Assembly (NCBI GenBank): GCA_963920765.1
Contig: OY987249.1
Coordinates: forward strand, 8,680,817 to 8,744,816
Length of the DNA: 64,000 nucleotides
From: Ulota crispa
Taxonomy: Eukaryota > Streptophyta > Bryopsida > Orthotrichales > Orthotrichaceae
Direction of reading: 5' to 3'
Under the pieces are notes generated by a model that was not told where the DNA came from, did no database searches, and saw nothing but the letters and a program-made list of their open reading frames with translations. Below are positions 1-64,000 of the stretch, one piece after another; within the stretch, counting starts at the first letter, position 1, and each line of letters begins with the position of its first letter. The translations under genes and the position numbers were made by a program.

Positions 1-45
1 GCATGAAAAGAAGTTTCAAATCACGGATCGGGCAAAATATCGTAC

Positions 46-327
46 CCTCTTTCGACGACTGGCGCTTAAGAATTCCGCCCTGAACTGCTGGTTATCCTCG
101 CAGTTGTTGTTGCCGTTAATGCACACCGTGTCATCCTCACGAGCCACCGACTGCAAAGGCAACATCGCGCGGTTTCCGTTCTGACCTGAAGCTCTACCAT
201 CGCTGCTGGTGCTGCTTCTGCTGCTGCTGCTTAGCCCTTGCGCGGTGGAAAGCGAGTTGGAAGCGGCCATATTGGAACCACATTCCACCACCATACTCGA
301 TCGACTCCGGAACTTCTTCTGCTCCAC
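46..327 (-). CDS. 5' coding exon of an unrecognised gene, running off the left edge
   Basis: A minus-strand reading frame opens at an ATG at 327-325. A second in-frame ATG lies a few codons later, so the exact start is unsure. The peptide is rich in Ser, Asn, Gln and Arg, with a Ser-rich run (SSSSRSSTSS) and a basic stretch (SRRKRVR) near its end. No domain is recognisable. The frame meets a stop at about position 16, but a GTACG donor sits just before it, so I end the exon near 46 and expect the rest of the gene to the left of the window. Local GC is clearly higher than in the AT-rich DNA to the right, and the leader has a plant-type TTAGGGTTT motif. Function unknown; it could also be part of a 5' leader. 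Confidence 0.4.
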
Positions 328-556
328 GCTGTTCGAACCCCTGAATGCGTTCTCCGTCGTTTGTATGTGGCTTGGAATCAGAGCAGGAAATAAGAAGGAT
401 TAAGTTACTGGAAGTGATGAGGAGTGCGACGATCGGGGGCAGGTTGACCAGAAAGTCGGCAACTCGATGAGCAGAAAGAACGGAGCAGGAGCACCATGGA
501 AATGAAACGAGGGAGAAAGCTCACGGACACATGGCGTTCGTCGAAACCCTAAATAC
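328..556 (-). promoter_or_regulatory. probable 5' leader of the minus-strand gene
   Basis: This GC-moderate stretch lies upstream of the minus-strand ATG at 327. Read on the minus strand it begins with TTAGGGTTTCGACG near 556, a motif common at plant transcription starts, followed by a CT-rich leader. No TATA box was convincingly seen. Confidence 0.3.
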
Positions 557-728
557 GTGCGGGCCCTGCTGCTGAAGAAGATGAAGTCACTGCCGGCTGC
601 CGAGCCAACCCCCGAAGCTCGCCCCGTGCCTGAGAGATTATCGCCTCGGCTGCTGTGCCCACGGCTTCATTTGAAAATCAGTGTTCGGGGAGAACCGGTT
701 GGACCGGCAGTTAGTCTATTTACTCTAT

Positions 729-1907
729 GGGGAAATTACAAATAGGGGCACGAAAACAAAAAATATTAACCCCTGAGCGCCCAGGCCGTATCCACCAAAA
801 TCAGGGTTTTTGGAGACCGACAACTTTGATGCATCGTATCTCGGTCAATCGAATGATCCTCAAAAAGTGACTATTGAAAATAATAGAACACCTACTTAGA
901 AAATGGTTTGCAAACTTTGGGAACAATTCACCGCGGGAGATGGGAGATTATAACATTTGATCAAACAACATGTGATGACAAAATCTCAATTTTTGGTAGG
1001 TAGTTGCTATTTGATGATTTTTACAAAATTCTATAAGTCCTGGATTCATCTCAAATTTTGTGAGTAGCAAAATTAGATGTGAATGCACACACTTATAAAT
1101 TATTGAAGATTGCAATTCTTTTTATGTCAAGTTTTAGGGCTTCAAACGGCTATTGCATGGAAAACAATGACCGGCATAGTCGGTGACGGCTGCCATAATA
1201 AGGGTCTAGAACATGCTTGAACCCTTGCCAACAACTTTCCCACTACCACAAAGGACACACAAGGAAGCTTACAAGGGATATTGACTGGTTACAACCTGTA
1301 AACTACTGCTTGCCACCATACCCCATACGATGCAACCACGCCCCATATGGTGTTTACACCCAATCAAACCTCTTGTAACACTTGTACAACATTTGGCTTT
1401 CCTCGCCATTACTCCCTTGGCATGGACAACTTGAATGCCTTCATAATTGTAATTTATAGCAAGATTTAAAAATTAGATCTAGTGCCACAAACACTGTTTT
1501 AAAATCTAGAGCAACCAAAATCTAGCTGCTGGGGCACCTAGGGGTTAAGAGTTTTAAAATAATTATAAGTAGGGGCACAATTTCAAAATACTTTTTTTAA
1601 ACTTTTTTAAAATATTTTTGGTTTGGACATTGAATGATTTAGATACATCACATTAAATGTAAGCAAGCTTCCAAATAATTTAGAGACCTTTCCAAAAATT
1701 GTCATCCCCTCTACTAAGATTTCTTATTTAGGCTTGATTTGGAAAGGCCTTTAAGTTTTTCAAAAGTTAGCTAACACTTAATGTGATGTATCTAAATCAA
1801 CCAATGTCCAAACCAAACAAAATTGGAAAAATTTACAAATTAGTTTGGAATTGTGCCCTTATCTGTAATATATTTTTTGTTTTCATGCCCCTATTTGTAA
1901 ATTCCCC
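729..1907. mobile_element. Mutator-like MITE with 9-bp target duplication, interrupted by a TTAA MITE
   Basis: The ends are inverted repeats starting GGGGAAATTACAAATAGGGG, and the interior is a fold-back built around 'agatacatcacattaaatg' and its complement. The flanks TTACTCTAT at 720-728 and 1908-1916 are a perfect 9-bp direct repeat, the size made by Mutator-like transposases. A second copy at 58992-59408 lacks the 770-1544 insertion, which confirms the nesting. Confidence 0.8.
770..1544. mobile_element. piggyBac-type MITE flanked by TTAA
   Basis: TTAA lies at 766-769 and 1545-1548. The left end reads CCCCTGAGCGCCCAGG and the right end, on the other strand, CCCCTAGGTGCCCCAG. TTAA duplication with CCC-starting ends is the signature of piggyBac-superfamily transposition. 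No coding capacity is seen. It sits inside the Mutator-like MITE at 729-1907. Confidence 0.7.
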
Positions 1908-1916
1908 TTACTCTAT

Positions 1917-4099
1917 TGTTAGCCAGTTGAAATTGCAAAGATATCCAGTTGAAATGGCAAAAACATCCGGTTAAAATTGCAAAATTATATAGTTGAAATT
2001 GCAAAAAAATTGGCTGAAAATCTAAAACTACCACCATTTTCTTTCAAAAATGCTTAACTATAGTATTTTGCAGCAAAAATACAGACATTTTACAAGAAAT
2101 AATTGGTCAAAATTGGGTAACACTAGATTTCAATTAATGAAGCTAAAATTTCTCCCCAAACAATAATTTGAATTAAGAGAAAATTTGTTGCATATCCCAA
2201 AAGTTTGAGACATTTTTACCAATGCACTGGGTTTTTTAGAAATTGCGCAAATACCCTTGGATCATAGTTTTCACTTATTTGATTTACTGTGCATGCTACA
2301 CTCTTCTCCATACATTTGTGCTCATGTAAAATAGGAAAGAAACAACTGGGATCATTCATTTTAACTAAAGGCAAAATTACTAAATGTACAACTTTACCCA
2401 TCACACTTTGCTCCTATATCTATATCTATATATATATATATATATATAAAAGTAAAATATGTATACGCCTTATAAAAGATAATAATAGCATGACATTAAA
2501 AAAAATTGTACAAAAGGTAAAGGAAGTGACATGCACAACATACCAAACCCAAAATAACTGTGGTCCAAGGATATTTGTGCAATTTCTGAAAAACCAAGCT
2601 CATTTTTACAAATCTCTCAAACTTTTGGGGTATCCATCAGATTTTGCTTTATATCTATATCCCGTACTAAGGAGCTTTTTATCGTTTATTCATTGGTTGA
2701 GCAACATGTACCTCCAAATGCATGCAGGTCAAGAAAAAATGGGTAGAACCATCCATATGTGAACGTTCATCCATCCATAGAAATTGCTAATAGTAGTAAG
2801 TTTCATCCAAAATTGACACCCTTGGTGTTTCGTTGAGGGGAATTTGAAGATCACTAATGTCAAAATGAAATAAGTTTCTGGCAAAAATTGCCTACAAAAA
2901 ACTTTCTAGCTTGCACACCAGATTCAATCCAAAAGTGAAATTATGGTAACCATAAGGTAGCTTCCATCTTTTCAAGAATCCATACGTTTTCAGGATATGA
3001 ACGGTGAATGAAAAGGCCCTAATGATTTTCCAAATAAGAGAAATGTATGAATGTGCTCCTATTTTGTAGTTGATCAAATTCTTTTTTGCCTTTCATGTAA
3101 GAAGTTTCTCAAATTTCGTCATTCAAAAATTAAATAATAATATGAACACATCCCTTGCCTTTGCTAATAAAAAAGTAACCAGTGTAGAAAGAGATAAAAA
3201 TGTCTTGCTGATAATCCATAATGCATTTATCAATTCAATGTACAACCTATTATATTAACTTCAATCTTCATTAGCAGAATGATTTGGACTCAAGCTTAAT
3301 AATGAAATGGATGCATCAACTTCTTTGCTAAAAATTGGAATTATAGTAATCTATTTCTGCCTTTATTCAATTCGAAAAAATTAAAACAAAAACAAATCCA
3401 AACACAAATGCTTGTACCTTTAACTAAAATTTAACTTAGTAAAATAGGATGCATAACAAAAATATGGTTCAATAACTTTAATTTTGGAGCTTAGACCTTG
3501 AAGTTATGATCAAATACATTGTGTTCAAGAAATTCATTAAAAATTACAATATGCTAAGACTTTGAGCCCTATCAACCCTTACCTTATTTTATTCACAAAA
3601 TATTCATTGTCATTTTTACCTTATAATCCAAAATTGAGTGATAACTTTAGAATCTCATGTTTTATTAAACTACATTACAAATCCAATAACATGTGCATGG
3701 ATGCAAAATAAAGTTTTGTTTGCAAGAAACCTATTCAACTTTGTCGGTTGTTTATAATTTGAAAACAAGCTCCATAATGGGTTTAGAACTCCAACATTCA
3801 ACCCTATAAGTGCAAGGATGTGGATAGCAAGTAGAAAAGGAACTTCTAAGACAATACATAGTATAGTCTGAAAAGATTTAAAAAAAAAATCTTCAAATTA
3901 GCGAGTTTTCTATTTCCTATCTCAACATAATCTAATTCAAGGCTTTGCACGTCATCCATGAAGCGCCCAATTACACATAGTTGTAGAATAGACAATGCAT
4001 GCTTTCTGAACAAATAACAATGACCTTCATCCTTTTCATGCAACTCACATGACAAGGTTCTAAGATCATTCATCTTCCACATTCTCAATGCATGCACTT
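1917..4099. other. AT-rich intergenic DNA without a recognisable gene
   Basis: Only short, low-complexity open frames are present. A TA microsatellite lies at about 2413-2449. Short phrases such as 'agttgaaattgcaaa' recur at 1920-2010 as a weak local repeat. No splice-consistent coding structure was seen. Confidence 0.5.
2413..2449. repeat. TA-rich microsatellite
   Basis: Imperfect ctatat units pass into an uninterrupted run of TA dinucleotides. Simple sequence repeat; no function implied. Confidence 0.9.
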
Positions 4100-4103
4100 T
4101 TAA

Positions 4104-5009
4104 CCCCTAAATGTTGAAGGCACCAAATTTTGGTGTTCAAGAAATTTTAAGAAACTTTGAAACCTTGTTGAAGGCAAAGATTTTACTATTTTGAGGTTGT
4201 TTTTGGAGAAGTTGTGGATTGAAGTTAGCTTCAAGTTAGCTTCACGGTTCAATTTTAATATCCTCCATACCTTATTCCAATTGTTTTTGGTGGAAGCTAA
4301 ATTGCAAGCATACCTCTTGCGCACCAAATGGTGAGATGAATAGTGTCATTCCAGAGCCTATAACAAGCTGCTCCATTGAAAAGACAGGTATCAAGTTGAG
4401 AATAAAGTGAAAATCTCCCTTGGACACGCCTTTGGGCAATAAGGGTCATTTTATTGAAATTTTGTCATCTAACAAATCTAAAAGTGCCTTTGGACTAATC
4501 TCACTTGAAACATCTTTGTTATAAAAATTAGAATACATTTACTATTGAATTTTCTTTCATTCATAATGATTTTTGGTCAACAATTGAAGTCAAAAAAATC
4601 TTTGTATTAGGTAGTTGTGCTTTTATAATTGCATTGCAAGCTCATTTATGAAACCATGGTTATGGATTTGGAAGAGGAGTTATTGGTTTTGAAGTAACAA
4701 CAACAAGCACTAAATCATCATAATTGGTTGTTTCTCATGTTTATATAAAAAAGTGGCCAGTTTTGCTCCTCAAGCTTCTAAAAAAACTAGAACATTCCAT
4801 ATTCAGCCATATTTGATCACAAATATCTTAAAATTTGCATGGTCTTTTTGGAGATTTTTTTGGGCACCACCATCTAAAAGCCTACAAGTTCAAGATCCTA
4901 ATGTTAAAATTTTATTTTGATGTTTAACAATGATCATGTATGGACAATTCAAACATTTCAAAACTAACTTCCAAAAACAAGAAAAAATACCGTTGGGCAT
5001 TTACAAGGG
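4104..5009. mobile_element. probable piggyBac-type MITE, degenerate right end
   Basis: TTAA at 4100-4103 is followed by CCCCTAAATGTTGAAGGCACC, close to the end of the 69-bp hairpin at 61954. The proposed right end, GGGCATTTACAAGGG followed by TTTAA near 5010, is mutated, so the right border is tentative. Confidence 0.45.
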
Positions 5010-5021
5010 TTTAAGGACTAA

Positions 5022-5765
5022 CTCTTGAAGGCCCAATTAGCGTATTTTGGCATTCTAGCAATTTTGGTAAGGTCACTACAAATGGGTTTTGCATTTGCTT
5101 TAAAAAAATAAATCACACATGAAGTACTCAAGGAGTAGCTTTAAGACCCAACAATTTTCATAAATTTTGACTTCATGGTTCAAAAGTTACTGCATGATCT
5201 GTTGTTTTCTTTGCTCCTCATGACAGCCTGGGCAGCTCAAAAACTTCTTTAAAAATTACATTTCAAGTTTTCTTTTTTTTAAATTGGTTCTTTAAATCTA
5301 CATACACGTACAAAGCTTTGAAACATTCAATTTCCATTAATGAGATGAAAGTTATGAGAAGTTTTAGTTTGCGGGTAGGTATGGTTTTGAGAGTCTCTAC
5401 ACCTACCCGAAAAGTAAAACTTCATCTCATTAATGGAAATTGAATGATTCAAAGTTTTCCACATATGTATAGATATATCTAAAGAACTAATAAAAAAACA
5501 CCAAACTTGAAATATAAATTTTAAAGAAGTTTTTGAGCTGCCCGGGGCTCGGGCTGCCATAATGAACAAAGAAAACAACAAATCATGCAGTAACTTTTGA
5601 ACCATGAAGTCAAAAGTCATGAAATTGTTGGGCCTTAAAGCTGCTCTTTGGGTACTTCATGTGTTAAATTTTTTTTAAAAAAAAGCAAATGCAAAACCCA
5701 TTTGTATTGGCTGCCCAAAATTGATAGAAAGCCAAAAAAAAAATAACTCCTTCGGCCTTGAGGGG
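5022..5765. mobile_element. long fold-back piggyBac-type MITE (family A)
   Basis: Two arms of roughly 350 bp are inverted copies of each other; they share for example 'gcagctcaaaaacttcttt' and 'ttttgacttcatggttcaaa'. The right end GGCCTTGAGGGG abuts TTAA at 5766-5769. The left end CTCTTGAAGGCCC follows CTAA, a one-base change from TTAA. Internal sequence such as 'tttgcgggtaggtatgg' recurs in the elements at 27937-28877 and 54404-55335, which defines a family. Confidence 0.75.
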
Positions 5766-7574
5766 TTAACCCCTAAACGACGACAGGCCACCGTCTTCCT
5801 TGCATTGTAAAGTATAGTTATAGTTGTCTCTTTTCATTGCACAGTCTTGATAGATGTCTTTTGAAAAATTGGTTCCGGTGGATGCGTATGGTTTGCTTGT
5901 TCAATGTAGTTGCAGTTCTTTCAGAGAAGATCGAGGTCATGATCTAGAAATTGTCGAATCTTCCGGTGGTATAGCAAATGGCGAGGCGACCCAAAAAAGC
6001 GTACATCCCTCCGTAGGAAACGCGTAACATCTGTGCCACATGCGGTTTGAGCGGATGGCAGGAAGCAAGTGAGCTGTCTTTGAGATGTACACGCAGTGCA
6101 TCAATTGCTGAATATTGGTCTGGATATGGCATTACTTCTGATGGTCTAGGGGGACAAGTACTTTGTGGCATGTGTATAGACTTGAGTCACCATAGCTGAC
6201 CGCGACATCAATCATGTCAACGCGGAGATTGATGCCTTGATACACTTCAGTCACGTCTGTCGACTGTCAACCGCATTGTTGATCTTTTCAACTTTCAGAT
6301 AATCTCTCCGGTTTGAAAAGGGGGGAGGAAAATTGTATGGGATTCTGCCCTACTTGTGCACGTCTTGGGTTGGTCACTGTTGAAGGCCCTTCGACAACGC
6401 AACCATGTACTTTTCATGGTCGTTGCCAGAGTTGCGAGTAAGCGGCAGAGTGTTGATGTTTGGAGGTTTGAGTTTGGTTTCGTTGGGATGGAAGTCTTTT
6501 TCTCATCGTATCGTTGACGCAATTATTACTCATTTGAGTCTCAATTAGGACCGGCGGTTTCTCATAGTTCTGAGCGGTTTGATCGTTTTCGCGGACTGGA
6601 GCTTTGAACACGGTGTTGACTTGTTCTACAATTCGTGTATTACTCCGTATGTTTCAAGCAGGTGGTAAGATGGACTTGGGTTGATTAGGGTTGGGGTGCT
6701 TGGGGTGGAAGCTCGCGTTACGTACTTGACGGTGACGATGACTTCCGGTGGCTGGTGTTTAGAGCCACCATTTTGACCCAAGATTTGCGTTTGACCGTGC
6801 ACTACTACACTTTGTTGCAATGAATCCCTCCATGTCTTGAAAGGGTATACATGTGGGCCTAAATTTCAATTTTGCCTTTCTATGATGTGTACTACAATGG
6901 ACCACTACGTTCTTCCACCCGCATGAACATACGGTACATTAAGACAACCTCGTGACTAGATCGGTTTTCAAGATGAATTGGACAAGATAAAGCATCGTTG
7001 ATCATGGTGCATACAGCTCAGGCCACTTCCGTTGCATATACAGTCCACAGACTCCAGACGCATTCATGACAAACGACACTTAGCGCTATACCATATTTAG
7101 TACATAGATCTTTTCTCACAACAAAGTAAAAATTTATATTAAAATGCTCTATAAAACATGAAATGATCAAAGTAAACCTATCATTGCAAACACAATTCAT
7201 TTCTTTCAAATAACAATATAAAAAACCCAAGTACAAATTTCTCAATCCACCGCGCCAAAACAAGTGACAAGGAAATCTGGAGTCTCGAGGATGCATAGTC
7301 TGTAACATCTACATATCTAAATTTGAACTAAACTTGACGTTTTATCACAAGTACGTGTCCAATTCTCACCACATCTCACGGTACTATCTCCTCGTTCAAC
7401 CAACTTTGACTACACCCCAATCTTTTGGTCTTCCAAAGACTGTAACTTCCCTGAAAAAAACAAACCTTGATCCAATGGTTCAGCAAGTACCTGTCCAACT
7501 CTCACCACATGTCATGCTACTATCTTCTCACTGAACCAGCTCCAAGAGTGGAACACCCTCTATGCCAACGACAG

Positions 7575-8460
7575 TCAACAACAAACTTGTGCTCCATAAT
7601 CAGCTTGAGTATGCACCCGCACATAACAGAATCCCTCACACATGAACATAGCACTGCAACCACCACAAAATTGACAAATGCATCGTCCGCAAACCACGCA
7701 TGCGCGCCTGTGGGTTTCATGACCCTCTATATGGTGAAACTGTGGACATGTGAGAGTGCAATGGAGGCCATGCATAGTCCATGCCTGAAGATGTGGACGC
7801 ACTAATGCCATCGCCAAGCCGGAATGCCATAGCAGCCTGCTCTGAACCTCTAAACCAACACGCTCTGCATCCTTGCGGTAAAGAACATAAGCATTCAAAC
7901 ATAATGAATCTAAAACAAACATGACTATGCGATGCCACCACTTGTGCGACTGCAGCTGCACCGTATAACTCCCCCTTTGCTGATCTACAACGTCGTCCCT
8001 GCGCATGTTCTTTTGGTACTGTAGCAGAATAGGGCTTGTGGGGAAGTTCACCCTATCTCGCTTGATCCAGCAATCCACAATTGTCCCCTCCTTGATTGGA
8101 TTTGTTGTCGTGTCAAGAAACCACACGAGCTTGAAGTCTATCCAACATATGGCAAAGATGGCCTTTGACCGGTGCATCTTCGTGATCAATGTTCCATGCG
8201 GTGGGAGCTGAATGTTTGGAAAACGTGCTAGTGATGAGGGGAATCTTTTTGACCCTTTCTTCACGGTGCCTGTAGCGTAAAACCCCAAGTCCAACAATCT
8301 CATGAAAAACTTCACACCTGAGAAAAGATTGTCTGTTACAACTATGTGTCCGCAATTCTCTATCCCCCTCACCACTCGCAAAATGACGTCTTCTCCCACC
8401 AATGCCCCCTCCTCACATTCTCCGCCTACGTCCAAATAGACGAGAATATTAGACACGTAT
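7575..8460 (-). CDS. piggyBac-like transposase, C-terminal exon
   Basis: This ~295-residue reading frame has no internal stop. It matches the second half of a piggyBac-type DDE transposase (DDE_Tnp_1_7 family). Seen in order: an Asp in VVTDN (about residue 51, the usual second catalytic Asp), VWFLDTTTNP (about 120-129), MRRDDVVDQQ (about 160-169, the usual third Asp region), the aromatic segment HKWWHRIVMFVLDSL, and a C-terminal Cys/His cluster (CVVCGRCICQFC, then more Cys and a His) like the Cys-rich DNA-binding tail of the family. An acceptor (aacgcag) at 8461-8467 implies upstream exon(s), which should hold the first Asp; I could not place them. The family cuts and pastes at TTAA, matching the many TTAA elements around. 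Whether it is complete and active cannot be seen. Confidence 0.75.
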
Positions 8461-9589
8461 CTGCGTTCACAACACAACAACACCCATTAGTCAACAAACT
8501 TCCATACTTCCTTGCATGAAGGTCCTAAGCTGATTTGACAGCCGCATGTGCGGACCCAATATTGCCGCGCAGGTGCAGAGCACAACGCAATCTCAACCCA
8601 CAGAACGCGCTAGAACATGGTTTCAGGCCCATTGCCACCAACAATCCAGGGCCAGCAAGCGCATCGTGCCAAATCGGATAAGGCCAGACAATCAATGCTG
8701 GTAACACGTCTAGAGCTAGCAATCAACCACGGCGTCGCTCAAATTCACCACTACCGGTCGCGGCCTAGCATTAGTTGCACCGTCACAAACGCAATACAGA
8801 TGTTTGTACGGTCCCAATAATAAGGCGGAAGGTACTTTTCCATCTCATTGCCTCGCAAAGTCACTACCAACTGTCGTAATTCCACTGCAATGCATGTCAA
8901 AGGTTGTTAACAAGCCGACAGCTAGTGCTCTGCTGCATCGCCGCACGGAGTCACGGTCATAACTTTCCACCATCGATTTCTAATGAGGTCCGATGCAGCC
9001 TTAGAGGCGCGGCTAGCCTTCAAGGCGTAGATTGCTTGGGAGTCACGGCGCGAGCTAGCACACGCGGAGCGCTTGTAGATCACGTTGCTTCCTTACTAAC
9101 ACGCGATGCATCTTCCACAACTTGGGGAACATCAACATTATGGGAATATAAATGCAAGACCAAAAAAATCCTTCGGAACTAACAACTGAAGACGGTATAC
9201 TTCACAGTAAAGGCCTCTATTGCATGAAATTGAAAAATATAGAGACAGCCATGCTAATAACATGATGTGGACCCAAATCCGTAGTATGAATTTTTAAAAT
9301 TATTTCATCCAAGTATTCACTCCATTCACATCGTTCTCATATCCCGCCCACAAAAAATAAGTATTAGAACTTCAAAAGCAATTGAAAGAGAAATGAAGGA
9401 GTTCTATGGATTTTTACCTTGACTAACTTGAAGTAATGGCTTAAATCTTTATCCCAAAGCGTACTAGTTTAGAATTCATATACTGTTTGATTTTGCAAAA
9501 TCTCTCTTTGTAAGATATCATGATCTTATCAACGGTCACCACTGCTTTGTTGTTGTACAAGCTTTTGCATGCAAAACTCTCAATCAAGG
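8461..9589 (-). other. region upstream of the transposase exon; missing N-terminal exons expected here
   Basis: GC-moderate DNA with short minus-strand open segments, for example around 8525-8722, but no motif of the piggyBac N-terminal domain that I can recognise. It may hold diverged exons, introns or the 5' leader of the transposase. Confidence 0.3.
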
Positions 9590-10202
9590 TACGGTATCCT
9601 GATGAAGATCTCTTCATCATGTAGATATTTGTTATTTATTTATGTTTATGTTGATTTCAATAAATCAACAGTTGTGGCAAAAGGAATGGTCATGGTGAAG
9701 ATTACGGTTTGGTGATAGCGCAGCGGCCATAGATTCCAGTGTACTGCGCCGTCTTGTTACATACACAGCTCAAGGAGATAGGTAGCAGATTGGCTGAGCC
9801 AATTTCCTACCTCACTAGCTCCCAAGCCGTGAGCTGCCATCATCGTTCAACGAGTTTAATGAGATTTGAACTTGGATCGGCGGGTGGCCAGAGACGATCG
9901 CTTCTCCAGCCAATCAAGTCCACGACTTGACAACTGAAGACAATCGTTTGAAGCTATTATATGCCTGCAATGGCACGTAGCTACTTTACGGTGGAGATTA
10001 TTTTGTAATTTAATCATCTTTATATGTTTATCTAGATATTTTGGAAGGCCCATATATTTGACATGTGTTTGAATAAAAATACTAAGGATTTAAAAGTCAA
10101 TGGGAAAGATGTAAAAAGAAAAAATGTATGACATCTATGGTGGAGTTAGAATAAAGATGGGCATGGACTGATGTGCCCCACCTTCCTACCTTAAATAGGG
10201 TT
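9590..10202 (-). repeat. left arm of a ~600-bp inverted repeat
   Basis: Read on the minus strand, this matches 18668-19266 on the plus strand at roughly 80% by eye, from GGTAGGAAGGTGGGGCACA to the palindromic end around TGATGAAGATC. It includes a decayed version of the tRNA-like box. The outer ends share ACGGTATCCTGATG against ACGGTGTCCTGATG. Confidence 0.75.
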
Positions 10203-12819
10203 GAAATTAAAGAAAATAGATTCTTTAGTTGTTGAAAACTAATGTATGAGTATTAGTGAGAAGAGGAAAGAAATTCCAAAACTTTGATGTAAGAGAATTT
10301 TTTGTGTATACATGATTTTGAATTCAATTTTAGAAAAATTGTTCCTTGTGTAATTACCTTTTTAAAATGAATTTGCAGGTTTTATTTAGAATTGTAATGC
10401 AAAAGTCATGAGTGTTTGAATTTTGGAGTCAAAAAGCCAAACTATGAAGAAAGGCTGAGACTTTAACAAGCCATAATTTATGATTTGTATATCATTTTGC
10501 AACAAAATTTAGATGAAATGTTTATTTCAGTCTTAACTCTCTAGAAAGTCCTTAAACTTGGAATTTGAAGCTTGGAGGAAAAATTTATGAAGGTGTGAAG
10601 GATTAGAGGTGGCTGCTCTTTTGTTATGAGAAGGCTGAAACTTTGAAGAGCTACTACTTTTGGACAATATAGAATTTTTTTTTCAAAATTTTATGAATAA
10701 TAGTATGTTATTATAGCTTTCCGAATTGTTTTCAATTGTTCCATTTAGAGTCTTATTGAAGAAGTTATAGTGTGTAGAATTTGGGTGCTTTTTAAAAAAT
10801 TGAGACTCACACTTTGATTGACTAGAACCTTTAGACAAAATTTTATTTTGAAGTGAAAATTTTACAAGTTGTAGCTAGTGGTATCATCTTTTTAAATTAA
10901 TACCACGTTTCTATGGGTGATGTGTAGAACAAAAGTTATAAAGGTTTATAGAGGCAGTGTTTAATTTGCAAAGAAGAACAATAGCCTCTACTTTGAACTC
11001 ACATAACTTTTAAACAGTACTTTAGATTGAATTGAAGTTTGAAAGGATGTTAGAAGATTAGAAGAGCTTTTCAAATTACTATTACTCTTAGCATTTGGAT
11101 CCTTGAGCCATTTGTGGCACTAGATAGAAGGTTGCAGCCTTTTTAGAACTTGTTATTTGTGATTTTCCTCATGGTTTTTGTTAAAACATGAAGACTTGAA
11201 AACATGAAGATTTGAAGATCTGAAGATATGAAAACTTCAAAAGGAATGTTTTGGGTTTATTTCTCATGTATGTTTGGGATGTGGCTTTGTTATTTTTAGT
11301 CAATTTTAGAGGCTCGTTTGTCAATTCATTTCTATTCTGTTTTGTAAACTTTGTTGTAGGTAGTTTGGTTTAAATCAAATTTAACTCCATTTATTGTCGT
11401 GGTGACAAAGTGAAATTGATTACCCACATGATCGAGACTTGCTCTGTTCTCACAATTTGAAGTTTTGGCCAGCAGATCATGAATTTGAATTTAAGATTCC
11501 GTCATACGGACTGCAGCTCATGTCTGCTGTCTCGACCTACCCATCCCGTATCTAGTGGGCTCTTATCCTTACCTTGATCCTCATACCTCTAGAGCCAGCC
11601 ACAGGATAGGCCAATGAAAGATTAAAGACTGAAGATCTGAAGAGTGAAGATCAAGACTAAAGACGATTTTAGTCAGCAACGCACGATTGCAGCGAGACAC
11701 TCTGCGTGTTCTCAAGGCGCGCTCTTCTCAACCTGACAACGGACCTTCCCAGTTCTATCCAAGCAAGGGTTATCGCAGTCATTTGTGACATTGTTGTTGT
11801 TCACAAGATGCATGTATTGCACTATTGCTTCAAACTGGTCACAAGTCATGACTGAAGAAATGATAGGGCAAGTGTAGAAGGGCATAGTATTCCAATATAG
11901 TCGTTAGTGGAACAAAACCTTCAAACCCATCAGGAGTAGTACGCCAAACCAACAAAGCAATTTTTCCTCTGTTAAATCAACTTAGTCGTGCCGGCCGTTA
12001 ATCAGATGAGGGTGCTTGTAGCTAGGTTGCTTTGCATATTTGTACAGCACAAACAGCAAACACGTTAGTGACGCCGTATAAAATAATATGAAGAGGTTAG
12101 TAGCCACTGCCCCCTTTATCAAATTGAATGATTCTTATAACCATGGACAAAAAGTTATTGTAACCGTAGGCTTGATATGACATAGTCTACAATCCGTAAA
12201 AATTACCATAAGTCCACCATGATTGAGGATGTGAACCTATCACTTTATTGCACAAGCAAGGGCATAATAAACATACAAAAATAGGCTATGTTGTTGGACT
12301 ATGTAGAAGGATTATTGAAGACAGGAAATTCAAGACAAACTTTGACGACTAAACGAATCCAGTATACAAAGCCGTTTTCAAACTCTACTTCTTTGAATAA
12401 ATGAACAAGTTCCTGAAAGAACCTTAGTTTTCCCCTATGCTAAAGAATATTAGATTTCCAGCAACTTATAACAAGTTCCGGTCCCCGTTGAATAGCAGCC
12501 TCCAACAAAGTGCTCGAATCACAATTTCCATAGCTTGGAACATATCCGTCTTTGTGCAAGAGGGTGGATTAAAAAACAAAGACTCCTATGGTTTGCAAAA
12601 CTAGTGTAGCAACATTAAATAAATCTAGACCCAATCAAGATAAACAATCAAATGTACCATGTGACATAACCCATAAGAAGTTTATATTCATTCAGTAAGA
12701 GCTGCAATACCTATTGGTTTCTCGAATGATTGGAGCCAGTGTAATACATGGCCAATACTACATGAAGTAATCAATTGGTCGTGCAGGAATAAGCTGAAGA
12801 TGGCCCGTGGTTCCTGGTT
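10203..12819. other. AT-rich interior of the large element, no gene recognised
   Basis: No long open frame and no recognisable domain. Short phrases such as 'gaagatttgaagatctgaag' near 11190-11240 form a local purine-rich repeat. Confidence 0.4.
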
Positions 12820-15560
12820 GTGGCTCGTGGAATTCTCAATCTCCAACTAGCTCCAGCAACGGCTCTTGCCATTGGTCATTGCTCCACTTGTCCTCGAATG
12901 TCCACGTCAACGTGTCTTCGAGCTCGTCGTATAAGTCCAACTTTGACATTGGGATCTCCTAGAATGAAGTTGCTGGAGACAAAGGTACATCATCGCTACT
13001 GATCTCATTGAAGTCTTGGTATTCACCTCGCCAATCCACATCACTAAAGTCAAATAAGTAGCCCACGCTTGGAGGTCAATTTGATGCGTCAGCGATTTCT
13101 TGCACTCCGGCTTGAGCCACCCAATCAGGAGCAGTAGAATACTCTCCATATAGCAGCACACGCTGTGTGGGGTCAGCATCGATGCCATCATTCTACTTTG
13201 TGTCACACATGCGCTGCTCTTGTAAATCAATTGTGCCTCCAAAATCTATGGTGAACATGGGGTGTGCAGTGATTTCATTATAGTACCGTCCTAGCACCTC
13301 ACCTCTAAATTTGGTGAGAATTCTCATGGTGTTGGGGTTGTCTAGTAATGCCAATAATAGAACAAGTACTTGCACCCTAGTAGGCCATGTTTGTACATCA
13401 ACGTCTGGTCTGGCTTATTTTGGTAGGATTGTCTTGACGGGCAAACCCTCTATCAACGCCCTCAGATGAGCGCGGACTGCCTCCTTGGTGTACGGGCAAG
13501 AGGACTCTCCGCAGTTGTGTTCCCATGCGTGATACTCACCCACCCTTTGTCATCAAGAACTATCCGGCATTGGCGCTCTAGGGATGAAATCAACCATTGA
13601 ATATAAGCACATCTTGGGAGCAGAGTCTGCTCTAGCACGAGGGGAAGCAAGGGTACCTATATTATATGGGACAAGTGAGGAAAGTAGCATAATGAATTTT
13701 AAGTCAACAACACTTGTGTTGTTGAAGGCTGTGTTTTCCAAGGCAAAACCAAGGTCGCAGATCCCCAGCTTCATGCTAGTCCAAGCATTGGATTGCTTGC
13801 ACAGTGCAAGCGCATGTGAGAAACCTTGTCATATGAACGTAAAGATCTAAAGCAACATGTTAGCAACATAGTGAAATACCAACCATTACACTTGGAATGG
13901 AGGTGATTTTTAGAGGCAAAGCATGAGGCATACTTAAAGACAAGTCCCGAGATTCCCGTACAACATGTTAGTCATGGAATATAGGAGTGTAGTTTGCTTC
14001 GATGGATATGCAAATATGACTTGACCTCATCATGCAATAGACAGCAAAATAATTGGACTAGACTTGGCCAAAACGGCAACACATACCAGCCTCAAAACTC
14101 CCATCCCCAAAATCCCCAATCCCTTACTAGCACAGCATAGAAAACAACACAACTTGACTGTGTGTAATAGAATAAGAACCTTGTTTATTCCTACTATTGA
14201 AAGGTAGTATCTTTGATGTATGCGAGGGCGTTGCCAGAAGGAATAAAATGCTGCCTCGAGAAATGTGATATGGGGTACATCCTTACATTTGCACCTAGAA
14301 ACTGCAGCACTGAAGGTTCAGTCCAACAACCTGGGGTAGAATTGAAAGGTTTGAGGTGTTGGTTGTTGTTTTTGTGGAGATTGTGGGGGGTGGTAGTTAC
14401 TGTCAGTGACAACTGAGAATAACGTAACTCTACGTCTACCAATTTCTGGACTCACTCAGTGTACAAGCAGGGAATTGTAAGGCCCCCTAGCACGTTGAAT
14501 ACAAAACGAGTCCATGATTAGAGAAGGAGTTCACCTTGGTGACCTCACTGCAATGAGCTTGGAACACGAGTAATTTTGTGAACCACATCAATCCAGTTCT
14601 TTCGTGGCATGTCATATTTTATCTCACGAACTACAAAAACACAAACCTTCTTCTGTCTGAACTTGATCCCTCATTGTATTTACCCCAACAAATAATCATG
14701 CATTTCTAGCAAGGGCAATCCAAAGAAGAACAGAACTTGCATTGGACTGAATTTGGCGGACGTTGATGAACAAAGTTGGATGGGGCTCTTCCGGTGCATG
14801 GAAATCCTAGGCAGGATCCACCCGGCTGGTGCAACCCTAGGTTGTTGTACCACTACTCTCTCAAAGGAATCTTTGTTCTCAGCAGCACCTTGGCCCCTTT
14901 GTTGGCGGCCCTGACTGCTACTTCGCGTCACTCTTCCATGCAATCGCCCCACCAGAGCAGACCCTCCGATGTTTTCATCCCCAATACACACCATAGTAAG
15001 ATTGACACCTCCACAAGAATCAAGAACTTCAGACCCCCTTCCACGAGCTTGCCCACGACTAGAACCCAATCCTCGCCCGCGACCCCTTCCCCGCTTACAA
15101 GTTCCCCCTCTCCCTCCATGGCCTCGTGACCTAGCACTAGCAACTGTGGCTGCATCAATTCCTCCCGTTTGAATGTCTAGTTCTTTTTGGACTAGATTCA
15201 ATTGCTGGTTTTCCATTGGTGAAAGTGAGAGGTAAGCTTTTTTGTGGTGGCCCAATAAAGATGCCATGCCCATCATAGGAACTTGGATTTTGTGATCTAG
15301 ATGTTTCTGAAATGAGACCGTCACTAGGCCCTGACTCGGTCTGGGCATTGTCAAGCCCACTTGGTGCGCCAGCACATCCTCCAGTGAGGAACGATTCAAA
15401 GTAATCCTTCATGCGGGAGGTGGACCATGTATCGTTGTATCCCCTTCCTTTATTGCTAGACACGGCAAGAGCCTCATTCAAAGTGGTGCTAGCGTTGACG
15501 GGGAGTGAACCCTTTAGCAAGATCATGCCGCCACTCGGGCCTCTTCCCAAATCCTTTCCA
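12820..15560 (-). pseudogene. minus-strand coding-like remnants, probably part of a transposon gene
   Basis: Several overlapping minus-strand open segments follow one another in different frames. One (14680-15399) has an RG-rich stretch (GGRGGTCKRGRGRGRG) like an RNA- or DNA-binding tail. Another (15155-15550) is Ser/Gly-rich and of low complexity. Segments at 13193-13375 and 13553-13774 read like parts of globular protein but match no family I know. The pieces sit between the two inverted arms at 9590 and 18668, so they may belong to one nested element. Frame changes suggest introns or decay. No function is claimed. Confidence 0.35.
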
Positions 15561-16557
15561 TTGTCAAGACTTGGAAGGTCAGGGAAAAGTGTGTGACGAA
15601 TGAGCTAGTTTACGTGATCATTGAAACCACAAGGGTTGCCTTCCTTGTGACACTCCCTCCACCTTAGCCTCCCGTAAAGGTACCTCTGCACTAGTAGAAA
15701 ATTCAGCACAAAATCAACAGAATTTCAACCAAAAACTGTTGATTTTTTCTGTGAATTTGGTCAAGTTGATTTGGGTACTTTTCTGTTGATTTTCTGTTGA
15801 TTACTTACAGTTTTCTGTTAATTTGTTGTTGATTTCTATTACGTATTTTATGTTGTTCATTTTTATTTCTTTTCATTTTAAATTTTTTTTTTCATAGAAT
15901 TTGTTATTATTTTACGACAATGTGAACTTTTTGGGCAGCTGCCTGAACTCCCGGGCAGCTGCCGGCAGCGCGGTTTGAACCCTCCACCTCTCCTCTTACA
16001 CTCCACAACCTTAGCACATTCTCAAAACCACTAGAGAATGTGCAAATGCACATGCATACATTAGTATCTTAATTCTATTTGTACATTAAATGTTCATGTC
16101 TTTAGTAATCCAGTAGACTTTGGAGGCTATTTCCGCCCATTAAAGGACTTTTTTTCAAAAAACTTAGAACTAAGAAAACTTGGTAAATGTGTTTTTCTTT
16201 CACCTCCAACAATTTTTTTTAGATTTCCATCTTTTTATCAAATCTTATGAGCTAAAATCAAAGAAGGTGTTTAGAAATTTTAAAAAAAGTGTTTATTTCC
16301 ATCCTTTTTATTTTGTTTATAAATTTTTTTTGGAATTCACAAATCTCATAAGGATTGTTGCAGGCAAAGGTTGGATTCATTAATAATTATTATTTAGTGC
16401 TAGTTTTTTTGTGGAAAGAACCTTATTTTGTTAAAAATAGCCTCTATAGTTTGATAGCCTCAAATAACATGAAGTCGTGAAAAGTTACGAAATTAAATCC
16501 TTGCAATTATAAAATCAAAATTCTATTGACTTTTGAATAGTTTTGGATATTTTGTAA

Positions 16558-16969
16558 GGGCATTAATATGTGAACCACACCCTTTGAACTACTGTACCAC
16601 ACCCTTGGGGTAAATTTTAGATTTCTACCATCAAAAATTTGAGTTTGAGAATTTTGAATTCAAACTTGGACTTAGAGACCATGGTATTGTCTAGAACCAT
16701 AAAAAAAGTTGCAATTCAACAACACCCAATGAAAAAGCTTATCTTTTTTTACAAACAAAAGTAAAATTAACAATTTTCTCCCTAACTAAACTTTTTCATT
16801 GGGGGTTGTTGAATTGCAACTTTTTTTATGGTTCTAGACAATACCATGGTCTCTAAGTCCAAATCTGAATTCAAAGTTTTCAAATTCAGCTTTTTGATGG
16901 TAGAAATCTAAAATTTACCTCATGGTGTGGTATAGTAATTGGAAGGGTGTGGTACACATATCAATTCCC
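16558..16969. mobile_element. fold-back element, family X, inside the CACTA element
   Basis: Two arms around 'gcttatctttttttac' are complementary over almost their whole length, including 'accataaaaaaagttgcaattcaacaac' in broken form. The ends resemble GGGAATTGATATG of the other family members (20886, 27860, 33063), with GGGCATTAATATG on the left. No clear target duplication was found. Confidence 0.65.
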
Positions 16970-17639
16970 ATCTTTTAAAGTTTATAAAAATATTTTATAA
17001 GATTGTTTTTTTTTAATTCATTTGGTTAGTGATAGAAGGAAAATTACTAAAAATACCCTTTAAGTCTTTCAAAATATCGAGTTTACGTCAAAAATATGTG
17101 AAACATAAAAAGTAGTCCTTGTTTTTTGTAGGAATATCAATTATACTCCTATTATTTTGGAAAATTAATAAAACAACTCTTCTATTTTGAAATGTTAAAT
17201 ATATCCTTGTATTATTTGAAATGTAAAAATCACCTTTGGTTTCTTGTAAGAATTTGCATTAAGCTATACACTTGGTTATCATGTAACACAAAGATATTTT
17301 TGGTACTTTTAATCCTTAAGGGACATTTATGATTTCTTCAAAGAATTGAGGAGCATCATTTACATTTGTTTGTAAAGAAATTTTGATATTTAAAACAACA
17401 AAATGTTGTAATTTTTATATAAAATTTTGTTGAATTAGTGAAGTTGTGTCCAAAAGTATGTAGATCAACAAAAAATTGTTGAGTTTTTTGTTATTATGGT
17501 CATGTTTTTACTTGACTTTAAAGGCAGCTAAGTTGAAATCTTACCAAATTGTGAAAAGTAAAGAAAATAAAACTAGTCAATGTACACTCAAACTTCTAAA
17601 AGATTCTTTTTTTTTGAAAACTTCTTTTATATTTTAAAA

Positions 17640-18510
17640 CTTCAAAAAATTTTAATGAGGTTCAAAAAGATTTTAGAAAGATTTCAAAAACAAACCTAAA
17701 CTCTTGTGATAGTTTTTTTGAAAGTATTTTGATGATTTACAATAAGATTCCTAAAGGACTCTAATTCAGTCTAAGAGATTCTAATTCTATAAGTATTTTG
17801 AAGTACTTTAACAAATTCCATAAAGATTTTAAAGAGATTCTCAAAGATTCCAAAAAGGTTCTTGAAAATTCTTAGAGATTTTCAAAGATTTTTTGAATTT
17901 CAAAAAAGATTCTCAAAAGATTTCCAAAGATTCCCAAAGATTCTCAAAGATTTTGAATTGTTCTCAAACATTCTCAAAGATTCCAAAAAAACTTGAAAAG
18001 ATTCCAAAAGATTCTAAAAGTTTCTCAAAGATTCTCAAAGATTCTCAATTGTTCTGAAACATTCTCAAAGATTCCAAAAAAACTTGAAAAGATTTCCAAA
18101 GATTCCAAAAGATTCTCAAAGATTCTTGAAGATTCTCAAAGATTCTCAAAGATTCTTGAAGATTCTCAAAGATTCTCAATTGTTCTCAAACATTCTCAAA
18201 GATTCTAAAAAAACTTGAAAAGATTCCCAAAGATTCCAAAAAATTCTCAAAGATTCCTAAAAGATTTTCAAAGATTCTCAAAGATTTTCAAAGATTTTCT
18301 AAGATTCCAAAAACACTTGAAAAGATTCCAAAAGATTTCCAAAGATTCATGAAGATTCCAAAAAGATTCTCAAAGATTCTAAAATCTCAAATAGATTCAT
18401 AAATATTCTTAAAAATCATGAAAAGATTCTCAATGATTCCCAAAAGATTCTTGAAGATTCTTAAAGATTCACAAAATATTCCCAAAAGATCTTCAAAAGA
18501 TTCCAAAATT
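17640..18510. repeat. degenerate minisatellite of AAAGATTCTC-type units
   Basis: Dozens of 10-11-bp units (CAAAGATTCTC and variants such as CCAAAAGATTC) are arranged head to tail, with a higher-order repeat containing 'ttgttctcaaacattctc'. It lies 0.15-1 kb from the right end of the CACTA element. In En/Spm that position is occupied by short subterminal repeats bound by the accessory protein TNPA, so a binding-site role is plausible but inferred. Confidence 0.8.
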
Positions 18511-18667
18511 TTTGTTGATTTAGATAATGGTATCCAAATCAACAAAACGTATTTAGTTTTTTACAGAATTCTGTTAAATTAGTCAATTAGCGTGGGCAAA
18601 TGCCCAAATCAACAAAAAACTGTTGGTTTTCTGTTGTTTTGGAAGGAGTTTTCTACTAGCGCTGCCA

Positions 18668-19266
18668 CTGGTAGGGAGGTGGGGCACATTAGCCCATGCA
18701 TTCCCTATCCTAATCCCACCATAGATGCCAAACCATTTTTCCTTTCACACCTTTTTTATTGACTTCTATACCCTTAGTATTTTTATTCAAACAAAGGCAA
18801 AATATATGAGCCTCCAAAACATCTAGATAAACATATGAAAATAATTAAATTACAAAATAAATACCATCGTAAAATGACCACGTGCCTTTGCGAGCATATA
18901 ATAGCGTCAAACGTTTGTTTTCAGTCGCCAAGTCGTGGACTTGGTTAGCTAGAGAAGTGGTCGTCTCTAGTTGCCCGCCGGTCCGGGTTCGAATCCCATC
19001 GGACTCGTCGAGCGGTGATGGCGGCTCACGGCTTGGCAGCTAGTGAGGCAGGAAATTGGCCCAGCCAACCCGCTACTTACCCCCCTGAGCTGTGCATGTG
19101 ACAAGACGGCGCAGCGCAATGAAATCTATGGCCGCTGCGCTGTCACTAAACCGTGGTTCTCACCACGACCACCTCTTTTGTCTCAACTGTTGATTTATTG
19201 AAATGAACACAAACATAAATATATAACGAGTATTTACATGATGGAGATATCTCCATCAGGACACCG
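18668..19266 (+). repeat. right arm of the ~600-bp inverted repeat
   Basis: Partner of 9590-10202 and the better preserved arm, with an intact tRNA-like box at 18985-18997. It ends in the self-complementary TGATGGAGATATCTCCATCA. The pair could be long terminal inverted repeats of one element, or two inverted copies of one dispersed repeat. Confidence 0.75.
18925..18998 (+). promoter_or_regulatory. tRNA-like Pol III promoter (A-box-like plus B box)
   Basis: GGGTTCGAATCCC at 18985-18997 is a perfect B box inside a short T-arm-like stem (gtcc...ggac). About 50 bp upstream, ggttagctagagaagtgg resembles a weak A box. This is typical of tRNA-derived SINE heads. No full tRNA cloverleaf with an anticodon arm is evident. 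The copy in the left arm (about 9860-9890, minus strand) is decayed. Confidence 0.5.
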
Positions 19267-19913
19267 TGCTGAATTGCCCAGCTATACAAAATAGAGGAAG
19301 GATCTTCAAGTTCACTCAGCGATGGCGGCAATAGTGACAAATCTGTCAACGACATCATGAAACGAGGAAGGTACCTCAGCCTTGCCAGCAGGGAAAGCAA
19401 CGACAAGCTCATCAATTCATTGCCAAAAAGAAGCCCACTACTACCAACCATATCACAAAAATAACTTGCGGCGTCCAAAAATATAAAGCCCACTATCTGC
19501 ACCACATAAAGATGGATCCCAAAATAACAAACTCCAATCTGATTTCCAAATCCTAGGACACCCAAGATTATCAGCCACCACGTTCACAGCCAATACGAGA
19601 ATCACAAATCGTTCCCGCCAATTGCCATGCCACCTCGGAGGAAGGTTCGCCACATCTTTGACAAGAAACCCGTCTATCCTCCGGGCCGCAAGAAATCCTT
19701 TGAATTATGTATTCCTACATGATTTTTTGTATAAACTGCTCTAAAATGCGCAAGAAGCATTGCCTCGATGCGGAAACCATCTCTAAATGTCGGCAAAGAT
19801 GAGAATACACGATCCTCAAATTTTCAGCAAAAAATGCAACGGAGATGGTTTTGAAATACGCAAAAAACAGCCGGTATTGGCCGCTTTGGCACACGGCGTC
19901 ATCTAAGGGTTAA

Positions 19914-20885
19914 AAGGAAAACTTACTTCTCATCAACAAGAAATTCAATTAAGATATGAGGTTTAGAAACAAAATTAAGACTCTAAGAGTGTTTTAGGCA
20001 CATACAGGATTTACAATTATACAATTTTATTTCAAGGCAAATCATATTAGATTCTTCAAGCTGCACAGTCAATGAACATTTTTTAATGTGAATGCTTTAG
20101 GAACAATTCCAACTTGAACATCAAAATTTTAATTTCTTTCACAATATGCCAAAAAAATGAAAACTACTGAAATCGAATGCTAATTCCAATAGTCTATTCA
20201 AGAAAACTCATTGCCATCTAATTTTAGGGGTTGCTCCCTCAAAAACCAAATACTGTAGTTGGAAAAATGTTAAAAAAAATACTTCAATGCACAAAAAGAG
20301 CACAAACTATGTCATTTGAGAATTCTTGAAATGCATCTGCAACCAATACAGGCAGTAATTTTCTCATTCACGACATATTAACTATTTCTTGGCAGAAGAT
20401 GCTAGAAAAAACGGATCCCAGGAGATGTATTTCTACTGTGTTATCAAACCATGTACCTTTTTGCTCTAGGTTTGAATTCTTGCCAACAAAAATCATTTTA
20501 AACTTAGACCCACCTATCAACATGAATCTAACCAAGCCTTTTCCTACTACTTTAAATAGAATGAGGGTTTTTAATCTTTGAATATTACATTGCTTTTGAA
20601 ATTTGAACCAACAACCAAATACTCTTGTTTTCCTAATTACAAGAGTACTGCAAGTATATACAAAATTTTGAATTACACCATAGCAGTGTTTTCTTTCTCA
20701 CCTACCACATGCCACATGCCACATGCCCTCCCAAGGATGGAGAATTTTGAGAGGGAGAGAGGAGCATTGGTCCAATTTTTGACAGGGTGGCCTCATGAGG
20801 CTAAAAAAAAAACATTGCGCCATAGTGTTCTACACTACAATGTGCACTTATTGTGAGATATTTAACAAAATTCACCTTATTTGTA
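19914..20885. other. AT-rich intergenic DNA
   Basis: No gene or element end recognised. Short open frames at 20399-20856 show no domain and lie in low-complexity sequence, including repeated 'gccacat' at about 20708-20728. Confidence 0.4.
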
Positions 20886-21338
20886 GGGAATTGATATATG
20901 CACATTTGGGGTTTGATAAATGCACATCTAGAATTTGATGTATGCACATCTAGGGTTTGATATTTGACATTAAGGGGGGGGATTTTAGGTCTTTATTAAT
21001 GACAAGCTGAATTTGGAAAGGTTGAATTTAGATTTGGATTCAAAAACTTTGCTTTAGTCAAAGACCGCAAAGGAGGTTACAATTGAACAATACCTAAGGG
21101 AAAAGCTTAATTTTTTATACAAGTAAGGGTAAAAGTAATAAATTGCCCCCTAGCTAAGCATTTCCACTAGGCGTTGTTCATTTGTAACTTTGTTTGGAGT
21201 TCTAGACTAATTCAAGAACTCTAAATCCATATATGAATTCAAGTTTTCCAAATTCAACTTGTTGATGCTAAATGTCTATTATTTACCCTAGAATGTGCAT
21301 ATATCAAACCCTAGGTGTGCATACAGTGTATCAATTCC
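20886..21338. mobile_element. fold-back element, family X, with perfect 8-bp target duplication
   Basis: Starts GGGAATTGATATATGC and ends with the complement, TGTATCAATTCC. TATTTGTA at 20878-20885 and 21339-21346 is a perfect 8-bp duplication, the size made by hAT transposases. The arms carry 'aaggaggttacaattgaac' and its diverged complement. Copies: 16558-16969, 27860-29217, 33063-33493 and the mirrored ones. Confidence 0.75.
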
Positions 21339-21346
21339 TATTTGTA

Positions 21347-22218
21347 TTTGATGAGAGATTATTTTGTGGATTCATACAAAATTCACAAAAAATAAGATTT
21401 TCATAAATTTATGCATATTTTGAAGATGAAACAGAAGACATGTGACTTTGTCTTTCAAAAATATATTAAGTTGATTACCACACATATTTAGTAGAAAATT
21501 AATGGATGAATAACAAAAATCACTGAAGTTGATTTCACAATCTTAGGATGCATTAGTGCAGCCTCCTACCTTACCACATCTCTTGTCACCTACTAAATGA
21601 GCCTTGCAAGTTCAATTCATAACATGTTCTTCATTTCAAGTCTCCAACAACACTATACTTGTCAATGTGCAAGTGCGGGGACTTTCAAGCTAAGCCACAT
21701 TCATGACAAAATCCAACTTGTATTAGACCCCTTCACGGCCCATTACATATGCGTTTTTAGTACTTGACGCCCCCAAGCTCAATTTCCAATGTCCACACTA
21801 GATTGCAGAGAACTTCACACCGTGTTACAAGGAAATTTCAAGCCCTTTCTCACTACTTCTTACTCCTGTCCCCTCAAAACCTCTTTCACAATGACTTCTC
21901 CAAGCATGTGGCAGGAGATGCTCTTACTATTATTCCTATTCTGTCCAATTCTGACTTTCCAGCAGCACTCCAGAATTTGTGATTAAAAAAGACCTAAACC
22001 AGTGCTGAAACACGTGCCCGGAACTTACAAGGAAATAAGAAATCCGTACGACCACGCAACCTGCTGAGTCAGATGATTGGACGAAGCCAGAAAACAGAAC
22101 CTATTATTGATGGATGATAAAGCATGGATGAATTCAGGGCCAATGAAGTCGAAGAACCGAGACTGTCTGCGATGAAACCCTAAATATTCTCTCTTCGCCA
22201 TTCTCGTCTCTCCTGGCT
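21347..22218. other. intergenic DNA and putative 5' flank of the left CaaX-type gene
   Basis: AT-rich to about 22100, then GC rises. 'aaaccctaaatattctctcttcgcc' (22176-22200, broken here for length) is a plant-type leader shared, with changes, by the right gene copy near 50430-50450. Confidence 0.45.
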
Positions 22219-24909
22219 ATGGCGTTCCATGTAGGGTTTCATCTCTGTTCAAACGCCATCACTCACCTGATGCCACTGCTGTCGCCTTCGAGTTCGTCAC
22301 GCCATTCATGCACACTCTGGTAAGTGTCGGTACGATGCACCAAAACAGGTGCTTTGTTTTGAGCAAATGTTTCGGAGCCCATTGTAGTTCGCAATTTGCC
22401 AATAATGTTTTCGTCCACCATTTTTGAATCCATCATTCTCGTCCTACACATCTCGTCGAGGACCGTTGTTCCGGTGTTACACATTCTTGCTGAGATTTTG
22501 TTGGAGGCTCGTTGCATTTAGTTTCTGTTCTTGCACTTCGAGAGTGACTACTTTGGTGCTGGTTCCGGAGAGGAGATGAATCTCTGGTTGTGGAGCTGCA
22601 GTCCGATGGATCGAGAGTAGTTAAGGACTTCGTCCCGGTTTCATGGAAAACTGGGATTGGCAGAGAGAAGCTAGTCCGAGTGCAGCTGGTGTGGTGCGTT
22701 TGTAGTGCGGAGGAGCAGAAATGGCAGGCATTGGCAGGAGGTGGCCGTGAGAGATCGGGGGCCCGGTGAATGTGTGTGGAAAGGTACGGGCGGGTGGATG
22801 GTGGAAAGCCGGTGACAATCCATGTGAGCAGGCCCGTGCCTTGTGGTTCGAGTGGCTCCGCTCGCGTCCACAGGGGATCTGGTGAATTCTTGATGCCGGG
22901 AGCAGTCAAGCTGTGCAGAGTCCAAGCTGAGTGAATAGCACCAAGTCCACGCGCGTCGCTGTCCGGACAGCTGAACAGCCTGTGATTGCTATACACCCGA
23001 GTTAGGGCAGGATCTGCGATGCTGACTACGGAGTCAGGTCAAAGACGACGATAGATTCCTGGAGAACTCCGTGGTAGTGTAGGATCGTAGTAGGGTGGTC
23101 GGGATGACGACGATAGAGTCCGTGTCCCAAGCGAAGTCCGACTCTGTGATGCTTCGTCTTTTCAGCGTTAGGGTAGTTCTGTTTTTGAGGTGAACAACAT
23201 TCCACCGGCAATGGTGGAGATCACACGGCGGTACCCGAAAGGCATTCCTTTTGTGGCTGCGTGAAATGATATGGGATGGCTGGCTGGCTGCAAATGAGAT
23301 TGCGTTGACGGAGGGCGTGGAAATGGAGTAGATGCTAGGTTGGCGGGTTACGGCTTGAGAGCTTCCAGTATCCGGGTGTAGCATGGTGCCGGTGGTTGTC
23401 TCGGTGAGGGAGTTATCGGGTTGGATCGCTTCTCGTTGGTGTGCTGATCTGGTCTCGTCCTTGCAGGTGCGAGGGATTTAGTGCGTCTGGGGCGCTCGAC
23501 GGAGAGCTGAATCCGGCTCTTTCATGGAGGCCAGTCCGGCGTATGAGGATGCGGAATTAAGGTACTGCAGATCGATGCACGTGGTCCTTCCTGCCGGCAT
23601 TCCTTTGGTCCCCTATGTTGGATAGCGTGCGGAGTGGATCCGTGGAGCGTAGGAGAGGTCCGGCGGTGTTGCGGGGTTTGGAGTGTCGAAATGTAGGTTT
23701 TGGGACGCACTCCATCGTGCTGGAATTGGAGATGGACAGGTGAGAGAGCGGACCTCAGGTTTGGACAGTCGGCGTCGGGAATGTGAGGCACGATGGCGCG
23801 GGTGTGGAGAGGGCCGTGAGGGAAAGGAGGCGCGAGGTGAGGCCCTTGATGAGGAGGCGCTGGAAGTGGGGAGGGGATTTGAGGTAGAGAGGGATTGACG
23901 AGGGCGGGGAGGAGAGGGGAGGGGTGGATTCGCGTTGACGGGCGTTGTCCTCGCTGGCGACAGACAAGGACACCCCCCGAGGGTGCGCCGGCGGAGCGTG
24001 TTGCCTGTGTTGTGGGACGAGGAGAGGCTCGGGGCGGCGCAGAAGAGGTGCAGAGGCGGGCGCAGCGCAGGGGGATGCGGCCATGGCCCCGTCCGCACCC
24101 ACAACGCTTCCCGCTCCGATGCCCGCACCCGCGTTCGGATCCGGCGATCGGGTGGGCGCGCAGGCCAACGGGTACGCGTTGGGATCGACGCAGAAGGTGC
24201 CGGGCAAGAGCAACCTGAAGCAGACGTCGACGATCCCTTCGACGTCGCACTCCGGCAACGGGGCTCCGGCCGTGGAGGGCAGGGACGCGAGATTCGGGGA
24301 GTCGCAGGAGCTGGAGCACCGGCAGGGCGAGGGCGAGAGAGGGACGAAGATCCAGTGGGTGGACAGCTACGGGAAGGACTTGACGCAAGTTTTCGAGTTC
24401 GAGCCCAGGTACGAGCCGAGCGGCATGGTGTGTGTGTGGGCGTGCATGTGTGGGAGCGTGTAGTGGCATGCGTGGAGGGTGTGGCCCGTGGGGTGGTCGT
24501 CCGTCTGGGCACGGTGAACCCGAGTGAGTGAGTGAGTGACGAGGATGGGTTTATGTTGGTGTCGGGTGGAGAGAGCCGCGACCTGGCACCAGGCGGGGTT
24601 TGTCGGGTGGGGCGTTGGTGTGTGTGAGGGTGAAGGGTGGGTGGGAGGCGGTCCGTCGCGTGAGATCCATGGAAGCGGTGGGCGAGTGAGTGGGCGCACG
24701 TGGTAGGCCGGGAGAGTGAGGTGAGCCATCCGCGCTGGGGTCGGGGTGTGTGGTGACGGGAGGGGGGACGGTGAGGTGCGCGGAGGGGCAGTGTGGGGTG
24801 TATCTGACATGGCGTGGGGTGTGCGTGCAACAGCAGCGACTCCGATGACTCGGAGGACAGCGACGACGACTCGGACTCGTCGCAGGCGTGCACGTGCGTG
24901 ATCCAATGA
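22219..24909 (+). CDS. small acidic-tailed plant protein with CaaX box (left copy; middle of the gene model uncertain)
   Basis: The 3' half is clear: an exon ending at 24408 (donor GTACGA) joins an exon starting at 24834 and stopping at 24907-24909. The peptide is a basic/Pro-rich part from ATG 24083, then KIQWVDSYGKDLTQVFEFEP, then an Asp/Ser tail (SDDSEDSDDDSDSS), ending CTCVIQ. The final CVIQ fits a prenylation CaaX box, and the QW-D-x-GK-L-x-V-x-EFEPS core plus acidic tail and terminal Cys is a plant family I recognise by motif but cannot name. Upstream codons in frame include CCLCC, a possible lipidation site. A separate 5' exon (22219-22319, donor GTAAGT) is proposed because the right-hand copy has a related exon with the same phase. 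How it joins the 3' part is unresolved, so the start (22219 or 24083) is open. The acceptor is a CAGCAG tandem, allowing one Ser more or less. Confidence 0.55.
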
Positions 24910-26169
24910 CGGACGGTTGCAGGGCGGGAGCGAGTCGGGCGTCGAGCCGAGGGACGTCGCGGTCGGCGAGGAGGGCTGTGGCCGGATCTCGGGACCTGAG
25001 TGCGTGTGTTTGTGCGACCGTTTGGTCGGAGCCGGTAGGGAGGCGGCGGCGTGTGCCGCTCGGTGTTTTTCGACGAGGGCGAGGGGGGCGCTCGTCGACG
25101 CCGAGTGCTGGTGGAACGGGGTGGCGCGGCCCATCCTCGCGGAGGCGGACACCGGTCCGCAGCCACAGTCGTTGGTCGGGGACCGAACGTTTACGAGAAC
25201 CAGCCGTCGAGAGCGGGAAGCGGGCAGAGGCGCGCGCGCGCGAGGTGCTTGCGTGGTGGAAGGAAGAGGATGGGAACGGAGTGCGAATGGAGGGAGCTGG
25301 GCGTACTGGACGAGGGGCTGTTTCTTTTCCCGTCATGGTCGCGCGCGAATGTGGCGGTGACCGAGCGGGTCGAAATCCGCGGAACCCGACGCGACCAGAC
25401 GATGGCGATGGAGGTCATGGGGAGCGACAGGAGGGCGAGAAGGCAAGGCAAGTCGCCGACGGGGGGTTGAGCGCGCTGAGCGAGCGGCCTCGTCCGAGTC
25501 AGGCGGCGCGGATGAAGCGGAAGTGGAGGTGGAAGTGGAGGTGTCATAGTCGGTGGCGGCAGGACCAAGCTAGCGAAGGGGGCGTCACCGCGCTCCGTGC
25601 TCGAGCGCGCGTGTTGGTAGGGTAGACCGTCACATGTGGAAGTGACGAGGACGGGAGCAGAGCCGAACCGTGGCTGTAGACATGTAAATGGGTGCTGCGC
25701 CTTTGATGGTGGGAGGTCCCGTAGGTGCGTTGTAGGAGAAGCGATGTCATGTAAATGTTGTGTTTTTAGCTGTTTCCAAAACCGGGGCGTCGTGAGGAAT
25801 TGCGTGGGCTTCGTGGGTCTGTGTGGGGCTGTGATTTTGCCGCGGGTTTGGCAGATGGTGGTGTTGAAGGGATGCGGGAGTTTTGAGAGCCGCGGTGCAC
25901 GGAGGTTGCCTGCCGCAATGCATGGGGCCGGCTGTGAGGCACGGTGAGGGCGGGGTTGTCTGGTGGTTGCGGGTACCGGTGCGGTCAGACTTTCATAAGA
26001 GTGGTCGGCGGATCGGTGGGTATTGAAATGGTCGTGATCGAGGGCGGGTGGGAATGACGAGGACGGGCGACTTCGTCTGCCGGAGTTTTCCGTCGGAGCT
26101 CGTTGAGGTGCAGAAACGGGCCTCTGATGAGGCTTGGAGTCGGTGAATACCGATTGTGACATGGTCGGA
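24910..26169. other. GC-rich island downstream of the CaaX gene
   Basis: Composition changes sharply from AT-rich flanks to CpG-rich DNA between about 23600 and 26150. Long open frames exist on both strands but are Arg/Pro/Ser-rich and mutually overlapping, as expected of GC-rich DNA with few stops. I do not call them genes. The island may hold the 3' UTR, further exons or a retroelement body. Confidence 0.4.
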
Positions 26170-26182
26170 GGCCCTGATACCA
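26170..26182 (-). other. tRNA-iMet-type primer-binding-site-like sequence
   Basis: On the minus strand TGGTATCAGGGCC differs by one base from the usual plant retrotransposon primer-binding site TGGTATCAGAGCC. It is preceded by ACCAT, so an LTR end at ...ACCA is possible. No confirmed second LTR or polyprotein. Confidence 0.3.
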
Positions 26183-26575
26183 ATGGTTTCCCAGTGTTTG
26201 TTTCGTCGGTGTTTGGACCTAGAATCTTATGCTGCCATCCTGTAAACTGTTCGTTAGAGAGTAGCGTTCTTGGGTTTCTGTGGTAGATACGAAGTCGCTT
26301 TGTCAATACCGAAAGGAGTAGAAAACTAATGAATTTGTGTGAAAGGCAGATGGCATGAAGTTTTGATTTAACTTAGTCATCAATGCTCCAACTTTGTAAT
26401 GCAGAGGGCAATGTGCATCCAAGAATCGCATGAGTTACCTCGAGCTATAAAATGTCAGCACTACAACTAAATGCTAGCAGTAAAATCTAGTGCTCTAAAG
26501 GCGGATATCATTTAAAATTGTCAGTTTCAGGAAAGAAATTGTGGAAAAGCACCTCTCATCTTCTTCATGTAATCA

Positions 26576-26748
26576 GGATCACGGGACCTTAGAGCATCTC
26601 CTGCAACCAAATGTGCAGGTCCCTCCAATTCTTCTCTATCTGTTCCAGAGTGAATGGCCACTTGTATCCCCAACAGTGATACTCTCCAACTGTACAGGTC
26701 CCTCCCTATGTTTTTTTAGAGGGATTGGATATTTGTATCCCAACAGTG
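26576..26748. repeat. tandem pair of ~80-bp related units, MITE-like
   Basis: Two related units share 'gcaggtccctcc' or 'acaggtccctcc' and a 'tatccccaacagtg' or 'tatcccaacagtg' end. The left side starts TTAGAGCATCTCC, a phrase frequent at the ends of plant Tourist-type MITEs. Borders unproven. Confidence 0.35.
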
Positions 26749-26853
26749 CTACCCAAGTGCCAATCAACCACAAGTAAAAGAATTTCCAAAAGCAATTAAG
26801 TAAACTATGATCATCATAAAGTAAGGTAACTGCACCCGTTCTGGATCCTTTAA

Positions 26854-27455
26854 CCCCTCACCGCCCAAAGGGCTTGAATTGGGCCTCTTTGAATTTTATT
26901 TAGAGATATGCAACTTTTTTTCAAGATTTTTTTAGTGATTGTTATTATTTTTAAATTCTTATTGAAGTCTAGTTTCAACATATGGAATCTGATTTTGAAA
27001 ATGAATTAAAGTGATTTGTCTATTCAAGATTTTGTACAAGGGTGTCCATAGTAATTCTTCACTTTCTAGTTTTGAAAATTTCAATCTAAAAATTTATAGA
27101 ATAGATTTTGAGAAGCTGTAAATTGATTGGGGTTATGCATGTTATACTGTACATACTTACATTTTTTTTGGTACCCTCAGTTTTAGGTTTGAGATGCAAA
27201 GAGAGGATTGAAAGACTTCAAATCACTTTTGCAATTTTAACACCCTCATGATCAAACATTATAATCTTTCAATCCACAAGTGATATTGTTGTGATTTCTT
27301 TTCTTATGTGATCTATAACATGTGTACTTTGGATTTGTACTGTTGCATTTAAGAGAAAATTGATAAGATTGATCAAAATGTCGGCATCGTGTTAGCATTT
27401 TGTTCCCTTTCAAGCAAATTCTGAGATACTCAAAAATACCATGGGCGGTGAGGGG
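26854..27455. mobile_element. piggyBac-type MITE (family B)
   Basis: TTAA lies at 26850-26853 and 27456-27459. Both ends read inward CCCCTCACCGCCCA, 14 of 14 identical. The interior resembles 55645-56266 in the opposite direction (for example 'aaagattataa' and 'gagggtgttaaaa'). It is preceded by TAAGGTAACTGCACCCG, like an R1-element end. Confidence 0.85.
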
Positions 27456-27859
27456 TTAATAAGCATTGCTCTCCTGTCGTCAAGCCAGAATTCTTCTCCA
27501 GGAAAATATTGAAACTAGGCGTCACAATTGGCCGTATTTTGAAAATAGTCTTGACAATTCAAAAATATCAAAAAATAGGCCTCGTCTAGGTTCTGAGTTT
27601 TTGTAGATGATTTCTTTCAATTCCCAATGTGGTTAGTCAAGGAACCTCTTTCATTATTTTCTCTATATCATATTATAAATATTATAAAAATAGATTTTGA
27701 ATTGGCTTTTCAACCAATGTTTACAAATTGCAAACGTTCTTTTCTCATTTCAACCGGCTAGCTTTGAACTAGCTGTCAAGTCTTCCCAAAGTGCCTCATC
27801 ATATATAAAAAGTAGGCCTTGCAACTAAGGTGACCAAAATTTTGTGCATGTTTATATAT

Positions 27860-29217
27860 GGGAATTGATATGAGCACACCCCGGTTTTGATACATGCACA
27901 CAAGGAGAGGGGTAAATTTTAGACATTTACCATTAACCCCTAAAGGACCAACTGTCTCCTTGGGGGACAAATGGATTTTGGGCATGTAGTTAATCTACTT
28001 TTTGTGAGTTTTTGAAACTTTTATTGAAGGTGGGCAATTCAAAGATCTACGTGGGCATCTAATTTTTTCTTCATTTTGACATTTATTGAAGAAGTTATGC
28101 ATGAATTTTTGAAAAATGGGAGGGCGAGCAGTCCAAAAGAAAAATTCAAAATTTCTTTTTTTAAAAATAAAAGTCTGAGATTGGTTCCTTAGATTTTTAT
28201 ATATGTGGAAATCTTTGAATCATTCAATTTTGATTGATGAGATGTAGATTATGAGAAGTTTTAGTTTGCGGGTAGGTATGGGACTCCCAAACCTCCATTC
28301 CTTTTGCCCCTTGTAAACTTTGTTACTTTACTTTTTTGAGCTCTTTGTGTATGTTTTTTTAAACTTTTTTTTCCCAAGTTGTAGTAGACTAAGATTCCTT
28401 GGATTTTGCCATTTGGATCAAAGTGATTTAGACTTCTCAAGTTTATGTAAATCCTCCAACTTTGCCAGGTGTACATGCAAATTTCATGGCCTTACGGCAT
28501 TGCAAGATTTTACAAAGTATGATTCATACCTCCGTTTCATTTGAAAATTCTCTTGCATTTTTCTAACCTGGTCTACTACATGGAAAAAACAAACCTCAAC
28601 TTTGTGTAGAGCATTTTTTTTGATATAGGAGCCATCAAAGGCTTCTGAAATTTTTGGGCAGTAGGGAAAAAAACTTTTTTTTTCACTTCAAATGTCAATA
28701 TCTCACTTCCCTACTTCTAGAATGAGCTGAGATTTTTCCCACGAGTACCTCCCATAAACTAGGGCAAGATCTTACGGTTGAATTTTCAAAAAAAAAATTC
28801 CTACCTTTCTACTCATTCCCCCAAAAGTGGCAATTTTCAATGATTTTCAAACAAAAATGGGCTTGGTCTGTTAGGGGTTAACAAGTTGAATTTGAAAAGT
28901 TCAAATTCAAATTTGGATTTCAAGACCTTAATTTAGTCTAGAACCACAATGGAGGTTACAACTGAATTATGCCCAACAGAAAAGCTCAGCTAGGGTGCAA
29001 ATTTTTACTCTTGCCTTTGTTTGTAAGAAAATGATTTGTTTCTTTAATGGTTGTTCTTTATTTGTAACCTCCTTTGTGGTTCTAGACTTAATGAAGGTCT
29101 CTAAATCTGCATCTGAATTCAGATTTTCCAAATTTAGCTTATTGATGGTAAATATACAAAAATTACCCTGCCATGGTGTGCATATATCAAACCGTGGATG
29201 TGTATATGTAAATTCCC
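27860..29217. mobile_element. fold-back element, family X, interrupted by a TTAA MITE
   Basis: Left end GGGAATTGATATGAGCACA and right end GTATATGTAAATTCCC. The outer parts match 20886-21338, including 'ttagtctagaaccac' and 'ggaggttacaa'. Removing 27937-28877 restores a normal-length copy. No clear target duplication. Confidence 0.7.
27937..28877. mobile_element. piggyBac-type MITE (family A) nested in a family X element
   Basis: TTAA lies at 27933-27936 and 28878-28881. The ends read inward CCCCTAAAGGACCAACTG and CCCCTAACAGACCAAGCC. It shares 'tttgcgggtaggtatgg' with 5022-5765. Confidence 0.85.
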
Positions 29218-32200
29218 AACTTTGATTGAAGAATATCTGCTGCTATTACACCTTGATAGCTTGGCATGAAAGACCTAATTTGATTATCTAATTTCCTTTC
29301 ATGTTGTAGGCAATGAGTGGAGGGGTTAAAGAAAACAGTAGGAAGTTAGGTGAGTGAAATGGTAATATTATTGGTCAAAATCTGAGTTTGTTGAGTATAA
29401 ATTGGCTAGCTTTTTTACCATGCCTTCACATGGTATTGCGTTTAGGTTGCCCACACTAATTTCTTGACATTTTTCACAATATAAGTATTTATTGTTGCTA
29501 CAATAATTTTCATCATTAATTATTGCAATAAACATTTTTTAAAGGGCTTGACAATAACAACAACATTGCAAAATATATAAATTACGGACATTCAAGATGT
29601 GAACCATGTGAAATTCAAGTATCTAGAGAGTTGCATGCGCCTTTGTGAGTGCTTGGATCTCCACCTTAGAGAGACGGGCAAACATAACCATGTTCTAAAC
29701 CATTTCAAGTGATTTTTTATAGTTAGCTACTTAGGGTGATGCGTTGTAGATTCCAAGTCTTTGCATTCCAAGCAAAGGATTTTCGAATTTTAATGAATTT
29801 TTTTAAAAGTGCGAGAGATCATACAATAAGTTAGGAATGAATCACAAGTCTGAGCTAGCTAGAAGGATTTCACACAACAAACTAGGGAATTGCATTATGA
29901 TTTTTAGGTCTTTGTTGTTATATGCTATAATAGCCTTCTATAAGTTGAAGCTCTTTGTAATTTTAAGTCTCTCAATAACCTGAAACTCTTTGTAACTATA
30001 AGTAGGGAGATCTTAGGAAAAAAATTATGAAAATAGATTGGAATTATCATTTGCCAAAACAAGTGACATGCACTGTAGTATTATTGATACTTGTTTCCAA
30101 GATGTAGTAATTTTATTGATTTCTTTCTAACAATGCTTCAAAATTGATGAAAACCTTAACAAATATTTTGAATGTAGTTTTGAGTTGGCAAATGTTTTTT
30201 TATCAAAGAAAGTAATTTAGAAGCAATAGTACAATATTTTGGATAGAACCATTGCAAGCTAGTTTTTTTTGGTATTTATCATGGTAATATGTAACTAAAC
30301 CATTACGTGTTTTGTAACACTTGTAAAACTAAACAATATCTTTTTGCACCCAAATGTTGTTTTTCTCATCTATATTGTTTTATACTTTATTATGTAATGT
30401 GCGATCCGTAATTCATTAGTACAATACTCAATCTATTAAAATGTGCAACAATGTTGCATTTTGATAAATAAAATAAATGAATAAAACCATTATAACATAT
30501 AGCAAATAGAAAAAGCTTAGAATGTTGGATTTTAGTTTCAAATTGATGGAGAGTTTTTTAAGCAACAATTTTTGGAATTAGTTTCAGTATAAAATCTAAA
30601 AGAATATTTGGTTATAAGACCTGATTCAAAGTGATATATTGAACATAATTACTGTATAGTAATGGTTAGTCCAACTATACAGCTAGAAATACTATTACGA
30701 TACGAGATGTTGAATTACTTGTACTCGATTATCCAAAGTTGCATCCTTGTAGAATTCCTTATAACCAACGGCTCTATAATGATATGAAAGTTAACACTAT
30801 TTCATTTGTATTAAATATAAAATTTCTATTTATAAAAATGTCATGTAGTAGTTAACATTTGCAAGTGGATTTGAATTTCTTGGCCTTTGAGTCTAGTTAA
30901 ATCTATTGAAACAGTTGATTGTATTTTTTGATTTTTGATTTTTCATAACATTGAGTAGTTTATTGTATTGTAAGCTTTATGAAGGTCTATATAACATTAT
31001 AGAACAAATTTTCATATTAAAACTCAAAAATTACATTTTCTCTTGAAAGTATGTCATGGTACTTTTCATAGCTATTTTAATCTTTCAAAATAAAAATGAA
31101 CATTTGTGAATTGTATTGTAAAGATCATGACAATGTTCTTTGGATTAAAACCATTGAAGTCTTTAAAGCATGACAAGAACTGCATATATTTTTTGGTTTT
31201 AGAACACCATTTTTGAACACGGAATCAAAGAAATATTCATGATAATAACTACATTGCACATAAAATAAAGACTCTCTTATTTTACAAAGTGCAATGTCAA
31301 AGAAGATTGAATTATGATATCATTCTTGTTGTTTACTTATTTGGAGCTTTGATGCATCATAAATACAAATTAGAGATTAAGTAGTTGTTAGAATATTGGT
31401 ATTTTAAAAATAAAATGAAAATCCAACCCAACAAAACAACATGGAATTGTGCATGATAGTTGATTACTAAAGGGTCACTAGCTGTAACTAATGATGTGCC
31501 AACCAAATTAGCAAAGATTAAAGACATTAGTTAGAGTTGGTAAAGTATGTTCTTATATTAACAAAGTAAAATTTCATCAGTCATTTTCATTTGCATAAGA
31601 AGGAAAACAAAAATGAAGGAATATGACAATTTTTGGGTACAAAAACTTAAAGCCTAACACATTCTATTCTTTCTGGATTTTTGAGTCCATATTAAATCAT
31701 GTTGTGTTATTAGAGGGCCATTGGTTATTTTTCCAATGGCTCATCAAAAGCCATATTTGAAACTGAGTTGTGTTTGGAAAGATCAATCATAGCAAAAGCA
31801 CAAAATAATGGAATCTTCCATCACATGTAATCTAATTTTCAATTGACTTTTACCCTCAAAACATAAGCTTTGCCCTTAACTTGTAAAAGAGCTGTCATTT
31901 ACAATATAGGTAATGAACGTACAATGTCATAACAACATTACTTACATTGAAACATATGCAATTTGTCCATTTGATTTTCAAACAATAGCACTTTTAGCGA
32001 TACATTTCATAAGCGGCAATGATTTGTAATGGTTATTACACATTTTACATGTTTTTCTTTAAAGGATACCATTTTCACAATATCCCACAAGTGATCAGAA
32101 TAATTCCTACCACATTTGCTAATGCTTCTTTTACCAATCACTTACCCTTCTATGCATCAAATCAATACATTGTCATTTTCTACACTTAACCAAACTAAGT

Positions 32201-33062
32201 CACACATAGAATTTGCTCTAATTCTAATTAAAAGTAACTAAAAAGAATTGCCTAGGAAGGTGTTTCCCTCTATGACTCAAGTTGGCATAATGGAGTTAGT
32301 GTCAAACTCCATGCATAACTTGAAATTTATTGTATCTTGTAACTTGATAATAAAGGAAATTAAAAAAAAAAAAAATCAAACTATGAAGTTATGTGGTTTG
32401 AAGCAAACTATATATTTGTACTTAACAATAGGTGTCAATCTCAAACTTGGAAGGCCATAAACTTGCATGTTACAATGTTATTTGGATAAAGGGATCTGTG
32501 CGGTTCAAATATAAATAATGCATGAAAAACATGTGGATGAAATTTGTATAACACATATGACAATTGGAAAGCAATTATTATATTTTCAAGTGGAGAATGA
32601 ATGAATTTTTTCTTGGGTATAGCTATATATCCATAGCTTTCAATTTAATCTCTATTTAAAAAATAAATAAATTGCCGAACAACCACCACTGTATTGAGCA
32701 CCTAATTTGTATTCTTCCGTGCAATTTCTAGGCTAAAGATATGGTATGTTTTACCTTCATTGCAACAACAAACTTTGAAACAATAAAAAGTGTAAATGTC
32801 TTTGGTGATTTTTAACAAATTTTTGACCATGGAGAAGGGATATTGAAAAAAATTCAACTATAATTAATGTATACAAAAAGTAGGATCATAATTGATGATT
32901 AAAGGATGCAATAGAAAAGAATGAAGTAATGGTTTTCAATTCCAAACTTAGTTTTTTATGTTTTAGCTTAAGTTTTTGAAACAATTTACAAAAACTGTTT
33001 TTTTTTAGAATTCAAATCAACTTAATGCAAAACAAAAATCACAAGGTTTTGTCAAAATTAAA
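29218..33062. other. AT-rich intergenic DNA, no gene seen
   Basis: About 3.8 kb of very AT-rich DNA with no coding structure. A dispersed repeat (family Y) occupies about 29390-29690. A short open frame at 32248-32460 has a poly-Lys stretch and no domain. Confidence 0.5.
29390..29690 (+). repeat. dispersed repeat, family Y
   Basis: Shares 'ggttgcccacactaatttct' and 'gagttgcatg' phrases with 51760-52560 and 62578-62890. Borders not defined. Confidence 0.5.
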
Positions 33063-33493
33063 GGGAATTGATATGGGCACATTTGGGAGTTAAAATATGC
33101 ACCCCCTCCAGCGGTAACTTTTAGATTTCTACCATCAAAAAGATGAATTTGAGAATGTCAAATTCAAATTTGGACTTAGAGACCTTGGTTTAGTTTAGAA
33201 CCATAAAAAAAAATTGCAATTGAACAACACCCAATGAAAAAGCTTAGCTAGCCACAAGGAAAAGTATTATTTTTACTTTTGTTTGTAAAAAAAATAAGCT
33301 TTTTCATTAGGTGTTGTGCAATTGCAACTTTATTTTTTGATTCTAGACTAAACCAAGATCTCCAAGTCCAAATCTGAATTTAAAATTCTCAAATTCAGCT
33401 TTTCAGCTTTTTGATGATAGAAATCTAAAATTTACCCAGGGCTTTGTATGCATATATCACCAGCCGCCCCCGGGTGTGTGCATATCAATTCCC
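33063..33493. mobile_element. fold-back element, family X
   Basis: GGGAATTGATATGGGCACA at the left and TGTGTGCATATCAATTCCC at the right. The arms mirror around 'agtattatttttacttttg' and include 'accatcaaaaagatgaattt'. Target duplication not clear. Confidence 0.75.
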
Positions 33494-34838
33494 TTTTTTA
33501 AATTACAATGTATTGAGCAATAGTGATCAAAATCAAAATGTTTGAAACATTGAAACAATAAGGAATCATGTACGTAACATTTTGAGATTTGATTTATAAA
33601 CTTGACTATGCATGTTAATTGTTTTAGTTCATCTGTTTTCAAATGACTTGAAATTCACCGTGCTTGCCTTTTCAAACGGCAACACCTTTGAAGGTACTTG
33701 GCATATTATCCAACTCAAAATTTGTAAAACAGTACCTTGCAAGCAACCTTTAAATTCCTGGCAAAATTTTGTCTAAATCTTACCTGGCTTTTGGACTGGC
33801 TATCGTAACACTAGAAAAAACAGGTGAAAAAGTGGATGAAATCGGAAGGGCCCTCCTCAAGCAAGTACACTGCATTTGCTAAAATTTGGATGAAAATATT
33901 TAAAATTAGTGCATTTTGTGGATGAACGTGCACAAGTTGTTGACTCTATCCATTTATGTCCAGACTTTCTTACTTGCATGCATTGTTGGGTGCTTGTTGT
34001 TTGACCAACAAAATAACAAAATTTAAAGGCTACTTGCAAGCATCCCTTTTAGCGTTTTCTTTTTTCTTTTTTACCAAGACATCCACAGTTAGGAGACAAA
34101 AACCCTTGTCCAATGCTTTGTTTGGGGGATTTTGGAGGGAAATTGCCTTGTCAATTTCGTGAATGATTTCACATTGGAGATTGGATGTCCAGTGGAGGTG
34201 TAGTTTTCTTCCTTCTATTCTCACTTGACATGATATTGTCTTTACCTCACATGTAGTGAGAGGGAGTGTTTTGTTGAGTGGACAACATTTAGGGTCACCT
34301 CCCAAGGTGATCCCAAATCTTGTCCACTACAAGTGAATTCCTCTTCAATGTTGGTAGGAGTGGTTGATAACATGGATTCATAGTCAAAATGACATTCTTC
34401 AAGTGTGAATGTTGTACTAGTCAAAATCCTAGAGTTGACCAATAAGAATGCTTATTGTTTTGTCCACTACCTCTAGATGTCCTTGTCTAAACCGGGCCTA
34501 AGGGGCAGTTCACACTATGTCCAACATCCCAAGTCCCACTGAAATCTGAGAATTTGATTGGTGTAGAGTTAAAATTTGGGACTTGACGTTTCACACTATG
34601 TCCCAAGTCTTGTGTCTTAGTTGCTTACATGGCAACACTTTTTGAAAATTTTGGCACCAAAACAAGTGGAACTTCAGTCTAGGTTTGGGTTGACCATTTT
34701 GCTAGACTTAAATTTCAACCCAAGACCCATCAATATTTGTGCATAAAACATTCATGTCTATTGCGCTCTTTTTTGCCCTTCGTAACCCAATTAAATTGGG
34801 ATCAGGCATTGCAATGGGACTTGCAAACATGAGATGTA
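33494..34838. other. intergenic DNA without recognisable gene
   Basis: Short open frames on both strands (33956-34442) overlap one another and show no domain. 'Cacactatgtcc' is repeated at about 34510 and 34591, suggesting a decayed element between them. Confidence 0.4.
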
Positions 34839-34872
34839 AGGTGGGCACACCCTTCTCCGACCCCTCCCTTAA

Positions 34873-35092
34873 CCCTTGAAGGGCCCTTGCTCTAGAGAAC
34901 GGTACCAAATACAGTCGCAACCAATATTCAGAAGTTTGAATCAGTTGGAAATTAAGTGTTACAACCATACATGTTGAAAGGTTGTATGATGGTGGATGCA
35001 TAAAAATTTTGGAAAGCCCTCAGAGCAGCTCAAATATGTCTGTACATACAATCATACATATGGCCGCAAAGGGCCTTTGGGCCATTCAGGGG
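34873..35092. mobile_element. piggyBac-type MITE nested in R1
   Basis: TTAA at 34869-34872 then CCCTTGAAGGGCCC. The right end is GGGCCATTCAGGGG followed by AAAA, a mutated TTAA. The uninterrupted R1 copy reads CTCCCCAATT at this point. Confidence 0.65.
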
Positions 35093-35437
35093 AAAAATTG
35101 CACCCTACTTTTGTACCCTTTTCCACCCACTCTAGAACCCAAAGTGGAGCATTAATGCCTCTTGCACAAGCAAATTCTGCCACATGTCAAGTGCTAAGCT
35201 ACTATTAGATGGTTGGTATTGGGACCCTCAAGTGCCATTATAGGAACACACCCAAGCAATCTCAAGGGTAGTCTAGAGTTACTTTTAGGATCCTTTGAGT
35301 TGCAACTTTGCCATTTAATATAAAATATTCTACAATAACTTTTTCCACAAAAATCATGTTCCATGAGAGCTTGTTGAAAGGTTAATGATAAAAAAAATTT
35401 GAATGTACCAAGACCTTGGAGTACCCCAAATCCTTAA

Positions 35438-35678
35438 CCCCAGAGCTCCCCAATGGCAATTATATTGCCTTTGGTTTTTGGAAAATGTCCACGTTTGACT
35501 CTTATCCTCTTCTTAATGGTAAAGTCAAAGGGCTTGTACTTTTTCATGTACCTCCAAGCATGTGTCTACTACCACTCAAAAAGAATTCAAGCTATTTGAC
35601 TGTACTTAGGTAATAGTTTTATTGGACTAGGTACAAAAGGGTATAGATTTGAGTGAATATGGCTTGGGCGCTTAGGGA
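35438..35678. mobile_element. second piggyBac-type MITE nested in R1
   Basis: TTAA at 35434-35437 and 35679-35682. Left end CCCCAGAGCTCCCCA; right end read inward ATCCCTAAGCGCCCA. The empty site in the copy at 60785 is CCCTTAAACAG. Confidence 0.7.
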
Positions 35679-35952
35679 TTAAAGGGTCAGTTACGAGTGT
35701 ACCCACCTTACCTCTTTTCTTGCACATTGACCCTTCTCCAAGACTCGGCCCCAAGAGGCTCTCAGTCACTAGGGCCGCACACATGCCCACTATCGCTAAT
35801 GGCTGCCAACGAGTTTCATCCAACCATGCCTAGCAGGGTGGTGGAAGTGGCCTTGGCGGAGTTCACAAATGCCGGCCTTGCCTATCGTCCAACCCCATGT
35901 ATTTTTAGTTCCTTTGGGCTTCATTGCAACTTCCACAAGTAGCTTCCACTTG

Positions 35953-36156
35953 CTTGATTTGTGCTTCTACTAGAAGAAACATGTGTTTTTTATACTGGGT
36001 TTTTGCGGACGTCCACTTGTTTTCATGTTACAAATGATGTTCAAACTAACATTTTGATGATATGTTTGATGTCAATATTAACATGAAAACGAATGGACAT
36101 CCAAAAAAACCCAGTATAAAAAACAAATGTTTCTTCTAGTAGAAGCACAAATCAAG
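35953..36156. repeat. hairpin at the palindrome centre
   Basis: Arms of about 90 nt (from 'cttgatttgtgcttctac' to 'gtagaagcacaaatcaag') are nearly complementary around an AT-rich loop. The same sequence in the same orientation recurs at 36380-36583. A mirrored copy would have been reversed. Confidence 0.9.
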
Positions 36157-36356
36157 NNNNNNNNNNNNNNNNNNNNNNNNNNNNNNNNNNNNNNNNNNNN
36201 NNNNNNNNNNNNNNNNNNNNNNNNNNNNNNNNNNNNNNNNNNNNNNNNNNNNNNNNNNNNNNNNNNNNNNNNNNNNNNNNNNNNNNNNNNNNNNNNNNNN
36301 NNNNNNNNNNNNNNNNNNNNNNNNNNNNNNNNNNNNNNNNNNNNNNNNNNNNNNNN
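36157..36356. other. assembly gap of 200 N, probably spurious
   Basis: Exactly 200 N. The 227 bases before it (35930-36156) are identical, in direct orientation, to the 227 bases after it (36357-36583). The two contigs therefore appear to overlap rather than to be separated by missing sequence. Confidence 0.9.
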
Positions 36357-36583
36357 CTTCCACAAGTAGCTTCCACTTGCTTGATTTGTGCTTCTACTAG
36401 AAGAAACATGTGTTTTTTATACTGGGTTTTTGCGGACGTCCACTTGTTTTCATGTTACAAATGATGTTCAAACTAACATTTTGATGATATGTTTGATGTC
36501 AATATTAACATGAAAACGAATGGACATCCAAAAAAACCCAGTATAAAAAACAAATGTTTCTTCTAGTAGAAGCACAAATCAAG
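36357..36583 (+). repeat. direct 227-bp overlap copy after the gap
   Basis: Identical to 35930-36156, including the non-palindromic loop of the hairpin. Confidence 0.9.
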
Positions 36584-36857
36584 CAAGTGGAAGCTACTTG
36601 TGGAAGTTGCAATGAAGCCCAAAGGAACTAAAAATACATGGGGTTGGACGATAGGCAAGGCCGGCATTTGTGAACTCCGCCAAGGCCACTTCCACCACCC
36701 TGCTAGGCATGGTTGGATGAAACTCGTTGGCAGCCATTAGCGATAGTGGGCATGTGTGCGGCCCTAGTGACTGAGAGCCTCTTGGGGCCGAGTCTTGGAG
36801 AAGGGTCAATGTGCAAGAAAAGAGGTAAGGTGGGTACACTCGTAACTGACCCTTTAA

Positions 36858-37098
36858 TCCCTAAGCGCCCAAGCCATATTCACTCAAATCTATACCCTTT
36901 TGTACCTAGTCCAATAAAACTATTACCTAAGTACAGTCAAATAGCTTGAATTCTTTTTGAGTGGTAGTAGACACATGCTTGGAGGTACATGAAAAAGTAC
37001 AAGCCCTTTGACTTTACCATTAAGAAGAGGATAAGAGTCAAACGTGGACATTTTCCAAAAACCAAAGGCAATATAATTGCCATTGGGGAGCTCTGGGG
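36858..37098. mobile_element. piggyBac-type MITE in R1 (mirror copy)
   Basis: Mirror of 35438-35678, with TTAA on both sides. Confidence 0.7.
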
Positions 37099-37443
37099 TT
37101 AAGGATTTGGGGTACTCCAAGGTCTTGGTACATTCAAATTTTTTTTATCATTAACCTTTCAACAAGCTCTCATGGAACATGATTTTTGTGGAAAAAGTTA
37201 TTGTAGAATATTTTATATTAAATGGCAAAGTTGCAACTCAAAGGATCCTAAAAGTAACTCTAGACTACCCTTGAGATTGCTTGGGTGTGTTCCTATAATG
37301 GCACTTGAGGGTCCCAATACCAACCATCTAATAGTAGCTTAGCACTTGACATGTGGCAGAATTTGCTTGTGCAAGAGGCATTAATGCTCCACTTTGGGTT
37401 CTAGAGTGGGTGGAAAAGGGTACAAAAGTAGGGTGCAATTTTT

Positions 37444-37663
37444 CCCCTGAATGGCCCAAAGGCCCTTTGCGGCCATATGTATGATTGTATGTACAGACAT
37501 ATTTGAGCTGCTCTGAGGGCTTTCCAAAATTTTTATGCATCCACCATCATACAACCTTTCAACATGTATGGTTGTAACACTTAATTTCCAACTGATTCAA
37601 ACTTCTGAATATTGGTTGCGACTGTATTTGGTACCGTTCTCTAGAGCAAGGGCCCTTCAAGGG
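37444..37663. mobile_element. piggyBac-type MITE in R1 (mirror copy)
   Basis: Mirror of 34873-35092, with TTTT in place of one TTAA. Confidence 0.65.
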
Positions 37664-37697
37664 TTAAGGGAGGGGTCGGAGAAGGGTGTGCCCACCT

Positions 37698-39042
37698 TAC
37701 ATCTCATGTTTGCAAGTCCCATTGCAATGCCTGATCCCAATTTAATTGGGTTACGAAGGGCAAAAAAGAGCGCAATAGACATGAATGTTTTATGCACAAA
37801 TATTGATGGGTCTTGGGTTGAAATTTAAGTCTAGCAAAATGGTCAACCCAAACCTAGACTGAAGTTCCACTTGTTTTGGTGCCAAAATTTTCAAAAAGTG
37901 TTGCCATGTAAGCAACTAAGACACAAGACTTGGGACATAGTGTGAAACGTCAAGTCCCAAATTTTAACTCTACACCAATCAAATTCTCAGATTTCAGTGG
38001 GACTTGGGATGTTGGACATAGTGTGAACTGCCCCTTAGGCCCGGTTTAGACAAGGACATCTAGAGGTAGTGGACAAAACAATAAGCATTCTTATTGGTCA
38101 ACTCTAGGATTTTGACTAGTACAACATTCACACTTGAAGAATGTCATTTTGACTATGAATCCATGTTATCAACCACTCCTACCAACATTGAAGAGGAATT
38201 CACTTGTAGTGGACAAGATTTGGGATCACCTTGGGAGGTGACCCTAAATGTTGTCCACTCAACAAAACACTCCCTCTCACTACATGTGAGGTAAAGACAA
38301 TATCATGTCAAGTGAGAATAGAAGGAAGAAAACTACACCTCCACTGGACATCCAATCTCCAATGTGAAATCATTCACGAAATTGACAAGGCAATTTCCCT
38401 CCAAAATCCCCCAAACAAAGCATTGGACAAGGGTTTTTGTCTCCTAACTGTGGATGTCTTGGTAAAAAAGAAAAAAGAAAACGCTAAAAGGGATGCTTGC
38501 AAGTAGCCTTTAAATTTTGTTATTTTGTTGGTCAAACAACAAGCACCCAACAATGCATGCAAGTAAGAAAGTCTGGACATAAATGGATAGAGTCAACAAC
38601 TTGTGCACGTTCATCCACAAAATGCACTAATTTTAAATATTTTCATCCAAATTTTAGCAAATGCAGTGTACTTGCTTGAGGAGGGCCCTTCCGATTTCAT
38701 CCACTTTTTCACCTGTTTTTTCTAGTGTTACGATAGCCAGTCCAAAAGCCAGGTAAGATTTAGACAAAATTTTGCCAGGAATTTAAAGGTTGCTTGCAAG
38801 GTACTGTTTTACAAATTTTGAGTTGGATAATATGCCAAGTACCTTCAAAGGTGTTGCCGTTTGAAAAGGCAAGCACGGTGAATTTCAAGTCATTTGAAAA
38901 CAGATGAACTAAAACAATTAACATGCATAGTCAAGTTTATAAATCAAATCTCAAAATGTTACGTACATGATTCCTTATTGTTTCAATGTTTCAAACATTT
39001 TGATTTTGATCACTATTGCTCAATACATTGTAATTTAAAAAA
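37698..39042. other. intergenic DNA, mirror of 33494-34838
   Basis: No gene recognised. Confidence 0.4.
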
Positions 39043-39473
39043 GGGAATTGATATGCACACACCCGGGGGCGGCTGGTGATATATGCATACAAAGCCCTGG
39101 GTAAATTTTAGATTTCTATCATCAAAAAGCTGAAAAGCTGAATTTGAGAATTTTAAATTCAGATTTGGACTTGGAGATCTTGGTTTAGTCTAGAATCAAA
39201 AAATAAAGTTGCAATTGCACAACACCTAATGAAAAAGCTTATTTTTTTTACAAACAAAAGTAAAAATAATACTTTTCCTTGTGGCTAGCTAAGCTTTTTC
39301 ATTGGGTGTTGTTCAATTGCAATTTTTTTTTATGGTTCTAAACTAAACCAAGGTCTCTAAGTCCAAATTTGAATTTGACATTCTCAAATTCATCTTTTTG
39401 ATGGTAGAAATCTAAAAGTTACCGCTGGAGGGGGTGCATATTTTAACTCCCAAATGTGCCCATATCAATTCCC
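39043..39473. mobile_element. fold-back element, family X (mirror copy)
   Basis: Mirror of 33063-33493. Confidence 0.75.
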
Positions 39474-42400
39474 TTTAATTTTGACAAAACCTTGTGATTT
39501 TTGTTTTGCATTAAGTTGATTTGAATTCTAAAAAAAAACAGTTTTTGTAAATTGTTTCAAAAACTTAAGCTAAAACATAAAAAACTAAGTTTGGAATTGA
39601 AAACCATTACTTCATTCTTTTCTATTGCATCCTTTAATCATCAATTATGATCCTACTTTTTGTATACATTAATTATAGTTGAATTTTTTTCAATATCCCT
39701 TCTCCATGGTCAAAAATTTGTTAAAAATCACCAAAGACATTTACACTTTTTATTGTTTCAAAGTTTGTTGTTGCAATGAAGGTAAAACATACCATATCTT
39801 TAGCCTAGAAATTGCACGGAAGAATACAAATTAGGTGCTCAATACAGTGGTGGTTGTTCGGCAATTTATTTATTTTTTAAATAGAGATTAAATTGAAAGC
39901 TATGGATATATAGCTATACCCAAGAAAAAATTCATTCATTCTCCACTTGAAAATATAATAATTGCTTTCCAATTGTCATATGTGTTATACAAATTTCATC
40001 CACATGTTTTTCATGCATTATTTATATTTGAACCGCACAGATCCCTTTATCCAGATAACATTGTAACATGCAAGTTTATGGCCTTCCAAGTTTGAGATTG
40101 ACACCTATTGTTAAGTACAAATATATAGTTTGCTTCAAACCACATAACTTCATAGTTTGATTTTTTTTTTTTTTAATTTCCTTTATTATCAAGTTACAAG
40201 ATACAATAAATTTCAAGTTATGCATGGAGTTTGACACTAACTCCATTATGCCAACTTGAGTCATAGAGGGAAACACCTTCCTAGGCAATTCTTTTTAGTT
40301 ACTTTTAATTAGAATTAGAGCAAATTCTATGTGTGACTTAGTTTGGTTAAGTGTAGAAAATGACAATGTATTGATTTGATGCATAGAAGGGTAAGTGATT
40401 GGTAAAAGAAGCATTAGCAAATGTGGTAGGAATTATTCTGATCACTTGTGGGATATTGTGAAAATGGTATCCTTTAAAGAAAAACATGTAAAATGTGTAA
40501 TAACCATTACAAATCATTGCCGCTTATGAAATGTATCGCTAAAAGTGCTATTGTTTGAAAATCAAATGGACAAATTGCATATGTTTCAATGTAAGTAATG
40601 TTGTTATGACATTGTACGTTCATTACCTATATTGTAAATGACAGCTCTTTTACAAGTTAAGGGCAAAGCTTATGTTTTGAGGGTAAAAGTCAATTGAAAA
40701 TTAGATTACATGTGATGGAAGATTCCATTATTTTGTGCTTTTGCTATGATTGATCTTTCCAAACACAACTCAGTTTCAAATATGGCTTTTGATGAGCCAT
40801 TGGAAAAATAACCAATGGCCCTCTAATAACACAACATGATTTAATATGGACTCAAAAATCCAGAAAGAATAGAATGTGTTAGGCTTTAAGTTTTTGTACC
40901 CAAAAATTGTCATATTCCTTCATTTTTGTTTTCCTTCTTATGCAAATGAAAATGACTGATGAAATTTTACTTTGTTAATATAAGAACATACTTTACCAAC
41001 TCTAACTAATGTCTTTAATCTTTGCTAATTTGGTTGGCACATCATTAGTTACAGCTAGTGACCCTTTAGTAATCAACTATCATGCACAATTCCATGTTGT
41101 TTTGTTGGGTTGGATTTTCATTTTATTTTTAAAATACCAATATTCTAACAACTACTTAATCTCTAATTTGTATTTATGATGCATCAAAGCTCCAAATAAG
41201 TAAACAACAAGAATGATATCATAATTCAATCTTCTTTGACATTGCACTTTGTAAAATAAGAGAGTCTTTATTTTATGTGCAATGTAGTTATTATCATGAA
41301 TATTTCTTTGATTCCGTGTTCAAAAATGGTGTTCTAAAACCAAAAAATATATGCAGTTCTTGTCATGCTTTAAAGACTTCAATGGTTTTAATCCAAAGAA
41401 CATTGTCATGATCTTTACAATACAATTCACAAATGTTCATTTTTATTTTGAAAGATTAAAATAGCTATGAAAAGTACCATGACATACTTTCAAGAGAAAA
41501 TGTAATTTTTGAGTTTTAATATGAAAATTTGTTCTATAATGTTATATAGACCTTCATAAAGCTTACAATACAATAAACTACTCAATGTTATGAAAAATCA
41601 AAAATCAAAAAATACAATCAACTGTTTCAATAGATTTAACTAGACTCAAAGGCCAAGAAATTCAAATCCACTTGCAAATGTTAACTACTACATGACATTT
41701 TTATAAATAGAAATTTTATATTTAATACAAATGAAATAGTGTTAACTTTCATATCATTATAGAGCCGTTGGTTATAAGGAATTCTACAAGGATGCAACTT
41801 TGGATAATCGAGTACAAGTAATTCAACATCTCGTATCGTAATAGTATTTCTAGCTGTATAGTTGGACTAACCATTACTATACAGTAATTATGTTCAATAT
41901 ATCACTTTGAATCAGGTCTTATAACCAAATATTCTTTTAGATTTTATACTGAAACTAATTCCAAAAATTGTTGCTTAAAAAACTCTCCATCAATTTGAAA
42001 CTAAAATCCAACATTCTAAGCTTTTTCTATTTGCTATATGTTATAATGGTTTTATTCATTTATTTTATTTATCAAAATGCAACATTGTTGCACATTTTAA
42101 TAGATTGAGTATTGTACTAATGAATTACGGATCGCACATTACATAATAAAGTATAAAACAATATAGATGAGAAAAACAACATTTGGGTGCAAAAAGATAT
42201 TGTTTAGTTTTACAAGTGTTACAAAACACGTAATGGTTTAGTTACATATTACCATGATAAATACCAAAAAAAACTAGCTTGCAATGGTTCTATCCAAAAT
42301 ATTGTACTATTGCTTCTAAATTACTTTCTTTGATAAAAAAACATTTGCCAACTCAAAACTACATTCAAAATATTTGTTAAGGTTTTCATCAATTTTGAAG

Positions 42401-43318
42401 CATTGTTAGAAAGAAATCAATAAAATTACTACATCTTGGAAACAAGTATCAATAATACTACAGTGCATGTCACTTGTTTTGGCAAATGATAATTCCAATC
42501 TATTTTCATAATTTTTTTCCTAAGATCTCCCTACTTATAGTTACAAAGAGTTTCAGGTTATTGAGAGACTTAAAATTACAAAGAGCTTCAACTTATAGAA
42601 GGCTATTATAGCATATAACAACAAAGACCTAAAAATCATAATGCAATTCCCTAGTTTGTTGTGTGAAATCCTTCTAGCTAGCTCAGACTTGTGATTCATT
42701 CCTAACTTATTGTATGATCTCTCGCACTTTTAAAAAAATTCATTAAAATTCGAAAATCCTTTGCTTGGAATGCAAAGACTTGGAATCTACAACGCATCAC
42801 CCTAAGTAGCTAACTATAAAAAATCACTTGAAATGGTTTAGAACATGGTTATGTTTGCCCGTCTCTCTAAGGTGGAGATCCAAGCACTCACAAAGGCGCA
42901 TGCAACTCTCTAGATACTTGAATTTCACATGGTTCACATCTTGAATGTCCGTAATTTATATATTTTGCAATGTTGTTGTTATTGTCAAGCCCTTTAAAAA
43001 ATGTTTATTGCAATAATTAATGATGAAAATTATTGTAGCAACAATAAATACTTATATTGTGAAAAATGTCAAGAAATTAGTGTGGGCAACCTAAACGCAA
43101 TACCATGTGAAGGCATGGTAAAAAAGCTAGCCAATTTATACTCAACAAACTCAGATTTTGACCAATAATATTACCATTTCACTCACCTAACTTCCTACTG
43201 TTTTCTTTAACCCCTCCACTCATTGCCTACAACATGAAAGGAAATTAGATAATCAAATTAGGTCTTTCATGCCAAGCTATCAAGGTGTAATAGCAGCAGA
43301 TATTCTTCAATCAAAGTT
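39474..43318. other. AT-rich intergenic DNA, mirror of 29218-33062
   Basis: No gene recognised. It contains the mirrored family Y repeat at about 42846-43146 and the one base difference I noticed between arms (40054). Confidence 0.5.
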
Positions 43319-44676
43319 GGGAATTTACATATACACATCCACGGTTTGATATATGCACACCATGGCAGGGTAATTTTTGTATATTTACCATCAATAAGCT
43401 AAATTTGGAAAATCTGAATTCAGATGCAGATTTAGAGACCTTCATTAAGTCTAGAACCACAAAGGAGGTTACAAATAAAGAACAACCATTAAAGAAACAA
43501 ATCATTTTCTTACAAACAAAGGCAAGAGTAAAAATTTGCACCCTAGCTGAGCTTTTCTGTTGGGCATAATTCAGTTGTAACCTCCATTGTGGTTCTAGAC
43601 TAAATTAAGGTCTTGAAATCCAAATTTGAATTTGAACTTTTCAAATTCAACTTGTTAACCCCTAACAGACCAAGCCCATTTTTGTTTGAAAATCATTGAA
43701 AATTGCCACTTTTGGGGGAATGAGTAGAAAGGTAGGAATTTTTTTTTTGAAAATTCAACCGTAAGATCTTGCCCTAGTTTATGGGAGGTACTCGTGGGAA
43801 AAATCTCAGCTCATTCTAGAAGTAGGGAAGTGAGATATTGACATTTGAAGTGAAAAAAAAAGTTTTTTTCCCTACTGCCCAAAAATTTCAGAAGCCTTTG
43901 ATGGCTCCTATATCAAAAAAAATGCTCTACACAAAGTTGAGGTTTGTTTTTTCCATGTAGTAGACCAGGTTAGAAAAATGCAAGAGAATTTTCAAATGAA
44001 ACGGAGGTATGAATCATACTTTGTAAAATCTTGCAATGCCGTAAGGCCATGAAATTTGCATGTACACCTGGCAAAGTTGGAGGATTTACATAAACTTGAG
44101 AAGTCTAAATCACTTTGATCCAAATGGCAAAATCCAAGGAATCTTAGTCTACTACAACTTGGGAAAAAAAAGTTTAAAAAAACATACACAAAGAGCTCAA
44201 AAAAGTAAAGTAACAAAGTTTACAAGGGGCAAAAGGAATGGAGGTTTGGGAGTCCCATACCTACCCGCAAACTAAAACTTCTCATAATCTACATCTCATC
44301 AATCAAAATTGAATGATTCAAAGATTTCCACATATATAAAAATCTAAGGAACCAATCTCAGACTTTTATTTTTAAAAAAAGAAATTTTGAATTTTTCTTT
44401 TGGACTGCTCGCCCTCCCATTTTTCAAAAATTCATGCATAACTTCTTCAATAAATGTCAAAATGAAGAAAAAATTAGATGCCCACGTAGATCTTTGAATT
44501 GCCCACCTTCAATAAAAGTTTCAAAAACTCACAAAAAGTAGATTAACTACATGCCCAAAATCCATTTGTCCCCCAAGGAGACAGTTGGTCCTTTAGGGGT
44601 TAATGGTAAATGTCTAAAATTTACCCCTCTCCTTGTGTGCATGTATCAAAACCGGGGTGTGCTCATATCAATTCCC
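43319..44676. mobile_element. family X element interrupted by a TTAA MITE (mirror copy)
   Basis: Mirror of 27860-29217, with the nested piggyBac-type MITE at 43659-44599. Confidence 0.7.
43659..44599. mobile_element. piggyBac-type MITE, family A (mirror copy)
   Basis: Mirror of 27937-28877; TTAA on both sides. Confidence 0.85.
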
Positions 44677-45080
44677 ATATATAAACATGCACAAAATTTT
44701 GGTCACCTTAGTTGCAAGGCCTACTTTTTATATATGATGAGGCACTTTGGGAAGACTTGACAGCTAGTTCAAAGCTAGCCGGTTGAAATGAGAAAAGAAC
44801 GTTTGCAATTTGTAAACATTGGTTGAAAAGCCAATTCAAAATCTATTTTTATAATATTTATAATATGATATAGAGAAAATAATGAAAGAGGTTCCTTGAC
44901 TAACCACATTGGGAATTGAAAGAAATCATCTACAAAAACTCAGAACCTAGACGAGGCCTATTTTTTGATATTTTTGAATTGTCAAGACTATTTTCAAAAT
45001 ACGGCCAATTGTGACGCCTAGTTTCAATATTTTCCTGGAGAAGAATTCTGGCTTGACGACAGGAGAGCAATGCTTATTAA

Positions 45081-45682
45081 CCCCTCACCGCCCATGGTAT
45101 TTTTGAGTATCTCAGAATTTGCTTGAAAGGGAACAAAATGCTAACACGATGCCGACATTTTGATCAATCTTATCAATTTTCTCTTAAATGCAACAGTACA
45201 AATCCAAAGTACACATGTTATAGATCACATAAGAAAAGAAATCACAACAATATCACTTGTGGATTGAAAGATTATAATGTTTGATCATGAGGGTGTTAAA
45301 ATTGCAAAAGTGATTTGAAGTCTTTCAATCCTCTCTTTGCATCTCAAACCTAAAACTGAGGGTACCAAAAAAAATGTAAGTATGTACAGTATAACATGCA
45401 TAACCCCAATCAATTTACAGCTTCTCAAAATCTATTCTATAAATTTTTAGATTGAAATTTTCAAAACTAGAAAGTGAAGAATTACTATGGACACCCTTGT
45501 ACAAAATCTTGAATAGACAAATCACTTTAATTCATTTTCAAAATCAGATTCCATATGTTGAAACTAGACTTCAATAAGAATTTAAAAATAATAACAATCA
45601 CTAAAAAAATCTTGAAAAAAAGTTGCATATCTCTAAATAAAATTCAAAGAGGCCCAATTCAAGCCCTTTGGGCGGTGAGGGG
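45081..45682. mobile_element. piggyBac-type MITE, family B (mirror copy)
   Basis: Mirror of 26854-27455, with TTAA at 45077-45080 and 45683-45686 and CCCCTCACCGCCCA ends. Confidence 0.85.
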
Positions 45683-46353
45683 TTAAAGGATCCAGAACGG
45701 GTGCAGTTACCTTACTTTATGATGATCATAGTTTACTTAATTGCTTTTGGAAATTCTTTTACTTGTGGTTGATTGGCACTTGGGTAGCACTGTTGGGATA
45801 CAAATATCCAATCCCTCTAAAAAAACATAGGGAGGGACCTGTACAGTTGGAGAGTATCACTGTTGGGGATACAAGTGGCCATTCACTCTGGAACAGATAG
45901 AGAAGAATTGGAGGGACCTGCACATTTGGTTGCAGGAGATGCTCTAAGGTCCCGTGATCCTGATTACATGAAGAAGATGAGAGGTGCTTTTCCACAATTT
46001 CTTTCCTGAAACTGACAATTTTAAATGATATCCGCCTTTAGAGCACTAGATTTTACTGCTAGCATTTAGTTGTAGTGCTGACATTTTATAGCTCGAGGTA
46101 ACTCATGCGATTCTTGGATGCACATTGCCCTCTGCATTACAAAGTTGGAGCATTGATGACTAAGTTAAATCAAAACTTCATGCCATCTGCCTTTCACACA
46201 AATTCATTAGTTTTCTACTCCTTTCGGTATTGACAAAGCGACTTCGTATCTACCACAGAAACCCAAGAACGCTACTCTCTAACGAACAGTTTACAGGATG
46301 GCAGCATAAGATTCTAGGTCCAAACACCGACGAAACAAACACTGGGAAACCAT

Positions 46354-46366
46354 TGGTATCAGGGCC
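46354..46366 (+). other. primer-binding-site-like sequence (mirror copy)
   Basis: TGGTATCAGGGCC, mirror of 26170-26182. An open frame continues downstream on the plus strand from ATG 46374, but its Pro/Ser/Arg-rich product is not recognisable as a Gag protein. Confidence 0.3.
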
Positions 46367-47626
46367 TCCGACCATGTCACAATCGGTATTCACCGACTCC
46401 AAGCCTCATCAGAGGCCCGTTTCTGCACCTCAACGAGCTCCGACGGAAAACTCCGGCAGACGAAGTCGCCCGTCCTCGTCATTCCCACCCGCCCTCGATC
46501 ACGACCATTTCAATACCCACCGATCCGCCGACCACTCTTATGAAAGTCTGACCGCACCGGTACCCGCAACCACCAGACAACCCCGCCCTCACCGTGCCTC
46601 ACAGCCGGCCCCATGCATTGCGGCAGGCAACCTCCGTGCACCGCGGCTCTCAAAACTCCCGCATCCCTTCAACACCACCATCTGCCAAACCCGCGGCAAA
46701 ATCACAGCCCCACACAGACCCACGAAGCCCACGCAATTCCTCACGACGCCCCGGTTTTGGAAACAGCTAAAAACACAACATTTACATGACATCGCTTCTC
46801 CTACAACGCACCTACGGGACCTCCCACCATCAAAGGCGCAGCACCCATTTACATGTCTACAGCCACGGTTCGGCTCTGCTCCCGTCCTCGTCACTTCCAC
46901 ATGTGACGGTCTACCCTACCAACACGCGCGCTCGAGCACGGAGCGCGGTGACGCCCCCTTCGCTAGCTTGGTCCTGCCGCCACCGACTATGACACCTCCA
47001 CTTCCACCTCCACTTCCGCTTCATCCGCGCCGCCTGACTCGGACGAGGCCGCTCGCTCAGCGCGCTCAACCCCCCGTCGGCGACTTGCCTTGCCTTCTCG
47101 CCCTCCTGTCGCTCCCCATGACCTCCATCGCCATCGTCTGGTCGCGTCGGGTTCCGCGGATTTCGACCCGCTCGGTCACCGCCACATTCGCGCGCGACCA
47201 TGACGGGAAAAGAAACAGCCCCTCGTCCAGTACGCCCAGCTCCCTCCATTCGCACTCCGTTCCCATCCTCTTCCTTCCACCACGCAAGCACCTCGCGCGC
47301 GCGCGCCTCTGCCCGCTTCCCGCTCTCGACGGCTGGTTCTCGTAAACGTTCGGTCCCCGACCAACGACTGTGGCTGCGGACCGGTGTCCGCCTCCGCGAG
47401 GATGGGCCGCGCCACCCCGTTCCACCAGCACTCGGCGTCGACGAGCGCCCCCCTCGCCCTCGTCGAAAAACACCGAGCGGCACACGCCGCCGCCTCCCTA
47501 CCGGCTCCGACCAAACGGTCGCACAAACACACGCACTCAGGTCCCGAGATCCGGCCACAGCCCTCCTCGCCGACCGCGACGTCCCTCGGCTCGACGCCCG
47601 ACTCGCTCCCGCCCTGCAACCGTCCG
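46367..47626. other. GC-rich island, mirror of 24910-26169
   Basis: CpG-rich DNA with long overlapping Arg/Pro/Ser-rich open frames on both strands, not called as genes. Confidence 0.4.
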
Positions 47627-50385
47627 TCATTGGATCACGCACGTGCACGCCTGCGACGAGTCCGAGTCGTCGTCGCTGTCCTCCGAGTCATCGGAGTCGC
47701 TGCTGTTGCACGCACACCCCACGCCATGTCAGATACACCCCACACTGCCCCTCCGCGCACCTCACCGTCCCCCCTCCCGTCACCACACACCCCGACCCCA
47801 GCGCGGATGGCTCACCTCACTCTCCCGGCCTACCACGTGCGCCCACTCACTCGCCCACCGCTTCCATGGATCTCACGCGACGGACCGCCTCCCACCCACC
47901 CTTCACCCTCACACACACCAACGCCCCACCCGACAAACCCCGCCTGGTGCCAGGTCGCGGCTCTCTCCACCCGACACCAACATAAACCCATCCTCGTCAC
48001 TCACTCACTCACTCGGGTTCACCGTGCCCAGACGGACGACCACCCCACGGGCCACACCCTCCACGCATGCCACTACACGCTCCCACACATGCACGCCCAC
48101 ACACACACCATGCCGCTCGGCTCGTACCTGGGCTCGAACTCGAAAACTTGCGTCAAGTCCTTCCCGTAGCTGTCCACCCACTGGATCTTCGTCCCTCTCT
48201 CGCCCTCGCCCTGCCGGTGCTCCAGCTCCTGCGACTCCCCGAATCTCGCGTCCCTGCCCTCCACGGCCGGAGCCCCGTTGCCGGAGTGCGACGTCGAAGG
48301 GATCGTCGACGTCTGCTTCAGGTTGCTCTTGCCCGGCACCTTCTGCGTCGATCCCAACGCGTACCCGTTGGCCTGCGCGCCCACCCGATCGCCGGATCCG
48401 AACGCGGGTGCGGGCATCGGAGCGGGAAGCGTTGTGGGTGCGGACGGGGCCATGGCCGCATCCCCCTGCGCTGCGCCCGCCTCTGCACCTCTTCTGCGCC
48501 GCCCCGAGCCTCTCCTCGTCCCACAACACAGGCAACACGCTCCGCCGGCGCACCCTCGGGGGGTGTCCTTGTCTGTCGCCAGCGAGGACAACGCCCGTCA
48601 ACGCGAATCCACCCCTCCCCTCTCCTCCCCGCCCTCGTCAATCCCTCTCTACCTCAAATCCCCTCCCCACTTCCAGCGCCTCCTCATCAAGGGCCTCACC
48701 TCGCGCCTCCTTTCCCTCACGGCCCTCTCCACACCCGCGCCATCGTGCCTCACATTCCCGACGCCGACTGTCCAAACCTGAGGTCCGCTCTCTCACCTGT
48801 CCATCTCCAATTCCAGCACGATGGAGTGCGTCCCAAAACCTACATTTCGACACTCCAAACCCCGCAACACCGCCGGACCTCTCCTACGCTCCACGGATCC
48901 ACTCCGCACGCTATCCAACATAGGGGACCAAAGGAATGCCGGCAGGAAGGACCACGTGCATCGATCTGCAGTACCTTAATTCCGCATCCTCATACGCCGG
49001 ACTGGCCTCCATGAAAGAGCCGGATTCAGCTCTCCGTCGAGCGCCCCAGACGCACTAAATCCCTCGCACCTGCAAGGACGAGACCAGATCAGCACACCAA
49101 CGAGAAGCGATCCAACCCGATAACTCCCTCACCGAGACAACCACCGGCACCATGCTACACCCGGATACTGGAAGCTCTCAAGCCGTAACCCGCCAACCTA
49201 GCATCTACTCCATTTCCACGCCCTCCGTCAACGCAATCTCATTTGCAGCCAGCCAGCCATCCCATATCATTTCACGCAGCCACAAAAGGAATGCCTTTCG
49301 GGTACCGCCGTGTGATCTCCACCATTGCCGGTGGAATGTTGTTCACCTCAAAAACAGAACTACCCTAACGCTGAAAAGACGAAGCATCACAGAGTCGGAC
49401 TTCGCTTGGGACACGGACTCTATCGTCGTCATCCCGACCACCCTACTACGATCCTACACTACCACGGAGTTCTCCAGGAATCTATCGTCGTCTTTGACCT
49501 GACTCCGTAGTCAGCATCGCAGATCCTGCCCTAACTCGGGTGTATAGCAATCACAGGCTGTTCAGCTGTCCGGACAGCGACGCGCGTGGACTTGGTGCTA
49601 TTCACTCAGCTTGGACTCTGCACAGCTTGACTGCTCCCGGCATCAAGAATTCACCAGATCCCCTGTGGACGCGAGCGGAGCCACTCGAACCACAAGGCAC
49701 GGGCCTGCTCACATGGATTGTCACCGGCTTTCCACCATCCACCCGCCCGTACCTTTCCACACACATTCACCGGGCCCCCGATCTCTCACGGCCACCTCCT
49801 GCCAATGCCTGCCATTTCTGCTCCTCCGCACTACAAACGCACCACACCAGCTGCACTCGGACTAGCTTCTCTCTGCCAATCCCAGTTTTCCATGAAACCG
49901 GGACGAAGTCCTTAACTACTCTCGATCCATCGAACTGCAGCCACACAACCAGAGATTCTCCCCTCCGGAACCAGTACCAAAGTAGTCACTCTCAAAGTGC
50001 ATGAACAGAGAAAGCAGGTCCACGAAATGCAACGAGTCGTACGCGAAAGCTAGGTTTCAACAGGGCAGTCGCAGATCACCCGTGCTACTCCTCGAACAGA
50101 AACAGATGTCCAAGTGGAGGACGAGGATAGTCGAGTTGAAAAACGGTGGACGACGCCACTGACAAGAAAAGTATCTGAACTACTACAAGGGGCTCCGAGA
50201 GATATGTTCACCAGAAAACACCATTCTTGTTCGTCATGCAAAGTTAAAGGACGTGGCGAGGCTTACCAGGATGTGCAGATAGAGGACGACGATTGCGAAG
50301 GCATCAGGGGAGAGGAGCGAGCGATGGCGTCCGAGGGAGATGAAACCCTAGAAGAGAGGAGCTTCGCATGGCCATAGCCAGCCAT
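47627..50385 (-). CDS. small acidic-tailed plant protein with CaaX box (right copy; middle of the gene model uncertain)
   Basis: Convergent partner of the gene at 22219-24909. The 3' exons (48128-48453 from the possible internal ATG, then 47627-47702) are identical to the left copy and encode the QWVDSYGKDL core, acidic tail and CVIQ end. Outside the palindrome the proposed 5' exon (50267-50385, donor GTAAGC) is only similar: it starts MAGYGHAKLLSSRVSS where the left copy starts MAFHVGFHLCSNAI. Both then run through Ser-rich sequence to CT(L/S) and a phase-2 donor. Conserved donor position and phase, despite indels of multiples of three, suggest a translated exon, although a transcribed leader is possible. 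Upstream on the minus strand is a plant-type leader (CCCTAAACATTCGCTC). Confidence 0.5.
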
Positions 50386-50536
50386 GGGAGAGCTCCGACA
50401 AGTCGCAGGGGGGAAGAGAAGGAGGAAATGGGGAAGAGCGAATGTTTAGGGCTTTCATGGCGGACAGAGTTTGTGGCGTGACATCCGTTGTTGTCTGGAT
50501 GTCATCCATCGACCAATGATTTACTCACCCCCAGCC
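49933..50536. other. diverged continuation of the inverted repeat and 5' flank of the right gene
   Basis: For the first ~100 bp beyond 49932 the similarity to the reverse of 22500-22603 is high with small indels. It then falls to scattered matches around the 5' exon. This marks an abrupt change from near-identity to old divergence. Confidence 0.7.
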
Positions 50537-50699
50537 CTCTATAATATCACCCTCCTGTCGTGCACGCGGTAGTATGGAATTTTCTGAGTCTGTGACGGTG
50601 TTCTGTTGCACTTATTGTAACCCTTCCAGAGTATTTGCAAAACTGATTTTGGATATTTACACGTTTGGCAATGAAGTGTTATGATGAGAACAATGAGTG
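50537..50699 (+). repeat. direct repeat, uninterrupted copy
   Basis: Matches 51231-51308 plus 51631-51718 ('gcggtagtatggaatttt', 'ggatatttacacgtttgg'). It provides the empty site for the element at 51309-51630. Confidence 0.85.
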
Positions 50700-50720
50700 G
50701 CTTTCGGAATTAAGGTAGGA

Positions 50721-50990
50721 ACACTCATAAGCGTTAGTTTTGACTGTTAATATACAACTAGTAAATTATAGGATCTTACTAGGAACAGAAAAAACTGAGT
50801 TTGCACTTTTGAATGTATTATTTGGGTACTGTGGGAATAAGTTAGGATATTTTAAAGAATAAGTTGTGAGTTTTTAAAGAACAAATTGCCATTGCACCCA
50901 TAACCAACATTAAGGTTTCATGTTCACATATTATACATCTTTGTAATTACATCTATTCATTTCTATAGACTTTTCAAGATGTGTCCTATG
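50721..50990 (+). repeat. G-family element, one end recognisable
   Basis: Begins AGGTAGGAACACTCATAAGCG and is similar to the reverse of 55346-55641, sharing 'aaattgccattgcacccata' and 'aattacatctattcattt'. The second end is not identifiable here, so it may be truncated. Confidence 0.6.
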
Positions 50991-51230
50991 GACACTTTTT
51001 GGAAAATAATCCATTAAATGCTCAAACTTATCTCCCAAGGTCTTTTGTCAATAGATGTATGATTAAGTAAATGAGTCTCACCACAATAAATTTTGAATGT
51101 TTGACAATAGTCATGTGCACCCGTTGGTTTGACAGAACGCAAGATCATTTCAAGCCCAACTACTCAAAATATTCCCCCACAAAAAAGTATTACTTTTTAT
51201 CTGCGACCAATTATATACTTACCCAAAACT

Positions 51231-51718
51231 CTCTAATATCGCCCCGTGTCTTGCATGCGGTAGTATGGAATTTTTTGAATTTGTGATGGTGTACTATTGC
51301 ACTTATTAGGGGGCTTCAAACATCAACTTTTTTTGGTGACACGTCGCAATTCACCTCTATGAATTCACTAGTGAATCTTGACGTGACTCACCTCTGGACT
51401 TCACTCCTAACATGATTCATGTGAGGAGTGAACTTCATGAACTCAATTTTGTGGCTTTGCGGGGCTCATTCACCTGCGTCCTCAAACCCTGAAACTTCTT
51501 TTGCAGAAATTTCCGCAAACTCATGAGTGTCTCAGACTTTGCTCATGCGAGGGAACAAAAACAATTCACGGGTGCCAGAGATCCTGTGAGGTGAGAAGTT
51601 TGAGGGCCAAATTTCATGTTTGAAGCCCCCTATTGCAACCCTTCAAGAGTATTTGCAAAACTGATTTTGGATATTTACACGTTTGGCAACGAAATGTTAT
51701 GATGAGAACAATGAGTGA
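51231..51718 (+). repeat. direct repeat, copy interrupted by a MITE
   Basis: Second copy of 50537-50699 with 51309-51630 inserted. Confidence 0.85.
51309..51630. mobile_element. MITE with GGGGGCTTCAAACAT ends and known empty site
   Basis: Inverted ends GGGGGCTTCAAACAT and ATGTTTGAAGCCCCC. Left flank TATTA and right flank TATTG; the uninterrupted repeat reads CTTATTG. This implies duplication of about 5 bp (TATTR), or a shorter TA/ATT depending on where the end is placed. Superfamily uncertain. Confidence 0.75.
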
Positions 51719-51759
51719 ATTTTGGATTAATTGCTTTTCTCCCTACATTAAATAAGTGC

Positions 51760-52560
51760 ATTTTGGTTGCCCCACACTATTTCTCAATATTTGACAATAT
51801 ATAAATATTTACTAGTTTTAATCAATATTTATTGGTATATACTCCCTCTATCCCAATATAAAGCTCCAAAAAATTTCTCCATGAGGGATTAACTATATTT
51901 TTAGTCATTATGCTAGTGACAAATGCATTCTAGAATCAATATACCACCTACCAACTATTTGTAAAATCTCTAGTTTTTATGTTGCCATTTAGACACCCAA
52001 GTTCCATGCAAAAAGTACCAAATTTGTACATGTTGCTAGCTCCTCATTACTGATGATCAAAAGATTAGTTGCAACAATGATACCTCATATGGACAAGGCC
52101 AAGCTTATTAGGAGAGGAATGCTTTTTAATTGCTTAACTTTCCCGCATGAGATCATTGGACATGACAAACGCTTTCTCAACAATTGAAATTACCAAAAGG
52201 GAGCTTTTAGTGGGACAAGACCTATGCCTAATTTGGAGCTTTATATTGGGACAAAGGGAGTATCAATTTTAACAACAATAAAGATTTGGCAACAATAATA
52301 ACCTAGAGAAAAAGAAAGAAGCAATATTTAAGCCATAAACCATAGGAAGTCCTAATATCTAAAGAGTTGCATACACCTCCAAGTGACCAAGTGATTAGTC
52401 ATAAAAATCTTTCCAAGTTAAGATTACTTATTTTTTAAGGCAACTTAATCATTAAAACAACCTAATTATTAAGACAACCTAATTATATAAAGCAACCTAA
52501 TTGTTAAAACAAGTTTAATTGTTTAGGCAACCTAAATGTAGCATTTTCATGTAGCTTTGA
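51760..52560 (+). repeat. dispersed repeat, family Y, interrupted by a Stowaway MITE
   Basis: Shares 'ggttgccccacactatttct', 'agagttgcatacacctccaa' and 'caacctaattattaag' with 62578-62890. The part between is the Stowaway insertion. Confidence 0.6.
51842..52260. mobile_element. Stowaway-type (Tc1/mariner) MITE
   Basis: Ends CTCCCTCTATCCCAATATAA and its near-perfect complement (TTATATTGGGACAAAGGGAG), flanked by TA at 51840-51841 and 52261-52262. CTCCCTC ends with a TA target are diagnostic of Stowaway elements. No coding capacity. Confidence 0.9.
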
Positions 52561-53666
52561 TGAGAAGATTGAAAGATGTGATATTGGAGAAGAAGGTGGT
52601 GTTTCAAAGTTTGGGTTTTATAATAAATGTATAGTAATTACAATATCATTGCTAAAGTACATTACCTTTTTTTGTGTTAAAAGACCTAAATTGCAAGAGT
52701 ATTTGTGTTCAAAAAAATTGAAGGCTTAACATTGCAAACTAATTATGCAACCTTTTGCATTGGTAAATTATTGCGCTTTACCTTATTTCTATAATAGAAT
52801 ACAATCTCTATTTTTCACCTATAATTGTATACATAAGGTCCTATAATTGTATATTTAAACTCTCACCTTTTGAAAAACTTGTTGTTTGTTTAGGTTTTCC
52901 ATTGATTTTGAGTTCAAAATTAGTTCCCGCTCATCAAATCTTGGCTCACTGCTCACAAACTCACCATTTTACACTCACAAAATAGAGTTGTCTTGATGTA
53001 AAGTGAACTTGAACCATCCCCTTCTCCTCATCCAATTGCAAGGCTCTAAATACTTTGGTCGTAGACCTCGGTCAATAAGATAGAAGTACCCAAAAGCAAC
53101 ACTTACCTCAAATGTGGTAATTTGGAGGGTCTTTTGAAAATGTAATGGCATGTGCTTGTTAGTAAATGGGTATGGATTCAAGCAAAATTGTTTTCAAATT
53201 TTTTTGAGATCATATGAATAAATTATGAATTGTTGAAGGTAACTCCCTAGATTGACCTATTGTGGACACTAGACCCCTGAAAAAGCGACAACAAAAAGAC
53301 CATGTCACACCCAATCATAAATTGTCACTTACACAATTTCCGTTCAATTATGTCAACTTGCATGTTTAATTTGGGTGCATGCGTGTCTAGTTTCGGTGCA
53401 AGAATGCTTACCTTTAGGTTTAATTTTAGATGTCGCTAAACGGCTAGTGTAGCTTATGGGTGCTTCTCACGGTGCTTCTACCTTAGTGTAAAGATGCCCT
53501 AATCTTAGTGGAAGCAAAGAAAACACTACTAGTGACCTACCTTCCAAATTGAACACCACAACTTTTGGGTAAATTTTGAGGAAATTTTGGGGGAATTTTG
53601 GGAGGGATGGATTTTTGGAGGGGATGAGATAGCGGGGATGAAGTTTTCTACATTGGTGGAGATGCT
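52561..53666. other. AT-rich intergenic DNA
   Basis: No gene seen. Around 53460-53510, 'gggtgcttctcacggtgcttctacctta' (split by position) resembles another G/R1-type element end on the minus strand. Confidence 0.4.
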
Positions 53667-54044
53667 GTAGACACACCCATTCCTACTTGGTCCCCAATTC
53701 CACACCCTACTTTTGATATTTTCACCACCCACTCTTGAACCCATATTGGAGCAGTGAACTCTCCTTGCACAAGCAAATCTTGCCACATGTCACTGCTGAG
53801 GTGCTTTGAGATGGTTGGGATTGGGACCATCAAGTGCCATTATAGGAACACATCCATGCATCTTCAAGGCTAATCTAGAGTTGCTAATAGGCACCTTGTG
53901 AGTTGCAATTTTGCCCTTTAATATAAAATAATCTACTATACTTTCTTCCACAAAAATTACATTCCATGATAGCTTGTTGAAAGGTTAATCCTACATATTT
54001 TTTTCTTCAATTGTTCAAGACCTTGAGGTGCTCCAAACCCTTAA

Positions 54045-55342
54045 CTCTTAAGCGTCTGATGGGTGGCCGTGCCCGCCCATTGCAGTGGTTTCTATAATGG
54101 TGTGGTAGGTGCCCACCCATTAAAATGTTGTTTTATAAAGTTGCAAAAGTTGATAGTGCTTGGCGCCCTCATGAAAATTGCAAGAAGGGTAGCTTGGGAC
54201 TTAACACTGTGATTTTGAATCTTATCACAATTTGGATTACAAAAAAATATGAATGCATCTCATGAGGTAATTTTTTGCCTTCTATAATGGACCATATATT
54301 TATGGTCACTTGTGAAAAAAATCAGATGAAAAATGACTTTTTTCTGAATCACAAAATCTTTTTTCAGAGCTGGAAGACGTTTTTTGTCCTCCTCAACATT
54401 TAACCCCTAAAGGCCCAAACAATGTTTTTTTAGCAACCTCGCAATTTTGGACAACTCACTACAAATGGATTTTTCATTTTTTTTCTTTGAAATTTTCACA
54501 CATGATGTGTCCAAGTAGTAGCTTGAAGGCCCAACAAATTTCATAACTTTTGACTTCATGGTTCAAAAGTTATTGCATGATATGTAGTTTTCTTTGTTTG
54601 GAGGCAGCCCGGGTAGCTCAAAAAACTTCTTTAAAAATTACGTTTTTTGATTTTTGTTTTTTGAAATTGGTTCTTTAGATATATATATCCTTAGAAAGCT
54701 TTGGGTCATTCAATTTTCATCAATGAGATGAAAGTTATGAGGAGATTTTGTTTGCGGGTAATTATGGATTCCCTACTCTAAAAAAAACTTATAAGTCCTA
54801 TGTTTTACTCAATTTTTAATATTTTGGAAAAAAATAAAGCCAAAGTACGTAGATTGTTTATTACAACATTTCAACCGTTGGGATTGGAATTTTCGTTTTT
54901 CATAATTAAATTCTTAACAATTTAGTGTTTTGTATCATTCTCTAATTCTTTTTACTTAATATTTTTTTGTATGTGTCATACATTTCCAAATGATTTGAAA
55001 ATTTTCAAGTGTGTACCCAACTTGCCTTGAAAAATGAATACAAAAAATTACAACCATTTTGAAACTTTTTTCATACAAATATGACCTTGTGAAGTGCAAC
55101 TGCTTGGATTTTTGCAGAGACAAATAACGACTTTTTGTCAATTCAAACTCAATCACCTAACAATCCACATGGCAAAATTCTTTGAATTTTTTCCACATCT
55201 TTAGATACTAGTGTACTACAAGATCTTATGGTTAGATTTGTCCAAAAATAACTTTTGTATAAAATTTGATACTTGCACTACAAATGGCAATTTTGGGGCA
55301 GTTTTGATGAAAATATAGTCAAAAGCCTTTAGGGGTTAAGGG
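54045..55342. mobile_element. piggyBac-type MITE, itself interrupted
   Basis: TTAA at 54041-54044 then CTCTTAAGCGTCTGATGG. The right end before TTAA 55343-55346, rejoined across the inner element, reads inward CCCTTAAATGTTGAGGAGG. Ends similar but diverged. Confidence 0.5.
54404..55335. mobile_element. piggyBac-type MITE (family A), innermost of the nest
   Basis: TTAA at 54400-54403 and 55336-55339. Ends CCCCTAAAGGCCCAAAC and CCCCTAAAGGCTTTT read inward. It shares 'acttttgacttcatggttca' with 5022-5765. Confidence 0.85.
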
Positions 55343-55345
55343 TTA

Positions 55346-55641
55346 AGACAGGAGCACCCATAAGTGTTAGTGTCCCCATAACCATCACCTCTAAAATCTT
55401 GGAAAATCTGTGGAAATGAATAGATGTAATTACAATAATGTACAACACGTGAACATGAAACCTCACTGTTGCTTATGGGTGCAATGGCAATTTGCTCTTT
55501 ATAAATTCACAACTTATTCTCATAGTATCCAAATAATACACTTGAAAGTGCAAAGTCATTATTTTTCTGTTCCTAATAGGATCCTACAATTTGCTAACTG
55601 TTTATTAATACTCATCATGATGCTTATGGGTGCTCCTACCT
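55346..55641. mobile_element. G-family element
   Basis: Ends AGACAGGAGCACCCATAAG and AGGTAGGAGCACCCATAAG read inward, with TA on both sides (within TTAA). Related sequence at 50721-50990. Confidence 0.7.
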
Positions 55642-55644
55642 TAA

Positions 55645-56266
55645 CCCCCAAATGCCCAAGGCCTTTTTGAACTTCTTGGCATTTTCAAGAAAGTGAACAA
55701 TCAACCAACCTTTTCATAAATCTCATCAAGTTTTTTAAAATTGTAACGGTACAAATTTAAACTTGACATGTTAGAGATTGCATGGAAAAAGAAAACACAA
55801 CAATATCACTAATAGTTTGAAAGATTATAACATTTGAACATGAGGGTGTTAAAACTGCTAAAGTAACTTGAAATTTTCTAATTTTCATTTCACATGTCAA
55901 TTCTAAAAAGTTGGTCATCAAAAAAATATGAGGTTTAAGATCATTACATGTTTACCTTTAATCAATTTACAGTTTCCAAAATCTACTCCTCTATTTTTTT
56001 AAAATGGATTGCTAATGAGGATTTTTCTCCAAGCTCTAATGTATTTGAGGCTCATTTTCAAGAACTTCCAACACTAGAAAACTCAAGATTGCAGTGGACA
56101 CCCTTGTACAAAATTTTGAATAGAAAAATCAACAATATTCATTTTTTAAATTAGATTTTTGATGTTCAAAATAGACTTCAAAACAAACATGTGTTCATGA
56201 GAAAATATCAAAAATAGTGATTTAATAAGGCAAGCACCCAATTTGGGTGCCTTAGGCATTTAGGGG
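55645..56266. mobile_element. piggyBac-type MITE (family B)
   Basis: TTAA at 55641-55644 and 56267-56270. Ends CCCCCAAATGCCCAAGG and CCCCTAAATGCCTAAGG read inward. The interior resembles 26854-27455 reversed. It lies about 60 bp from the first P1BS site of the SPX promoter. Confidence 0.85.
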
Positions 56267-56328
56267 TTAAATGGTCGGGTATGGGACTACGGGTGCGCCT
56301 ACCTTATGACGCCGCCTGGAAAATATTA

Positions 56329-56336
56329 GAATATTC
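56329..56336. promoter_or_regulatory. P1BS element (PHR binding site)
   Basis: GAATATTC fits the GNATATNC consensus bound by PHR-type MYB factors of the phosphate-starvation response. It lies 428 bp upstream of the SPX start codon. Confidence 0.7.
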
Positions 56337-56448
56337 CCATTATCCGTCGGGATCCTCGCCCGGCATATTTCCCCGTCGGATTCGTTGATCCAGTACCAAG
56401 ATCTACAAATTCCTAGATTCCATTCTCATAGATTCCTCCGAGTCTCTC

Positions 56449-56456
56449 GCATATTC
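56449..56456. promoter_or_regulatory. second P1BS element
   Basis: GCATATTC also fits GNATATNC, 308 bp upstream of the start codon. It may lie in the leader, since the transcription start is unknown. Confidence 0.6.
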
Positions 56457-56763
56457 CCTTGCCCCTGTCAGTTTCTCCTTCCTTCCGAAGGCTTCCTTCC
56501 AATCCGGCCTCTCCCCTGTCTCGCAGCACCAGCCCTTGCACTTCCACCATCGCCAGATCCTTTGATGCTTTGCTGCGCATGCCGAACCCGTCGTCGCCAC
56601 TTTCCTTACCTGTAGTTGTCAAGCTTAGTTACTGCATTTTCTCTGACCTCGGTTCCTTCATGCTCTTACTCGCATTCCCGTCTTTCTGTGGATCCCCGAG
56701 GCGTGCTCTGTTAATTTCATCTTCGGTGTTGCTGTGGTGTACTGCGAGGGTTTGGCGGACTCG

Positions 56764-59700
56764 ATGAAGTACGGCAAGCTGTTGCAGCTGCTTCTGGAGC
56801 AGATGCCCGTGGAGTATCGTGATAAGTTCTTGTCGTACAAGCAGTTGAAGAAGGTCATCAACACGATTCTGCAGGAGAACTCCTTGCCGATTGCGGCCTT
56901 TGTCGAGGCGCCGGAGGGAGTTGTTCAAGGAGTGCCGGGGAAGCGGGCGAGGGGGAACGAAGAGAGGGAGGCTAAGGTTGTGGCTGTGGCTGTGACGGGA
57001 GAAGCGAAGGGCAGCGGTGGTGCGGCTGTAGCTGTTGGAACGAAGAGGAAGGCTGGTGGAGAAGGCGAAGCAGAAGCAGAAGCTGAAGCAGAAGCTGAAG
57101 CAGAAGGAGCTGAAGGTTTGGCGGCTGTTCGTGCCAGGACTGGCGAGGAGAAGGAGATTATTAGCAAGGAAGCGGAGAATTTTTTGCGTCTCTTGAATGT
57201 CGAGCTTGAGAAATTCAACAGTTTTTTCACGGAGAAGGAAGAAGATTACGTCATTCGCTTGCAAGTATGTGTTTGTCACGTTTCTCTGCCATGCCATGCC
57301 ATGCCGAGGCTTCTCTCGCTCTTGATGTGATGTGATTTGCTTTGGTCTTTCGTCGTCCGCAGCTGTTTCAGGAGTGATGATAAAACAATTGTTTGGTGTT
57401 TATCGTGAACAATCGAACCTTTAAAAAAATAAATCTGACGTGGAATGCTTACAATTTTAGCGCTTTGTGTTTGCATGTGTTTGTCCCCTCGGAAATGAAT
57501 GATGAGAATGAATAACGATAACGGAGGAATTTCGTTCTAAGTCTTACATGTAGTTCTCCCTGCTTATGGAGTTTAGATTTGAACGTTGTAAACATGTGGA
57601 AGCTAAATGTTTGTTTAAGTAGACAATGGCCATGTCTGACCGTTTAACATTTTTTAAAATGTTCTTTCAATTGTCTTTTATGTTCTTTCAATTGTCTTTT
57701 CCTACATGGTTCAAAAATGTAGAAACTTACTGTGTTTAATAAGAATGTGACGCGTGTTGAAAAGCGAAATGCATGTTAGAGTTTATGATTCCAAACAATG
57801 AAGTGGTTTACTTGGAATTGTGACACGTGGTTATAGGAGTAGTTAAATACATTGCTGATTGTAATTTGTACAGTTATTCAATCTGGTGAGCATCATATAT
57901 TGAGGAATGTGTTGCGAAGGCACATGAAAGTTCTTTATTTATTTTTGGTATAAAGGTAGGAGACTCGTGAATGGACCATCTAAGCAAAAGTGCGCTTCTG
58001 TGGAAAAATCAGGGCAACTTGGTTAAATAGAAATATTTTTGTTAGAAAGCCAAAGAAGAGACAGTTTTTGTGGCCATTTAATTTGAAATTTTCTGAGGTA
58101 GTATGAATTATCTGCAATTTATCAAAGCAAAAGGTGCATAGGTAGCTATTCTTGATCATAGGTGGTAGCATTCATGATGCAAAGGTGGCTTGTAAATGGA
58201 GCACATGAGTCCTAAAAGCAACCACTACAAAGTCAAGAATGTTTCAATAAGACTCTTAAAGTGGACAAGCACCCATTCCATATTCTAATACTCAAATCAT
58301 GATTGAGAACAAGTTTTCAGTTATTTTAGTATGACATATATATATATTTTATTGAAAGACAAATCTGAACACAATTATGACCAACAAGCACACTCAACAA
58401 TGGCTCATGTCACTTTCTTAAATTCCTAAAATAGTGCATGCATAAATACAATTTCTGAACATTAAAAATGTAGGGGTCGGTCCAAAATGCCCGCTCTGAA
58501 TTCGAGCCTCCTACCTTAGAGGTATTTGCAATGAGCCGCTTGATTTAAACTTTGTTGTTAGAGGTCCCTACGTTATGCTAAACGAGCAGATTTATGGATG
58601 CCATTGAACTAAATTAACTTGATGCAAACTAGGCACCGAGGATCGCTAAGAGTCGCCTTGATCGCTTAACCTTACAAATCTCAGTCTTGTTGTATACTCA
58701 GCTTTCAAGTATCCACTCAGAAGGTGTTGGTGTCCATGAAACATTGTGTCCCTGGCTGTGAAATTGTCTTTTCTCAATCAATTTCTGTTCGTGATGTATT
58801 GCAGGAGCTCAAGTATATGCTGGAGAAGGTGCGCGAGCAAGGTGATGCGGATGTGCACCCAAGAGATCGGATCAATGATCTCATGGCAATCCGAATAGAT
58901 CTTGTCACGTTGCATGGAGAGGTTATTCTGATGGAGAGTTATAGCACCCTCAATTATACAGGTGAGCCCTTAGGAACCTGGATTCATTTTTGGGAAATTA
59001 CAAATAGGGTCATGAAAACGTAAAATATTACAAATTGGGGCACAGTTTCAAAGTAATTACAAATAGGGGCACGATTTCAAAAAAATTGTAATTTTTTTAG
59101 TTTGGACATTGGTTGAGGTAGATACATCACATTAAATGTTAGCTAACTTCTAAAAATTTTAAAAGTTATTAAAAATTGTCGTCCTCTTTACTAATTTTTT
59201 TTTCTTTAAGCTTGATTTGGAGAGACCTAAGTTTTTTAGAAATTGGCTAACATTTAATGTGATATGTCTAAATCAATCAATGTCCAAACCAAAAAAAGTA
59301 ACAAAAATTTACAGTTTTTTTTGAAATTGTGCCCCTATTTGTAATTATTTTGAAAATATGCCCCTATCTGTAATATTACGTTTTCATGCCCCTATTTGTA
59401 ATTTCTCCTTCATTTTTTGATCATTATTGAACGTTCTTAAGCTCGCGAAAGACCTAAAGGCCACTTTGTAAGCATATTGCTACAGAAACGTGGGAGTGGT
59501 TCTTGAGCTTATTTCCACCTACACTCTTACTGAATTCTAGCCGAGTTTGTATTGCTTTTTACGTGTCATTGAAGGAGTGTAATCCAATCAATCTTCTAGG
59601 AGTATGTAAGAGCGTGGAGCGATTCTTTGATTTAAATGTCCTTTTATATTTGGGCCATATGCAGGGCTGGTGAAGATACTGAAGAAGCATGACAAACGCA

Positions 59701-60708
59701 CTGGAGCTATTCTTCGCATGCCTTTCATTAGACGAGTGCTTCTACAGCCGTTCTTCTCTACCGAGCTTCTCTCACAGCTTGTCAGAGAGTGCAACAATCT
59801 TTTGTCGACTTTCCCCCCTCCCCCTCCTCGAGATAGCGTTGACGAGGAACCACGAGAACATTCATGTCCAACAGGTATTTTCACTTCATTGCTGGTGCTA
59901 ATATTTGGATCAAAGTAGTCTTAGTTTACATTAATTAAAGCTAGAGCCTCATATACCGGTAGTGTATTTTCTCTGTGATATTCTGTTTCAACTGAAAGTG
60001 GGCCAATTATTACCAGGGCTATTTTTTTTGGCTTTCTGGTGTTTGATTGCACCCAAAAAAAAAAGTCTGACTAAAAAATGTCAAAAAATGCCAAAAAACT
60101 TGGATGAAATCGCCTAAAAAGCTTCAAAAAAAAAAAAACCTGGATGAAATTGCCAAATTGTGGATGAAAACCAAATCATAGACATATAATATGTACTGGA
60201 CATGTAATATGTACTAATGTGATATTTTCTATCCAATATGTGGATGAATGCTGAAATTTGGAGCATCACTATAACATTTTAAATTGCCACTTTCACACTT
60301 CTTAAAAAATGAAAAAAAAAGCCCTGGTTCTAATACTTGAATCAATGTACTTCTTTGTCTTAGTTCAGATTGTTTGTAGCTAGAGCCTCATATACCGGTA
60401 GTGTATTTCCTCTGTGACATTCTGATTCAACTGAAAGTGGGTCAATTATTTCATGAACACTTACAACAGTCTCGGTACTCTTGGCAGGTCCCGCCGCTGA
60501 AGGTATATTCAAGAGCACTGTGGCTGCCTTGCGAATCATTCAAGAGATGCGAAAAGGAAGTTCCACTGTTAGTGCCCTGTCTTTACCACCTTGCAACTTA
60601 AACGATGATCGATACAGTATAGGAGTTAACAACGAGGGGGCTTGGGGCAGAACATTGGCTGACCACTCGAGAAAACAGGAACCCGAGAGCATGGCCTGTG
60701 CTAGCTGA
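56764..60708 (+). CDS. SPX domain protein (SPX1-4 type), four exons, 362 residues
   Basis: Exons 56764-57264, 58805-58961, 59665-59874 and 60488-60708 join in frame with GT-AG borders. The SPX domain begins [10 protein letters not shown]. Tyr25, Lys26, Lys29 and Lys30 (SYKQLKK) and Lys223, Lys226, Lys227 and Lys230 ([11 protein letters not shown]) match the basic pocket that binds inositol pyrophosphates in the family. An Ala/Glu/Lys-rich linker (about residues 45-125, including an EA repeat) makes it longer than flowering-plant SPX1. After the domain comes [23 protein letters not shown], the short tail typical of SPX-only proteins. No EXS, MFS or RING part follows. In land plants such proteins bind PHR factors when phosphate is sufficient; two P1BS sites upstream suggest feedback control. 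ATG 56764 is the first in-frame ATG, but several upstream ATGs exist in the unspliced leader. MITE-like elements lie in all three introns. Confidence 0.93.
57067..57111 (+). repeat. coding trinucleotide/hexanucleotide repeat (Glu-Ala)
   Basis: GCAGAAGC/TGAAGC units in exon 1 of the SPX gene encode alternating Glu and Ala in the linker. Likely length-variable. Confidence 0.85.
57953..58517. mobile_element. MITE-like element in SPX intron 1 (AGGTAGGAG ends)
   Basis: Left end AAGGTAGGAGACTCG and right end read inward AAGGTAGGAGGCTCG. Internal variants of 'aaggtgg' and 'aatggacc' recur. The target duplication is not clean (TA on the right). Confidence 0.6.
58992..59408. mobile_element. Mutator-like MITE in SPX intron 2
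   Basis: TTCATTTTT at 58983-58991 and 59409-59417 is a perfect 9-bp duplication. Ends GGGAAATTACAAATAGGG and its complement match 729-1907. Near-terminal 'attacaaataggggcacg' is repeated inside. It starts 30 bp after the intron 2 donor. Confidence 0.85.
59895..60450 (+). repeat. direct duplication in SPX intron 3 around a CAGGG-ended element
   Basis: About 59895-60012 and 60327-60450 are diverged copies ('ctagagcctcatataccggt' occurs in both). 60015-60326 lies between them. Confidence 0.75.
60015..60326. mobile_element. possible hAT-type MITE in SPX intron 3
   Basis: Ends CAGGGCT and AGCCCTG, followed inward by T/A runs; CAGGG is a common hAT terminus. No matching 8-bp flanks were found, so the assignment is weak. 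Confidence 0.4.
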
Positions 60709-60784
60709 CCAGCCTGAGCAATTCGAGGATGTTGGTGGATTCTCGAGTTGTGTACCGTTCTCCTCATAGCGTGGAAGCCCTGTA

Positions 60785-61199
60785 AGGTAGACACACCCAT
60801 TCCCGAACACTCCCCAATTCTGCACCCTATTTTTTTTTTATGCTTTCACCACACACTCTTGAACCCGTACTGGAGTAGTGAACACTCCTTGCACAAGCAA
60901 ATCTTGCCACATGTCAGTTCTTGAGCTGCTTTGAGATGGTTGGGATTGGGGACCATCGCGTGCCATTTATAGGAACGCATCCAAGTCGTTTCAAGGTTAG
61001 TCTAGAGTCGCTGATAGGGACCCTATGAGTTGCAACTTTGCCCTTTAATCTAAAACAATCTACATTACGTTTTTTCCACAAAAATCACGTTCTATGATAG
61101 CTTGTTGAAAGGCTAACCATACGGATTTTATTTCTGGAATTTCCAAAACCTTGAGGTACCCCCAAACCCTTAAACAGTCGAGTATAGGTTTGTCTACCT
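60785..61199. mobile_element. R1 element, uninterrupted copy, just downstream of SPX
   Basis: TA at 60783-60784 and 61200-61201. Ends AGGTAGACACACCC and AGGTAGACAAACC read inward. It lacks the TTAA MITEs seen in the copies at 34839 and 53667 and so serves as their empty site. It starts 76 bp after the SPX stop codon, so it probably lies in the 3' UTR or terminator region. Confidence 0.8.
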
Positions 61200-61202
61200 T
61201 AA

Positions 61203-61428
61203 CCCTTAAATAACTGAAAGGTCCTTTGCGACTAGTACAATACGAGATATTTTTCTTGTATTTGGAATGGATCCACACCTTTACTACATTTGAGACCAAC
61301 AAAAAAGTTGGAGAATAGATCAATGTGGTTCTAGTGAACTACTTGAAATCCCAACTTAAAATTTCTTATTGGTAGCAAATGACAATTATACTTCAGCATA
61401 TGTAGAATGCCCTATGGTCGTTTAAGGG
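61203..61428. mobile_element. piggyBac-type MITE abutting the R1 element
   Basis: TTAA at 61199-61202 and 61429-61432. Ends CCCTTAAATAACTGAAAGG and CCCTTAAACGACCATAGGG read inward. Confidence 0.75.
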
Positions 61429-61432
61429 TTAA

Positions 61433-61949
61433 ACGTTGACGATACCACTGTGATTCAATGCTACATGCTTCGTGGCTGCGTTCATCTTCACTTCCAAGCC
61501 TGAAGGAGAAGAGGGATTGGGTTACCCGTTTGTGATAAGAGATCCAAAGTCATTTTAGGGGCATTTACCCATCAAGCACCAGAGTCTCAATGGTGCTTGT
61601 GTTATGCTGCAAGATATTCCAGGGTTCCAATCTATCTTTTGATTGTGTGCAGCTGACATTGAGAGATCATTTCTGGAGAATCTCCTCCGTCAAGAAGGTC
61701 GATGACTGCCGCTGTAGTGCAGCAGTTATTCATGAGAAGAAAGAAGAAAATTACATCAGTCGGGGTAGTTTTTTCAGAAAGGGCACCTCTTTATTACTCT
61801 CTTCACGGGGATTGAACCCCAAAGAGCTGGTTTTGGCCAATAATTTCCTTTTCAATGTCCTTTTATATTTACCTTTGCTTCGTCTTGCAATCTAGATTTC
61901 TCTTTTGTCAATCTTGGCTATTTTCCTTATTCTGGTTCTTGACGGTACG
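61433..61949. other. DNA downstream of SPX with a possible alternative 3' exon
   Basis: At 61644-61652 'tgtgtgcag' could be an acceptor, followed by a short open segment DIERSFLENLLRQEGR ending in TGA. Nothing proves it belongs to the SPX transcript. A plus-strand open frame (61590-61895) has no recognisable domain. Confidence 0.25.
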
Positions 61950-61953
61950 TTAA

Positions 61954-62022
61954 CCCCCTAAATGCCTGAGGCACCAAATTCTAGTGTAAATCACCAGAAT
62001 TTGATGCCTCAGGCATTTGGGG
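61954..62022. mobile_element. 69-bp hairpin with piggyBac-type ends
   Basis: TTAA at 61950-61953 and TTGA at 62023-62026. CCCCCTAAATGCCTGAGGCA and its complement form an almost perfect stem of about 28 bp around a 13-nt loop. It is the smallest possible member: two ends and no interior. Confidence 0.75.
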
Positions 62023-62141
62023 TTGAGGGAGACATTCCCATTGTTATCCATTTCACAACACTGCTCTCCTATTTCTCTGGTAAATGTTTGCATTGTATAA
62101 TGAATGCCGTGTTTACATGAGAGCTGAATTAGTGATGGGTA

Positions 62142-62360
62142 AGGTAGGTACACCCAATGGTGTGGGTGTATCCAATGCCATTGAAATGTCAAGCATGCAA
62201 TCATTTCTAATAGAAGATGTTAGTCATATAAAGATGGCTTATCTTTCGAATTTTAGAAAGTAAGGCATCTTTATATGGTTGACATCTTTTGTCAGAAATG
62301 ATTGCATGCTTGACATTTCAATGGCATTGGGTACACCCACGCCATTGGGTGTACCTACCT
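62142..62360. mobile_element. TA-flanked hairpin MITE (AGGTAGGTACACCC ends)
   Basis: TA at 62140-62141 and 62361-62362. Inverted arms of about 95 bp share 'gcatgcaatcatttct' and 'attgaaatgtcaagc'. Young, as the arms are nearly identical. Confidence 0.85.
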
Positions 62361-62362
62361 TA

Positions 62363-63837
62363 TGTCCGCCTAGCCCATATTTTTTTCGATTTGTTTGGGT
62401 TTGTTGATATTAGACTAATGCATGTTTTGCTTGCAAGTAGCATTGAAGTTAAAATTTTCACATTTTTTGACTCTAGCAAATGGGTTCTTGTAAGGATCAG
62501 TAGTAAGTTATGCAATTCACATTACACTTTGAAAGAAATTTGAAATTCTAGTTTTGGAATTTATCAATATAGAGCACACCAAATAGTGCATATAGGTTGC
62601 CCCATACCAATTTCTCAACATTGTATACTATTTAAATATTTACAAAACTATGGTAACTTTTGTTAATAAATATTGTGATGCCAATGGAGAAAGCAAGCAA
62701 AAGTTTGCTTGTAAGAACAAGTGCCAAAGACAAGGAGCAAAGAAGCTAGAACTCTACACAGAACTAGGAATTATTGTAGCATAAAGAGAGTTGCATGTCC
62801 CTCCAAGTGGCCAAGGGTGAGTCATGAGGTAACAATGCCGAGGTAAGGCAACCTAATTATTAAGGCAACTTAAATGCAATATTTGGTGCAATTTATTTAG
62901 CACAATGGTAAGTTCAACTAGATAGGTATATGACCAAGTCACTAATTTAGCTCAAAACTAATTACTAAATTATTCTTGAACCTACACATTAGCAATTAGC
63001 ACTTGCTACGCTACGCATTTACCATTAGAATTGTTGTGAAATCCAAAATCGCTTCACTGTAACAAAAAATTTCAAATCATTTTGTAATAGCAATAGAAAA
63101 GTAAAATCACAAAAGTCCAAAGCTCCTCAGAATCACAAAATTTTGAAGAGCAATGAAATGTGAAACAAAGAGAAACAATAAAACTGCAACCTCTTCAATA
63201 TCACTATGTGCACTCTCTCTAATATCACCTCAACTTCAACAGCTTATCTCCTCATTTTCTATAATATCACAAACACTGGAAATGTGATATTACAGAGGGC
63301 ATGTGTAATATCAAAGAGGTCACTGTGATTTTAGTAGTATGAATAATATCCAATCATCACAGTTGTCACATTTACAATGTGAAAAAACTTTATAAATTTA
63401 TGAGCTTCGGTAAATCCAAAATGGACTAAAGAGATACATTTTCTTGGTTGGGCTATTTGCATTTGAACCAAGAAGTAGGTGAAGCTGAACGTTTCACCTC
63501 AAAAAACTATCAGGAAGTGCTTGAGACCTGAAGTAGTAACAACAAAAAGGGGAACCTAACGAATCAACATTATGGTGCTTCAATTTCATTAAATGATGAA
63601 AAATACTAACACCATACGGACTAAGAGTCAAAATTTTGTAGAGATCCTTGATCCCTCTTTCCACCTAAGCAGTCAGCAACCAAAATAAAAGGTCGCTTTG
63701 ATACCGTACACTTAAAAAAGAGCGTGCTCTCGTTTGCAGCCTCCCTCACATCATACAACACACCGTTTTCCTTTGAATTAAAGTTACATGTGAACCTTTC
63801 CTTACTAAAGCTCTTTATCAAACATGCAGGGTCAAAC
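62363..63837. other. AT-rich intergenic DNA
   Basis: Contains a family Y repeat (about 62578-62890) and, at 63200-63330, several 'ctaatatcac' and 'gtgatatta' motifs in both orientations, a possible decayed fold-back. No gene seen. Confidence 0.4.
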
Positions 63838-64000
63838 CTGACGTAGGATAAGAAAATCATTACGAGGATACGCTGCTTCCACCACCACAGTGATCTCACT
63901 ACCGATAGCATTAGTGAATGTGGTATTAGCTTGTGCTTGAACACCCAACTGCATGTCCACCAAGAAAAAATTGTTACCCACCAAATATACAAAACGTGCT
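63838..64000 (-). CDS. possible exon of an unrecognised gene, running off the right edge
   Basis: In one minus-strand frame the window edge to 63838 reads as plausible globular protein (RFVYLVGNNFFLVDMQL, then NAIGSEITVVVEAAYPR) and ends at a CAG/GTTTGA donor. A different frame stays open longer (63621-63992) but is Trp-rich at its start and less protein-like. No family recognised. It could be a transposon remnant. Confidence 0.3.

Follow-up and report, generated by a model that had tools for sequence, protein, structure and literature searches.

The short TTAA-flanked repeats of the moss Ulota crispa are very probably non-autonomous piggyBac elements that were moved to TTAA by the piggyBac transposases of ~5-kb elements (probability of about 0.96). 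Direct observations are the TTAA flanks, an empty site, transposase homology and the close similarity of tips between MITEs and transposase-bearing elements. The genome holds such ends in the tens of thousands, along with more than 100 piggyBac transposase remnants. The window, which is the whole 64,000-nucleotide stretch analysed here and part of chromosome 8, is typical of it. A land-plant piggyBac expansion of such size and a 71-bp micro-MITE family are new here.

Elements in the window

The features of the window are as follows.
766..1548, + strand: piggyBac MITE, TTAA on both sides, ends CCCCTGAGCGCCCAGG / CCCCTAGGTGCCCC (coordinates include the TSDs)
4100..5014, + strand: piggyBac MITE with decayed right tip, TTAA on both sides, left end TTAACCCCTAAATG
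5018..5769, no strand: fold-back member of family A, flanks CTAA/TTAA
7575..8483, - strand: piggyBac transposase fragment, PF13843 E=1.3e-21, profile 160-349
26850..27459, + strand: piggyBac MITE of family B, TTAACCCCTCACCGCCCA on both sides, tips like those of transposase-bearing elements
27933..28881, + strand: piggyBac MITE of family A inside a palindromic repeat, empty sites found
34869..35096, + strand: piggyBac MITE inside another repeat family, right flank AAAA
35434..35681, + strand: probable decayed piggyBac MITE and the weakest case, TTAACCCCAGAGCTCCCC / CCCTAAGCGCCC, right flank ATTA
36157..36356, no strand: scaffold gap of 200 N, inverted copies on both sides
54041..54403, + strand: piggyBac MITE with right tip lost, adjoins 54400..55339
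54400..55339, + strand: piggyBac MITE of family A, TTAACCCCTAAAGGCC / TTAACCCCTAAAGGC
55641..56270, - strand: piggyBac MITE, relative of family B, TTAA on both sides, palindromic end at 56270
61199..61432, + strand: piggyBac MITE, 234 bp with TSDs, TTAACCCTTAAA on both sides
61950..62026, + strand: micro-MITE of the 71-bp family, flanks TTAA/TTGA

The earlier note had proposed a dozen element ends, all beginning with CCC after TTAA or its variants. Eleven of the 12 sites were clear and the one at 35434 was probable only. CCC stood directly after TTAA at 10 of the 12, the exceptions being 5022 (CTC after CTAA) and 54045 (CTC after TTAA). TTAA and intact tips were found on both sides of six elements (766-1548, 26850-27459, 27933-28881, 54400-55339, 55641-56270 and 61199-61432). 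Both flanks were TTAA and the right tip was decayed in two (4100-5014 and 54041-54403), and one flank was altered in three (5018-5769, CTAA; 34869-35096, AAAA; 61950-62026, TTGA). With 35434-35681 included, four of the 12 elements have one non-TTAA flank and a further two have a decayed tip; both counts weigh against the best explanation.

Family A (5022, 27937 and 54404) and family B (26854 and 55645), which the earlier note had proposed, were recovered by blastn at 70-83% identity. The family A element 54400-55339 matched 5019-5387 at 79%. The fold-back member 5018-5769 is self-inverted (79% over 727 bp), each of its halves matches the left part of 54400-55339, and its right TTAA is common to another end at 5766. 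In family B, 55641-56270 matched the inverted 26850-27459 at 71-79%. Copies were also found elsewhere in the genome. Relatives of the element 766-1548 occur in L046 (83% over 741 bp) and in L006, and 27933-28881 has an 88% identical copy at L043:3204-4156. The left end of 4100-5014 carries a palindrome centred on base 25, and its copy at L045:2466-3210, 72% identical over the leftmost 400 bp, is flanked by TTAA on both sides. Both TTAAs are likewise present in the copy of 34869-35096 at L046:908-1127, and the repeat that hosts this element continues uninterrupted in three copies. In the copies of 54041-54403 at L042:9114-9503, L041:1498-1909 and L044:6087-6449, each side carries TTAA and a CCC tip, and a 90% copy of 61199-61432 at L046:1276-1509 has the same length. 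No second copy of 35434-35681 was found among the fetched genome sequences, and a search for partners of the orphan ends at 5766, 19913 and 29329 found none.

Inverted copies of 13.6 kb with 99.7% identity (22524-36156 and 36380-50009) lie around the gap, so that the four elements of 26850-35681 are seen again at ~36854-45686 and the independent sequence in the window is only ~50 kb. This inverted duplicate, the transposase fragment in the window and the genome-wide density lay beyond what the earlier note could see. The local swarm that it described did not hold up as a hotspot: 6 perfect 12-base ends were counted in 50.1 kb of non-redundant window, and 5.7 were expected from the genome average. 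TTAA-CC paired ends numbered 5 in the non-redundant window (one a cross-pair), while none of 7 other A/T tetramers gave any; in a random genome sample of 80 kb there were 6 (one a cross-pair) versus 0-2 for other A/T tetramers. The TTAA-CC ends of the window are not chance. A search against Rfam gave no match at the gathering cut-off, and no tRNA was found.

Transposases

The piggyBac transposase profile PF13843 gave 120 matches genome-wide (best 254 bits) at ~116 loci, which is a lower bound, and matches in 0 of 14 control genomes. Stops occur within most of these matches when they are read without regard to introns, and we therefore make no claim of current activity. In three elements of 5.0-5.1 kb that bear a transposase, 9-11 of 12 tip bases are identical to those of the MITE 26850. 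TTAA stands at five of their six flanks, the left flank in L040 being TTCA. The element of L039 and L009 and that of L040 and L018 are 90.5% identical over 5.0 kb, lie in different surroundings and end at TTAA (one at TTCA). The L019 reading frame matches piggyBat (9c0f) at 1.2e-21 and T. ni piggyBac (6x67) at 1.1e-16. A DDE/D transposase between such tips was found in these three elements, whose tips are of the CGCC/TTGCC type. A transposase-bearing element with the commonest, CCCCTAAA-type tips was looked for and none was found, so only the CGCC/TTGCC type is tied directly to a transposase.

The C-terminal cysteine-rich domain of the superfamily was also found: a CxxC...CxxC motif lies 177-207 bases past the catalytic domain in 20 of the 30 loci scanned. 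An extra cysteine motif match elsewhere was seen in four of the 30. Duplication of the cysteine-rich domain in the transposase was rejected as the cause of the micro-MITEs, because there was no clear second domain in the 30 loci. The fragment in the window covers the C-terminal part of the catalytic domain and the cysteine-rich tail (CxxC...CxxC). It has no DNA-level match to the two full-length element types, and the ends of the element around it were searched for and not found.

In the proposed mechanism, the MITEs of 71 bp to ~0.95 kb are non-autonomous piggyBac elements of Ulota crispa, and the piggyBac-family transposases come from ~5-kb elements in the same genome. These transposases would recognise the CCC-type tips and then excise the elements; insertion at TTAA would leave every copy flanked by TTAA. 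We infer the role of these transposases in moving the MITEs, and likewise the timing of that movement.

Genome-wide ends and target site

The 12-base end TTAACCCCTAAA occurs 30,972 times in the genome and its reversed control 77 times, a ~400-fold excess. The TTAACCCYTHACCGCCYA pattern, which belongs to the family B element 26850-27459, gave 649 matches versus 1 for its control; dropping the TTAA requirement raised the count to 728 copies, of which the 649 make up 89%. The flanks were counted on a related end for which the first flank base was set only to 'not G'. TTAA precedes the end in 86 of the 100 listed (of 8,014), and each of its four bases is kept in 93-97% of the 100. Facing ends repeat at spans of 79, 637-656 and 929-948 bp, and among the 100 CACCGCC-type ends listed, 13 of the 14 facing pairs below 3 kb span 648-656 bp. 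The joined flanks of 27933-28881 align to uninterrupted repeat copies in the window, L012, L046, L048, L022, L038 and L034, and two of these empty copies have a single TTAA. For 61950-62026, the joined-flank query for an empty site matched only its own locus.

The target-site duplication is thus TTAA, and the TIRs are of 12-19 bp with a CC[C/T]T tip, the piggyBac criterion in the available part of PMC2872659. The elements are short, non-coding, of high copy number and of homogeneous length, as is expected of MITEs. The earlier assignment to piggyBac-type MITEs is borne out by the duplication, the CCC(C/T)-type tips, the empty site and the full-length transposase-bearing elements with closely similar tips.

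Mariner MITEs are common in plants, and TA forms the middle of TTAA. MITEs of the Tc1/mariner (Stowaway-like) type, in which TA is duplicated in a T..A context and TTAA is a mere preference, are nevertheless very improbable. In the 100 listed ends the outer T and A are each kept in 97% (the pattern itself ruled out G as the first base), and the inner pair, at 93% and 97%, is no better conserved; the outer bases are not free, and PF13843 is carried by transposase-bearing elements with related tips. Kolobok is another superfamily with TTAA duplications, so the target-site duplication would be identical. Kolobok-type elements are still less probable, since the tips are of the CC[C/T]T type, a piggyBac hallmark in the accessible text of PMC2872659. 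The transposase within the elements, moreover, has a piggyBac domain. The faintest chance of all is that TTAA-CCC matches or telomere-like tracts of CCCTAAA, the plant telomere unit, were chosen by eye: the shorter TTAACCCTAAA is just 1.4-fold above its control, but the excess of TTAACCCCTAAA, the recurrent spans of facing ends and the sister copies that stop at TTAA argue against it.

Micro-MITEs and palindromic ends

Among the piggyBac MITEs, the 71-bp micro-MITE family has 69 copies with perfect ends and is built of two 35-bp arms (35+1+35). Of these, 50 were listed, and 43 measure exactly 79 bp including both TTAAs. Roughly half of the longer elements that could be delimited, and most micro-MITEs, have a palindrome centred near base 25 at one end and look random there at the other. 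In the 43 exact-length copies, at least 5 of 6 outer pairs of the stronger arm are palindromic in 30, and at most 3 of 6 of the weaker arm in 37, a level that 83% of random sequence also shows. For the micro-MITEs, a pair of equally palindromic (left-type) ends was rejected, one arm being usually strong and the other near-random. The pooled palindrome signal was 0.65, and it was nearly the same (0.62) when the arms were randomly re-paired, which indicates that it comes from the consensus. No palindrome peak at base 25 appeared in pools of 16 ends of the AAAGG type and 22 others, which counts against the best explanation. The palindrome may be the site of the cysteine-rich domain.

We tentatively suggest, at somewhat less than even odds, that piggyBac became a major DNA transposon in a moss and that the 35+1+35 micro-MITE consists of two complete transposase-binding ends set back to back, with no other sequence separating them. 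In that case, a moss transposase without modification would move DNA with ~35 bp per end, below the T. ni LE35/RE63 and otherwise approached only by the engineered LE35/LE35 system in the consulted portion of PMC11707139. The transposition complex would then impose the constant 71-bp length.

Comparison with known systems

Among genome-engineering tools piggyBac is a leading one, and it is regarded mainly as an element of animals and fungi. A large land-plant expansion broadens its known range and suggests that transposases reside in plants and that natural ends can be very short. The moss elements resemble T. ni piggyBac and Myotis piggyBat in the DDE_Tnp_1_7 transposase with a significant sequence match, the cysteine-rich tail motif, the TTAA target and the palindrome beside the tip at one end. 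The one-sided palindrome is similar to the left/right asymmetry that has been described in piggyBat, whose palindrome falls at bases 19-32, as derived here from motif positions in part of PMC11707139. They differ in the moss host and in the full length of 5.0-5.1 kb. The smallest derivatives, at 71 bp, fall below the length of the T. ni minimal ends LE35 + RE63 and come near that of the engineered LE35/LE35 pair, a pair that was combined with an additional cysteine-rich domain (PMC11707139, in part).

The Acropora coral CMITEs are also piggyBac MITEs of near-constant size with TTAA flanks. According to the available sections of PMC2872659, they are ~100 bp long, have tips such as CCCCTCAGTG and CCCTTTAAGC, and reach an estimated copy number of ~1,600. 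The moss micro-MITE family is shorter and stands amid several larger families, with one 12-base end occurring 30,972 times.

The earlier view that such elements are unusual in a plant is partly supported by the literature. A 2022 land-plant review gives six superfamilies of plant TIR transposons, and the word piggyBac is absent from the portion available (PMC9033089). On the other hand, PiggyBac figures among the plant superfamilies listed in extracts of a 2024 review (PMC10794571), and those of a 2023 review place it among seven angiosperm MITE superfamilies (PMC10004981). A repeat table of the fern Ceratopteris has PiggyBac with 1,230 hits and 122 kb (PMC6890710, in part). As far as these extracts go, the Ceratopteris and angiosperm entries are class names or counts, whereas Ulota crispa presents transposase, tips, TSD and empty site in one genome. 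Moss annotators should seek piggyBac as a repeat class; delimited elements made up 13.4% of the non-redundant window and 7.4% of the 80-kb random genome sample.

TTAA-flanked ends and their excess over chance

Counts in the window were made with positions 36157-50009 masked, which leaves 50.1 kb (50,147 bases) of non-redundant sequence. Five TTAA-CC paired ends were found there, and none for seven other A/T tetramers under identical rules. One of the five (54400-56270) was a cross-pair, leaving four elements. The random 80-kb sample of the genome contained six such pairs (one a cross-pair) versus 0-2 for the other tetramers. The TTAA-CC end pairs in the window are not due to chance.

The genome-wide search proposed in the earlier note returned 30,972 places for TTAACCCCTAAA and 77 for its reversed pattern, the control. 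The counts were 649 versus 1 for TTAACCCYTHACCGCCYA and 8,014 versus 7 for HNNNCCCCTAAAKGCC. When TTAA was not required, TTAACCCYTHACCGCCYA occurred 728 times (control 18), so 89% of such ends carry TTAA. The flank test, proposed with it, found TTAA at 86 of 100 listed HNNNCCCCTAAAKGCC places (of 8,014), with a pattern that barred G at the first flank base. The shorter TTAACCCTAAA was far weaker (1,499 versus 1,105), so the fourth C matters. Among the same 100 places, facing ends less than 3 kb apart had spans of 79 (three), 637-656 (ten) and 929-948 (four), and also 386, 579, 1503 and 1724; one end pair was in the opposite order.

Elements in the window, sister copies and empty sites

All twelve sites described earlier as TTAA-flanked MITEs were read, and each starts at TTAA or one step off, as claimed. 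Right ends were located by end pairing, blastn against sister copies and reading. Six of the twelve elements have TTAA on both sides and good tips, elements 4100 and 54041 keep both TTAAs with a decayed right tip, and 5018, 34869 and 61950 each have a single altered flank. Element 35434 is probably of the piggyBac type. The proposed internal families A (5022, 27937, 54404) and B (26854, 55645) are real by blastn within the window.

The same TTAA was often the endpoint in sister copies, found in the random 80 kb and in fetched loci of the same genome (L numbers):
L043:3204-4156, copy of 27933-28881, 88%, same TTAA
L046:1275-1509, copy of 61199-61433, 90%, same TTAA
L042:5795-6448, copy of 26850-27465, 79%, same TTAA

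A TTAA-flanked 726-bp fold-back (L039:1530-2255) has two halves that each match (79%) the left part of family A; it may be a natural left/left element that moved by transposition.

Empty sites, which the earlier note had suggested looking for in related accessions, exist within this genome for 27933-28881. Its two flanks, joined through one TTAA, align unbroken to a palindromic repeat, many copies of which lie uninterrupted in the window as well as in L012, L046, L048, L022, L038 and L034. The insertion point is TTAA in L048 and one L022 copy, and a TTAA variant in the others. The flanks of 34869-35096 run on into each other in three copies of another repeat, where the exact TTAA is absent. 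One joined-flank query found no empty copy of the window micro-MITE.

Transposase loci

The genome search with PF13843, the piggyBac transposase profile, gave 120 matches, drawn from 116 scored candidates of 528, at approximately 116 loci. Four loci yield two pieces each, and at least three pairs of loci look like duplicates. The count is a lower bound, because one fragment in the window is missing from that list:
7575-8483, piggyBac transposase fragment (PF13843, 1.3e-21)

PF13843 had no match in 14 control genomes. Nearly all matches, read without introns, contain internal stops. A stop-free stretch in L019 has matches to both piggyBat (1.2e-21) and the piggyBac of T. ni (1.1e-16), and its alignment with piggyBat keeps the catalytic DE, DN and VD..DQ aspartates.

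Three transposase-bearing elements have both ends:
L039+L009, 5,026 bp
L040+L018, 5,025 bp
L041+L014, 5,101 bp

The first two are 90.5% identical throughout. The flanks of the three are TTAA in five of six cases and TTCA in one, and their surroundings differ. Their tips share 9-11 of 12 bases with CCCCTCACCGCC of the window MITE 26850-27459. No transposase-bearing element was found with the far commoner CCCCTAAA-type tips, which similarity suggests may be tied to the piggyBac transposase.

Micro-MITEs and end palindromes

The 71-bp micro-MITEs have a window member at 61950-62026 (TTAA/TTGA). Genome-wide, TTAACCCCTAAATGCC-N30..60-GGCATTTAGGGGTTAA occurred at 69 places versus 0 for the control; because the pattern is palindromic, forward and reverse searches hit the same 69 places. 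Exactly 79 bp (71 bp between TTAAs) was the length of 43 of the 50 listed, a uniformity that could simply reflect descent from a single 71-bp source. In these 43, each 35-base arm has a consensus palindrome with base 25 at its centre (0.65 complementary), and no other centre with seven pairs exceeded 0.38. Randomly re-paired arms score 0.62, so the palindrome is a shared consensus rather than covariation. Singly, micro-MITEs usually have one strongly and one weakly palindromic arm.

Among 18 longer delimited pairs (15 MITEs, 3 transposase-bearing), nine have one end with at least 5 of 6 outer pairs, which 3.4% of random stretches reach (approximately 7% for the better of two). The other end had at most three outer pairs in all 18, which is also true of 83% of random sequence. 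The base-25 peak appeared in pooled AAATGCC-type (9) and CGCC-type (10) ends, and was absent from AAAGG-type (16) and other (22) ends.

According to the accessible sections of PMC11707139, T. ni piggyBac requires LE35/RE63 and has 19-bp palindromes, asymmetrically placed in both ends and bound by a cysteine-rich dimer. The piggyBat right end has no palindrome, a pairing of two piggyBat left ends is non-functional, and T. ni LE35/LE35 functions once a cysteine-rich domain is added. An asymmetry of this kind, with shorter ends, fits the layout in the moss.

Abundance and occurrence in plants

Delimited elements occupy 5,944 of 80,000 bases (11 elements) in the random sample and 6,726 of 50,147 (12 elements including 35434) in the non-redundant window; this is a rough measure, since the sample consists of only the first 8 draws out of 120 made at random. 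The sample contains 12 copies of the 12-base end TTAACCCCTAAA, versus 9.0 predicted from the genome average, and the non-redundant window 6, versus 5.7 predicted.

Among the titles and abstracts listed on moss, bryophyte, land-plant and Physcomitrella piggyBac, none reports piggyBac elements in a moss; most subscription journals were outside reach. In the available text of one moss paper (PMC10619864) the sole match was 'piggybacking'. Reviews, in the portions available, disagree about piggyBac in plants (PMC10794571, PMC9033089, PMC10004981), and a fern repeat table holds a small PiggyBac entry (PMC6890710, seen as an extract).

Assembly and other features of the window

The genome copy searched, slightly trimmed, comprised 274,817,297 bases in 157 contigs; the accessible part of the genome note (PMC11803377) states 275,217,579 bases and 408 scaffolds. 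The window lies on chromosome 8 (bases 8,680,817-8,744,816 of the copy searched). Window comparison revealed a 13.6-kb inverted repeat (22524-36156 versus 36380-50009, 99.7% identity) with a 200-N scaffold gap (36157-36356) between its copies, possibly a true inverted duplication, two joined haplotypes or an assembly fold-back.

Other features of the window
56734-57330, SPX-domain reading frame (PF03105, 1.2e-11)
16558-16969, 20939-21325, 28880-29215, 33113-33436, second palindromic repeat family with ends like GGGAATTGATATGTGCACAC, present in many copies; the 27933 element is inserted in it
35101-35438, 53667-54045, 60787-61173, repeat family with GTAGACACACCC left end; copies in L006, L007 and L040
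1550-1906, 58992-59405, mutually related fold-back repeats (approximately 71-76%) with short tandem units; further matches in L047
62140-62362, self-inverted repeat with GGTAGGTACACCCA-like ends (89% over 224 bp)
9591-10190, 18670-19267, inverted pair, 82% identity, approximately 8.5 kb apart
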